From Owenia fusiformis (taxonomy: Eukaryota > Annelida > Polychaeta > Sabellida > Oweniidae), in contig CAIIXF020000001.1 in assembly GCA_903813345.2 (NCBI GenBank), forward strand, positions 33,624,866 through 33,688,865: a DNA stretch of 64,000 bases, read 5' to 3'. Under the pieces are notes generated by a model. That model saw only the letters and a list, made by a program, of their open reading frames with translations, ran no database searches and was not told the origin of the DNA. The position numbers and the translations under genes were made by a program. Positions 1-64,000 of this stretch are shown here, one piece after another; the first letter of the stretch is position 1; each line of letters opens with the position of its first letter.

Positions 1-950
1 TTTATCCATCCTAAAATCTTGTCTACGCGTTTTCAGGTGAACCGTTTGGTAGATCAATTTCAAATTTTCAGGGATGATTCCTTGTATTAAAATCTAGAAC
101 TGATTACTTTTTTGGCATTCTGGATAATATGTGAAGGCAGCCATTTTGGATTTTCCGTCCCTCGTCCCTGAAAATCTAGATCTGATTAGATTTTTGGCAT
201 TCTGGGTAAATGTCGAGGCAGCCATTTTGGATTTTCTGTCCTAAATTCTTGTCTACGTGTTTTCAGGTGAGCCATTCGGTAGATCAATTCCAAATTTTTT
301 AGGGATGATTCTTAGTATGAAAATCTAGATCTGATTAGTTTTTTGGCATTCTGGGTAAATTTCAAGGCAGCCATTTTGGATTTTCCATCCTAAAATCTTG
401 CCTGTAAAGTCTTGTCTATGTGTTTTCAGGTGAACCATTTGGCAGATCAATTTCAAATTTTCAGGGATGATTCCTTGTATTAAAATCTAGAACTGATTAC
501 TTTTTTGGCATTCTGGATAATATGTGAAGGCAGCCATTTTGGATTTTCCGTCCCTCGTCTATAAAGTCTTGTCTACGCGCTTTCAGGTGAACCATTTGAT
601 AGATCAATTTCAAATTTTCAGGAATGATTCTTAGTATGAAAATCTAGAACTTATAAGTTTTTTGGCATTCTGGGCAAATGTCAAGGCAGCCATTTTGGAT
701 TTTTCTGTCCTAAAATCTTGTCTGTGAAGTCTTGTTTACACGTTTCCTGGTTTACTGTTTGACGGATCAATTTTTAAATTTTCAGGGTTGGTTCTTAGTA
801 TGAAAATCTAGAGCTGACTAAATTTTTGGCATTCTGGGTAAATTTTAATGTGGCCATTTTGCATTTTCCGTCCCAAAATTGTAACGGTAAAGTCTTGTCT
901 ACTCATTTTCAGGATAACCATTTGACGGGATCACGCATTGGTGGGGACAT
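1..950 (+). repeat. Tandem repeat, units of about 160-170 bp
   Basis: About six diverged units, each recognisable by a GTCTACGYGTTTTCAGGTG-like start (near 22, 252, 414, 568, 735 and 896), a central AAAATCTAGAACTGATTA block, then GGCATTCTGGGTAAAT and GCCATTTTGGATTTTC. A sister array with the same unit plan lies at 49.92-50.7 kb. No coding potential is visible. Confidence 0.85.
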
Positions 951-1143
951 ATTGTACACATTTGTGTTCTTGTTTAGATATGCTTCATACCTAAATTGTG
1001 AAACATATGAGACAATAACACTGGCCTTGTTTATTAAACATGTGAAACATATATAATAAAAATATGTTAGCCTTAAAACTTATGCTTGAGAATATGGTTT
1101 GCCCAAATCACTTATAACTTTATACTCCAGAGTCTCTAATAAT

Positions 1144-1300
1144 TAGCTCACATGGTGAGCTTTTGCAATCACTCACTTGTCCATCTGTCTGTCTATCTGT
1201 GCGTGCGTGCGTGCGTGAGTTTGCTAATAGTGTTAGCCTTTTGCCGTCAGAAAGTATTTTGACCCACTTTTGAGATATGGCGTCCTAAAAGTGGGGCAAA
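1144..1300 (+). repeat. Head of a GCTCACATGGTGAGC repeat with (GTCT)n and (GTGC)n
   Basis: It begins with the palindromic GCTCACATGGTGAGC, then TTTTGCAATCACTCACTTGTCC, a short GTCTGTCT run and a GTGC microsatellite, followed by the TTAGCCTTTTGCCGTCAGAAAG block that recurs at 13016. It is the same family as 5396-6042 and 11262-12540, here without the usual far end. The stretch 1290-1500 recurs inverted at 10430-10690. Confidence 0.65.
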
Positions 1301-1835
1301 ATAAAAAAAATCTCCAAAGGGTGAGGGAAGTTAGTGCAACAGATTTTTGACAGTTGATAATTTTTTGGCAAGTAGTTTCTGGCTGTAAAAAATAAATGCA
1401 TATGAAAGAGCATTGGATTATCTCATAATTTGTGTTTAGTCCACCCACTAACAACTTTTTTTCAAAATAAAATAGTTATTTTCACCATCATCCATCAATT
1501 TTTTTACAAATTTTTATTCAAAATTGCATTGTACTTGAACGCATGTTTCATCACACAAAATATGTAAATCATTCCATAAAGGGATTTATATTTGTTTTTT
1601 TATTTTTTTTCGAAAAAAAACATTTTTTAAAAATGCACGTTTACAGAAATAATTTAGAAGTGATGCAAAAGATGGCAATGTTTTTCAATAACATAAATAG
1701 TTTGGTGATATACTCATGTGTGCTGTGTTTTAATCTCTGCATTCACTGACCGAGTTAGCCTATTGAAAAACCATAGAGATTAATAAGACAAACACAGTAA
1801 TACTGTAAACACTTTGTACTCCAAGCTCATATACA

Positions 1836-3970
1836 TTTTATATTTAAAAAATTGGCGACCAATTACTTTGCTAAATATTGATTATAAAATTGCATCCAAA
1901 TCAATAGCACAGAGAATAAATGCTGTTCTAGGTAAAATTATTGGATCGGATCAAACTGCTTTTATTGAAGGGAGGTTTATCGGAGAAAATATTCGCTATG
2001 TCGAGGATCTTTTGGAATACACCAAGAAGAGGGGTATACATGGAATCGTTTGTATGGTGGATTTTCTCAAAGCCTACGACAGTGTCGAGTTTGATTATAT
2101 TGAGCATGTACTAAGGGTGTTTAATTTCGGAGATGACCTGATCCGATGGGTTAAGATGTTTAATAATGATATTAAAAGTTGCGTCCTTAACAACAACGTG
2201 TCGACTGGCTGGTTTAGTGTTAAACACTCATGCAGGCAGGGGGACCCGATCAGTTGCTTGAATTTTTTACTTGTTATAGAGATGCTAGCCTTAAAAATTA
2301 GACAAGACAATGGTATACAGGGAGTTGACATTGGCGAGGCAAGTCAAAAACTAGCGATTTTTGCAGATGATACCACGTTGACTCTTAAGGACGTAACGTC
2401 ATTACAAAAAGCATTGGACATCTTTGAAGATTTCAGACTAATATCAGGTTTATGTATTAATAGACAAAAAACAGAGTGTATGTATATTGGAAGTGATCGT
2501 CATAATAATGAAATAAACCTTTTTGGTCTGAAATGGGTAAAGATACCAAGTAGACTTTTAGGGATAAAAATATCATATGACACAAATGCAAATAACACGG
2601 ATAATTTTGAGAGAAAGTTAAATATGCTTGAAAAGGTTCTTATATTGTGGTCAAAGCGAGATCTTACTTTTTATGGAAAGGTACTCATAATTAAGTCCCA
2701 GGCAGTGTCGAAGCTAATATACTCGATGACAATGACCAATACGCCTGATGATATCTTGACGAAGGCTCAATGACTAGTCTATTCTTTTTTATGGGGAGGA
2801 AAGGGTGAGAAAATTAAGCGAAATACTTTAATAGGGGATTTTGAGGATGGGGGTCTAAGAATGATTAATATGTTCACAATGGAGAAAGCCTTGAAATTAA
2901 TGTGGTTAAGACGTTTACTTGACACACGAACTAGTCACTGGAAGCTTATTCCTCAAGTTTATTTCAAGCGTCTTGGAGGACTGGGTTTTTTGTTGCAGTG
3001 TAATTATGATATTAAAACACTGGCACACAGTGTTCCTACCTTTTATATGAATTTGCTTCGAAACTATTCAGAATTAAGAAATAGGTCGCCGCCTAGAACC
3101 AGTTCAGGGGTTAAAGGTGAAATAATTTGGAATAACAAATCAATTCTAATTAATGATAAGGAGGTGATGTACAAACATGTCATGGAAAAGGGGGTCATTT
3201 ATATTAATGACCTTCTTAACGAGAATGGGGCTTTTTTACAGTACAATGAGTTTAAGACTAAGTATAATATTAATATCAACTTTCTTGAGTATTTTTCAAT
3301 TATATCGGCTATACCAAATGATTGGAAATTTCTATTGAAATCAGATTTAAGTTCGACCTTTGAACCCAGCATACAGGAAGAACTCGTGTATTTGAAACTT
3401 GGTGAAAAACAGGTGACAATCTCTAGTATAACCGTTAAATCAATTCAAACAATATTAAATGGAAACAAGTTCTTGGAACCGTTATATAAAGACAAACATG
3501 ATCGTGAATTAAAGAGAACCGATTATTTTAAAATGCCTTATATGTGTACGAAACAGAATAAAACGCGACAACTTCAGTTTAAAATACTTCATGGTATCTG
3601 CACTACAAATGCCTTTTTAGCGCAGATAGGCATTAAAAATGACTCTAAATGTAACTATTGTGCCTTTCGAGATACGTTAAAACACAAATTCTGGGAGTGC
3701 AAAAGAATTCAAATATTTCTGGAAGCAATCAAAGGGAATTTAGAGCGTTTATTTAAAGTTGATTTCGATTTTAACGCCCATGACATGGTTTTTGGAAGGC
3801 AAGCTAATAAGAAAAATATCTTACCAAATAGACTTACCCTTGCAATTAAGTACTATATTTTTATTAAAGAGTTCGACGAAGTGAATCCCAATTTGTATGA
3901 GGCGCAATTTGAAAAAAATATGTTTTATTATGTACCTGAACTTAAAAGTATGACTGTTGCAAATGTCTGA
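1836..3970 (+). pseudogene. LINE ORF2 C-terminal two thirds (reverse transcriptase), one in-frame stop
   Basis: One reading frame runs from the truncation point to 3970 and is broken only by TGA at 2771-2773. Reading resumes in the same frame, so this is a single substitution and not a frameshift. Visible reverse transcriptase signatures are RPITLLNIDYKI (fingers), FLKAYDSV (motif A), CRQGDPIS (motif B), FADDT (motif C, with both catalytic Asp) and GLCINRQKTE (motif D). The C-terminal part carries CNYC followed by H and C in CX2CX7HX4C spacing, a zinc-knuckle-like motif common at the end of L1/Tx1-group ORF2. Motif order and the RPI-LLN-DYKI signature suggest the L1/Tx1 group; the exact clade needs a tree. 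It cannot be autonomous because the N-terminal endonuclease is absent. Confidence 0.92.
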
Positions 3971-4077
3971 ATGAATGGAGGTGGTGTGAAAAATATCTGA
4001 ACTGTTCTAATTATTGTACTTGTACTGTTTGAATAGAGAAATAAAAAAAAAAAAAAAAAAAGAAAAGAAAAAAAAAA
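1836..4077 (+). mobile_element. 5'-truncated Tx1/L1-like LINE with 13-bp TSD
   Basis: The element starts inside its reverse transcriptase domain and ends in a roughly 35-nt A-rich tail (4042-4077). The 13-bp direct repeat AAGCTCATATACA lies exactly at both borders, at 1823-1835 and 4078-4090, which fixes the insertion and shows target-primed integration. The 3' UTR between the stop at 3970 and the tail is only about 70 bp. Endonuclease and ORF1 are missing because of 5' truncation. The clean TSD and near-intact frame indicate a fairly young copy. Confidence 0.93.
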
Positions 4078-4090
4078 AAGCTCATATACA

Positions 4091-5390
4091 CATTGCTATA
4101 GCATGACGGTTACAGGGGCATCAAAAGGATTTGCCGAGGGAGGGGTGACTTTTGGGTATGGATAGGTCATGCGTAAAGCGCGCTGCACTTAAAGCGCAAT
4201 TTAGGGGGATCAAGGGGCATGCCCCAGAAATTTTTTGGCCACAATTGAACAGAAAATTAAGCTTTGTGCATTACTTTCTACTATTCTGAAGGGATACCAA
4301 CTATACAGGACGTATCAAAACCACAACATCCCTCAAAACCGTTATTTGAAATTTAAATCTACCAGGTGTTTGAAAATCAAGGATTGTGAGTCCCATACCG
4401 CACCGTTTTTTATTCAAACTTATGCCATTAAAAGCAAAAATGCCTCTCTGTCTGTTTCTTAGTGTACAAAGTTCCTCGTTACAGCTGTGAGATTAAGCAA
4501 ATTTTCATAGCTTTCAACTGTAAAACTAGTTATCTCGCCAGTCTTTTACTCATTTTTGCCCATAATTTCATAATGGACCCTCATTCGACCCTCCATCGCT
4601 ACGTCTTCATGTTTTTGCATTAAACGCTGCAGTTTCGAAGTCACCCACACATCTGTTCAAAATTAACCAATATGTTCTGTCGTCTTCCACATCGTCTTTG
4701 TAGTCATAAACTCGACGGGGCATAGTGGAACACGACGGGACGTTATATAATAATAATGTGGAAAGAGGCTATCAGATCTAGCAACCTTGACCTGACATGT
4801 GTACAGGTTTACTTACAGTTAATATTTTGAGTGGCTCTGAGGCACATATACTGAGAGAATGGACTAAATATTATGAACATGGATATCTCAGTTTATATTC
4901 TGCTTCTTGTAGACCACCTGGCAGATTTGACCCATTCTTTATAACCATCCATATATACACGTCACCGAATGGAACTAGTTTAAAAGGAAATCTTATCTGT
5001 GAATCTTGCCTACAGGCGAGAACCACCCGCCATTTTTCGTTATCGTTACTGCACGATTTTGCAAATCACCTTGACATAACCGTCATGCTATAACAGCGTC
5101 ATATAGGACTTTTAGGGTCCAGTGTTGAAATTGTAGATCACTTTATATATGCTTGCATTTAATATGTAAGGAATCAAAAGAAACTATTGTACCAACAGTA
5201 AAATTATAAACCATCATCCCAACATCACTTTTAAAGTACTAAAATGGTGAAAAACTGCAGAATGTTGATGGAAAATGTGGCTAGGGGATAGGGGTGTCTC
5301 TCAAACCCCCCCCCCCCCCCCGGACTAGTAAATGTGGTATGCCAAAGTCCGATTCAGTTCTACAAATGCTAGGTTTTGCAATTTTGTTGG
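4091..5390. other. Unassigned, apparently non-coding stretch
   Basis: I see no exon, RNA gene or repeat boundary that I can support. Short open frames (4235-4462 and 4797-5093) have no recognisable domain. A run of about 18 C lies at 5309-5326. Confidence 0.4.
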
Positions 5391-5395
5391 CCTTT

Positions 5396-6042
5396 TTAGC
5401 TCACATGGTGAGCTATTGAAATCAACCACTTGTTCGTCTGTCTGTCAACAATAGGGGCATGTTTTAAAACCTTTGTCGATAAGATCAATATATCAATACA
5501 TAAAACTCCCCCATGACTTCTGGTTCAGAAGCTCGCCCATTTTCAAAATGGCTGGCATTTTTGTCTCGCAAAATTCACTTTTTAGAACATTTGGTAGCTT
5601 TATAAATAAATTTTGGTGTCTTCCATTGTAAAAACATATGTTAATGTAAAGAGTAGTAGTATGTAATAATTTGTTACAAAAAGTTGCCAAAAAATCATAT
5701 CTGTTTTTTATTTTCAGCTATTTTAGTTAACGTTGATTTGTCCATCTGTCTCTCAGTTAGTCCACAATAGTGGCACGTTCTAAAACCTCTGTCGATAGGA
5801 TTCCCGTTTTAAGTTATTTCTCTTGAACATCAATACAGAAAGCTCCCCTATGACTCTTGGTTCAGACCTCGACTACTTTCAAAATGGCTGACATTTTTGT
5901 CTTACAAAATACACTTCAATCAGTTAATCCATAATAGTGGCATGTTTTAAGACCTTGGTCGATAGGATTCCCATTTTATTTTTTGTCTGCCATTTTAGCC
6001 ATCATTCACTTTTTGAGCAACACCATGTGAGCTCAGTACCCA
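5396..6042 (+). repeat. GCTCACATGGTGAGC repeat element, about 650 bp
   Basis: It starts TTTTTAGCTCACATGGTGAGC and ends GAGCAACACCATGTGAGCTCAGTACCCACGG, so its ends contain short inverted matches (AGCTCACATGGTG and CACCATGTGAGCT). The interior has two diverged copies of a unit containing TAGTGGCACGTTYTAAAACC, ATAGGATTCC and CTCGCCCATTTTCAAAATGGC. The larger relative is at 11262-12540. Confidence 0.7.
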
Positions 6043-7286
6043 CGGTTCTATTTATTATTAGTAGAGGTCATGTTTTGTTAGTATTGAACTTAAGACATTA
6101 GAGAGGTTACACACATTCAGGAGAACTAGTATTAGGACCCCAGAATTGTTGTCCACCTGTCAACTGGTTTAACTTTGGACCTTATTGTTAAAGATATCTT
6201 TCCTCACACCTTCATTCTTAATCAGGCAAATGAAGTGATGTGAAAAATAGCTGATAGGGGACCATAAGTTTAAATGTTTCAAGAACAAGTTAATCAAAAT
6301 AGGGTTATAATGAAAACACGCGCTACGCGCTAACGCGCCACGCGCCAACGCACTAATAGAAAATGATCCTTCCCCCACGATGTGTGCGCATGTTTTAAGC
6401 GCATGTTTATGATTGGTCCATATCCTTGGCCCAGGGACATGTATAATTAGGGTTATGATTCTCTGGGAACTTGTCATAACATTGACACTTCAAAGACTGC
6501 ATAAATCACCGCTAACCTGTCAATCAGACTTTGATGTTAACTTTGCGGCCGCAGGAAATAAACAAAGCCTCTCGAAAATTACACTTTTCAAGTTACGATT
6601 TCTCTAAAAATATAAGACCAATTAAGATGTTCTTTACACCGTTAAAAAAAACAGAATTCAACTTTAATTTAGGAAATAATTCCAAAACTAAATGAACGTG
6701 TACTTTTCTCTGTATTTGACCTGAAAGAACATGAGTAACTTAAAATTAATAGATATTTACGGCCAATTACCGGGCAATGATAAAACACGCTCGTCAGGTT
6801 TACATTACTTTTTAAATCGTCTCTTATTTAAAACTTTAATTCCAATCTACATGAACTAAAATGTAATAAAATGAAAATACAATCCTGTTTTTAACAATAT
6901 TCCTGGTAAAATAGGTAATATAGTTCACTGGGACTGACGTAATTCAAAACTTTTTAAATCTAAAATCAAATTGAGAAAACGAAAGCAAACATGAAAGGGG
7001 GGTTTATAGGGGTATTTGTAATCCATATACACTATTTTTCACTGGCCCCTCTTATACCATAAACAGCATTTTCACCCCTTTTACATGTATAACATACAGT
7101 GTATGCAATATTTTTCACATCTCCCTATACTACTTTATTTTACAAAAAGCTCAGGTAAATACTATAGGCCTATATATCTGTACGATAATTGTGAAACTAC
7201 CGTTGGGAAAAGTTGGGATAACATTCAGAAGGAAATAATATAATGCAAGAATCCACGTAGTACTAAATGTATAATCATACGGCAAA

Positions 7287-7640
7287 TAGGCAGTACACAG
7301 GCCTGAAGCCAGGGGGGGGGGGGTTCGGAGGGTGAGTTTGGAATTTTTGAAAAAGTGCCCCCCCCCCTGGGAAATCCTGGTTACGGGCCTGGCATATGGC
7401 ATATAGATACTACTCTATAGAGATCTGGATTACTCCCAAAAAATGTGGGACTGATTTGTCAAATCATCGCCACAACCAGGCCCGTAGCCAGAGGGGGAGC
7501 TGGCCAGAAATTCTTCCAAAATCATGCAGTTTTTCACCATTCTGAGAATTTTTTGCATGATTATTAGCCAAAATTGTGAAAAAGCTCCCCCTGGAAAAAG
7601 GCTCCCCCTCCTGGTAAAAGCTGGCTACGGGCAAGCCCCC
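7287..7640. mobile_element. Two short hAT-like repeats with CAGGCCYGWAGCCAG ends
   Basis: The first segment runs from CAGGCCTGAAGCCAGGGG (about 7299) to CTGGTTACGGGCCTG (about 7392). The second runs from CAGGCCCGTAGCCAG (about 7478) to CTGGCTACGGGC (about 7632). Both have G/C homopolymer-rich edges and a shared core around TTTTTCAAAATTGTG. CAGGCCCGTAGCCAG-type ends are common in hAT-type non-autonomous elements. Related pieces lie at 48063-48178 and 62900-63060, and one edge at about 51488. Confidence 0.6.
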
Positions 7641-8046
7641 ACAACTACTTGTGTATTGAAATCTTAGGAGTTAAAAAAACGTTGTTAGTAGTTGACACAG
7701 AGCTGAATTTTATCTAAGTAACCACTTACCCAGCTTATGTCTAACCCAAGTAATTGTGGAAGTGATTTAGAGAAAAATCAACCCCAAATTTACGGGAATA
7801 AGCTGGTTTTGCGGTAGTCCTTCAAACTGTACTTTAAATTTCATAATAGGCTTCTTTTATTCTTTTAAACATATGTTTATTTAACTTGTACGATGCCATT
7901 TACGATAAATGTTGCCCCCTCTTATGCAATCGTACACAATAGATTTTCACCCCATGAAAGCGAAAGTGAGTAACCGGGCACGAAACGAAAAATGGAAAAA
8001 AATGCGACGCCTGAATTATCCCACCGTTTGGTAAGTCATGTGAGAT

Positions 8047-8603
8047 TTATCGCATCCTACGACCCCTTTAGATTGTGGTCGTAGGCCCGATTCATTAGTA
8101 AGCCTGTGTTTCTACAATGTCGGAGAATGAACTATGCATTGCACACATAAATGACCTACCTCGATACATTCCTGAGTATTTTAGAATTCTTTTCATATAG
8201 TTGAATCGCAAATTGTATGGGTTTATCGGCAGAACGAAGATATTTTCGTTTTTGATAGCAATATTTGCGTGTAATATTTAACTTATTTCAACCGTCAAAT
8301 TCCTCCATTCTTTTCCCGGCATGCACCAGTCATAAGGGAAATCCCTGGGGAATTCCCCTTCCGACATTTTGAAAATTGCTGAGATATTTCCGATGTAAAA
8401 ACCAAAATCTCTTCGTTCTGCCGATAAACCCATACAATTGGCGATCTAACAACATAAAAAGAATTCTAAAATACTCTGGAATGTATCAAGGTAGGTCTTT
8501 TAATAGTGCAATGCGTAGTTCATTCTCCGACATTGTAGAAAGACAGGCTTACGAATGAAACGGGCCTACGACCACAATCTAAAGGGGTCGTAGGATGCGA
8601 TAA
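8047..8603. mobile_element. Foldback element with 9-bp TSD, nested in copy A
   Basis: The TIRs begin TTATCGCATCCTACGACCCC and extend over most of each arm (about 8047-8230 pairs with 8410-8603). The exact 9-bp direct repeat ATGTGAGAT is at 8038-8046 and 8604-8612. The uninterrupted equivalent site is visible in copy B. A partial relative covering its right two thirds is at 57025-57381, and a relic with the same terminal motif ends near 62757. MULE-like by TSD length. Confidence 0.9.
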
Positions 8604-9236
8604 ATGTGAGATATAACTTCTAATACAAAGAGTAAGCTTAAAGATATAAAACATCCAGGACTTGAAATTAAGAGGTAACATGCCACAAATATACATAATA
8701 TTAAGTCATTAGTCAAGAAGTCGGGCCCCCGGCTCAGATTTCGAAACAGGATTTTTCTCGCCGATGGACCTAAATAATGCAATGAAACAGTGAGCACATT
8801 CGACCATTCATCTTGTAAGGTGCTACTTTCTATTTTATCTTCCTTTTAAATCAGATAAAACAAACTGACAAGCGATAATCTTTGCACAGTTAACGATCAA
8901 ACATTGGGCTTCTTCATACTTCTGTTTTCTGATGCGCCACCTTATATCTTCACTTACTCGATTTTTATACATGTTCCCGGGCTTGTGGGAACGATCATTC
9001 TGAACAGTGCGTTAGTGCGCTAGCGCGTTAGCGCGTAGCGCGTGTTTTCATTATAACCTCAAAATAGTGCGATTTTAACCTCCCTAATAAATGTAAGTGT
9101 TGACACAACTGGTCCGATAGAATCATTTTTTGTTTGTGTATATTTTTTTACAATAATTTGGTAGAAAACCGGATATTTCATTATTTCATATTATAAACCT
9201 TAGAGATGATTATTGTGATTTATAGGAAGGTAATAT

Positions 9237-9704
9237 ACACCACACACTCAATGGAATAACCCAGATGCGAGTAGAAATAATCTTGATTTACGTCATTAAA
9301 AATTCAGAATTCAGTCAAAGTAATATCATATTTGAAATCTACATCTAAAATTACATCTAGAAATGTGGTTTTAAAAAGTGTTAATCAACTTTGAAAAATT
9401 AATTTTCTTTGAAAATGTGACTTCTAGCTCGGGGAGATTCCCCATAGACCCCATGCTATAAAATCACTAAAATGAAATATCTTTTCTTTTAGTGGACAGA
9501 TAATATTTTGCTTTACTGGACATATTTTCATTTGTATAAGTATCAGACGCATAAGGGTTATATGAAAATTGAGCCACTTAAGTTGATAATATTCAAGTTT
9601 AAGGGAACTTTCTTGTATACCTGCCATGTTAATTGACCCGAATCAGCCACCTGGTGGTGAAACTGGTAACTACCTACTCGCATTTGGGTAATTAGTTGTG
9701 GTGT
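9237..9704. mobile_element. Possible TIR element, about 470 bp
   Basis: The left end reads ACACCACA..ACCCAGATGCGAGTAG. The right end read on the other strand gives ACACCACA..ACCCAAATGCGAGTAG, so the inverted ends share about 25 positions with small gaps. I could not find a convincing TSD. A similar AGATGCGAGTAGAA string occurs near 26416. Confidence 0.4.
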
Positions 9705-10429
9705 TTAGACATTTCAAAGATTCTCAATGTTCAACATTTAAGCTAAGTGTGTATGTTTGGAATAGTTATGCAATCCTGATTGGAGTCACATATTGTATTT
9801 TCAACTCATTCCATATATGAGGTGAATCATGAAGACTGTGGAGAATATCGGTTTTATAAAATGTTTAAAAATGAGAAAATTCAGTTATCTTTTTATTTTT
9901 TCTTGCATTTCTGCATTAATTCCCAACATTTATTTTACAGAGGAGACAAGGTATATATAGTATATATCATGTTCAATACTACTCGTGTATGTAATACCTC
10001 ATGTATCATCAGTGATCAACCAGATACAGAAAACCTGTTCAAAGTAAATATGCTATATAAGGACAGCATAAAAATATCATATAGAGAGGTATTCAAAATA
10101 TCTTAGGTGCTCACATTGGAAACGATTACACACATACAAAGGTCAAACAACTCAAACTGCATAAAACAGTCAACTTGACATTTATAATTGATTGGGAAAT
10201 TCAGGAGATATATGCTCCATTGATTGAACAGGGTATTAGCCACAACTATCCATTCATGAAAATATAGGCAACTTGAAATAAACCGTATCTACACTAATGA
10301 CATCTTATCTGGGTTTGCTGTACTAGAAGCATAGTCCCATTGGATCCCATTATATTAGATTATCATAATCCTAATCCCGAAGGAATGATTAAAATATTTT
10401 AAGTGATGAAGCATACGTTATGGTACAAT

Positions 10430-10690
10430 CTAACTTTGCATGAAAAATTGTAAAAAAATTGATGGATGATGGTGAAAATGATGAATGAATTTTGAAAAAA
10501 TGCTTGTTAATGGGTGGATTAAACACAGATTATGAGATAATCCAATTGATCTTGGAACCATTCATTGAACTTTTCTTAAAGATGACTCATTGGACTTTCA
10601 TATGCATTTATTTTTTACAGCCAGAAACTACTCGCAAAAGAATTATCAACTGTCAAAAATCTGTTGCACTAACTACCCTCACTCTTTAGG
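10430..10690 (-). repeat. Inverted dispersed copy of 1290-1500
   Basis: The segment with GGTGGATTAAACACAGATTA, then the CTCGCAAAAGAATTATCAAC and CACTAACTACCCTCAC blocks, matches the reverse complement of 1290-1500. The internal open frame is a by-product of the repeat and has no domain. Confidence 0.65.
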
Positions 10691-11261
10691 GGAGGCATCA
10701 AAAGTTCAATGTCGGATTGGAAACTAAATAAATCTAGTTTTGACTCTGACCCCCCCCCCCCCCTTCCCCCCAAAAACTAAATACCATGAAAGTTGATCGC
10801 TGACTTCCGGTTTGAGAATTTGAAAAATTATTGCTAAACACGATCTATTTTTTTTTGTTAATTCCTATCGTAATTTGCGTCTTTTGTCAACTATTGATAG
10901 AATAGAATCCTTTAGAATGATCTTGACGAAGAAAGCATATGATGTTTCGAAGTTAAAAAAAATCGATATGATGATTTCCCTCTGTTAAATCTATCGACCT
11001 CAAAACAATTATGAATAGTAAATATACGAGATAAAGACTGGATACAAATAAAATAAATGAAAGCCTACAATAGAAGAGGCCCTCAGAAGCTCCTTTAATA
11101 TAAAATTTGGACACTGAAAAGCCAAGGTCAAGAACTCTGTCAAATCTTACATTTCTAACATTCTGTCAATTATCTTTGTCACTATTCATCGTTATTCCTT
11201 TATCTTTTTTTCATCACGTAGCTTAAAAACAGCCCTTTCATTAATGTCACTGTCTTTTTTA

Positions 11262-11298
11262 GCTCACATGGTGAGCTTTTGCAATCGCTCACTTGTCC

Positions 11299-11337
<39 letters not shown>

Positions 11338-12540
11338 CGTCCGTCCGTCCGTCCGTCCGTCCGTCCGTCCGTCCGTCTGTCTGTCTGTCCGTCAACAATA
11401 GTGGCACGTTTTAAAACCTCTGTCGATAGGATTCCTGTTTTAAGTTATTTCTGTTCAACATCAATACAGAAAACTCCCCTATGACTCCTGGTTCAAAAGC
11501 TCGCCTATTTTCAAAATGGCCACCATTTTTGTCTCGTGAAATTCACTTTTGACCCATTTCCTAGCTTTACAAATAATTTCAGGTGTCCTACATTGTAAAA
11601 ATCCATGTCAATGTAAAGAGAAGATATATGAAATAATTTTGTTACAAAAAATCAGCGAAAAATTATATCCATTTTTTTATTTTCAGCCATTTTAGTTAAC
11701 ATTGATTTGTCCATCTGACTCGCGAAATCCACTTTTCCGTCAACAACAGTGGCACGTTTTAAAACCTCTGTCGATAGGATTCCTGTTTTAAATTATTTCT
11801 GTTCAACATTAATACAGAAAACTCCCCTATGACTCCTGGCTCAAAAGCTCGCCTATTTTCAAAATGGCCGCCATTTTTGTCTCGCGAAATTCACTTTTGA
11901 CCTATTTCCTAGCTTTACAAATAATATCAAGTGTCCTACATTGTCAAAATCCATGTCAATGTAAAGAGTAGATGTATGAAATAATTTTGTTACGAAAAAT
12001 CAGCAAAAAATTGTATCCATTTTTTATTTTCAGCCATTTTAGTTAACATTGATTTGTCCATCTGTCTCGCAAAATCCACTTTTGGACCATTTGCCTTAAA
12101 CCCTCTGTCGATAGGATTCCTGTTTTAAGTTAATTTTGTTCAACATCAATACAAAAAAACTCTCCTATGACTCTTGGTTCAAAAGCTCGCCTATTTTCAA
12201 AATGGAAATGGTCGCCATTCTTGTCTCGCGAAATTCACTTTTGGCCCATTTCCTAGCTTTACAAATAATTTCAGCAATAAACATCAATAAACAAAAAAAA
12301 CCTGTGACTCCTGCTTCAAAATCTCGCCTATTTTCAAAATGGCCACCATTTTTGTCTCGGGGAAATTCACTTTTGGCCCATTTCCTAGCTTTACATATAA
12401 GTTCAGGTGTCCTGCATTGTAAAAAGCCATGTCTTTGTAAAGAGTAGTAGTATGAAATAATTTTGTCACAAAAAATCTGCAAAATATTATACCCGTCTTT
12501 TTTATTTTCACTTTTGAGCAACACCATGTGAGTCCAGTAC
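11262..12540 (+). repeat. Large GCTCACATGGTGAGC element with internal tandem units
   Basis: The head is TTTTTAGCTCACATGGTGAGC and the tail GAGCAACACCATGTGAGTCCAGTACCCACGG. After a (GTCT)n/(GTCC)n microsatellite at 11297-11395 come about three tandem units of 350-400 bp, each with GTGGCACGTTTTAAAACC, TCGATAGGATTCCTGTTTTAA, a TCAAAATGGCC block and CATTTTAGTTAACATTGATTTGTCC. It is the long form of 5396-6042. Confidence 0.75.
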
Positions 12541-12544
12541 CCAC

Positions 12545-13200
12545 GGTACTAATTTTTCATTTGATTACTCTTACCGATTTTGAGGAATGGCGTCCAGAAA
12601 GTAGGTCAACACAAAAAGTTCTCAAAATTCAATGTATGAGTTATGACTCAAGCGTAGAATTTTCTCAGGAATCTGAATCTGCAAACCAAATTTCGATCCG
12701 ACTTCCAGTTTGGAAGTTATGGCGTTTTGATTGCTCAAAAATCGCCAAATTTGGTCCCCCATGTAAAGTCAATGGGAAAAAAAGATTTTTTGAAGTATAA
12801 AATACCAGATATAGACTGAGTACAGCTTGACATAATGAATGCCTATGAAAGAAGGAGAGTTCAAAAGCTACGTAGCTTCAAAATGTGGACACCAAAATGC
12901 ATAGGTCAAAATCTAAGTCAAATTCATAGTTTTTCCTAATTTTTGCGATTCTGACTCTACACGTTAATGTTTTGTTTCAAAACTTTGTATACATGTAGCA
13001 AAGAGTGTGCTAATAGTGTTAGCCTTTTGCCGTCAGAAAGTATTTTGACCCACTTTTGAGATATGGTGTCCGAAATTTAGGTCAAAATAAAAAATTATCC
13101 AAATTTAACTTATGAGTTATGAATTAAGGGTAGAATTATCACAGGAATCCGAATCTGCAAACCAAATTTCAACCAGACTTCCAGTTAAGATTCCATGCCA
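12545..13200 (+). repeat. Two diverged copies of a GAATCTGCAAACCAAATTTC repeat
   Basis: The blocks at about 12585-12730 and 13060-13190 share TATGAGTTATGA, then a TAGAATT stretch, then CAGGAATCYGAATCTGCAAACC and GACTTCCAGTT. The second is preceded by the TTAGCCTTTTGCCGTC block also seen at 1228. Non-coding. Confidence 0.55.
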
Positions 13201-13263
13201 TTTCGAAATTCAGATTTGCCAGTATCCACAATACAGATCCATCAAATATACTTTCAAAAATTC

Positions 13264-13355
13264 TTATCTACCTACTCAGCTACTTACTCAATTACTTAAT
13301 CATCTACTTACTCAGCTTCCTACTCAGTTACTTACTCAGCTTTTTACTCAACAAA
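13264..13355. repeat. Minisatellite of TACTCAGYTACTTACTCA units
   Basis: Repeats of CTACTTACTCAGCT / CTTACTCAGTTA occur in tandem. The same motif on the other strand (GAGTAAGTAGCTGAGTAA) forms arrays at 45970-46170 and 58670-58785. Confidence 0.75.
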
Positions 13356-14186
13356 ATCAATCTGGAGTCTTAAATTGAACTTTGTTCAATTTACCCCTCT
13401 AGTTTATATTGTTATGCAAATAGCTCATGAGATGTGCCTATGATCACATGGGACACTTATTGAAAAGGGAACATAGATTGCAGTGCTGTGCTTTGCATTG
13501 TATTCATAAATATGCTGGAGTATTATATTTTATTAATATACATGTAAAAGGGCAGAATAACCATAGATCTGTTAACGAGGCTTTCTCTTCAGACAAGGTC
13601 TATCTTGAGTGGATCTACTGCAGAACTAAAGAACAAGTACTTGTACAGACCCTTAGAATTCTGTTACAATATAATTCCTTCACAAAATTACAATTTCATA
13701 GTAGTATGATAAAGAACTGAACCAATTCTTACCTAGAAGTTGTTGTAAGCTATTAATTATGGACTTGAGGATCTGATGAACTAGATAAAGGTGAAATTAT
13801 GAGCTTATTTATGCGGTCCCCAGGTTTGCATCGACGTGAAGGAGCCAGTAGTCCATCACTATGGTAAGTGTAAAATAGAATATTCAGTCATGTCAGCCAT
13901 TGCATGGTGAGAGTTGCATGAGATGAACAGGCTCCATGCAATAATTGACTTCTAATTAGCATAGCAGACAACCTTATTCAGAAAGTTTTTTTTTTAATTT
14001 ACCCATGCCATACATGTGTAGCCATGTTTAAACTTCCTCATCAAATATATTCATGTCATTTGACAGATTAGATTTATTTGCTTAAGTTGCATTAATTTCC
14101 TACTAATATTTTATCATGCATAATGCATCTTGATATAAACATAAATGATATAAATATTACTTCCTACCATCCATCATACTATAATA

Positions 14187-14290
14187 CAGTAAAACCTGCG
14201 AACATGGAACACTCACCGGACTGGACAAAACTGTTCCTTGTTGAGAGGGTCCATACTCTTGGCCAACTCAAAAAATGCTGATTAAGCATA
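14187..14290 (+). mobile_element. Left end of a pogo/Tigger-like element (fragment)
   Basis: TA followed by CAGTAAAACCTG matches the terminal motif of the complete element at 42844-43310. The right end is not visible, so this is a fragment. Confidence 0.5.
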
Positions 14291-14486
14291 TATTTATTGT
14301 TATGAGCATTTTATACAGCGATTACTAACCAATAAGAACATCCGATTGAATTAAGTTTGTTTACATGTTCATATAGAGTGCATAAAATATTGGCCTCTGT
14401 TGATGTCTTGATGATGAATTACTGATGTGACATATAGAAAGTTGCTGCCAAGCACTGAAATTCAAGTTTCATCAACCCCATTTTTA

Positions 14487-14900
14487 TGTTCCCATCACAT
14501 AATGTGGGGCCATATTGTCAGCCTAGGCGCGTTCGTCTGTCTGTCCATCTGTCTGTCCATCTGTCCGTCTGTCCATTCGTCCGTACGTCCAGCAGTTTTC
14601 TCCAAAACCGCTACAGATATCACCTTAAAATTTTCAGGGATAACTTATGAGTGCATACAGATATGGATAAAAAAGTTAACTCGATACCTTCTTCCTGTCG
14701 GCCATTTTGAAGTCAAATGCTAAAATCCTTGTCCTCAAACTTGAAGAAAAACGGCTTCACAGTTGCTTTTAAAACTTTAACATCTTGTTCAGCTCACTTC
14801 ATTCTAGATCTGATTAGGCTATGGACCTGTGAGCTCAGTCATGTCAGCCATTTTGAATGTTTTAAGAAAAGCAGGATAATACTTTGTATCATATTGAAGC
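14487..14900 (+). repeat. CCCATCACATAATGTGGGG-headed repeat
   Basis: The head GTTCCCATCACATAATGTGGGG is followed by GTCTGTCCATCTGTCTGTCC runs, then the CTCCAAAACCGCTACAGATA and GGCCATTTTGAA blocks. It has the same plan as the GCTCAC family (palindromic head, then GTCYGTCC microsatellite) but a different head. Confidence 0.55.
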
Positions 14901-15661
14901 CCCTCTGAAGGGGGGGGGGGTAAACACACAGTACCATCGGAACAATGTACTCATATGATCTCGGGGCATTACATTCTTTGGCCAGATAATGATTCCGTAT
15001 TCACAATTTCTCAGGTCCAAAATCAAATTAAAATGAAGCTAGCGTCTCAGACGCTCTTCATATGCAAAAAATCCCCCTGAGTAAAACTGGAAGCAATACT
15101 CAGGAATTATAGACCGAGAAGTTTATGTGAGATTACTGAGGAAACTCAATATACATAAACAATTTATTTTTGTGACCGGTAAGGGATTGCACAGGAGCAA
15201 AGTGGAGTCATATGTTGTATTTGCGAATGCAACTAACCCCCATTCTGATACTCAAAGCATCTTTCTGTTTCACCTGAAACATCTCAGGGCTGAGAAGAAA
15301 TGAGATGTCAAACAAATAGCGGGGATGTTTAGGAATCATAATGACAGTAGTTTAATTAGCTACCACTTCTGCAATGCTATCACATATTTTCTTACTCTAG
15401 GGGTATACACCTGCTCAAAAATCACCATGGCCATTATTCCCCTGATTTTGTACCGACCAACCCCCCAGGCTGATCGTCTAAGTGATAACCTAAGAGTAGA
15501 TAGAAACAACGTAGCAACACAGCTCACATAATTTTGTTGTGTTATCAATGTAAAGTATACTAAATAACAACATTTCCTGTATTTTTGAGGACAGGAACAT
15601 TATATAAGCTCAAAGTTATTTAGTGATGCGTCTTATTTCAGTGTGATCACATGTCTTTACT

Positions 15662-15907
15662 TTGGAACAAGGGCATTTTACTTGTGTCAGGCGTTGTCAG
15701 AATCCAAATATTCACAATTTCGAAGATGTAATAAATCACAATATCGTAAAACATGCAGACAAATCACTGGTGGTAGGCGAATCACAAGGGTTGAATGAAA
15801 AATCGGGACATTTTGAATTTAACAGAATAGATATAGGCGTCATTCCTCAATCTATTACAGAAAGTGGGGAGGAACTCTTAATCGACAGTAAAAACTGCGC
15901 AGTGTGA
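15662..15907 (+). pseudogene. Degenerate C2H2 zinc-finger-like exon relic
   Basis: The frame reads FTCVRRC, then NFEDVINHNIVKHADKSL, giving C-X3-C-X13-H-X4-H, one residue off the classical C2H2 spacing. The 81-codon frame has no ATG at its start (TTG at 15662) and is closed upstream, though a TTATTTCAG splice-acceptor-like site precedes it at about 15632-15640. It may be an exon or relic of a transposon-borne or host zinc-finger gene similar to the one at 26310. Function unknown. Confidence 0.35.
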
Positions 15908-16625
15908 GTGACTTAAGTGGGTGTTAAATCGACTCAGGAAATGTCAAAATTTTCACATAATTATAAAAGAGATGAAGAAGCAAGGGATATACGAAATTTA
16001 TAGAAGCCGTGGAATCTGCTGAGAATGTTATAATGGCAGACAGATCTCTTTTACAATTACTAATTATATATTTTTAAGAACTTGGCCATTGGAACATTTT
16101 CTGTTAAATGTGAAGAAAATAATTTTAGACCATGATAATTAATAGAATGTTGAATAAATTGCATATTTTCCTATGTATGATTTGCAATATCGTTAACTTT
16201 ATACAGCATTTATAGTTACCTGTATGTCTTACTCCAATACTCAGAATGAGTATAAGAAGTCATTTACATTCGATGAATTGTTTTGCATAATATATATTAC
16301 TGATTCATTGCAGGTCAGGGCCATATGGCTCTTTAATCCATTTAATGACCTGTAATTTTTGCCACAGGAGGAACAAAGGCGCAGTCTGAATTAAAAAGTT
16401 TTTTTCTACAAATATATTGAATCATTTCAACCATTATGCTTATACATGACGTATTAAAGATTTCAATACATTTTGGATACGAGAAGTATAGTGTACACTG
16501 TAAGGTTTATGTTACGTATGCATTAGCAGATGGTTACGTTAATATTTCTGTGAGGAGGTCGATGTTGTTGTTTATTTGCGTATGGTATACGATTATATAG
16601 TATTTGTGAAAATAACACTCACTGA

Positions 16626-16930
16626 CAAGGAGGATTGGCTCCCAGAGTGCACCACCGATATTCTGTCCCATATATGGGTATGTCGTAATACAAAATTCGA
16701 ATTCAAACAGCCGCCATTTTGTTCACTTCAACATTTAAATCGTGAATTTTGGTCTTATTTCCAAACGAAAAATTCCAAAACTCACAAGAAACGATCGAGA
16801 TATTGGTTCGAATCTTTTGAACTGTTTATTTTGAATTTATAGTCGGTTTTAATTTCAGAAAATAACGACATTTCGACGTTTTCATTGTTGGAAAATATCG
16901 AGTTTCGATCCTGGGAGCCAATCCTCCTTG
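16626..16930. mobile_element. 305-bp MITE with perfect 20-bp TIR and 9-bp TSD
   Basis: The TIRs are CAAGGAGGATTGGCTCCCAG at 16626-16645 and its exact reverse complement at 16911-16930. The 9-bp direct repeat ACTCACTGA is at 16617-16625 and 16931-16939. The interior contains no ORF of note. TSD length points to a MULE-like mobiliser. The perfect ends suggest recent insertion. Confidence 0.93.
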
Positions 16931-16939
16931 ACTCACTGA

Positions 16940-18404
16940 AACACTTGAGGATTATTTAACTTTGAAACGTACATGTAGGTGTTACATCATTAGGTTTTCA
17001 AACAAAATTACCCCTTCTCCCCATCCTAATGGTATTGGAAATGTGGATTTCCTTCTCAATGAGGATATTCCTCAGGCATTAATTGAAGCATCTTGTTTTT
17101 GAGAAAACCATCAATGAATAAAAACAAAGGATTTAATAAAACTCCATAGAGATACATGTGCCTGAGTTTTGTGTTACTAGGCATGATGTTTGAGATATGT
17201 TAAACACCAGTGTAAAGGGTCAACATAAATTTACCATAGTTCATGCTCTCAACATTTCATGCCTATCTCCTAAGAGGTCAAGCAGTCTGACACTCCCTTT
17301 TTCAATTCCAATGAATTGACATTTCTGCATCTAAAACTTCTATTTTGTTCAGAAATCTCAATTCTTTTTAGCAATGGAATTAGGATTGTAAGGGATGATT
17401 TGGTGCAAACATTTTACACTCTCTTGGAGGTTGGAATGTAAAATGGAATTCTCCACTCTCATATAGCTAATTCATCACTGTAGTCCTTTACAAGTCAGCA
17501 TCACACCAGAAGTCATGAACTAGGTCATGTTGATTCATTTTCAAAAATAAGCTGAAATATTCATATTTTTCTAGTATAATCTAATCATCATGCAGCTAAG
17601 TCAACATAATATGTTATATTTAAGACTGGTAATTTCCATTCTCATCACATCTATCTGTTTTTCATCGGTATGGAATTGCAAAGTTTTCTACCATACTGAT
17701 GTACATTATATATGTAAGATCCTAGATGCAACTCAATTGAAAGTTATGACACTCGGATAATCTATTGCATTAAATAATAAATTATCATATCATATCTTAA
17801 TCATATTAATACTAATTAATACCAACAGCTCCTGAGTTATGTGAAAAATAATGAGGCCAATGAAGAAATCAATACAGAATAAACATGTACTTCTTGTAGA
17901 TAAAATAGTCAATATGAAAGCATATTTCCAACTGTAAACAAATATGCCTTTGTTTATATAGAGTAAAAGAAGCACCCTGGATCAATAGACTTATTCATTT
18001 TTATAGCATTACAAAATACGATAGAGAATTGATCAAAAAACTGATGTACCCACCGAGAAATCAATTGACAAATTAAGAACTGGTACTTGTACAACAATTA
18101 TAGAATTTTCAAGAAATATTTTGACGCAGTGAAATATCTTTTTGATGATATTTAAAATGAGGCCTTGGGTCTGATAATCTAGAAAACAATGAGTATCCAT
18201 ATGAAAGGCTAATTTTTTAACATTTTCACAGTGGCAGTGATGGCGATGAGGGAGATAAGGGTTGAAATTGCTTTTAGGACAAATAAACTTTTATTATTCT
18301 ATAGTGTCTGAAAAAGTATAAATATTTGTGCATATATCCTGACTAGCAGAAAAATGTTGTGTGTTGATATGCTAAATATCAACTACATTTAGATATCAAC
18401 CTTT
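16940..18404. other. Unassigned AT-rich stretch
   Basis: I see no exon, TIR, RNA gene or tandem array that I can support here. Short frames lack domains. Confidence 0.45.
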
Positions 18405-19613
18405 TTAGTTATATGGGTTTGTGTAAAAAACCGGTTGACCAGGTAACCGGGTAGCTGGGTGATCGGGTACCTAACGTTCCTAGCAGGGTTACCAACTTTC
18501 AAAGTTGCATTTTCCCCTAATATACAAAAAACGTTGATATTAATTATTTTGATATAATAGTGGAGTCAATTAAGGCAATAAAACCCTAGAATTGCACATG
18601 CTATATATATAGCACTATTTTCTGACATAAGAATCACTACTACATATATTTTTGATATCTAACGAAGTGGTGTTGAAAAGTGGCCCCATTTGATAATAAC
18701 AGGCCTTGAAAATTTTGGGCATTTACATTGAGCCCCATGTTAATTTATCAATCTTCAAAAGATCCCCTGCAGTACAGTTTTAGAGTAATAAAGCCCATAT
18801 TCCCAGGATGTTACAGTAGCATGATTATCTTCAAAATAAGAAGGGTTAAATTTTTTCTTTTACCTAGTTCCAAAGATATTTGCGTTTGAGTTTTAGAAAT
18901 TCCCCATTGGCTGCCATTATAAATGGCTATAAATATGGCTTTACTAAAGTGTCATTTTCTCAAAAATTCCACGGTGAAATTTTCTAATATTACAGATTCC
19001 TATAGTTAATATATTGATTTTAAAAAAATCAAACAGGTACATTTCTGAAAATTTCTTATTTTTGATATATTTAGCCGTTAAAAACTATAAAAGACCTGTA
19101 TTGAGCCCCATGTTAATTTATCAATCTTTCAAAGACCCTGTGCAGAACAGTTTTAGACTAATAATGCCCATTCTCCTACTATGTTACAATAACATGATTA
19201 TCTTCAAAATAAGAAGGGCAAATTCTTTTCTTTTACCTACTTCCAAAGATATTTGCATTTGAATTTTGGAAATTCCCCATTGGCTGCCATTATAAAAGGC
19301 TATCAATATGGCCTTACTAAAGTGTCCTTTTCTCAAAAAGTCCACGGTGGAATTTTCCAATATTGTAGATTTCTATAGTTAATGTATTGATTTAATAAAA
19401 ATCAAACAGGTACATTTCTAATTTTTTTTATTTTTTATATAATTAGCCGTTAAAAACTATATTAGAACCTATATTGAAGCCCATGTTAATTTATCAATCT
19501 TTCAAAGACCCTGTGCAGAACAGTTTTAGACTAATAATGCCCATTCTCATACTATGTTACAATAATATGATTATCTTCAAAATAGGAAGGGCTAATTTTT
19601 TTTCATTTACCTA

Positions 19614-20010
19614 GACTCCATTTCACTGTTTTATTGCGTCAGTGAGTAGAACCCCAAAAATAACAAATTGGGAGACCATTGTGCAATAATATATGGAAAA
19701 GTATATTCATAATGTACATGAATGACATTTGTATATTTCAGATTTTTTAGTTTTTTGTGCAATAAGCCTGTGCCCTCTTGTAATTTGAAGAATTTCGGCC
19801 ATGTTAATCTTATTGAAAATAACATGGCAGAGAAGCATCCAAATATAAGAGGCCACACACTTTATGAGCCAAACTAGAAGCAATCCAAGATATACACATG
19901 TCATTCATATACAATAGGAATACATTTTTCCTTATATTATTGCAAAATGATATTTTGATTTCTTATTTTTTTTAGCTTTTACTGACGCAATTAAACAGTG
20001 AAATGGACTC
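19614..20010. mobile_element. Mariner-like MITE nested in the giant foldback
   Basis: The ends GASTCCATTTCACTGTTT pair in inverted orientation. The flanks read CTAG on both sides (TA TSD at 19612-19613 and 20011-20012). Neighbouring units of the foldback give the empty site, TTTACCTAGTTCCAAAGATA. A sequence with the same internal AAAATAACATGGCAGAGAAG string occurs near 62394. Confidence 0.8.
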
Positions 20011-22479
20011 TAGTTCCAAAGATATTTGTGATTGAATTTTTGAAAATCCCTATTGGCTGCCATTATAAACCGCTATCAATATGGTTTACTATAATAGAGT
20101 GTCTTCTCAAAGAATCCACTGTGGAATTTTCTAATATTGTAGATATCTATAGTTAATATATATTTTTTTAAATCAAACAGCTACTTTTCTGAAAATTTCT
20201 TATTTTTAAAATATTTAGTCATTAAGTTAAAGATTGATTTAACATGGCGCATAATATAGGTTTTTATAGTTAATAACAGCTAATTATATAAATGAAACTA
20301 AAACACTTCAGAAATCTGCCTGCGTTTTAAAAAAAACAATAGAAATGTACAATATTAGAAAATTCCATAGTGGACTTTTTGAGAAAAGACGCTTTACTTA
20401 AGCCAAATTGATACCGTTTATAATGGCAGCTAATGGGGTTTTTCCAAAATGCAAACGTCACTATCTTTGGAAATAGGTCAAAGAAAAAATTTAATCCTTC
20501 ATATTTTGAAGATAATCGTGTTATTGTAACATCCTAGGAATAAGGGCTTCATCACTTTTGAACTGCTCTGTAGGGGGTCTTTTGAAGATTGATAATCTAA
20601 CATGGGGCCCAATATGTTTTTTATAGTTTTTAACGGCTAGATATATTCAAAATAAGAATTTTTCAGAAATGTGCCTGTTTGATTTTTTTAAAATTAATAT
20701 ATTAACTATAGAAATGTACAATATTAAAAATTCCATAGTGGACATTTTGCGAAAAGGAGACTTCAGTAAAGTCATAATGATAGCAGTTTATAATGGCATC
20801 CAATGGGGATTTCCAATATTTCAACGCCAATATCTTTGGAACTTAGTTGTTTTGGATAAAGTCATGTTATTGCAACATCCTTGGAATATGGCTCCATCAC
20901 TTTTGAACTGCTCTACAGGGGGAGTTTTTAACAGCTGAATATATTAAAAATAAGAATTTATCAGAAATGTGCCCGTTTGATTTTTTTAAATCAATATATA
21001 CATATATATTAACTCTACTATCGAAATATACGATACTAGAAAATTCCATGGTGGACTTTCTGAGAAATGGACATTTTAGTAAAGCTATTAATTGATAGCC
21101 GTTTATAATGGCAGCCAATGGGGAATTTCGAAAATTCAAAAGCAAATATCTTTGGAACTAGGTAGAGAAGTCATACCTTCTTATTTTGAAAATAATAGTG
21201 TTATTGTTATATCCTAGGAGTATGGCCCTTATCACTTTTGAACTGTTCTGCAAGGGACCTTTTGAAGATTGATAAATTATCATGGGGCTCAATATAGGTT
21301 TTTATAGTTTTTAAGGGCTAAATATATCAAAAATAAGAAATTTTCAGAAATGTACCCATTTGATTTTTTTAAAATCAATATATTAACTATACGAATCTGC
21401 AATATTAGAAAATTTCACCATGGACTTTTTGAGAAAAGGACAATTTAGTAAAGCCATATTGATAGCCGTTTATAATGGCAGCCAATGGAGAATTTTCAAA
21501 ATTCAAACGCAAATATCTTTGGAACTAGGTAAAAGAAAAAATTTAACCCTTCTTATTTTGAAGATAATCATGTTATTGTAACGTATTTGGAGAATTGGCA
21601 TAATTACTCTAAAACTGTCCTGTATGGGGTCTTTTGAAGATTGGTAAATTAACATGGGGCTCAATATAGGTTTTTATAGTTTTTAACAGCGAAATATATA
21701 AAAAACAAGAAATTTTCAGAAATGTACCTGTTTGATTTCTTTAAAATCAATATATCAACTATAGAAATCTGCAATATTAGAAAATTTCACCGTAGAATTT
21801 TTGAGAAAAGGACACTTAAGTAAAGCCATATTGATAGCCATTTATAATGGCAGCCAATGGGGAATTTCCAAAATTCAAACTCAAATATCTTTGGAACTAG
21901 GTAAAAGAAAAAATTTAACCCTTCTTATTTTGAAGATAATCATGCTTCTGTAACATCCTGGGAATATGGGCTTTATTACTCTAAAACTGTACTGCAGGGG
22001 ATCTTTTGAAGATTGATAAATTAACATGGGGCTCAATGTAAATGTCCAAAATTTTCAAGGCCTGTTATAATCAAATGGGGCCACTTTTCAACACCACTTC
22101 GTTAGATATCAAAAATATATGTATTAATAATACTTATGTCAAAAAATGATGCTATATATATAGCATGTGCAATTGAACACTTATCTGACTCCACTATAAC
22201 CCAATATCATGGCCGTAAATCGAACAAAATAAAAGGCGGGGAGGAAGAGATTTCTACTAGAAATTAAACAAATGTGGACGAATATGCACACGTGTATATA
22301 TATTGAAACATTAATTGCCGTTTATCTGTCATTTAACGTAAGATGACATTAGTTGCTTGGTTTATTGCCCACACATGAGTAATTGACAGGATGTTGATGA
22401 TTCTCGAAGATTTATGCACATATATTGAAACGTTTATAGTTGAACATTTTTATTTGTCAATTAAAGTACGAAGTACGAC

Positions 22480-22680
22480 TTACGATGTTGGTTGCTTGTT
22501 TTATAGCCTGCTGGGTGATTGACAGGGTATTGATGATTGTTTGTTTTGCTGGTTGGTTGGTTTATTGGTAGATTAGTTCGTTGCTTGGTTATTTCGTTGT
22601 TTGCTTGATTGGTTGGATGGATTGTCTGTCGAGTTGGAGGCCAGTTGGGTGGTTGGTTGTTTGGGTTTTTCAGTGGCACA
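22480..22680. repeat. TTGGTTGGTT-rich low-complexity tract
   Basis: Irregular TTGGTTGG / TTGATTGGTTGG runs lie in the right arm of the giant foldback, without a counterpart in the left arm. This is probably a later expansion. The Asn/Pro/Gln-rich translation on the minus strand is a repeat artefact. Confidence 0.6.
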
Positions 22681-22799
22681 TTTTAGGGTATAAAATGAAA
22701 ATAATCAAATTCCTAACCCTGCTAGGAATGTTAGGTACCCGATCACCCGGCCACCCGGTTATCCAGTCACCCAGTTTTTTACACAAACCTTAGTTATAT

Positions 22800-23960
22800 A
22801 GAGCAAATGGCCCGTTTTAAACCTGTTGAAAAGCAACTACCTCAAGAATTCTACTTCCATTTGCACTAGCATTGCTAGTTGTGAAATTGCATGACTTCAG
22901 AAAACAACACATGGACAAATTGAAAACCAGAAAGAAATGAATGCAAGTGGAAGTATGAATTTCTTCATTCAAAAGATGCATGGTCTCAGTTTAAAGTTTA
23001 TATTGGTAATCATTTCTGGAATTTACGACTGAATGGGTTATAGAACCTATAGCTTGGTAAATCTATATGGAGCATCTAGCTTGTACAAGCAGAAGTATTC
23101 AATGTTCGTGGGTTAATTAAGACACAGAACATTGACTTGGTGAATTCAAGCTTCGAAATGTTATTTTAAACCAGTGTTATCTCCTACACATACAGATTTC
23201 TTTTATATATTGCTTGAGGCCCACTGCTGGCATGGAGAAAAGGCAAACATTTCACTCATGCAGTTCTTATAGATTTAACACAAGATTCAGCAGCAGCATT
23301 CTGTCTTTACCTGTTGGGGAGGTATATTATCATATAGACTTTGTATTGCTGATGCAAAAGTATAGTAAGAACCAATGAAATGTCAGTGACTATTTTAGAT
23401 AGACACCATTAATGCAAACAGCATAGAAGAAGAGAAAAAGAGAAAAATGTGCCGATGTTAATGATTTGGTGATATCTCAGGAAAACTGTTTGATACAACA
23501 AAGTGATGAACTGTAGAAGTCACAAGAGACTGCTTAATCTATTTATGATAACTACTTTTCATTATATAGAAATCTGGATTGATAATAATAAAGCTTCATT
23601 GATATCAGTGAATTTACCTCATAGACTATCAGAGATGTTGAAATTAAAAGGAAAAATGGCTAGCATCTAATCTCAGAGTTGGATGATATTTCACCAAATA
23701 CATGTAAAAGGCTTTGCAAGGGTAATTAACCCTCAGTTGGTCAGTCGGTCGATCCATTTTTGAGATATTTGATTTAAAAAAACAGTAAAAATAGGCTAGG
23801 GAGTTCAAAGCTGACCTTGAGATGTGACCTTAAAGTGGGAACATTGACTGCCGAGTCGTATCCAATGATCCTGGGACTATCGTAAAATGAAAGCTTTGAA
23901 TATGTTGTTGCCTTTAAAAATGTATCTATTTTCCATGTATGCAACTAGAATTCGTGCACA
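22800..23960. other. Unassigned stretch
   Basis: Nothing I can support as gene or repeat. It contains no long inverted or tandem structure that I could see. Confidence 0.4.
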
Positions 23961-23963
23961 TAC

Positions 23964-24037
23964 CTTATATCGATCGATAATGGCAAACGAAAATCCTCTA
24001 ATTCTTCGTCTTCTTCGATCTGCTTCTTCTCCGCCAT
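23964..24037 (-). CDS. Possible first coding exon, unknown gene
   Basis: On the minus strand an ATG in good context (AAAAATGGCGG) opens MAEKKQIEEDEELEDFRLPL, followed by SIDI and a split codon at AG|GTATGTG, a consensus-like splice donor. The 74-nt exon would leave phase 2. The peptide is acidic and charged, typical of an N-terminal tail; I do not recognise the family. The remaining exons would lie to the left (below 23960), but I could not identify one. The sequence upstream (24040-24300) is richer in CpG than its surroundings, which is compatible with a promoter. It could equally be a chance ORF. An overlapping longer minus-strand frame (23877-24089) has no domain and I discount it. Confidence 0.35.
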
Positions 24038-24674
24038 TTTTTATTAAACCGTAAGTTTGTTCTCTAACGTCCGTGTAATGTTTTTTCACTTTTATTTCAG
24101 ATTACACTTCGGATTCAACTTTTAATGCTTTCTAATAATCATCAAGTGATTTTTATAAGAAACGTTTCCATAAAAAGACTCACACTCTCAGAGATTTTAT
24201 CGATTCGAGCAGCCAGAAAAATTAGTTTCAATTTCACCCGCTAGGTGTTTCAACGTCGTCTTGGAAAGAATTTGAAAAATCTATGAGTACTATATATATA
24301 TACAGGTGTATTATCAAAGTAAAATTAAATGAAAATTACTCGGATTGTGTTAGTTATTGCTCTTATATTCATATACATTGTCTTTTATTATGCCTTTGTT
24401 GTGGAAACATTTTGTAGTTTCAACACAATAATCAATATTGGGGAATGTTTTGTTTGATGCAGAACCAAGACACCAAATTAGTAATCACTTTTCTCTCTAT
24501 AGAACAGAATGTATCAGTGTGCGATGATTAGATAAACTAATTAATCTAATCGTGGCACTATTGGTTGCTGAAAAACAAAAGATTGTTCAATGTAGGGTCT
24601 TCTGCTTGATTGTGGTATAGATTAACAGCATCACTGGACTAATAAGTCAGCAAATATAACTAAAAGGCATCTAT

Positions 24675-25006
24675 CACTGGCGGATATGGGGGGGGGGCCC
24701 AGGGGCCCGGGCCCCCCCCCCCTTGGGTGGGCCCAGAAAAAAAAAATTGTGCCCAAAAAAAATTTTGAGCCTAATAAGGCGTTTAGGCCCCAAAAAGTAG
24801 GCCTTTTTGGTCATAAATTGGCCTTGTAAGGCCTTATTTGTTAATTTTAGGCCAAATTTTGAAGAAAATGGGCCTCAAAATTTCAAAATTTGGGCCCACT
24901 TTTGGGTTTATGGGGCCCAAAATTTTTTTCCGCGCAAGCGCGGAAGTTGTTTTCTAAGACCACAAGTTTGGGCCCCCCCCCTTGTTGGTTCCCAGATCCG
25001 CCCCTG
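24675..25006. mobile_element. hAT-like MITE with CASKGGCGGATMTGGG ends
   Basis: The left end CACTGGCGGATATGGGG pairs with the right end CCCAGATCCGCCCCTG (read inverted: CAGGGGCGGATCTGGG). The flanks share TCTAT (24670-24674 and 25007-25011), shorter than the 8 bp usual for hAT, so the TSD is eroded or the class uncertain. The interior is rich in GGGCCC and AAAATTTTGGGCC words. Confidence 0.7.
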
Positions 25007-25588
25007 TCTATGGAGAAAGAGAGATTTAACTACGAGCAAAAACTCTGTATCCAACTGCTGATAATAGTGAATTTATGTGAAATTTAGAGGCAAGGAAAGG
25101 AATATCAGACTTCTGAGGCTTTGGTGCATAAGGTGTTTACCATATAGAGAGCAACCATAGGAGTAAGGTATAATTTTGTTCCTATAGGGAAACAAAAATG
25201 TTGGATGATACTAGTAGTTAATACTTTACTTCAAAGTCAGTAAATTATCACTTGTGAATAAAAGGAGTCTACTGAACTGACACCAAAACACATTTTGAAT
25301 GGAAATCTGAGAGGATATACATATAAATCTGAGAGGATACATACAAAAGCTGATTACTGGCAGTAATTTAAGCATTTTGGAATTATGTATCTATGAGAGA
25401 GAATTCATATGATAGAATTTATGTATATGGTGTTGCCCCTAGAACTTTGCTATCAGAATTGAGGCCAACATGACGTATTATTGATTAACACCCAAATGAA
25501 ACTCTGCTTAGGATGAATGTTCAGTTAACTTGAATCAGCTATAGGGTAATGAACCCATCCTGACATCTCAATCATAAAATATATTTCA

Positions 25589-26157
25589 ATGAATAATCAA
25601 GAAAGTATATCAGTCACATACAAAATGCCCAAAAAGATGAAGAATTTAAGTCCTTTGGATATACATGTATCTCAGTCAATGCGTTCTGGAATCCCCAGAG
25701 TTATGAGTACAAGCGCTCTTCGTGATATGAAACGTTTGGATAGTCGAAACAAGCATTCATGGATATATAGGTAAGTCAAATCAGTAGACTGCATTGTCTG
25801 ATAGCTTCTCTATTTGATTTTATATTTGTGTCCTATATTCACTGGCATGTAGCGGCCCTGATATCGATAAATTCTACACGCAATATAACCCGATTCTAAA
25901 TGCTTGGTTAAAACTTTACACGAAAAAGCCTCGATATCCGGGCATTTACTCTTACACTGAACTGAAAATAGCATCGTCTAAACGTGTATGTGTTGGCTTC
26001 CAGGTAAGTTTATCAACATTTATACTCAATTGAAATAGCAGTCGTGCTTATATCGTGTACCAGTTTGATTAATTTATATGTGTGTGTATTTATAATATGA
26101 TAGCCTCGTAATACCGTGTCGTTAGAACAACTGCTAGATATCGAACTGATGACCTGA
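25589..26157 (+). CDS. Candidate three-exon gene, 128 residues, unknown function
   Basis: Exon 1 is 25589-25770 (ends AG|GTAAGTC, phase 2). Exon 2 is 25853-26003 (acceptor CATGTAG, donor CAG|GTAAGTT). Exon 3 is 26104-26157 (acceptor ATGATAG, stop TGA). The introns are 82 and 100 bp, all borders are GT/AG, and the frames join to an exact 387-nt reading frame. Two independent frame-preserving junctions make chance less likely. Exon 2 reads GPDIDKFYTQYNPILNAW.. with many aromatic and basic residues; exon 3 reads PRNTVSLEQLLDIELMT. There is no signal peptide or membrane segment and I do not recognise the family. The start is uncertain: ATG 25589 or 25625 are possible, and a TGTATCTCAG acceptor-like site at about 25672 could make exon 1 internal. 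It could be a host gene nested in an intron or part of a decayed transposon, as the C2H2 frame just downstream might suggest. Confidence 0.45.
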
Positions 26158-26309
26158 AATTACATTATTGGACTGGTCGCGCATCTGATATTAAATGATT
26201 AATTTGCATTGAATCTGATATTAACTTGCAACCCAATACCATGACTTTACATTTGAATGATAACACGGCCTCATATTCTAATTCATTATACGTCCATTGC
26301 AGGCCAAAA

Positions 26310-26456
26310 ATGTTTCAATGTGGATATTGTAATGCACACGAGAATACATTCGATTCGTATATTGATCATACATCAATTGAACATGGAGATTTTCCTGTAC
26401 ACTTTTCCCAACTAGATGCGAGTAGAATTTATCTTGATTTATCTTATGCCAAGTAG
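26310..26456 (+). CDS. C2H2 zinc-finger exon or relic (48 residues)
   Basis: From ATG 26310 the frame reads MFQCGYCNAHENTFDSYIDH then TSIEHGDFP, a textbook C-X2-C-X12-H-X4-H zinc finger, and ends in TAG at 26456. A strong splice-acceptor-like site (GTCCATTGCAG, ending 26302) lies just upstream, so it may be a last exon with the start either here or upstream (the open frame extends to 26226). It does not splice in phase onto exon 2 of the upstream candidate gene. A single C2H2 finger of this kind could bind DNA, RNA or protein; no partner can be inferred. Confidence 0.4.
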   Translation: MFQCGYCNAHENTFDSYIDHTSIEHGDFPVHFSQLDASRIYLDLSYAK

Positions 26457-26459
26457 GAT

Positions 26460-27545
26460 TTTAGGGAGATAAGTTGGTAAGATATATCCCGTATCCTGAT
26501 TTTGAGGTTTCCATATCAAGAACCTCCATATCTCCCGCCATATCTCCCGCTTCGGTGCATATCTTCCCGCTTCGGGGCATATCTTCCCGCTTCCAAAAAA
26601 GTGGAAATGCCATAAAATGACTTTGTATATGAATGATTTGTTTATTTTTTACACCTTGTACTACTGAAAACTCTACTTGGTATAGGATAAAGCAGTTATG
26701 TACGGTCGGTTTGGATATTGGGTTCATCCCTCGTGAGATATGCACATCTACTTTCGGTCCCTACGGTCCCTCAGGTAGATATGCATATCTCTCTCTGGAT
26801 AAACCCCATATCCAAAACCTCCCAGTACATAACCCTTATTTATCCCATGGTTACAAGGATATAGATCGAATATCACGTGAAGATATAATTGATACGTGGA
26901 TGAAGATATCATATTTCAGCAAACAATTCCCAAATCATCGTATATCACTTTTGAAACCATCGAATATCACTTTTTGAAAGGTGATATTCGATGGTTTCAA
27001 AAGTGATATTCGATGGTTTTGATTTTTTCAATTTTTTTATTAATTCAGCAAAACGATTGTTTATATATTTTTATTTTTTTTGGATCTTGTTTTTACGGCG
27101 TTCGCATTAAATACAAACCACTCTGTTACGTCACGTATATGACGTTCGTTGAATTATCGCAATCAAAATGTCAGACGAAATGGAATTTCCATTGCAATTT
27201 ATCTGACTATTCAATGTTCGCTGGATAATAATTCCCAATGGGATAAACGGACAATCCTATGGTTTTTCAAAAGTATCACTTATATCCACTCATGGATATC
27301 AGTATCTTCACTCATTCGCTGCACTCACTCGCGAAGATATCAATATCCACTCATGGATATAAGTTATATTTTTTCAAAGCCATAGGATATTCCTATATTA
27401 TTCCATAGTTAGCATGATATCCATAGGATAACATGTCAAAATAAAAACGGTATTTTTGAAATCAATGGTAAAATATGATATTTTTGACAAATTTTCACCT
27501 AACCATAACATACGTTGTTTTAGCCATGACATACGGCGCCGTATA
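26460..27545. repeat. GATATTCGATGG / GATATC-rich inverted repeat, left part
   Basis: It contains ATATCTCCCGC repeats (26530-26590), CGGTCCCTACGGTCCCT, and the mirror pair CGAATATCAC..GTGATATTCG at 26950-27015. Related blocks in inverse order occur at 29330-29990, so the LINE at 27.5-29.2 kb sits inside a larger inverted structure. The boundaries are not clean enough to call TIRs or a TSD. Confidence 0.5.
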
Positions 27546-27551
27546 CCATGG

Positions 27552-28916
27552 TTTTTTCCCAGATGCCCTCAAATTGGCCAAAGTAACACCTGTATTTAAA
27601 AAAGGTGTCACTACAAATCCTTCGAACTATAGACCAATTTCAGTTTTATCTGTATTTTCTAAATTGTTAGAAAAGCTCATGCACGCCAAACTCACTGGTT
27701 TTTTAGAACGTTTTGAAATTATTTTTACTTATCAATTTGGATTTCAGAAATTCAACTCTACCTACATGGCCATTTTATATTTCATTGAACAAATTCGAAA
27801 ATCAACTGATTTGGGGAAAACGAGCATTGGCATAACATTAGATTTTTCCAAGGCCTTTGACACAATTAATCATGACATTTTGATACCAAAACTTGAATAT
27901 TATGGCATCAGAGGAATAGCTAAGTCCTGGTTTGAAAGTTATTTAAAAGACCGCAAACAATATGTCACCATTAACAATTATGAATCTAAACAATCATCTC
28001 TAAATTGTGGTGTTCCGCAGGGCTCGGTACTTGGACCACTATTATTTATTCTTTACATAAATGATCTGCCTTTTGTTGCCCCTAATCTAAAATTTATTAT
28101 GTTTGCTGATGACACCAATCTTCTTGATAGTGATTATGATTTAAATGAACTCATGACTAGAACTAATGCAAACTTGAATTCAATAGATGACTGGATAAAA
28201 GCAAACAAACTTTCACTTAATATTGGCAAAACCAATGCTATTCTATTTGGACCCCAAAAAATCAAACAAATCTGAATCTTAAAATACGCAATGAGAACAT
28301 AAATTTCCGGGAAAAAATTGACTTTCTTGGAATTATTATTGATAAAAACTTGAAATTTAAAGAACACATAAAATCTGTTGAAACAAAGATTTCTCGCGTC
28401 ATTGGTTCTCTTTATCACATTAAACATCTACTTCAAATAGACAGTTTCAAAACAATTTACTTCTCATTGATACACTCTCAATTAAATTATTGCAACATAA
28501 TCTGGGGTAACACATTTAAATCATTTTATGATCGTCTACATAAACTGCAGAAACAATTCTTAAGGCTAGCTTTAAATAAGGATAGACTTTCTCACTCCGC
28601 TCCCCTATTTAAAGATCTTAGAATATTAAATATTTTTGATGTCAACAGATATTGTACTGGTCAGTTCATGTACAAAATCTTTAATAAGCACCCCAGTCTT
28701 CCAAAAAATCTATTTCAAGACTTGTTTGATATCAACATTAATATTCATCATCATTACACAAGACAATTGCATCATTTTCATATCCCTAAATGCTCTAAAC
28801 TTTCCCTTCGCTATCTGGGTCCTAATCTTTGGAATGCTCTACCACATGATATTAAAAAATGCTCCACTCTAAATATTTTCAAATCTTCATATAAAAAACT
28901 ACTCATCTATCGATAA
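27552..28916 (+). pseudogene. L2/CR1-like reverse transcriptase, one frameshift
   Basis: Frame 1 (to 28275) carries PSNYRPISVLSVFSKLLEK (fingers), LDFSKAFDTINHDIL (motif A), GVPQGSVLGPLLFILYINDL (motif B) and FADDTNLL (motif C). Frame 2 resumes at about 28260 with NLKIRNENINFREKIDFLGI and runs through the thumb and C-terminal region (LNYCNIIWGN, LGPNLWNALP) to the stop at 28914-28916. The switch lies in the CCCCAAAAAA homopolymer at about 28252-28261, so a single 1-nt indel separates otherwise intact frames. The endonuclease domain is absent by truncation. Clade (L2, CR1, Daphne or Crack-like) would need a tree. Confidence 0.9.
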
Positions 28917-29195
28917 TGTATAATACCAATATCATACTATACTGTTGATTTTATACTGGTACCCGATTTTTGTAACATTTTTACATTGTACATCCTTAGA
29001 TTAATTGTTAATACCATTTTTATATACCTACATGTAACATAATATAAGTGTTTTCTTTTATATGTAGTCTAGTTGTCATTTTAATGATTTCTGTTAAACC
29101 GCAACATATACCCACTAGGGTGTCTAGCGGCTTGTTTTTATAGTGTATATTATATAAGAATTATGAAATAAATAATTGAATTGAATTGAATTGTT
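27552..29195 (+). mobile_element. 5'-truncated L2/CR1-like LINE with (TTGAA)n tail
   Basis: Coding starts abruptly at FFPDALKLAKVTPVFKKG, inside the reverse transcriptase domain, and the 3' end carries a short TTGAA tandem tail at 29176-29193 in place of poly(A), as in CR1/L2-group LINEs. No confident TSD was found. The 3' UTR (28917-29175) contains a CACTAGGGTGTCTAGCGGCT block with stem-loop potential. Confidence 0.88.
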
Positions 29196-29329
29196 TATGG
29201 ATTTTTGCTACTTCAGACTCAAAACGAGGCTAAGTGTCAATATCGCCGTATCGTTTGGAAAATTCGTTTTAAATCACTTAATTCCCGACGATTCTGATGA
29301 TGACTTTAACTATGGAATATAAAGAACAT

Positions 29330-29995
29330 CCTCTATTTAAGATATGATATTCGATAATTTAAAAGTGATATTCGATGGTTTGTAAATTGTTTGCTAAAAT
29401 ATGATATCTTGATCCACATATCAAATATATCATCTAGCAATTAACCATGGGATAAAGCTTTACGTCCCGCTCCTAGCGGGCAGATATAGTATATCTGCCC
29501 GCTACGTCATAATCGCCGCTCGCATATTTGTTCATAATTTGTAACGTTTTCGGAATGACTGTAAAAGGCAATGGAGAAAACACAGACAATCGGGGTCTGT
29601 TTGATGGTTAAAAAAGGGAAGGAGCATCCACTTAATCAATAAAAAATTCGAGAAAATAAATATGGGAATATTTGAGAGAATATGAAAATCCGCCCACGGC
29701 CAAGAAAACAAAACTGGACATGAATATTCTAAATTATTTCCACGATTTAAAAATGTGAACCAGATGACCAAGATTGGTATGGGATAAACATATTATCCTA
29801 TAGTCGGTTCAGGATATTGGGATATGGGATATATATAGGGGTTATGCACTGGGAGGTTTTGGATACAGGGAATATCCCGAGGGATATACAATATATCTTC
29901 CCGAGGGACCGAAGGGAACATGTACTGTACTTCTTTCTGTAACTGGAATACGATTCTAATATACAAGCAACACAGTATTCCCGGGGAACCATAAA
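29330..29995. repeat. GATATTCGATGG / GATATC-rich inverted repeat, right part
   Basis: It holds AAAGTGATATTCGATGGTTT, TTAACCATGGGATAAAGC, GGTTATGCACTGGGAGG and CCCGAGGGACCGAAGGGA, which are reverse-complement relatives of blocks at 26690-27010. Open frames here are short and without domains. Confidence 0.5.
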
Positions 29996-30845
29996 TATTT
30001 TGTGTAGGGTGTGGACATTTTTCTTTTCATTTCTCTAAAATCAGATTATTCTCATAAAATTCATACAAAGTTGGGCCTGAGCCTCTATTTTCGTATTCTG
30101 CATGTTAAGATATTTATCATGTAAAACCTAAGAGATAAATTCAATGTCTTCAGTTGAGAATAAGTATAAGGTAAATGTGTGAATTCTGCTTGTTGTTGCA
30201 CTATTTTTATAATAAACAAGGTTCGATACGCAACACTGAATAGACTGCAGTCATAGCTTAGTTGTATAGAAAACAAAAGAAGTTGGGACATGGTCATGCT
30301 TGAATACGATTTTAAATATATCGCCGTTTACATTTGTTGAAATTGGCCTGTATTAATTTCAACAGGTGATCGGTGTACAAGGGCATATATTTGAGTTATT
30401 GGTTTAATGATAAGTATGACCTATGAGTGGGTAATGTTTTACAAATGCATGAAACAAATACTCCAATGGCCTAATCTCAATTTTCCTGCATAAACTATAA
30501 CATTGAAATGATGGTCATTTGCTCTCTAACTTCCGCATCATATACGTAACTTCGTAACAATTCAATAAGCCAAGACAGGACCGCTATAATCGCTACATGC
30601 CAGTGTATATTGATTGAAGATACAGTGTATTTTGAATACACCAGACACACTGTGGAGGAACAGTACTGTCAACCTCTAAATATTCTCCCAGGACAGATTT
30701 TTAGACCTAGTGGGCTTAATTCGTGGGATATTCAGTTAAATTGGCAGGGCATTCAAGAGATATGTGTGATCCCGCAAATAGGCTAAATTTTGATCAAAGG
30801 TCCATGTGCAGTATGGCAAGTGATTTGAGACAGTCATATCTTTCA
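29996..30845. other. Unassigned stretch
   Basis: No exon, RNA gene or repeat that I can support. Confidence 0.4.
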
Positions 30846-30847
30846 CC

Positions 30848-32046
30848 ATGAGTACTTTTTGGCTCACACAGTGAGCCTATGGGATCGACCAGACGTCCGT
30901 CCGTTGGTCCTCCGTCCGTCCGTTGGTCCATCCGTAAGTCCGTCCATCTGTCTGTCCATCCGTCCAGGCAATAACTCAAATACCGTTGGCCCGATTCTGT
31001 TCATATTTTGTACACATGTACATGGGGGTAGAAGTTCTGCTCGAAAACCGATTTTCAAAATGGCGGCCATTTTAGTGCAGATTTTACAGTAATTTAGGTT
31101 CTGCATATAAAACTGTAATAGCCATATGTTTTGAATGTAAAAAAGTTATATTGGACATTCATTAAGCTAGAAATGTAAATAAAGAAGAAATACATGGCAG
31201 CCATCTTGAAAAATGGCTGCCTTCGCACGTCATTTTACGATTTTTGCTGTAACTTGAAAAGTAGTGGAGCGATTTTGTTCATATTTGGTATGTGAATACT
31301 TGAAGTATGGCACAATGTCTAATAACATTTTCGGTAGAATGCGGCCATTTTGAAAAATGGCCGCCATTTTTACTTGTGTTTTTTAACATTTTTTACTGTA
31401 ACTTAAAAAGTAGTGGAGCGATTTTGTTCATATTTGGTATGTGAATACTTTAAGCATGGCACAATGTCTAATGACATTTTGGGTTGCAGGCGGCCATTTT
31501 GGGTCGCAGGCGGCCATTTTTCAAAATGGCCGCCATTTTTACCTGTGCTATTTTACATTTTTTACTTTTATTCAAAAAGTAGTAGAGCGATTTTGTTCAT
31601 ATTTTATTTTGTTCATATTTTATATGTGAATACTATAAGCATGGCACACTGTATAATGACACTTTGGGTAGTAGGTGGCCATTTTGAAAAATGGCCACCA
31701 TTTTTACGTTTTTTACTATAACTTGTAAAGTAGTGGAGCGATTTTGTTCATATTTGATATGTAAATACTCATGAGGCTCATGAGCCTTGCACAGAGTCTC
31801 ATGATACTTCGCATAGTAGGCGGCCATTTTAAAAAATGGCTATCATTTTTACATTTTTTACTATAATTCGAAAAGTATTGGAGCGATTTTGTTCGTATTT
31901 GATATGTGAATACTTTAAGCATGGCACATTGTCTAAGAAAACTTTCGGGAGTAGTCAGCCATTTTGGAAAATGGCCACCATTTTCATGTGTGTTATTTTA
32001 CATTTTTTATTACTCAAAAGCGATTTTGTTCATATTTGATATGTGA
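30848..32046 (+). repeat. GGCTCACACAGTGAGCC element with roughly 150-bp tandem units
   Basis: The palindromic head GGCTCACACAGTGAGCC is followed by GTCCGTCC runs, a GGCAATAACTCAAATACCGT leader, then about five units of 145-165 bp. Each unit contains GTAGTGGAGCGATTTTGTTC, GGTATGTGAATACT, AGCATGGCACA and a GGCCATTTTGAAAAATGGCC palindrome. The array continues after the transposon at 32053, to about 32750. Related arrays are at 38530-39560 (+) and 44940-45400 (-). Confidence 0.8.
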
Positions 32047-32052
32047 ATACTC

Positions 32053-32517
32053 CAGGCCTGTCAACTTGGGAACACCTAACATGAGTGACTTGGAAATGTT
32101 GAACACCTCCCCTCAAAATGTGGACACCTTGATCCAAATCTGAACACCTTGATCCAAATTTTGAACACCTTGGTTTAAATTTATTACATCTTGCCAAATT
32201 TTGAACACCTCGCGTTTCAAACATCCATCAACGGGGGGGGGGAGGTACGGAAAATTTCGAACGGAATGCGTGACATATACATAATTCGCGTGAAAAGTAC
32301 AAACAAAATGCGTACATTTTTTTCCCGCGTTCGTATTTTTGCTGTGTAGATGATCTTTTTTACAAATTTTTCTTCAGAAATATTTTTGCTTGACAATTAC
32401 CAGGTAAAATGCGTATTTGCGTGACATTTTCTGTCACGCAAAAATAACTGGCGTGACTTCAAATTCTTCAGCAAATGCGTGACAAATACGCAAATTGCGG
32501 GACAGTTGACAGGCCTG
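32053..32517 (+). mobile_element. 6-bp-TSD TIR element, copy 1 (465 bp)
   Basis: Perfect 14-bp TIRs CAGGCCTGTCAACT are present at both ends. The 6-bp direct repeat ATACTC lies at 32047-32052 and 32518-32523. The interior has GAACACCTTGATCCAAAT minisatellite units, a poly-G run and the GCGTGACATTTTCTGTCACGC palindrome. It interrupts the roughly 150-bp tandem array, whose other units provide the empty site. Confidence 0.95.
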
Positions 32518-32757
32518 ATACTCATAAGGATTGCAAACTGTCTTATGACATTTTGGGTAGTAGGGGGCCATTTTAAAAAATGGCCACCATTTACATGTAC
32601 GTGTGTGCAATTTTTAAAAATTTTATATGTGGCTACTTATAAGCATATTACTTCTTCTGATGACAACTCGGCTAGTGAGCAATCATTTTGAAAATGGTGG
32701 CCTTTCTTATGTGTGTCATTTTTTATGATATTTGCTATATATTTTGTTTGTAAAAAA

Positions 32758-33066
32758 CTGCCCTGTCAACCCTCACGCATTAGGCGTGATTGTCACGCAT
32801 TTGCTGGAAAAATAGAAATCACGTATAATTTAGCATGTATGATCAAATATCACGCAAATCACGCATTTTTATGACCAAATATCATGCAAATCACGCATTT
32901 TGTTGAAATTTTAATAATCGTTTTTTGTGAAATGCCGACAAGGTAAAATATCGAACGGCGAAAAAAAGCGAACACATTCAGTTTGGTCTTAGCACGTGAT
33001 CGCCGTTTATGTCACGCATTTCGTACAAAATATGTGTATAAGTCACGCATTTGTTTCGAAAATATT
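32758..33066 (+). repeat. TGYCCTGTCAACCCTCACGC repeat, related to the 6-bp-TSD family
   Basis: It starts CTGCCCTGTCAACCCTCACGC and shares CACGCATTT words, the GGTAAAATA..GAACGGCGAAAAAAAGCGAA block and GTCACGCATT with the 6-bp-TSD family, but lacks its terminal repeats. Sister copies are at 40962-41255 and 52096-52340. The right border is undefined. Confidence 0.6.
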
Positions 33067-33314
33067 CACACCTATCTATTCTGATGACAGGTTGTTCTAC
33101 TCTCAAAATACATGTTCTCTTGTTTGCAAGATTTTTGTAAATTCTAATTAATGAATATCATGTACCAAAACTTAAAAACTGTCTAATATTTTACTCCAAA
33201 TAAACTTTATATATGTGTTCGATCGCTAATTTGTCTATTAATTAAGTTGCGCTTGCATTGTCTTTTAAAGGTTACACGTAGATAGATACACGCAGGAAAA
33301 CTTTACAATGTGTG

Positions 33315-33445
33315 TTAGTATTATGGCATTCGGTATAATGCCTTTCGGTACAATATACACGTAGCCGGTTTAATAAGTTTCGGTATAATGCGCATCGGTA
33401 TATATGCGCATCGGTACAATGGGTTTTGGTATAATGCGCGGACCA
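33315..33445 (+). repeat. TCGGTAYAATGCGCG minisatellite
   Basis: Tandem, irregular copies of TTCGGTATAATGC / CATCGGTACAATG. A second array of the same motif is at 45850-45955. Confidence 0.7.
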
Positions 33446-33544
33446 CGAGGTAAGGATTCTGGACACCTGCTTAGGAGGAAGCTTTTTCTCATACTTTCAA
33501 CTATCTCCTACATGCACCATCCAGGAACCTTGGCTGAACTTGGC

Positions 33545-35192
33545 GTGAAAGAAACTTTTGTCTAGGTCAAGGTCAAAGATCAAAATCTAGGTCAAATCAA
33601 AGTTTCTCAAATCCTGACTTTAATATTTTTAGCTGATTTTTTGCATACCGATAGATATTAGTATTCTATTAGTGTGTGCCTTTTGCCGTCTGGACAAATT
33701 TTGCCTAGATTTTGAGATATTGAAGGTCAAAAAAAGGTCAAAAAAGGTATTTTTTCAACTTGCTTCAAATTGACCAATTTTTTTTTAATAATCTACATGT
33801 TCTTAGGAACTCAAACCTGACCTTACTTTTGACCTGTGACCTTTGGTTGTCCTTCATTGACCTTCGGAAGGTCAAAACAGTTGATTTTTCAAATTGATTT
33901 TCTGAATTCAAATTTAGGTATGTTTGATCACAAAAGGACCACTCAGGTCTAGAGAAGTAAAATTTGCAAGGTCAAAGGTCAAGGTCATCAAACTAAATCA
34001 CAAACTGTGTTTTCTAAGTTTCTCAAAATTCCAGACTACAAATCAATATTTTTTAATGAAAGTCAGTTTTGAGATATCAGGATATTAGAACTCAAAAACT
34101 GAAAAAAGGTCAAATTTCCAAACTTTTCAAGACTAAATTTCAACTTGCTTCAAATTGACCTTTGGCTGACCTCCAAAAGGTAAAAAAGCTTGCAATCTTG
34201 GCATATATTTTTAGAAAAATCAAATTTACTTTGATATTCACAAATGTAGCCTAAGTAGCCTAGTTAGGACCTAAAAATGTTTAGAAAATTATTTTTGTGC
34301 CAGGCAAATGTCAAAAATGTGCCAAATTTGCCAAATCGGCAATTACGAAGTTTCTCAAAATTTGGTGCTTAATTCAAATATTTTTTCTTAAAATTAAAAA
34401 ATTAGATTGTTTTGAAGATGCTTCACATATTATCAATTCACATTGTTCAAAATATTTTCACTGATTTTGAGAAAAAGCAGTCAAAAATTGCTAAGAATAT
34501 GAAATATCTAAATACTTCAAATTTTCAATGTTCTTCAAATTTCTATTTTTTAAGTTCATTTCACCTGAAGCAACTTGACTTGAGCTTTTCATAACTGTCA
34601 TCCAAATTGAAATTGGGTCATTATTTATCGAGTTCTGGCCTTTCGGAGTTTGGCGAAACTTCACCCTTCCCGCTCCCAGTAACCCTCCCTTGTATTATTC
34701 ATGATCCTTCGATCGATAGATTGAAGGAATCATAAATAATCTTCTTGATACTTTTCCTACCCCTTCGGCCATGTTTTTAGTTATCCTATATATGCTCCTA
34801 CTAGGGACTGGGCTGGACTTGGAGGGAAAGGAATTTTTATCAAGGTCAAAGGTCAAATCTAGGTCAAGTCAAAGTTGTTTTTAAGTTTCTCAAAGCTTGA
34901 TACTACATTTCACTATTTTTGCCTGAGCTTTCACATACCGATAGATATTAGTATTCTATTAGTGCTAGCCGAAAGTAAGGTATAGAGATTTTTGATGTAA
35001 AAAAAACGGTAAAAATAGGTCAGTTTTCAAATTGCTTCAAATCAAACAAATTTTTTTTTTCAAAAGCATCTACTAGACGTCAGGAGTCCAAGACTGCAAA
35101 CCAATTTCAGATGTGACCCTTCGTTGACATTCTGGCACATTTTGAAGCAATTTTGGCATATATTTTTGGAAAAATCAAATTTACTTTGATAT
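33545..35192 (+). repeat. AGGTCA-rich tandem repeat, interrupted at 35193
   Basis: Two long units (about 33545-34600 and 34830-35192, resuming at 40051-40450) share AGGTCAAAGGTCA words, CATACCGATAGATATTAGTATTCTATTAGTG, GGCATATATTTTTRGAAAAATC and AATTATTTTTGTGCCAGGCAAATG. The second unit is split by the 35193-40050 element, while the first unit preserves the uninterrupted target. Confidence 0.75.
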
Positions 35193-35489
35193 TGTCGCGC
35201 GCCAGACTCCCGCCGAGTACCCGTACTCCCTCGGAGAAGGTCTGGTGGCGATGATAAGGGATTCGGAGGTGTTTCTCACGGGCGCCGAGCTGGTTTGGTG
35301 CTTCGGCTGACACTGAGCTAGGAGATGGAGAACACAGGAATGTACAAAACAATCAATTACGGGATTTTAATAATCTATTGAACACTATAATACAACAATA
35401 AATTTCACAAATGTCCTCAAATGCCTTTATGGCCAGTAAATCAAATATAAATGTCTCTATGTACACTGAGAATCAACACTCTGACTCCG

Positions 35490-35715
35490 AGTTGTTTGTC
35501 TCTGCTCTGCCTATCTGCTCTGCTGTCTACTCTGCTCTTTCTTTCTGTCAGCTCTGCTCTACCTTTCAGCTTCACTCGACTCTGCCTGTCGCCTCTGCTC
35601 TACCTGCTACAGTTGTCTGCTCTACTCGACCCTGCCTGTCAGCTCTACACTGCTCTGCCTGTAGGTTCTACTCTGCCTGTCTGATCTACTCGGCTCTGCC
35701 TGCTCTGCTGTGCTG
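35490..35715. repeat. TCTGCTCTGCCTG minisatellite
   Basis: Degenerate tandem copies of CTCTGCYTGTC / TCTGCTCTACC. The Ser/Leu/Cys-rich translations across it are artefacts of the repeat. Confidence 0.75.
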
Positions 35716-36786
35716 CATGTGTGGAAATCACCTTCAATTGGAGAATTCTAGCTCTGGACAGAGAAACTCAGGAATGTCAATCAAAGATGAGATTAGACCC
35801 AAGAATTCTGCCTCTGTGGTAGCAGGTCAGCCACCTCAATGGTCAGTCACATCTTGGTCGAAGTTGTTTCACTTCTGAGACTAATCAGCTCACGTGAGGG
35901 GAAGCACTCTTGCTCCTGGTTGTCACTCTCACTCCCTAGACACAGATAACTACCTCAATAGAAGAACGCTTGCTCTAAGTCGTCACCTCTCAGAAGTAGC
36001 CAACTCTCATCAATAGGAATACACTCTCTCTCAGAGTTGTCCCTCTCCTGGGAGTAGTCACTAATGTCAATGGGAGCTCCTCTTGCTCCGAATCGCCACT
36101 CTGGTCAGATGAGTAGGGAATATCAATCAAGGATGAGATTAGACCCAACTCACACACCTATGTGGGTGTAAGTACGTCTCTCCAACAAGAACACAACAGC
36201 TCTGGGCGAGATAACTCAGGAATGTCAATCAGTAAACTGAGATTAGACCAGAGTCAGACGCCTCCCGGAAGTTATCCAAGATGGCGGACACGCAATGAAT
36301 TATGGGAAGAAGATGAAGAAGAATTGAAGTCACAAAATGGCTATGCTGAATTAATGGATCAATACATCAAATCTATCAGAGAAAGGATCAACATAAATCA
36401 ATTAACACTCACAAACTGCAACTCTGCTAGGTGTCTCCAAGGCGCCTCTAGACTGCAACTTATATAATCAACGAATATATCTCTGCCAATCATAGATCCG
36501 GTCGCCAACACACAAGCAGCTAATAATCCAATAAATTACTGTTTGTAATCGTCCTACAAAACAGTGCAACACGCAAATATACTCCAAAAATGTCCTTTCT
36601 CCCCTTTGGAATCCTTCAGCTCCTTCAATGCCTTCAAATACTTCAATATTCCATCATAAAACAGTTTGTTCCATCACCTTCCGGCTATATCATCACTAAA
36701 ATCACTGTACAGATCTTGATACTTCGACACAAAAAGCTAGACTGCGCACATCAGCCCACACTCTGTCCTATCTCACTTCACTAATT

Positions 36787-37342
36787 ATATGCGGCGGGAA
36801 ACCCTCTGATTGGTTGAGCTTGTTTGTTTACTGCATTTGGTGTTGCATTCTGGATAATATTCATGAGCACTAATCCAGTTGACCTTTCTTCTTCAATATT
36901 CCATTCATATACAGGTTGTACCATTCTACTCCAGGGGTTCCCTCGGCAACAGAGCAAACACATCTCTACATGGTACACACATGAGCCATTGAACTCTATG
37001 AGTGAGTCGACTGACTCCACATATAAAAATACAAAATTAAACAAAAATGAAAATCACAATTTCGTCACAATATTGTGGCGAAATTTGTTTCTTCAGTGAT
37101 TTTATTTTACATGGACTTTGTCATTCTTAAGATGTTGTATCATTGCATTTGTTAATTTTGCCATTTTTTTTATATGTAGAGTCAATTGACTCATTTGTGG
37201 AGTTAAATTGCTCATATGAGTATGATGTAAAAATTAGAATTTGCATATTTGCCAGACATTGAGAGGCAAGTTACCCAGAATGCATCACAAAATGGGGTAA
37301 ACAAACCTAGTTCAGCCAATCAGAGGGTTTCCCGCTGCATAT
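36787..37342. mobile_element. Foldback element nested at the centre of 35193-40050
   Basis: The ends ATATGCGGCGGGAAACCC and GGGTTTCCCGCTGCATAT are inverted. Pairing extends about 70 bp through CTCTGATTGG and GTTTGTTTAC to TTGCATTCTGG. I did not find a clear TSD. Confidence 0.7.
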
Positions 37343-37780
37343 CATCACACAGGAGAGATAGCATAGAATCTGGCCCATGTGCTCAGTTGATTTTGGGAAG
37401 TTGAATGGACAAGACCTCGCGCAGTGTGGACATTGGAACATAGCAGACACATTTGTGAAGGACTTTATTGGATTGTTGGTGTGTATTTAGTAGAATACAA
37501 GGAGCAGTTGATGATCGTGTAGCGATAGGATTTGCGTATAGTATAAAGCGTTTTTGGATTATATTCGTGGCTGATTGTCTGCAGAGAAGTGTTGGTGAGT
37601 AGTAATTTACGTTGACTTTGATGTCCCTAGATTTTTTTTTTATTGTCTTTTACGTTGGATCTAATCTCAGTTGTGATTGACATTTCCAATTGTTAAAGAC
37701 ATTTTCTGCAGTCCAGAAGTCCTTCATATACGATATTCCTTGTCCAAGTTATTGTCTGTGTGATCACCATATTGGATCGC

Positions 37781-38260
37781 CAAAGTGTTGAACCGCCATC
37801 TTGTGACGTCACCCTTCTTCTACCCAGCATTCCCCTTGATCCGCCATCTTGGACTTCCGGGAGATAACTAACTCTGGTCTAATCTCCCCAGGGATTGACA
37901 TTCCTGAGTTTTATATCTCTCCGAGCAGGGATACTCCAAAGTGTTGAACCACCATCTTGTGACGTCATCCTTCTTCTACCCAGCATTCCCCCTGATCCGC
38001 TATCTTGGATTTCTTCCGGGAGATAACTAACTCTGGTCTAATCTCCCCAGGGATTGACATTCCTGAGTTTTATATCTCTCCGAGCAGGGATACTCCAAAG
38101 TGTTGAACCGCCATCTTGTGACGTCATCCTTCTTCTACCCAGCATTCCCCCTGATCCGCCATCTTTGATTACTTCCGGGAGATAACTAACTCTGGTCTTA
38201 TCTCCCCAGGGATTGACATTCCTGAGTTTTATATCTCTCCGAGCGGAGATACTCCAGAAG
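37781..38260 (+). repeat. Tandem array, three units of about 150-160 bp
   Basis: Each unit carries GTGTTGAACCRCCATCTTGT, GACGTCAYCCTTCTTCTACC, CATTCCCCYTGATCCGC, GGGAGATAACTAACTCTGGT and TCCCCAGGGATTGACATTCC. A single inverted relative at 36205-36290 lies in the other arm of the host element. Confidence 0.8.
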
Positions 38261-38439
38261 GTGTGGCTCATATCTGTAGGAGCAAAGATACTCCAGAAGG
38301 CGTGTTTCATATCTGTCCGAGCAAAGATACTCCAGAAGGCGTGGTTTGAGCAGAGATACTCCAGACGGCGTGTTTTTTTGTGACTCCCTGAGCAGTATTA
38401 CTCCAAGAGCTGTGACCCCGTCTAAAAGCAGTAATTATT

Positions 38440-39560
38440 ATCCCATCGAACGAAGTTCGGAGGGATATAGGGAACGCCTCCGTCCGTCCGTCCGTCCGTA
38501 CGTACGTCCGTCCGTACGTACGTCCGTCCGTCTGTCCGTCCGGGCAATAACTCAAATACTGTTGGCCCGATTTTGTTCATATTTTGTACACATATACCCT
38601 ATCGGGGTAGAAGTTCTGCTCGAAAGCCGATTTTCAAAATGGCCGCTCATTTCAAAATGGCGGCCATTTTAGTGCCGATTTTACAGTAATTTAGGTGTAA
38701 TATGTAAAACTGTAATAGCAATATGTTTTAAATGTAAAAAATTATAAAGGACATTAATAATGCTACAAATGTAGATATTAAAGAAGCACATGGCAGCCAT
38801 CTTGAAAAATGGCGGCCTTTACTCGTCACTTTACGATTTTTGCTATAACTCAAAAAATAGTGGAGCGATTTTGTTCATTTTTGGTATGTGAATACTATAA
38901 GCATTGCACACTGTCTAAAGACACTTTTGGTAGAAGGCGGCCATTTTGAAAAATGGCCGCCATTTTAACATATTTTACTATAACTCGAAAAGTAGTGGAG
39001 CGATTTTGTTCATATTTGGTATGTGAATACTACAGTCCACCCGCTATGGCTCAGTGGCAGAGAGAGTCAAGGTTACCAATATTGCTTGGCCCCGGGTTCG
39101 ATTCCCGGTTCAGACAAGTTTGTTTGTGCGTTATGTAATTCTGGGTGTTTGACTGAGTGGTTCACGACTCGTATAAAAGGCTGTGGTGTGTACCTGTATG
39201 TCTGTGTACCTGTGCACATAAAAGAACACAGGGCTCCTCCAAGGAGGGGTTTCTGGCTCTATCTTCGAGTGTAAAATACGTAAAATACTGAATATACCAA
39301 TGAGGTATTGCTCGCCAAATATGGCGGTAACCAAGATATAATAATAATAAGCATGGCACACTGTCTAATAAATTTTTGGGGCGTAGTCGGCCATTTTGAA
39401 AAATGGCCACCATTTTTATGTGTGTTATTTTACAAGTACGTGTGCGATTTTTCAAAAATTTTAGAGGTGGCTACTTAAAAGCATATCATTTCTTCTGATG
39501 ACAACTTGGCTAGTGAGCAACCATTTTGAAAATGGTGGCCTTTCTGGTGTGTTGTTTTAT
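38440..39560 (+). repeat. GTCCGTCC repeat with CGATTTTGTTCATATTTGG units
   Basis: The head GAAGTTCGGAGGGATATAGG is followed by (GTCC/GTAC)n at 38481-38550, then the leader and units seen at 30.9-32.0 kb (GGCAATAACTCAAATACTG, GTAGTGGAGCGATTTTG, GGCCATTTTGAAAAATGGCC). It is interrupted by the SINE at 39033-39350. Confidence 0.75.
39033..39350 (+). mobile_element. tRNA-derived SINE
   Basis: The pol III A box TGGCTCAGTGGCAGAG (39047-39062) and B box GGTTCGATTCC (39095-39105) lie 48 bp apart, with a CCCGGG..CCCGG T-arm-like stem. They are followed by a non-tRNA body containing GTGCACATAAAAGAACAC and GGGGTTTCTGGCTC and an (ATA)n tail at 39338-39350. It interrupts the tandem unit GTGAATACTATAAGCATGG, which gives the empty site. 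The parent tRNA cannot be assigned because the anticodon region is lost. Confidence 0.85.
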
Positions 39561-40453
39561 GATATGTGCTATTCGTTTGTAACAATGCCAGCCATTTCTG
39601 TTCGATGGGATTCGCTACGCTTTGGCATTGCCGTTGTTCTGGTTTGTGAGAGGAAGAGACTCCCGGGGTACTCTACCGGAACAACAACACTCCGAGAGGA
39701 AGTATAGTGGAAACTACTTGGAGGGGCCCTTTACCAGAAGTAATTCCAACAGCTAGACAAGCTCCAGAGCTGAGCAGATCCCCCTACAGAGACGAGACAA
39801 CTCTTGAATATAGACATAGTATCACATGGACATTGTGTCATTTATTGTACACACTTATGTTGAAATAGAGTATAAAAATCCCGTATAACATTGTTTTGTA
39901 TATGTAAAAGCCATCTTCTTAGCTTCAGTGTTAGCCGAAGCACCAAATTAGCTAGGGCGCCCGTGAATAATATCTCCGCATCCCCTCAATCGCAACCAGG
40001 TCTTCTCCGAGGGAGCATACGGGTCCTCGGCGGTGATCTGGCGCGCGACAATATTCACAAATTTAGCTTGAAAAGTAGCTTAGTTTGGACCTAAAAATGT
40101 CTAGAAAATTATTTTTGTGCCAGGCAAATGTCAAAAATTTGCCAAATCAGCAATTAGGAAGTTTCTCAAATTTTCTTAAAATTAAGATTAAAAAAAAATT
40201 AAAAAAATTAAGATTAGATTTTTTCGAAGATGCTTCACATATTATCAATTTACATTGTTCAAAAAATATTCACTGATTTTGAGAAAAAAAGCAGTCAAAA
40301 AATGCTAAGAATATGAAATATCTAAATACTTCAAATTTTCAACGTTCAGTATTTCAAATTTAGGTCAAATTTTGAAATTTTTCAAGGTCAAATTTCAACT
40401 TCCTTCAAATTGAACAAATATTTCTTTATACATCCTCTACAAGTTGCCTATAC

Positions 40454-40955
40454 CAGGCCTGTCAACTTGGGAACACCTAACATGAGTGACTTGGAAATGT
40501 TGAACACCTCCCCTCAAAATGAGGATACCTTGGTCCAAATGTGAACACCTTGGTCCAAATTTTGAACACTTTGGTTTAAATTTTATTACATCTTGCAAAA
40601 TATTAAACACCTCAAATTTTTCGCGCTCGCTACGCTCGCATTTAAAACATCCATCAACGGGGGGGGGGGGGGGGGGGGCGAGGTACGAAAAATTTCAAAC
40701 GGAATGCGTGACATATACGTAATTCGCGTGAAAAGTCCGAACGAAATGCGTACGTTTTTTTCCCGCCTTCGTATTTTTGCTGTGTAGACGATCTTTTTTA
40801 GAAATTTTTCTACAGAAATATTTTTGCTTGACAATTACCAGGTAAAATGCGTATTTGCGTGACATTTTCTGTCACGCAAAAATAACTGGCGTGACTTCAA
40901 ATTCTTCAGCAAATGCGTGACAAATACGCAAATTGCGGGACAGTTGACAGGCCTG
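40454..40955 (+). mobile_element. 6-bp-TSD TIR element, copy 2 (502 bp)
   Basis: CAGGCCTGTCAACT TIRs are perfect at both ends. TSD CTATAC is at 40448-40453 and 40956-40961. It carries a longer poly-G run (40660-40678) and an extra CGCTCGCTACGCTCGC block compared with copy 1. Confidence 0.95.
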
Positions 40956-40961
40956 CTATAC

Positions 40962-41255
40962 TGCCCTGTCAACCCTCACGCATTAGGCGTGATTGTCACG
41001 CATCTGCTGGAAATCACGCATCAATTTAGCATGTATGATCAAATATCACGCAAATCACGCATTTTGTTGATATTTTTAAAAATTGTTTTTTGTGAAATGC
41101 CGATACGGTAAAATACCGAACGGCGAAAAAAAGCGAACGCATTCAGTTCCGTCTTTGCACGCGATTGCCGTATATACCTGTATGTCACGTATTTAGTACA
41201 AAATATGTGTATATATCATGCATTTGTTTCGAAAATATTTACACCTACCCCCCCC
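40962..41255 (+). repeat. TGCCCTGTCAACCCTCACGC repeat, directly abutting copy 2
   Basis: It begins immediately after the right TSD of copy 2. Content is as at 32758-33066, with CACGCATCTGCTGG, CACGCAAATCACGCATTTTG and CGAACGGCGAAAAAAAGCGA. Confidence 0.6.
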
Positions 41256-41479
41256 CCCAAATTGACACATTCTCTCCTCTAAAGTGTAATTGTAAAAGAT
41301 GTATTACATGTAAAAAGAAAACAATAAATGTAAAGTTAATTAGCAATGGCTGTATAATATCCAAATTATTGGTATGCCACAGTTATATGATCAATTCAGC
41401 TATAACTATATATGGGAATGTGTTCATATTTCTTCCAATTCCTGAATCCTCGAAATGCAAAAATCTTGAAATATGAACA

Positions 41480-41540
41480 CTTCTTTATCTAAACGCTTCA
41501 ATTAGGTCCATGTTGTGTTCAGATTAGATAGGTTTTATAC
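41480..41540 (+). mobile_element. Decayed pogo-like right end beside the PDE4 exon
   Basis: GAACACTTCTTTATCTAAACGCTTC, then a GGTCC..TTCAGATTAGATAGG stretch and GGTTTTATACTG, resembles the right end of 42844-43310, with substitutions. It ends about 60 bp upstream of the splice acceptor at 41602-41603. Confidence 0.45.
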
Positions 41541-41603
41541 TGTTTATGTTATGATAGTGAATATTTTCTTTATTTTAACTTCTTCTTTTTGGTGTGGTTT
41601 CAG

Positions 41604-41705
41604 GCATGCTGATGATTTGATTGTGACACCGTTTGCTCAGATCTTGGCCAGTCTTCGTAGTGTAAGGAACAACTATATAACCCTGACACAGGTCTCAACA
41701 AACAA
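41604..41705 (+). CDS. PDE4: PDE4 UCR1 exon (cAMP-specific phosphodiesterase 4)
   Basis: The 102-nt exon lies between a strong acceptor (polypyrimidine TTCTTCTTTTTGGTGTGGTTTCAG, cut here only for reading as ..GGTTTCAG at 41603) and donor GTAAGT at 41706. It encodes [20 protein letters not shown] then [32 protein letters not shown] is the signature of upstream conserved region 1 (UCR1) of PDE4, which precedes UCR2 and the catalytic domain and mediates autoinhibition, dimerisation and PKA control of this cAMP hydrolase. The exon is symmetric (enters with one completing nucleotide, leaves with two: phase 2 on both sides). I could not find the neighbouring UCR1 exon, UCR2 or catalytic exons in this window, so flanking introns appear very long. 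The divergent TQVSTN end suits the known variable UCR1-UCR2 linker. No damage is visible, so I read it as a functional exon. Confidence 0.93.
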
Positions 41706-42551
41706 GTAAGTACCAAAGGTTTGCCCATTCATTCATCTGCTCATGTGCAGTAAAACGGAACCAAAAAACAGAACTTTGCACAGATTGCCCCCTCCCCCAT
41801 TGCCCTTGTGCATTTTTGTACACTTCAATGGAGGAGGTGAGAATCGATCGATAGACATGCTTGAATTTGCATTCACTACATACATCACTCTGCACATAAA
41901 ACTTATGAATCTCAACTTAGAAATTTCTCAATTTCTGTCTGTCTGTGTGCATTTGCTTTGAATTTTCATTTGTCTTCCCCCTTCTCTCTGTCTGTTTGGA
42001 CATCTCCTAGACCATTTGACCTTGGGTCCTCATACTTGATCAACATTCTAAGTGGGTTGGTGGGCATTCTACGAAGGTCAGAGGTCAAGGTCATTAAGGT
42101 ATAAGTTCATTATCTAGGTATTTGGACCAATGATTAGGTGACCCGAGGTCAAGGTCAGTGTTTATGGGTCAAGGTCATCTCAAGGTCAAAGGTCATTATC
42201 TAAGTATTTGGTATTTTAAAGACCTTGGAGGTTGCTGTGACTCTTGGCATCCCATGACTGGGGGTTATATATATTTTACAAGCGGATCCAAGAGACCTAG
42301 TGGGCAAGTCCATTATTTTGCAGGGGTGACATACACATATCAATTTCCAAATACTCATATTGCCTTATTAAAGAAAACCTTCTAAAAGTTAAGTAGTCAA
42401 TAAATATCAGATCTGTAAATTCCGAAATCCGAAGTGAATTCAATAAAAACCAGATTAGAATGCACAAATACTGGATCATAGATTTTTTCAATGAGGGACC
42501 TGTTAAATGTTTCACCAATAGTCCATTTTCTCCACTTAGTCACTCTTAGAT

Positions 42552-43165
42552 TGAGCCAAGTATCGGATGATTGGAGGCAGTTTTGTTCAATTTTGCAAAG
42601 GGTTAATTTTATTCTCATCTGTCTCAACAAAACAGGAATATCCCAGAATTCATAGTCATACTTCTCTTATATAAACTATATCATTGATTGGCCAAGGATT
42701 CATCTATAACCCTGGGAAATGACCTCTTCTGAACGTAAAGCGTGGGAACATCTGATATGACCAATTCCCATGGCAGTGTGTCACCTGTCATTTCTCTGAA
42801 ATGATGTACACTTTCCTCCAAAAGATTGGAAACAATTGTAGTACAGTAAAACCTGTATATCTGAACACTTGGCTAATCCTAACACCTCCCAATTTGAACA
42901 TTTTTGGTCCTGTTTTCCTCCCATTGACTAAAATGTTAAAAAACCTTGAAATGTGAACACTTCCCAATTTGAATAGTGAACAGTCATGTTTGAAAAATTA
43001 ACATATCTAATATGAACACTTTTCATAAAATATCACATTTTCCATACAAAATTGCTCAAAAATTTGAAAAAAACTTGAATGATCTGACTCTTGGTTTGGG
43101 CTTTTTAGGATGGCTAAATTCATTTCAATCGGATTTTCATGTCACTTTAATGCCATAAAGCTATG
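42552..43165 (+). repeat. Direct repeat, copy 1 (about 614 bp)
   Basis: GAGCCAAGTATCGGATGATTGG through AATGCCATAAAGCTA is repeated at 44328-44945 in the same orientation, 1,776 bp downstream, at roughly 90 percent identity by eye. It includes the left half of the pogo-like element, so that insertion predates the duplication. Confidence 0.85.
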
Positions 43166-43310
43166 TAGTTAAAAGAACTATAAATATTTATTGAGAATTT
43201 GTACCTATTTCTTCAAAATCCAAAATCTTTCAAATGCAAAACCTCAAAATGTGAACACCTCCTAATCCGAATGCTTTAAGCTGGTCCCTTGGATAAGACA
43301 GGTTTTACTG
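42844..43310 (+). mobile_element. Pogo/Tigger-like MITE (467 bp)
   Basis: The ends CAGTAAAACCTGT and ACAGGTTTTACTG are inverted. TA dinucleotides flank it at 42842-42843 and 43311-43312. The interior repeats CACTTCCCAATTTGAA and AATATGAACAC words. The termini match the Tc1/mariner pogo group. No transposase ORF. Confidence 0.85.
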
Positions 43311-43329
43311 TAGGTACAATCCCCTCTAA

Positions 43330-43720
43330 AAGTTACTGAAATCACTGGCTGGGAATTGGTGTTGGCTTACACACAGGTGTTCAATAGAGTAGACTCATAT
43401 GTTCGCTGGGCACAGATCTTCACTAAAAAGATGTTCATTATGACAGTTTTACTGTACTGAAATCACTGGCTGGGAATTGGTGTTCACTATACACAGGTGT
43501 TCAATAGAGTAGACGCATGTCTTCACTAGGCACAGATCTTCACAAAAGAGGTATTCATTATGATATTTTGACTGTACGGAAATCACTGGCTGGGAATCAG
43601 TGTTCACTTTACACAGGTGTTCAATAGAGTAGTCATGTGTTCACTGGGCACATATCTTCACTAAAGAGGTGTTCATTATGACAGTTTTACTGTACTAAAA
43701 TCAATAGCTGGGAATTCACT
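43330..43720 (+). repeat. Tandem array, three units of about 118 bp
   Basis: Each unit reads GAAATCACTGGCTGGGAAT, ACACAGGTGTTCAATAGAGT, GGGCACAGATCTTCAC and GTATTCATTATGA, ending near the TTTTACTGTA that resembles the pogo terminus. Confidence 0.8.
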
Positions 43721-44327
43721 ATATACAAAATTGAAATGTGTGTATCATGCCACCTGTGCAAAATAATTGACTCGCCCACTTGGTCTCTTGGATCCACTTG
43801 CAAAATATATATAACCACGACTGGTTGACCTGAGGCTAGGGTCATTCCAAGGTCAAAGGTCAATATCTAGGTATTTGGTATTTGCTGTGACCCTTGGGGA
43901 CCTATGATTAGGTGACTTAGGGTCAAGGTCAATGTACAGGGTGTTTCATAATGACCATCCCCCTATCAACCCCCCCTATAACGGTCAAAGATCGGTATCT
44001 ATGTATTTGGCGTTTTAAGGACCTTGAAGGATACTATTACACTTGGCAAGCCAAGGTCATCTCAAGGTCAAAAGTGAATATCTAGGTTTTTGGGTAGTTT
44101 AGAAAATACATCACAAAGAAAATGCATTTTCTAAGATTTTGGGGCTCCCAGAGGGTAAATTTAAATTATGAATTTCACTTTTAGATTTTTATGAAACAAA
44201 TTACCTACATCATTATGTATGTTGTAATATTATACATTAATCAATAAGAGGTACTAAAGTATTACTACTACACATTTAATTTTTAAATGTTATTATCGAA
44301 TTCAAATATAAATCAACTATTTTAACT

Positions 44328-44945
44328 GAGCCAAGTATTGGATGCTTGGAGGCAGTTTTGATCAAATTTGCAAAGGGTTAATTTTATTCTCACCTGTCTC
44401 AACAAAACAGGAATATCCCAGAATTCATACAGTCATACTTCTCTTATGTAAGCTATGTCATTCATTGGCCAAGGGTTCATCTATAATCCTGGTAAATGAC
44501 CTCTTCTGGACGAAAAGCGTGGGAACATCTGATATGACCAGTTCCCATGACAGTGTGTCACCCGTTATTTCTCTGTAATGATGTACACTTTCCTCCAAAA
44601 GATTGAAAACAATTGTAGTACAGTAAAACCTGTATATCTGAACACTTGGCTAATCCAAACACCTCCCAATTTGAACATTTTTTGGTCCCGTTTTTTCCTC
44701 CCATTGACTCAAATGTTAAAAAAACTTGAAATATGAACACCTCCCAATTTGGACAGTGGACAGTCCTGTTTGAAAAATTAACCTAATCTAATCTGAACAC
44801 ATAAAATATCACATGTTCCATACAAAATTGATCAAATATTTGAAAAAACTTGAACGATCTCACTCATGGTGGGGCTCTCTAGGATGACTAAATTCATTTG
44901 AATCAGATTTTCATGTCACTGTAATGCCATAAAGCTAAGTAGTCA
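44328..44945 (+). repeat. Direct repeat, copy 2
   Basis: Second copy of 42552-43165. Its pogo left end (TA at 44619-44620, CAGTAAAACCTG from 44621) is intact, but the right end is lost at the junction with the next repeat at about 44946. Confidence 0.85.
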
Positions 44946-45400
44946 CATATCAAATATGAACAAAATTGCTCCACTACTTTTCAAGTACAGCAAAAATTGT
45001 AAAATAGCGTGTAATTAATGGTGGCCATTTTCAAAATGGCCGCCTTCTTGCCAAAATATCATAAAACAGTGTGCCATGCTAATAAGTAGTCACATATTAA
45101 ATATGAACAAAATCGCTCCACTACTTTTCAAGTTATAGCAAAAATTGAAAATTCGTGTGTAAAAGCCGCCATTTTTCAAGATGACTGCCATGTGTTTCTT
45201 AAATATCTACATGTCTAGCTTAATTAATGTGCTATATAACTTTTTTACTTTTAAAACTCATTGCTATTACAGTTTTATATACTGTACCTAAATGACTGTA
45301 AAATCGTCACTAAAATGGCCGCCATTTTGACACAAGTGGCCATTTTGAAAATCGGCTATCGAGCAGAACTTCTACTCCCATAGGGTATATGTGTCTGCAT
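44946..45400 (-). repeat. Inverted copy of the CGATTTTGTTCATATTTGG tandem family
   Basis: Two units with CACATATCAAATATGAACAA and CTCCACTACTTTTCAAGT, a GGCCATTTTCAAAATGGCC palindrome, and the leader GAGCAGAACTTCTACTCCCATA read inverted relative to 30.9-31.1 and 38.6-38.8 kb. Confidence 0.75.
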
Positions 45401-45844
45401 GCATAAACTACGAAAAAAGCACTTGGTGAAAAATGTGTATACCTTCTGGGAGCCCCAGCATGCATTTTCTTGGTGTTCTATTTTCTGAACTACCATATCC
45501 AGACTATCAATGCTCATCAGAGACCTTCTCTGAAAACTCCCTGTAGTGACACCCAATAACAACGTACCAACAACTTTACATAGCTAGTATTAATAGACGT
45601 TCAATTGAAAGGATAAACGTACGAACCAATGTACGAATTTAACAACGTACAAAATGTCGAACGAAGGAAGAATGTACATACTGTATGTATAAAGTACCGA
45701 CATAGGCTACGGACGAAAGGAATAACTAAGAGGTATATTAAGGTACTGATGTAGTAACATCAAAACGACCGGTACATACGAACAAACATGCTGAACAAAC
45801 ATGTTTCCAGTGACTAAACAACTTTCTATCTAATTCTTGTTCGT

Positions 45845-46310
45845 TGGAATGCTGTTCGGTATAATGCGCGTCGGTACAATGCGCGTCGGTATAATGGGTT
45901 TCGGTACAATGCCCGTCGGTAAAGTGTGCGTCGGTATAATGGGTTTCGGTAATGCGCGAACCCCCAATTTAAGTAGCTGAGTAAGTAACTGGGTAAAAAG
46001 CTGAGTAGGTAGCTGAGTAAGTACCTTTTTAAGCTGAGTCATCCAGAACTAGATAGATCAGTAAAGAGCTGAGTAAGTAACTGAGTAATAAGCTGAGTAA
46101 GTACCTTAGTAGTAGTTGAGTAAGTAGCTGAGTAAGTAACTGAGTAAAAAGCTGAGTAGGTACAGTGGTGATTATTCCTGAAGTCAAATCAGCACGGTCC
46201 GAGAAGCGCGCGATCGGCAAACCGATAGGCCGCCGATGGGCATTCTGATCGGTATTCCGATGGGTATGCCGATGGGCGATGGGTCTACCGATCGGCACAC
46301 CTATGGACAT
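45845..46310. repeat. Three adjoining minisatellites
   Basis: In order: TCGGTATAATGCGCG (45850-45955), GAGTAAGTAGCTGAGTAA (45970-46170) and CCGATGGGYATGCCGATC (46190-46310). The last two motifs are again neighbours at 58510-58790, so they may travel together. Confidence 0.75.
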
Positions 46311-46669
46311 GCCTATTGCTCACTGGTCAATGTAATATACACAGATCAATAATTACAAGCTAAATTAATTGTTTTGCATAATGCGTTCTTTGTCTTATCT
46401 TTATACTAGGTCTTATATAATTTTATGCTTAAATCATCAGAGACATCAACCAGTTTTAAATGTCTCTGTTTAAACCTACATGTTGTAAAGTTTACAACAT
46501 CAATGGAACAGTCACATGTACTTTGTTAAATTCAGAAACTTTTACAGCGGGCGCGTAAGCTTATTGTCGGATTTTAAAATTGTTATTGTTTATTGGATTT
46601 TTATCTAGATTCTTCTTCTATTTTTACTGCACCCTAAGGTGCTATATTGTAATCAGTTTGCCGGGTGGG

Positions 46670-46714
46670 CGGGCGGGCGGGCGTCCCAAATAATCTTGTC
46701 TACAGGTTTCCAGC
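46670..46714 (+). repeat. Left stub of the 49.9-kb tandem array
   Basis: GTCTACAGGTTTCCAGCCAAACTG is the unit start of the array at 49921-50710, separated from it by the insertion of copy B. Confidence 0.75.
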
Positions 46715-47187
46715 CAAACTGTTGGTTATAATGAAAACATGCGCTAACGCGCTAGCGCACTAACGCGCTGTTCAGAATGATCGTTCCCACAGGCCCGAGA
46801 ACATGTATAAAATCACGCAAGTGAAGAGATAAGGTGGCGTATCAGAAGACAGAAGTTATTAAGAAGCCCAATGTTTGATTGTTAACTGTGCAAAGATTAT
46901 CACTTGTCAGTGTGTTTTATCTGATTTTAAAGGAAGATAGAATAGAAAGTACCAACTTACAAGATGAATGGTCGCAGATATTCGAATATGCTCACTATTT
47001 CATTGCATTATTTAGGATCATCGGCGAGAAAAATCCCGTTTCGAAATTTGGGCCAGGGGCCTGACTGAAATAACTTGACTAATGACTTAATATAATGTAT
47101 ATTTGTCGCATATTACCTCTTAATTTTTCAAGTCCTTAATGTTTTAGATATCTTTACTCTTTGTATTTGAAGTTATAGTCTCACATG

Positions 47188-47569
47188 CAGGCCTGTCAAC
47201 TGTCCCGCAATTTGCGTATTTGTCACGCATTTGCTGAAGAATTTGAAGTCACGCCAGTTATTTTTGCGTGACAGAAAATGTCACGCAAATACGCATTTTA
47301 CCTGGTAATTGTCAAGCAAAAATATTTCTGTAGAAAAATTTCTAAAAAAGATCGTCTACACAGCAAAAATACGGACGCCGAAAAAAAACGTACGCATTTC
47401 GTTCGGACTTTTCACGCGAATTATGTATATGTCACGCATTCCGTTCGAAATTATTCGTACCTACTTGGATCAAGGTGTTCACATTTGGACCAAGGTGTCC
47501 ACATTTTGAGGGGAGGTGTTCAACATTTCCAAGTCACTCATGTTAGGTGTTCCCAAGTTGACAGGCCTG
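47188..47569 (-). mobile_element. 6-bp-TSD TIR element, copy 3 (382 bp)
   Basis: Perfect CAGGCCTGTCAACT TIRs; TSD CACATG at 47182-47187 and 47570-47575. It is the shortest complete copy, lacking the poly-G run and part of the GAACACC minisatellite. It sits inside copy B of the MULE-like element. Confidence 0.95.
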
Positions 47570-48291
47570 CACATGTCTTACCAAACAGTGGGATAATTCA
47601 GGCATCGCATTCCATTTTCGTGCCTGGTTACACTCTTTCGCTTTTTGAGGGGGGGGGTGTATAGGGTTATCATAAAAGAGGAGGGTGACAATTTATTGTA
47701 TATGCATAAGAGGGGGCAACATTTATCGTATATGGTATCGTATAAGTTAAATAAATATGTGTTTAAAAGAATTAAAGCCTATTGTGAAATTTAAAGTACA
47801 GTTTGAATGAATGCAGCAGATCCAGCTTACTCCCATAAATGTGGGGTTAATTTTTCTCTGAATCACCTCCACAATTACTGGGGTTGAACATAAGCTGGGT
47901 AAGTGGTTATTTAGATAAAATTCAGCTCTGTGTCAACTACTGTACTTAGACAACGTTTTTTTTTTAACTCCTCAGATTTCAATACACAAGTAGTTGTGGG
48001 GGTGATTTGAAAAATCAGTCCCACATTTATGGGGGTAATCCAGGTCTCTATATGCCATATGCCAGGCCCGTAGCCATAATTTCCCAAGGGGGGGGCACTT
48101 TTTCAAAAATTCCAGAGTCACTTATTTTGAAAGAATTTTGACCGGGAACCCTCCGAACCCCCCTGGCTACGGGCCTGTACAGCCTATTTGCCGTATGATT
48201 ATACATTTGGTACTACGTGGATTCTTGCATTATGTTATTTCCTTCTGAATATTATCCAAACTTTTTGTAAAATATGGTAGTATACACAGGC

Positions 48292-49112
48292 TGGTACCGA
48301 AAGATTTGTCCGCTGTGACGGAGCATGCTATTTTTCATAAAAACACTAAGAATGCTTCACAATTTATTTTTTAACTCATATGTTTCATTATATCAAAGAT
48401 AATTACTTACTCCATGCAATGGATATATCATTTGCGCGTAACCTTCACTTCTGTTTGAAGTCCAATAAAGCTAGGAGTAAAATCTATTGAAAAACGGCGC
48501 AAGAGTATGAAACTCTAAAATGTACCATTTCTTTTTTAACTTTTTAATGGCAAGATATAGTGACACGATAATATTAACATATGTTTTCAGCATAACTCTG
48601 AATGTATTAATAAGATATTAATGCATTGGGTCTTTTTAATTTTTTTTATAAAAAATAATATTAATATTTTTTGTCCATTGTGACGGAGCATTTTTACAGT
48701 TCACATTTGCAACTGCTCCGTCACAGCAGACAAAAAAATTAAACATTATTTTTTATAAAAGAATTAAAAAGACATCTCATTTATACCTTCATAGTTATGC
48801 TGAAACCATGTGTAAATATTATCGTGTCACTATATCGTGCCATTAGAAAGTTAAACAAGAAATGATACATTTTGAAGTATGATACTCCGGCGCCATTTTC
48901 AATAGCTTTTCTTCCCAGCGTAATTGGACTTCAAACAGAAGTGAAAGTTACCCGCAAATGATATATCCATTGCATGAAGTAAGTAATTTTGTATGGTATA
49001 ACGAAACATATGAGTTAAAAAATAAATCGTGAAGTATTCTTAGTGTTTTTATGAAAAATAGCATGCTCCGTCATAGCGGACAAATATTTCAATACCAGCC
49101 TGTGGTTTAGGG
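48292..49112. mobile_element. Near-perfect palindromic element, about 820 bp
   Basis: The two arms of about 400 bp, from the CACAGGCTGGTA ends through GTCCGCTRTGACGGAGCATG inward, pair almost to the centre near 48700, where only about 25 nt (TTTTTACAGTTCACATTTGCA) remain unpaired. Copy A, which lacks it, gives the empty site TCTCCCTATACTAC, suggesting a TA or very short duplication. GTGACGGAGCA recurs at the loop edge. No ORF. Confidence 0.85.
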
Positions 49113-49929
49113 AGATGTGAAAAATATTGCATACACTGTATGTTATAAAAGGGGTGAAAAATACTGTAAATGGTATAAGAGGGGTGAAAAATTTGTATAT
49201 AGATTTCCAAGACCCCTATAAACCCCCCTTTCATGTTTGCTTTAGTTTTTCTCAATTTGATTTTAGATTTTAAAAGTTTGAAATTACATCAGTCCCAGTT
49301 AATTACATTACCTATTTTACCAGGAATATTGTTAAAAACAGAATCATCTTGAGTATTGTATTTTCATTTTATTTCATGTAGATCTAGATTGGAATTAAAG
49401 TTTTAAATAGAGACGATTTGAAAAGTAATGTAAACCTGACCAGCGTGTTTTATCATTGCCCGGTAATTGGCCGTAAATAATTATCAATTTTTAGTTACTC
49501 ATGTTCTTTCAGGTCAAATACAGAGAAAAGTACACGTTCATTTAGTTTTGGAATTATTTCCTAAATTAAAGTTGAATTCTGTTTTTTAACGGTGTGAAGA
49601 ACATCTTAATTGGTCTTATATTTTTAGAGAAATAGTAACTTGAAAAGTGTAATTTTTGAGAGCTTTGTTTATTTTGTGCGGCCGCAAAGTTCACATCAAA
49701 GTCTGATTGACAGGTTAGCGGTGATTTATACAGCCTTTGAAGTGTCAATGTTTTGACAAGTTCCCAGGGAATCATAACCCTAATTATACATGTCCCTGGG
49801 CAAAAGATATAGACCAATCATAAACATGCGCTTAAAACATGCGCACAGATCGTTGGGGAAGGATCATTTTCTATTAGTGCGTTGGCGCGCTAGCGCGTAG
49901 CGCGTGTTTTCATTATAACCCAAACTGTT

Positions 49930-50960
49930 TGAGGGATTCATTTGAAATTCTCAGGGATGTTTCTACCTATGAAAGTTTAGAACTGATTAGTTTTTCGGCA
50001 TTCTGGGTAAATGTTAAGGCGGGCATTTTGGATTTTTCGTCCTAAAATCTTGTCTGTCAAGCTGCTTGTCTACAGGTTTCCAGCCAAACCGTTTGAGGGA
50101 TTCATTTGAAATTCTCAGAGATGTTTCTACCTATGAAAGTTTAGAACTGATTAGTTTTTCGGCATTCCAGGTAAATGTTAAGGCGGCCATTTTGGATTTT
50201 CTGTTCTAAAATCTTGTTCGCAAGACTTGTCTACAGGTTTCCAGCAAAACCGTTTGAGGGATTCATTTGAAATTCTCAGGGATGTTTCTACCTATGAAAG
50301 TTTAGAACTGATAAGTTTTTTGGCATTCTGGGTAAATTTTAAGGTGGCCATTTTGGATTTTCTGTCCTAAAATCTTGTCTGTCAAGTCTTGTCTACAGGT
50401 TTTCAGCCAAACCGTTTGAGGGATTCATTTGAAATTCTCAGGGATGTTTCTACCTATGAAAGTTTAGAACTGATTAGTTTTTAGGCATTCTGGGTAAATG
50501 TTAAGGTGGCCATTTTGGATTTTCCATTCTTAAATCTTGTCTGTCAAGGCTTGTCTACAGGTTTCCAGCCAAACCGTTTGAGGGATTCATTTGAAATTCT
50601 CAGGGATGTTTCTACCTATAAAAGTTTAGAACTGATTAGTTTTTCGGCATTCTTGGTAAATGTTAAGGTGGCTTTTTTGGATTTTTCGTCCTAAAATCTG
50701 TGTCTGTGAAGGCTTGTTTTAAAAAATAAAAAAGAATTTCCCATTGAGAGCAATGTTAAATTAAAACATTTTTTTAGAAATAACTAAACGGTCAATCTTT
50801 CCAATTTTCACATATTTTGTAATACATCAGAATATCTTTTACCAGAATTTTTTCAGGAAAATCTGAATTGTAGAAAAAAAGCTGATATCCTGTGAAGTAA
50901 TACCTAAAAACGTGTCTCTTGAGGGTTGTTTACAGGTTTCGTGGATTCATCCTAAAATTT
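49930..50960 (+). repeat. Tandem repeat, units of about 165 bp
   Basis: Five to six units, each with CTACAGGTTTCCAGCCAAAC, GTTTGAGGGATTCATTTGAAATTC, AGTTTAGAACTGATTAGTTT, GGCATTCTGGGTAAATGTTAAGG and GCCATTTTGGATTTTC. The last unit after 50710 is diverged and interrupted. Paralogous to 1-950. Confidence 0.85.
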
Positions 50961-51009
50961 TAGAGATGTTTTTATGGAAAATTTAGAACTGATTAGGTAA
51001 ATGTTAAGG

Positions 51010-51944
51010 TGGCCATTTTGAATTTTCCATCCCGAAAAGTGCATTCTGTTCAAGGGTGCGATGCTGTTCACCGTGTGGCTTATTTTTATTTGGGAACATA
51101 TATTTTTTTTATTATTAGAGAACCCAGGAAAGCAAAACATGTACAACAATTACTATTACTAATTAAGCTAATGGCCACTTGGCTTGGTGTATTTCCATAC
51201 TCATTTATAAAGTTCAAAAGACTAGCGCGTTCTTATAAATAAATAAATGAATAATGCAAACCACTTTGTTTTTATTCAATACAAGATATTATTGAAATAG
51301 ATTTTTTTTGCATGTTACATAATATAAGCTTATGTTGTTACAGTTTATAGCATGCTATTTTATTAATTTTGATACTGTTTTACTGCTGCCGCTGCAGATG
51401 TTTATTTCTTCTGAATATTTAGCAAATATTGTGGTGAATACCTGTACATCACAAGTGATACTAGTATTCCACGAATCCCCCCCCCCCTTTGAAAATCCTG
51501 GATGCGGGCCTGGGTATCAATGCTGAATTTTGATATTCATTTTGAAACACCACTACGACTGGCCACTACACTACAGTATGACTCGCTATTGCTCAAGTCA
51601 TATAGTATGCATGTATGAATGCGTGAAATCTCTCGGTATCGAATGTCGCGATCGGAACATTCACTGGTTTAATCCCCTGACACCATTGTGTGATCTACTG
51701 CAAGTATAACCCTTTGGAATTCCAAAGGCTTAGATAAAGTGAGACTCCCATAGGTCAGAATGTCCCGACACACGAAATCAGAATGACAGAACAAATAATT
51801 TTGAATACCATGGCCAGAGACTAAATCTATGTGTGGGAGGTAGGGAACCGCACAATTTCTAATTCCAATGCTGCCCTTGTGTTTTATCAACGTTATACAA
51901 TGATGCAAACAAAACAGATTGTAATAAATCTTATTCTAATTTTA
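51010..51944. other. Unassigned stretch
   Basis: No supported gene. A hAT-like edge (CCTGGATGCGGGCCTG) with a poly-C run lies at 51478-51513. Confidence 0.4.
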
Positions 51945-52422
51945 ATTCCTACAGGAATGTACTAAAAACCCTTCGACCTACGACCCTTCGACCCTACGAC
52001 TTATTGGGTGTCAAGAATTTTTGGAATATATTTTATTGAAAAACCCTTCGACCTCTGATTTCCCAGTCCAGTTTAATAAATGATTACGTATACTGCTCTG
52101 TCAACCCTCACGCATTAGGCGTGATTGTCACGCATTTGCTGGAAAAATAGAAATCACGCATCAATTTAGCGTGTATGATCAAATATCACGCAAATCACGC
52201 ATTTTGTTGAAATGTAAAAAAAAAATTTTTGACACGGTAAAATACCGAACGGCGAAAAAAAGCGAACGCATTCCGTTCGGTCTTTGCATGCGAGTGCCGT
52301 TTATGTCACGCATTTGGTACAATATATGTGTATATACACCATTAAAAAGCTTAATTCACCGATAATTTAAGAAAGGAATGTACTAAAAACCCTTCGACCT
52401 ACGACCCTTCGACCCTACGACT

Positions 52423-53480
52423 TTTTTTTTTTTTAATCATTTTATTTAACCTAGAAGGTAACAGTGTACAAGTACCATTATAACCCTCTAGGGTTCTACA
52501 ATATATACATTACAAATAGCATGTAAACTTAAATAAAACTTAAATAAATATGTCAGATGAATCTCTGGGTGTGTTCAATGAACTTCTGTACGTGAGTAAA
52601 TATAGTTAAATTATCGTTGACGGATATGGCATCACTGCCATGTATAAGTAATTGGATTTTTGAATGTTTTGCTAAGTTCCGGTAGTTCCCAGTGTTCCCA
52701 ATATCTCTCACTAGGGTGGCACGTGGGGCAGCATAAAGGGGACAGTCAAAGAGAAAATGAGAGATATCTTCTTTAAAATAGCCACAAGGACAGTTTTGAA
52801 AGTCAATAAGATGATAAGAAAAACGCTGAGCATTCAAAGCACTAAGACCCATACGAATTCGAGAATGATTGATTGATGATCTGCTTGCCTTTAAGGAATA
52901 TAGTGGATTTTTGGGATTGCAATGGGATAGTTTGTATTTGTGTTTGAAAAGAGGAAGGTAGCTGATGCTTTTAAGTTCTTCGCTTAGATTGTTCCATTTA
53001 TTTAAAATATAAGGTAGGAAAGAGGAGGAGGTCATTTTTAATCGGCAGTGGGGTAATCTAAAATCATGGATGTTTCTGAGTGAGTATCTCTGTTGGGGGT
53101 TTTGGATGAATGGTTGAATCAGGTCACTTAGGTATTGGGGTGCATTTTTATTAGAAATTTTATGAAACAGGAATAGAGCATGCATTTCTCTTCTTTTCTT
53201 TAATGTATCCCAGCCAAGCTCTTTCAAAATATTATTGTAGTTAGTGTGTCTATAAGCTCTGGTACATATAATTGCTGCATCCCTCTGAACTTTTTCTAAG
53301 ATTTTGCTTTGGTTATCAGTACAGTTATTGTATATGACATCACAATATTCTAAGACAGATCTTACCATTGAAAAGTAGAGAGTTTCTAAGTGTTTTTTAT
53401 CAAGATTGTATCTAAAAGCAGATCTTTTTATTAGGGATAGGCGCTGATTTGCTTTTGAGGCAAGTTTATTTATATGAGAG
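52423..53480 (-). mobile_element. 5'-truncated LINE with 15-bp TSD
   Basis: A poly(T) run at 52423-52434 (poly(A) on the element's strand) marks the 3' end. The 15-bp direct repeat TTCGACCCTACGACT is at 52408-52422 and 53481-53495. The nearby uninterrupted copy at 51990-52010 gives the empty site. Confidence 0.93.
52553..53479 (-). pseudogene. LINE ORF2 C-terminal region, frame intact
   Basis: The frame is open from the truncation point (HINKLASKANQRLSLIKRSA) to the stop, without a break. RSVLEYCDVIYNN, then LEKVQRDAAIICT and LKELGWDTLKKRR are the post-catalytic region typical of Jockey/CR1/RTE-group LINE polyproteins. The C-terminal CPCGYFKEDISHFLFDC has C-X-C-X8-H-X4-C zinc-knuckle spacing. 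The endonuclease and the catalytic reverse transcriptase motifs are missing by truncation, so it cannot act alone. The lack of stops or frameshifts, with the clean TSD, implies recent insertion. Confidence 0.9.
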
Positions 53481-53608
53481 TTCGACCCTACGACTTACTG
53501 GGTGTCAAACATTTTTGGAATATATTTTATTGAAAAACCCTTCGACCTCTGATTTCCCAGTCCAGTTTACTAAATGATTACGTATAGTTCCAACTTGAGC
53601 TCCCTGTG

Positions 53609-53790
53609 CACGCAAATACGCATTTACCTGGTAATTGTCAAGCAAAAATGTTTCAGTAGAAAAATTTCTAAAAAAGTTCGTCTACACTGCAAAAATACGA
53701 ACGCCGAAAAAAAAACGGACGCATTTCGTTCGGACTTTTCACGCGAATTACGTATATGTCACGCATTACGTTCGAAATTTTTCGTCTTAT
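53609..53790 (-). repeat. Internal fragment of the 6-bp-TSD family
   Basis: Shares CACGCAAATACGCATTTACC, GTAATTGTCAAGCAAAAATG, CGTCTACACTGCAAAAATAC and CACGCGAATTACGTATATG with 47280-47460, but both terminal repeats are missing. Confidence 0.8.
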
Positions 53791-54233
53791 TTTACTTTTT
53801 TACTAAAACTTGAAAAGTAGTTGAACGATTTTGAGATCAAAAGTTCGATGGGATTTGCTCCACCTCGTGTTGCTGTTATCTAGTTCTGAAATGTTTCATA
53901 TCTATGTCTAATAAATATAGTTGTATAGATGTGTTTGTAATAACCTTTATGCCCTTAAAATGTATATATTCAGGGGGGGACATTCGTGGGTTCAAGTGGA
54001 CCACTCCATTGGCCAAATATTCTCTCAAAATCAATACAATTTTTCACGATTCTGAGCATTTTCAAGATTTCTGGGCTACTTGAAAATTGTCAAATGTTCA
54101 CCCGTTGATCCTTTTGAAAAACTTAAATTGGCAAAAGCTGGTTATACGAACCTGATATGACCTAGCTTGCAAGCTTTTTCTTGACGGTTTGTGTTTATTT
54201 TCTTTGTACCCTTGCATGCTTTGGATTTTGTAG

Positions 54234-54351
54234 GATGCAAAACAAAGAATCTACTTATTTAGTTGGCATTAGATTCTTAACTCCTGAAAATATGCACGAT
54301 GCGCCACTATTACAATGTGATGGGAAAAGCACAAATATTTTTACTGAGGAG
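54234..54351 (+). other. Exon-like ORF, unknown
   Basis: A 118-nt segment lies between a polypyrimidine-rich acceptor (GGATTTTGTAG) and donor GAG|GTAAGA. It reads MQNKESTYLVGIRFLTPENM then HDAPLLQCDGKSTNIFTEE with no stop (enters with one completing nucleotide, leaves in phase 0). I do not recognise it. It sits inside the 51954-54883 element and may be captured or derived from a transposon gene. Confidence 0.3.
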
Positions 54352-54508
54352 GTAAGAAACGTTCACATTCGAATGTGCTTGAATACATTAAACCTGCACA
54401 TCGCTCCAAAACGCAATATGTTGACATATATTGTTTTTACATTTTAAATAAAAAAAAAATTATTTGCGTAATGTCAAAGAACAATCATTTAGTTAAAAAA
54501 AATAAAAA

Positions 54509-54572
54509 GGCGAATGCGGGATTCGAACCCGCTAGGCGAGCATTCTTCCGCTAGACCACCGTGATTTTATGA
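54509..54572 (-). pseudogene. tRNA-like relic (A and B boxes, no anticodon arm)
   Basis: On the minus strand the A-box-like TGGTCTAGCGGAAGAATG is followed after a few bases by a perfect T arm (GCGGGTTCGAATCCCGC) and then TTTTTATTTTTTT, a pol III terminator-like run. The anticodon arm is deleted and the acceptor strands do not pair, so it is not a functional tRNA. It may be a tRNA pseudogene or a SINE head. Confidence 0.6.
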
Positions 54573-55184
54573 ATGGTGGAAGTAATTAAACGCTACTTAT
54601 TTTGAATGCTATGATTCGGAAGTGACGTCACGTTTCTTCATTTAGAAACTTTTCCAAAATCATATCGCCGGCTCCGATCGAAGCCCAGCTTTAAATATCT
54701 TTAACTCTCTTGGGACAGATTCTTAAGTTCTATACACAAAGTAATATTTCCGGCAACTTCATATGGACTGAGAAATATCTAGAAGATCGAAGGGTTTTTA
54801 TAAAAATATATTTCAAAAATTCTTGACACGCTGTAAGTCGTAGGTCGCAGGATCGAAGGGTCGAAGGGTTTTTAGTACATTCCATTCCTACATGAAATCT
54901 CAACCCCCCAAACACTGGTGACATTTGAAAGACTTTATCTAATTCATGTAATTCAAACAATCAAATCAAATCAAAAATAATACATGCAAACAGGTATATC
55001 TGCTTATGGAGGAATATCCGAGGAAATGTATGACACCGGTTTTCAGCCATCGCCCTGAAAGGCAACTTATCTGCTTATTATAAGTTATCAAATAATTTAA
55101 CAATAAACAGAAACGCAATGCATGCCAAACATTTATCTATTGTTCCCAAGTGAAAAAATCCAATGGACGTTGCATATTAAATGT

Positions 55185-55465
55185 CGACCTTATACCGACC
55201 TAATGTAGTTGTCTAATACCGAACTAATACCGATGAAATCCTTCTAAAATTTATCGTGCAAATGAGCTAATTTAGAAGTCCTGTCAGCCAATCAGCTTTA
55301 ACCAAATACCGACCTAGTACCGATCTTAAATAGCTCTAATAACGATGCACCGGTATAGGACTATGCTATTTAATATGGCTTTAGTGAAACTCCAATACCG
55401 ATCAAGTACCGATCAAATACTGATTCATCGGTATTAGACAGGGATATTTGATACCGCTCTAGTAC
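55185..55465. repeat. Scattered ATACCGAYCTAGTACCGAT words
   Basis: TACCGACCTA, ATACCGAACTAATACCGATG, AGTACCGATCAAATACTGAT and similar words recur irregularly about every 20-40 bp. Too diverged for a fixed period. Confidence 0.5.
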
Positions 55466-55499
55466 AGCCCTAATACTGATCAAATACAGATGAAATCCG

Positions 55500-55885
55500 G
55501 TGTCTTCCCATTTCGCCCCTTCCAACTTTGCCCCTTCCCATTTCGCTCATCATTTATTCCCATTTCGCCCCAACCCATTTCGCCCTTTCCCATTTCGCCC
55601 CTTTCCCAAATTGCCCCTTTCCCATTTTGCCCCTGTCCCATTCTGCCCCCTTCCCATTTCGCCCTTCCTTCCCCCTTCGCGACATGGGAAGGGGCGAAAT
55701 AGGAAGGGGAGATAAGGGAAAGGGGCGATATGGGAAGGAGGCAACACGGGAAAGGGGTGAAATGGCAAAGGGGCAAAATGGGAAGGGGCGAGATGGGAAA
55801 AGGGCGAAATTGGGAAAGGGGCAAAATGGGAATAAATGAGGGGCAAAATGGGAAGGGGCGAAGTGGGAAGGGACGAAATGGGAAT
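55500..55885. repeat. Inverted minisatellite (CCCATTTCGCCCCTT)n
   Basis: About 12 units of a 15-bp motif on one strand (55503-55680) meet about 13 units of its reverse complement (55684-55885) at CCCCCTTCGCGACATGGG. The whole forms a 380-bp imperfect palindrome. AAATCCTTCTAAAATTTATC flanks it on the right, with a copy at 55238-55257. The His/Phe/Ala/Pro-rich frames on both strands are artefacts. Confidence 0.9.
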
Positions 55886-56199
55886 AAAACATGAAATCCT
55901 TCTAAAATTTATCATTTAATAATCAATATCATATTTAACATTTTGGATAATTGGTCACCCTAAGAATGTTTAATATAGCAGCTAGTAACACAGATCTTAT
56001 GACGATGCTTCTGTTTCAGCCTTTTGCCTTCTGATTAAAATTAATATAATGATATGATGTATGTCAACAGACATGCAGTAGCTCTAACTACATATTAGTA
56101 CACCTAAAAGCTCCAAACGACTGTTTGTTATTTTGTGATGTAGTACTGAAGTGCTCAAGACCAAATCTGGTTCTGGCCTATTACATGTATTAATTAATT

Positions 56200-56540
56200 C
56201 ACATGCAAAGTCCAAAGTTTTTTCAAAATTCTCTCGCAAAAACTACAGATTTTGTCAAAAATCTCATGCAAAACTACCACTTTTTGCAGAATTTACCGCA
56301 AAAACTATTGCTTTTATTAGAAAAAAACTGGAGATAATCTGCTTTTTTTTAAAAAAAAGTACCGTTTTTTTTCACCATAAAAACGATCCAGTTGTTTCAA
56401 AATTTACCTAAAAAACTCCAGATTTTTAAAAATCTACCACAAAAACTACCAATTTTTTTTAAAAAAACCTCCCGTAAAAACTACCAGATTTTGGAAAAAT
56501 CTCCCGTAAAAGTACCACAATTTTTGGAAATATCACGCAA
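56200..56540 (+). repeat. Degenerate AAAAACTACCAGATTTT tandem repeat
   Basis: About ten units of 28-32 bp such as CGCAAAAACTACAGATTTTG and CCGTAAAAACTACCAGATTT. Confidence 0.7.
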
Positions 56541-56726
56541 ATTGTTCATTTTAGGTTGGCCCTGGGTATGTAAGATGATATATAAGCAATTATTATGTTA
56601 CATCACTGGTAATTTTACTCATTCAGAATTGTCCTGAAGGCAAGAAGGCTCACAGTTATTGAAGGACCCTCTAGGCCTCCAGCAGTATTTATCTTCTTCG
56701 TTTTTTTTCGTCGTTCGGTTTTGTGG

Positions 56727-56901
56727 TGTATCGTCGATCTTTTTTGAAAATTTTTCTACAGGAATATTTTTGCTGGACAATAATCAGGTAAAATGCGTAT
56801 TTGCGTGACATTCTCTGTCACGCAAAAAAAACTGGCGTGACTTCAAATTTTCCAGCAAATGCGTGACAAATACGCAAATTGGGGGACAGTTGGATGGCCT
56901 G
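56727..56901 (+). mobile_element. Right-end fragment of the 6-bp-TSD family
   Basis: It matches the right third of copy 1 (GGTAAAATGCGTATTTGCGTGACATTCTC.. onward) and ends AGTTGGATGGCCTG, a mutated form of the terminal AGTTGACAGGCCTG. The left end is missing. Confidence 0.8.
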
Positions 56902-57024
56902 TTTTCATACTATTGTTATAAAATCATGAAATTACCCAAATCTCTTACAGTTGAACATTCTTTGTCAGCCATTTTCTTTTGGTTTAAAAAGAGCGGGAAA
57001 TTTAACACCGATCTAGTATAGATG

Positions 57025-57381
57025 TCGTTTTTGATAGCAATATTTGCGTGTAATATTTAACTTATTTCAACCGTCAAATTCCTCCATTCAGTTCCCAGCA
57101 TGCACCAGTCATAAGGGAAATCACTGGGGAATTCCCCTTCCGACATTTTGAAAATTGCTGATATATTTCCGATGTAAAAACTAAAATCTCTTCGTTCTGC
57201 CGATAAACCCATACAATTGGCGATCTAACAACATAAAAAGAATTCTAAAATACTAAGGAATGTATCGAGGTAGGTCATTTAGGTGTGCAATGCGTAGTAT
57301 TTTCTCCAACTTTGTAAAAACATTGACTGACCAATTATACGCGCGTACGACCACAATCTAAAGGGCTCGTAGGATGCGATA
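57025..57381 (+). mobile_element. Fragment of the 8047-type foldback element
   Basis: Equivalent to 8248-8603: it shares GATAGCAATATTTGCGTG, CATGCACCAGTCATAAGGGA, CTCTTCGTTCTGCCGATAAAC and the terminal GTAGGATGCGATAA. The left arm is absent. Confidence 0.85.
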
Positions 57382-58030
57382 AGTTAAATTGGAGTATCTT
57401 TTGATTCTTTTCCACTGAGGTACGCATTCGATCTAATATCGTACTTCAATATTTTTGTTTTTACGAAATGAAAACAAGATCTTTAATGTAAACATCTGCA
57501 TTTCAAGTCAATTTTATATATCCTGAGATTATCATAGAATACTTCTGTGAATCCCAAGCACTGCAGCCCATTACAATGGTCTATCAGTCAATCTGTATTA
57601 TAACAAATGTATACCAATCCTGAAAACATTTCAAATATATTTGTCTTTGACTTATTTGTTTGAGAGGGGCACGAAATGTCAGAATAAAAATCATTGATTG
57701 TCCAACTTCAACGTATAATCTATGTGTAGATACATAATGACAGACTTATCTTGCTAAATAATCATTGTGATTTGCCCGTCTGGAAGGTTATTTTATAGAT
57801 TATAATAGGACCTACAGAATGTTAAAAGGATTTTTACATTTTTAAGACAGCAATAGTTATTAGCGACTAAAACTAGTTCTAAGTATACTTTTTTTATTTA
57901 ATGTTCAAGAACTTTAATAGTGGAGACACAATTTTTACCCGCACAAGACATAATCTAACTCTCAAGAAATATTATTGTGAGTTTATAGATGTTTTCTTCG
58001 ATCCTCTGAAGTACACATAAGTTGCACGAT

Positions 58031-58501
58031 CAGGCCTGTCAACTGTCCCGCAATTTGCGTATTTGTCACGCATTTGCCGAAGAATTTGAAGTCACGCCAG
58101 TTATTTTTGCGTGACAGAAAATGTCACGCAAATACGCATTTTACCTGGTAATTGTCAAGCAAAAATATTTCTGTAGAAAAATTTCTGAAAAAGATCGTCT
58201 ACACAGCAAAAATACGAACGCCGGAAAAAAATGTACGCATTTCGTTCGGACTTTTCACGCGAATTACGTATATGTCACGCATTCCGTTTGAAATTTATCG
58301 TACCTACCCCCACCCTGTTGACGGATGTTTGAAACGGGAGCGTAGCGAGCGCGAAAAACTTGAGGTGTTCAAAATTTGGCAAGATGTAATAAAATTTAAA
58401 CCAAGGTGTTCAAAATTTGGATCAAGGTGTCCACATTTTGAGGGGAGGTGTTCAACATTTCCAAGACACTCATGTTAGGTGTTCCCAAGTTGACAGGCCT
58501 G
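58031..58501 (-). mobile_element. 6-bp-TSD TIR element, copy 4 (471 bp)
   Basis: Perfect CAGGCCTGTCAACT TIRs; TSD CACGAT at 58025-58030 and 58502-58507. Same layout as copy 1 in inverse orientation. Confidence 0.95.
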
Positions 58502-58509
58502 CACGATGC

Positions 58510-58790
58510 ATTGATGTATACCGTGCCGACAGGAATGCCGTCCCGCCGATCAGCAGAACTATCCCGATGGCGATGCCTATCGGAGTGCCGACCAAACTGC
58601 AGACGCTACACCGATCGATGCGCCAATGAGAACATGCCGATGTGACTCTCGGCAAAATTAGTACTGTAGCTTAGTAAGTAGCTGAGTAAGTACCTGAGTT
58701 AGAAGCTGAGAAAGTAGCTAAGTAAGTAATAACTAATTAAGTAATTGAGTAAGTAGTCAAATAAGTAGCTGAGTAGGTAGGGACCCAGCA
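58510..58790. repeat. CCGATSG words followed by GAGTAAGTAGCT minisatellite
   Basis: 58515-58640 is rich in CCGATCG / TGCCGA words; 58665-58785 is a GCTGAGTAAGTAGCTGAG array. Same pairing of motifs as at 45970-46310. Confidence 0.7.
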
Positions 58791-60620
58791 AACAGTGACG
58801 TCCATGTAACGTCACTCATATGTGGTATATAAGTTCACTGGAGACGTTGTATATTTCCGTTATATAAACGTCAAAGCAACGTAAAATTGTGACATTCAGC
58901 AAAACGTCGGTGGATGGTTAAAAAATGACGTTGTAGTAATGTGTTAGTAAAGTTCGAAATTTGTGCTGGTGTGAAAAACGTAACAATGACGTTGAATTTT
59001 TACCAGTTTGGTTCATTTGCAACGTAATATAAACGGTAAAATTTGACGTTGTCGTAACGTGTTTTAAATGTGAAAGATATTTGTAAGTGTAGAAAACGTT
59101 ACAAAGACGTTGTGTTCTCACCAAATTTGGTACATTTGCTACGTAATGTAAACGGTAAAATTTGACGTTGTCGTAACGTGTTTTAAACGTGAAAGATATT
59201 TGTAAGTGTAAAAAACGTTACAAAGACGTTGCATTCTCACCAAATTGTTTCATTTGCTACGTAATATAAACGGTAAAATTTAACGTTGTCGTAACGTTTT
59301 TTAAATGTGTAAAATATTTGTAAGTGCAGGAAACATTACAAAGACGTTGCAGTTCTCACCAAATTGTTTCATTTGCTACGTAATATAAACGGTAAAATTT
59401 GACGTTGTCGTAACGTGTTTTAAATGTGAAAGATATTTGTAAGTGTAGAAAACGTTACAAAGACGTTGTGTTCTCACCAAATTTGGTACATTTGCTACGT
59501 AATGTAAACGGTAAAATTTGACGTTGTCGTAACGTGTTTTAAACGTGAAAGATATTTGTAAGTGTAGAAAACGTTACAAAGACGTTGCACTTCTCACCAA
59601 ATTGTTTCATTTGCTACGTAATATAAACGGTAAAATTTGATGTTGTCGTAACGTGTTCTAAATGTGAAAGATATTTGTAAGTGTAAAAAACGTTACAAAG
59701 ACGTTGTGTTCTCACCAAATTTGGTACATTTGCTACGTAATGTAAACGGTAAAATTTGACGTTGTCGTAACGTGTTTTAAATGTGAAAGATATTTGTAAG
59801 TGTAGAAAACGTTACAAAGACGTTGCACTTCTCACCAAATTGTTTCATTTGCTACGTAATATAAACGGTAAAATTTGATGTCGTCGTAACGTGTTCTAAA
59901 TGTGAAAGATATTTGTAAGTGTAAAAAACGTTACAAAGACGTTGCGTTCTCACCAAATTTGGTACATTTGCTACGTAATGTAAACGGTAAAATTTGACGT
60001 TGTCGTAACGTACGTGTTTTAAATGTGAAAGATATTTGTAAGTGTAGAAAACGTTACAAAGACGTTGCAGTTCTCACCAAATTGTTACATTTGCTACGTA
60101 ATATAAACAGTAAAATTTGACGTTGTCGTAACGTGTTTTAAATGTGAAAGATAATTGTAAGTCTAGGAAACGTTACAAAGTCCTTGTTTTCCCACCAAAT
60201 TGGTTCATTTGCCACGTAGTGAAAATGGCTAATTGTAACGTTGTCAAAACATGGTTTGAATGTGAAAAATATTTGTAATTGTAACACACGTTACAAAGAC
60301 GTCATTTTCTGACCAAAATGGTTCATTTTCAACGTAGTGCAAACGGTTAATTTCAACGTTGTCGAAACGTGTTTTCAATTGAAATGTAAAAAAATATTTG
60401 TAAGTGCAGGAAACGTTACAAAAAGACGCTATGTCCTCACGAAATTGGTTTATTTGCAACGTTGTCGAAACAGTTAATTTTGACGTTGACGAAACGGGGT
60501 TTAAACGTGAAAAATACATATACATGTATGTGAAAAAGAACGTGACAAAGACGTTGTGGTCTCAACAAATTCGTTTAATTTGTGACGTGAAGTAAATGTT
60601 AAATATATAACGAATATACA
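58791..60620 (+). repeat. ACGT-rich satellite, about 119-bp period, about 13 units
   Basis: Units start at ACGTTGTCGTAACGTG (about 59046, 59165, 59283, 59402, 59521, 59640, 59759, 59878, 59997, 60120 and on) and contain TGAAAGATATTTGTAAGTG, GAAAACGTTACAAAGACGTTG and CATTTGCTACGTAATRTAAACGG. Two unit types alternate (CACCAAATTGTTTCATT and CACCAAATTTGGTACATT), giving a dimer of about 238 bp. Each unit has five or six ACGT palindromes. The edges are more diverged than the centre. Confidence 0.92.
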
Positions 60621-61004
60621 TGTATGCCTCGAGTTGTGGTAACTTTAAATACTGATCGGTGGAGGCACAGGCATATGTTGGCTCACACAGATGAACTTAA
60701 CGTGGTAATTGAGAGTGAGAGTGGAAATATGATGTAAAGAAAACGTTTCTCCGACGTTGTAATTTTGCCATGGGTTATTGCTGACAAAAGTCTGACGTTC
60801 TGTCCCGGGGGGTTCATTCCAATATACCTCTTAATACCTATGTGCCGCGCCAAAGACCCCCTTTTTGAGCATTTTTTCCATGTCAATTTCCTCTCAAAAT
60901 TGGAAGTTTCCATGTATTATTCCTCTCAGAGTTATAAAATTCCATATTTTCTTCCTCTGAACTTCATAGATGTCCATGTCGACTTCCTCTGGAGCTTGTC
61001 GGTG

Positions 61005-61168
61005 TAAAAGAAATTATGGTCCCCTGGGGATTATGGTCCCCTTTCTTAAAGGCCCTTACTGGCCCTGATTGTGGATACGATAATAAGGGAGAGTTGTATT
61101 TAGGTCACAATATAAATCAATGGAAAGTAGGACCATAATTTGATAGGACCTCCTACCCTTTTACACCG
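61005..61168. repeat. Short inverted repeat, about 165 bp
   Basis: The ends CGGTGTAAAAG and CTTTTACACCG are inverted, with AAATTATGGTCC and GGACCATAATTT just inside. Possible small MITE; no TSD seen. Confidence 0.5.
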
Positions 61169-61329
61169 GGACTAAAGTTTGCGAATTATCGGTAAATTGA
61201 CTAAAACTCCACTCTTCCGGCGATTTGTCAGACCTCGGGACAAAATTTTTAGTCCCTTTCAACAAGGGCGAGCGTTACAAACGGAAAGTACATCGTTCGC
61301 AAATTTGATGTATTTCTCGTTCGGCTTTT

Positions 61330-61447
61330 TATCGTATTCTGTTCTATAGAGGAATTCCCGCGTCGAAATCAACATGGAGGACAGTTCCAAGTTCAAGAAT
61401 ATTGCTGCTTAAAAGCAACTTGGGAGCCGTACTGCCAGCTTTCGAAG
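61330..61447 (+). other. Possible untranslated first exon ending at a splice donor
   Basis: A locally CpG-richer region (61150-61450) ends in CCAGCTTTCGAAG|GTAAGAATG, a good donor. The ATG at 61373 opens only MEDSSKFKNIAA before TAA, so if this is an exon it is mostly 5' UTR. PDE4 genes have internal promoters for short forms, which this position could suit, but nothing in the sequence links them. Confidence 0.25.
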
Positions 61448-61935
61448 GTAAGAATGATGCATGCATGTTACACAATCACCAAAGGTTAAAATGAAAGCAT
61501 TCCATGGCCGGTACTTGCAGCGAGAACACAAATAATCTCATGTGAAAGTTGGGATCGTTTCAATTTTCAAAATTTTTGTCAGTTGAAATTAGACTTTTGA
61601 ATATTCTGATATTTGAATCGATGTTATTGATTTTCAATTTCATCACGATTTTCAATCATAATTCCTGGTTCATAATTTTCGTTAGGTCAATTACAAGGGG
61701 TCCAGGGGTCAATTAACCATCAGCAACTTTCAAGTCAGATCCGGTCCCTGGGATCTGGCGCAGAGGTGTTGATTGGATGGTGAAGTGTTTATGGCAAATG
61801 GTTTATGCAGTTATCTTAATCTTGATGGTGATCTCTGTTAGATCTACCTCTTTCAAAGAATAGACATTGCCCGGGGAGTCAGTGATTGCCATCTTTAGCC
61901 TGATAGATAATCATGATGGCAGAAATACAGAAATA

Positions 61936-62213
61936 CACAAACATGTATCAGTTTCATATGCTTTAGAAAATGTACATGTTTGCGAACAAATAGTTCAGAA
62001 GACAATAGAATCGTCGATTTAATTCCTCACTTAAGTTACATAAACGGTTTTTCGAAAAACAGTTAAGATCTGCACTTTTAACCCGAACCGTTTGTGTAAC
62101 TTAAGTGAGGAATTAAATCGATGATTCTGTTGTCTTCTGAGCTATGCCTATTTTTCGCAAACATGTTCATTTTCTAAAACATATGATGCTGATACATGTT
62201 TGTGAGAAAAAAT
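61936..62213. repeat. Foldback of about 280 bp
   Basis: Arms of about 120 bp (ACACAAACATGTATCAG..GAATTAAAT on the left; the ATTTAATTCCTC pairing on the right) flank a 30-nt loop around 62070. Identity is about 85 percent by eye. No clear TSD. Confidence 0.75.
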
Positions 62214-62596
62214 GTTGTGGGGATTCTGCCTACAATGCGTGAAATAAGGAAAAAAGAAAAATCGTACCTTCGACGTTCCGACATTTTGTTACCAAAATGA
62301 ACCGTTTCGGTAACCAGTGTAATCGAGCGGATCACCAGTGAATAGATAGCATACTACATGTACTATATTTAGGGAGTTCTTTAATTTTTTTGAAAATAAC
62401 ATGGCAGAGAAGCATTGAAATATGAGGTCACAGATATGATAGCTAAACTACAAAACAAACTAAAATAAACAAAAGTAAGAACATGTATAAATGTTTCTAT
62501 TTTTACATGTTCTGTTTCAATGTGGTCCTTTAATTGCTTATTTTTTAGATTCAGAGAAGTTCCAAACATTCAAAATTTTACTGTAATCTCATCTAC

Positions 62597-62757
62597 TCTA
62601 CGACCCCCACTTAAATTTGTAAAAAACATAAGTGGGGGTAACCAAACTCGTCTGGCCCTGTTATCCACTCCCTGATTCTGAAATGTCGTAGACCAACAAC
62701 GTCAGGCGTAGATAACTGGGCCATACGGGTTTTTGTTAAAGTGGGGGTAGAATGCGA
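62597..62757. mobile_element. Relic with TTATCGCATYCTAC terminus
   Basis: The right end GTGGGGGTAGAATGCGATAA resembles the terminus of 8047-8603 (read inverted: TTATCGCATTCTACCCCCAC). The left side has CTACGACCCCCACTT in inverted orientation but lacks the outer TTATCGCAT. Confidence 0.45.
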
Positions 62758-62899
62758 TAAATCGCATGATGTATGGTCTCTCTAAAATTCTCTTATTTTT
62801 AACATGGGAAATCGTCACTTCAGCAAATTCACATGTCATTTATTTATGTTCCAAAATTCACCCTATGCAGACAGAGCCTGTGGGAAATATTGGGTGCGG

Positions 62900-63060
62900 A
62901 GGGTGCTGAGCTAACGGTCATTTTTGAAAAAATTCTTTCAAAATCATGCAGTTTTCACCATGATTTTGTCCATATTTGGGCCAAAATTGTCAAATGTGAA
63001 CCCCCCCTGGAAATTTTTGAAAAATGAACCCCCCTTGGCAAATTCTGGCTACGGGCCTGA
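62900..63060. mobile_element. hAT-like fragment ending CTGGCTACGGGCCTG
   Basis: TTTCAAAATCATGCAGTTTT, CCAAAATTGTCAAA and the terminal TTCTGGCTACGGGCCTG match the 7478-7632 element. The left end is degraded. Confidence 0.55.
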
Positions 63061-63234
63061 TTATTGATATTTATATTTTTTAATCGAAATGGTGTTTGTT
63101 ATAAGCACACGCCTTTTAACAATTGATAGAGACTGAAAAGTGTATTTCATCTTCAGCAAATCTGAAATTAAGCTTTGTTTTTATTGATCGAATTCAATGA
63201 AAGTTAATTTCTTTTAAGTTAAGTTAACTTTTAT

Positions 63235-63905
63235 CAGCCTTTAAAAAAACTACTATTGTCATCTGTTTTTCCATCTTAGTGTACAATAGTTCTCTACTCT
63301 GTTTTCAGAAGTAGGAGATGAACCAGATTTTTGTAGCTTTCATCCATGATAACCCTGAGACCTTGTTGGTTGTGTTTAGATGATGGTGTTTCATACTAAT
63401 CAGGTATATTATTTCATCGTTTGATTTAATTAACTTGCATCATTTGTGGCTCTTTGCTTCAGAAAGTATTCATTTGTATTTAATGCAGTTATTATTTAAC
63501 TTTCACAGTTTCACAGCAAATGAGATACTGTAAATTGCTTTAATTTGGTGCTATTTAATTTGGCGCCCTGTGCAAATTTTAAAAGTATGACTGCTATATA
63601 ATTAAGTTCTTTTAAAAGGTTTGATCTTAATCCTGATTGACACAATGTTAAAACATCTCAGTAGATTTACTCATCATATTCACAATTTAAAGGTCTTATC
63701 TTAATCAATACAATTTGAAATAAAAGTATAAAATAAAGTAACAGTCTTTTAAAGTACTACTATTGTCCTCTATTTTCCCATCTACCTATTCTGTTTTCAG
63801 GATTGTTGTAGCCTTCACCCATGATAACCCTGAGATGATTTTGGCTGTGTTGAGATGAGTGGTGTTATGCTAATCAGGTAGGCCTATATTATTTCTAGAG
63901 GTGTC
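63235..63905 (+). repeat. Tandem duplication of an exon-like segment
   Basis: Segments 63240-63420 and 63740-63905 are about 505 bp apart and share ACTACTATTGTC, TCTGTTTTCAG, CATGATAACCCTGAGA and CTAATCAGGTA. Both look like acceptor-exon-donor blocks. They encode VAFIHDNPETLLVVFR-stop and VAFTHDNPEMILAVLR-stop, but the differences are mostly amino-acid changing, so coding is doubtful. Confidence 0.5.
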
Positions 63906-64000
63906 ACACTGACCCGAAGTTGACCTGCCATATTTTATCTCAGAAAGTTAAGAGTCATTCTCAGGTATCTACTTTCCTACCGTTCCAACATTTCAAATTA

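Follow-up and report, generated by a model that had tools for sequence, protein, structure and literature searches.

A young MITE family with 6-bp target duplications in Owenia fusiformis, and candidates for its source transposase

Within a 64,000-nucleotide stretch of the Owenia fusiformis genome (hereafter the window) lie four short elements that have the same terminal inverted repeat (TIR), each flanked by a different 6-bp direct repeat. Which enzyme could have moved them, and how far does the length of the duplicated target identify it?

Copies in the window and in the genome

The family and its diverged relatives are represented in the window by the following features:

32053..32517, + strand: complete copy A (465 bp) with end A at its left, target duplication ATACTC
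40454..40955, + strand: complete copy B (502 bp) with end A at its left, target duplication CTATAC
47188..47569, - strand: complete copy C (382 bp) with end A at its right, target duplication CACATG
58031..58501, - strand: complete copy D (471 bp) with end A at its right, target duplication CACGAT
53609..53785, - strand: fragment without a terminus, 93% identity to copy B over 178 bp
56699..56901, + strand: fragment whose end B is degraded, 88% identity to copy B over 203 bp
32758..33031, - strand: member of a diverged sister family with its end CTGCCCTGTCAACCCTCACGC at 32758; matched pieces are about 67-75% identical to the copies
40961..41256, - strand: diverged sister family, end CTGCCCTGTCAACC at 40961, a G-run near the other side
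52093..52314, - strand: fragment of a diverged sister family, whose end CTGCTCTGTCAACC lies at 52093

Both ends of copies A-D read CAGGCCTGTCAACT with 0 mismatches, and exact, distinct 6-bp direct repeats flank all four, which confirms the description given in a first-pass annotation of this DNA. In the window the terminus matches at 10 sites when ≤2 mismatches are allowed (8 sites are exact); shuffled sequence gives 0.26 on average. The TIR has a length of exactly 14 bp; inward of it the sequence continues with TTGGGAACACC... at end A and with GTCCCGCAATTTGCG... at end B. Consensus positions 106-215 are missing from copy C. Both fragments noted earlier, at 53609 and 56727, are present, the latter coordinate falling a little inside the second one. 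No Rfam family was found in the window at the gathering threshold.

The genome search that the first-pass annotation had proposed gave 1,989 exact matches to the 14-mer and 0 to its reversed control. Among 41 complete copies shorter than 1 kb, the target duplication measured 6 bp in 38, 7 bp in two (L052 and L129) and was absent from one (L018), so the original wording, "strictly 6-bp", was slightly too strong; one false pairing in L041 was left out of this count, as were L002 and L001, both above the length limit.

The only support for regarding these units as an interspersed satellite, with hexamers produced by chance or by assembly effects, is the minisatellite content of end A, and this reading is refuted. 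Six or seven flanking bases are common to both sides in 40/41 copies, whereas flanks swapped between copies share 6 bases in 4/1,640 pairings and more than 6 in none; moreover, different copies mostly have different duplicated hexamers, and unoccupied targets carry the hexamer singly. This is a real cut-and-paste MITE family with a unit of approximately 490 bp, composed of 14-bp TIRs and two unlike subterminal halves. It has every attribute of such elements: short length, no transposase, matched TIRs, many copies and direct target duplications.

Age, coding content and target sites

The copies are young (median K2P distance to the consensus 0.024), which supports the recent activity previously deduced from their intact ends. 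Changes in poly-G and minisatellite tracts, to which the size variation had been ascribed, account for it in part; in addition, 16 of the 41 copies have an internal gap of ≥30 bp relative to the consensus, with breakpoints that mostly differ. The longest ATG frame in the 41 copies is 137 aa, two frames overlapping copies gave no Pfam match, and nothing transposase-like was recognised inside the family. The source must therefore lie elsewhere, as the first-pass annotation had supposed in treating the elements as TIR transposons served by a transposase from another part of the genome. The family may number as many as about 1,000 copies, a large share of them young, and would constitute a good data set for studying target choice and the origin of internal deletions.

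Pre-insertion sites with a single copy of the target are present. Seventy matches extend across a junction; the first 24 of them were inspected, and a few of these proved not to be empty sites. The empty-site pairs include L013 versus L074/L075 (three matches at 96-98% identity and one more at 90%), L019 versus L001 (94%) and L022 versus L117 (91%), as well as a match for L007 (87%). Copy A also has empty-site matches among repeats: uninterrupted related repeats occur at L045, L101 and L019 as well as in the window. The insertion point of copy B is the tip of an older related element; the sister element at 40961..41256 abuts the copy, overlapping its target duplication by a single base, the first of the element and the last of the duplication.

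The duplicated hexamer is weakly palindromic (CAnnTG). A at position 2 or T at position 5 was found in 40/76 (12-31 in twelve shifted frames), and C at position 1 or G at position 6 in 30/76 (8-16 in twelve shifted frames). An apparent "T at -3" signal, seen with unoriented sites, disappeared once the sites were oriented.

Candidates for the source transposase

A longer element with the same ends and a transposase frame, suggested in the first-pass annotation as the thing to look for, was not encountered in the loci read. Two candidates were rejected: L002 (3,409 bp, with a 6-bp duplication) is a family copy whose insert encodes a reverse-transcriptase-like frame, recognised by eye, and L001 consists of two separate copies 6,972 bp apart end to end. 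In L037/L053, a frame next to end A was rejected as the transposase: it is a piece of a different repeat, for which 108 matches in the genome were scored. Where the TIR is followed by a non-standard base (32 loci), the sequences are copies, older relatives or degraded copies, and some resemble the family in the end region alone.

Related families were likewise discarded as autonomous sources. The family 2 copies that were read initially have a single fixed end; family 3 (CAGTACTGTCAACC) forms units of 4.5-4.7 kb with inverted repeats and no transposase-like frame that we recognised; and the copies ending in CAGACCTGTCAACCTC sit within a larger repeat.

The terminus itself points to the P superfamily, which was missing from the exclusion list of the first-pass annotation and whose zebrafish member has nearly the same end. 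The terminus of that element, Pdre2, is CATACCTGTCAAC (PMC10983969). The TIR (CAGGCCTGTCAAC) is identical to this one reference P terminus at 11 of 13 bases, and CAGACCTGTCAAC variants backed by end A agree with it at 12/13. A match of 11/13 has a chance probability of 1.1e-5, or 1.3e-4 given the initial CA, with which other superfamilies of the same catalytic group likewise begin; at 13 bp, the terminus compared is a short one. Matches to PF21787, the P-type transposase core, occur at 13 places in the genome; four of them score equally, at 72.4 bits, with open frames of 227, 452, 591 and 591 aa. By eye, none of the 13 lay near a terminus of the clan discussed below among the matches listed (100 of the 1,989 exact termini, all on C1), and no P-like transposase was seen between CAGGCCTGTCAACT ends in the loci read. 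The sequence CATACCTGTCAAC in L139 looks, by eye, like coding sequence of an aldose epimerase gene (Pfam 26.5 bits, just below the cut-off of 27). In a literature text search, the termini led to no paper, while the core CCTGTCAAC combined with "transposase" gave the zebrafish paper as the relevant result; searches on Owenia and MITE, or on hAT, MITE and annelid with a 6-bp target, found nothing relevant.

On the strength of the terminus and of the P-like transposase matches, we infer a source of P-element type (THAP9/Pdre2-like), or a close functional equivalent, and give this reading about an even chance of being correct. Such a transposase would act in trans on the MITE by cut and paste, joining the ends of the element to the two strands of the target at positions 6 bp apart and thereby creating the 6-bp duplication. 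P-type elements with described duplications have 7 or 8 bp in the sources cited (PMC10983969, PMC4168063, PMC1562414), so the family would be a 6-bp variant; since that length was looked for and 6 bp was found instead in 38/41 copies (7 bp in 2), we have not filed it as a P element.

Ends of the type CAG..CTG are common in hAT elements and agree with those of the family, and one hAT family in this genome ends in CAGAGGCGTAGC. Mobilisation by a transposase of the hAT6 group, with the ends of the family being hAT ends, is nevertheless rather unlikely in our estimation. It is true that 6 bp does not exclude hAT, contrary to the first-pass annotation: target duplications of 5, 6 and 7 bp are published for the groups hAT5, hAT6 and hAT7, respectively (PMC12730594, citing Kapitonov and Jurka 2007), the hAT6 value being the one observed here, and hAT transposases are abundant in the genome (at least 138 PF05699 matches, with 150 of 183 candidates scored). 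Against this stand the 60 hAT places read of the 138 (20 loci, then 40; downstream side), where the 14-bp end occurred at ≤2 mismatches in none within 1.6-1.8 kb downstream of the C-terminal domain, and at 3 mismatches in two. In L101 and L137 a related end follows downstream of a hAT gene, which made both loci promising, but they were rejected as sources: the hAT families in question already stop at other termini, beside the related end. The likeness to hAT6 described in PMC12730594 is one of duplication length; CAGGCCTGTCAACT ends are missing from the downstream side of the 60 hAT loci read.

The enzyme could also belong to a superfamily not considered here or not yet described, the likeness to the Pdre2 end being convergence within transposases of the C/DxxH signature. 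The loci read, in which no autonomous copy was found, agree with this; nevertheless, 11 of 13 identical terminal bases are unlikely by chance, and we judge this explanation quite improbable. The named alternatives do not fit well either. Dada and IS3EU, put forward in the first-pass annotation, are poorer fits by their ends and, for Dada, by target. IS3EU/GingerRoot elements usually duplicate 6 bp, as here, but their termini are TA..TA, occasionally TG..CA (PMC10045372), or TAYGG..CCRTA in fungal IS3EU (PMC12730594), in contrast to CAGG..CCTG in this family. Dada transposons are described as lacking terminal inverted repeats and inserting into small RNA genes (PMC3706591), unlike elements with perfect 14-bp TIRs and varied targets. 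KDZ (the Zisupton group) differs in that Zisupton duplications are 8 bp (PMC12730594); KDZ matches are few (10), none of them near a terminus by eye among the matches listed, and DUF4371 has 4 matches.

The P-type reading can be extended to the related families. Conceivably, a P-type lineage whose strand-transfer stagger moved from 8 to 6 bp built a whole clan of MITEs, with ends CAGGCCTGTCAACT, CAGCCCTGTCAACC and CAGACCTGCCAACC and perhaps the long CAGTACTGTCAACC units, which would have in common a terminus of P-like type and duplications of 6-7 bp, together with the palindromic CAnnTG target in the family studied; we consider this somewhat short of an even chance.

Duplication length is widely used to assign non-autonomous elements to superfamilies, and it can mislead: 6 bp led to Dada and IS3EU, while the terminus leads to P. 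If the source is of P type, the P superfamily covers duplications of 6, 7 and 8 bp.

Comparison with known P-type elements

Close counterparts are Pdre2 and the derived P-like elements of zebrafish, which resemble the family in 11/13 terminal bases, in the shortness of the TIR and in having copies with internal deletions at other places in the genome (PMC10983969). Pdre2 differs, according to the same source, in its 8-bp duplications and 12-bp subterminal inverted repeats; the latter had no significant match here (at best 10/12, on one side, equalled in 368/2,000 simulated sequences). Galileo, a Drosophila member of the P superfamily, has 7-bp duplications, with 8 bp in three copies (PMC4168063), so the duplication length of P-type elements is not fixed. 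As described there, it is similar to our family in a duplication that is below the usual 8 bp and varies by one base, and in its palindromic target preference. It differs in the 7-bp length, the GTATTAC consensus in D. willistoni and very long TIRs, and is placed beside the family by description rather than by its termini. Finally, the P-MITEs of Anopheles gambiae provide a parallel in being MITE families derived from P elements, distinguished by 8-bp duplications and by P-element TIRs of 27-31 bp in that species (PMC1562414).

A young MITE family with mostly 6-bp duplications and a preferred target

The window contains four complete copies of the MITE, each bounded at both ends by the perfect 14-bp terminus CAGGCCTGTCAACT, whose opening eight bases (CAGGCCTG) form a palindrome. 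Interior to this TIR the two ends are unlike, with a GAACACC minisatellite at end A, GTCACGC repeats at end B, and a G-run between them.

MITE copies in the window (orientation of end A to end B; flanking 6-bp direct repeat)
32053-32517, + strand, complete copy A, ATACTC
40454-40955, + strand, complete copy B, CTATAC
47188-47569, opposite orientation, complete copy C, CACATG
58031-58501, opposite orientation, complete copy D, CACGAT
53609-53785 and 56699-56901, fragments

The coordinates, termini and flanking repeats of the complete copies, as well as the presence of two fragments, agree with the first-pass annotation. The genome search with the 14-mer ends that it had suggested revealed many copies: the 498-Mb assembly that contains the window (525 contigs, of which C1-C12 are of 32-62 Mb each) has 1,006 exact matches to the 14-mer on one strand and 983 on the other, and none to the reversed 14-mer, used as a control. 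Loci were drawn from among the matches listed (100 exact 14-mers, all on C1). The resulting sample of 41 copies comprises all 29 facing pairs less than 1 kb apart, the four window copies and eight further pairs, from loci where the base that follows the TIR is non-standard.

The duplications had been described as strictly 6 bp, which holds for all four window copies and for 38 of the 41 overall; two copies have 7 bp (ATATACA, GTATATG) and one has none. When left flanks were compared with the right flanks of other copies, six bases were shared in 4/1,640 combinations, and never more. The flanks of 40 copies were also joined and searched against the loci read. Seventy matches cross a junction, and among the 24 of these with details listed there are element-free targets with a single copy of the hexamer; a few of the 24 were rejected as other insertions.

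Empty sites (genomic loci compared, with the percentage of the match)
L013 versus L074 and L075, 96-98%; fourth match, 90%
L019 versus L001, 94%
L022 versus L117, 91%
older repeats versus L007 (87%) and versus window copy A

A preference for CAnnTG emerged from a test devised post hoc, on data already seen: at the 38 six-bp sites, position 2 was A or position 5 was T in 40/76 cases, and position 1 was C or position 6 was G in 30/76, against 12-31 and 8-16, respectively, in twelve shifted frames. The target is symmetrical about the midpoint of the hexamer, which is where a 6-bp stagger would place the centre.

The recent activity proposed for the family is borne out by low divergence from the consensus (median K2P 0.024, <0.06 in 34/41; outlier L018, 0.49), in a sample that favours young copies because both exact 14-mers were required. 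Copies are 197-908 bp long (354-511 bp in 38/41), and in 16 of the 41 an internal stretch of 30 bp or more is missing relative to the 492-bp consensus. The breakpoints mostly differ from copy to copy within consensus positions 62-302 (one reaches 467), and the deletions cluster near the minisatellite of end A and the G-run. This pattern fits internal loss that would have occurred independently between copies, e.g. by gap repair after excision.

Kindred families and neighbouring elements

The same genome harbours older families with kindred ends, CAGCCCTGTCAACCCTCACGC, CAGACCTGCCAACCTC and CAGTACTGTCAACC. The first includes a 141-bp copy (L142) with a MITE-like end A and a 6-bp duplication, and another (L143) whose duplication matches at 5/6 bases; three of its pieces lie in the window, the tip of one being the insertion site of MITE copy B. 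Duplications of the CAGACCTGCCAACCTC family are of 7 bp at L144 and L145 and of 6 bp at L146. The CAGTACTGTCAACC units (L074, L075, L076) are 4.5-4.7 kb long and contain extensive inverted repeats; in none of these three was a transposase-like ORF recognised. At L076 two CAGTACTGTCAACC ends lie on the same strand, 4,689 bp apart, with identical flank, as in a tandem array.

A repeated 82-aa ORF (MSILRWLVRP...; L037, 250-600; 108 scored matches in the assembly), without a Pfam match and flanked by TACTGTATG/CATACAGTA, looks like a piece of another transposon.

Other repeats in the window
1787-3970, 27472-28916 and 52553-53494, ORFs resembling LINE reverse transcriptase pieces (judged by eye)
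31268-32600, 38794-38965 and 45017-45117, dispersed repeat (GATTTTGTTCATATTTGGTATGTGAATACT...), several window copies, hosting the insertion of MITE copy A
37780-38256, tandem repeat, 159 bp x 3
49920-50717, tandem repeat, 162 bp x 4.9
58975-60575, tandem repeat, 119 bp x 13.3 copies

Source of the transposase

No transposase is recognisable in the MITE itself, since the longest ATG-started frame over the 41 copies is of 137 aa and two frames overlapping copies gave no Pfam match; no autonomous copy was found in the loci read. By duplication length alone the class would be hAT6, for which 6-bp duplications are given in PMC12730594. The hAT C-terminal domain occurs at no fewer than 138 places in the genome, and a MITE terminus (up to 2 mismatches), sought downstream at 60 of them, was found at 0/60. 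Two near cases were rejected as other hAT families adjoining a related end. The first-pass annotation had named Dada and IS3EU as possible superfamilies; neither Dada (PMC3706591) nor IS3EU/GingerRoot (PMC12730594, PMC10045372) fits by its ends.

The most likely account of MITE movement is P-type excision and insertion with a 6-bp stagger. A P-type transposase produced elsewhere, an identity that we infer, would bind the MITE ends, excise the bound element and join it to a target, preferably CAnnTG; repair after insertion would leave the duplication. Thirteen matches to a P-type transposase core were detected in the genome. Four of them (C2:10986184, C4:29370493, C10:19101834, C11:2203561) have identical scores and open frames of 227-591 aa, which hints at a possible recently active P-like element.

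Judged by its bases, the MITE terminus is P-like: it shares 11/13 positions with the terminus of Pdre2, a P element of zebrafish (CATACCTGTCAAC), and end A variants in this genome share 12/13. The chance of at least 11/13 is 1.1e-5, or 1.3e-4 granting the leading CA, with only a few superfamilies represented among the published ends compared. The MITE is not filed as a P element because the duplications differ, being of 7-8 bp in the P superfamily, according to PMC10983969, PMC4168063 and PMC1562414, and of 6 bp in 38/41 MITE copies (7 bp in two).
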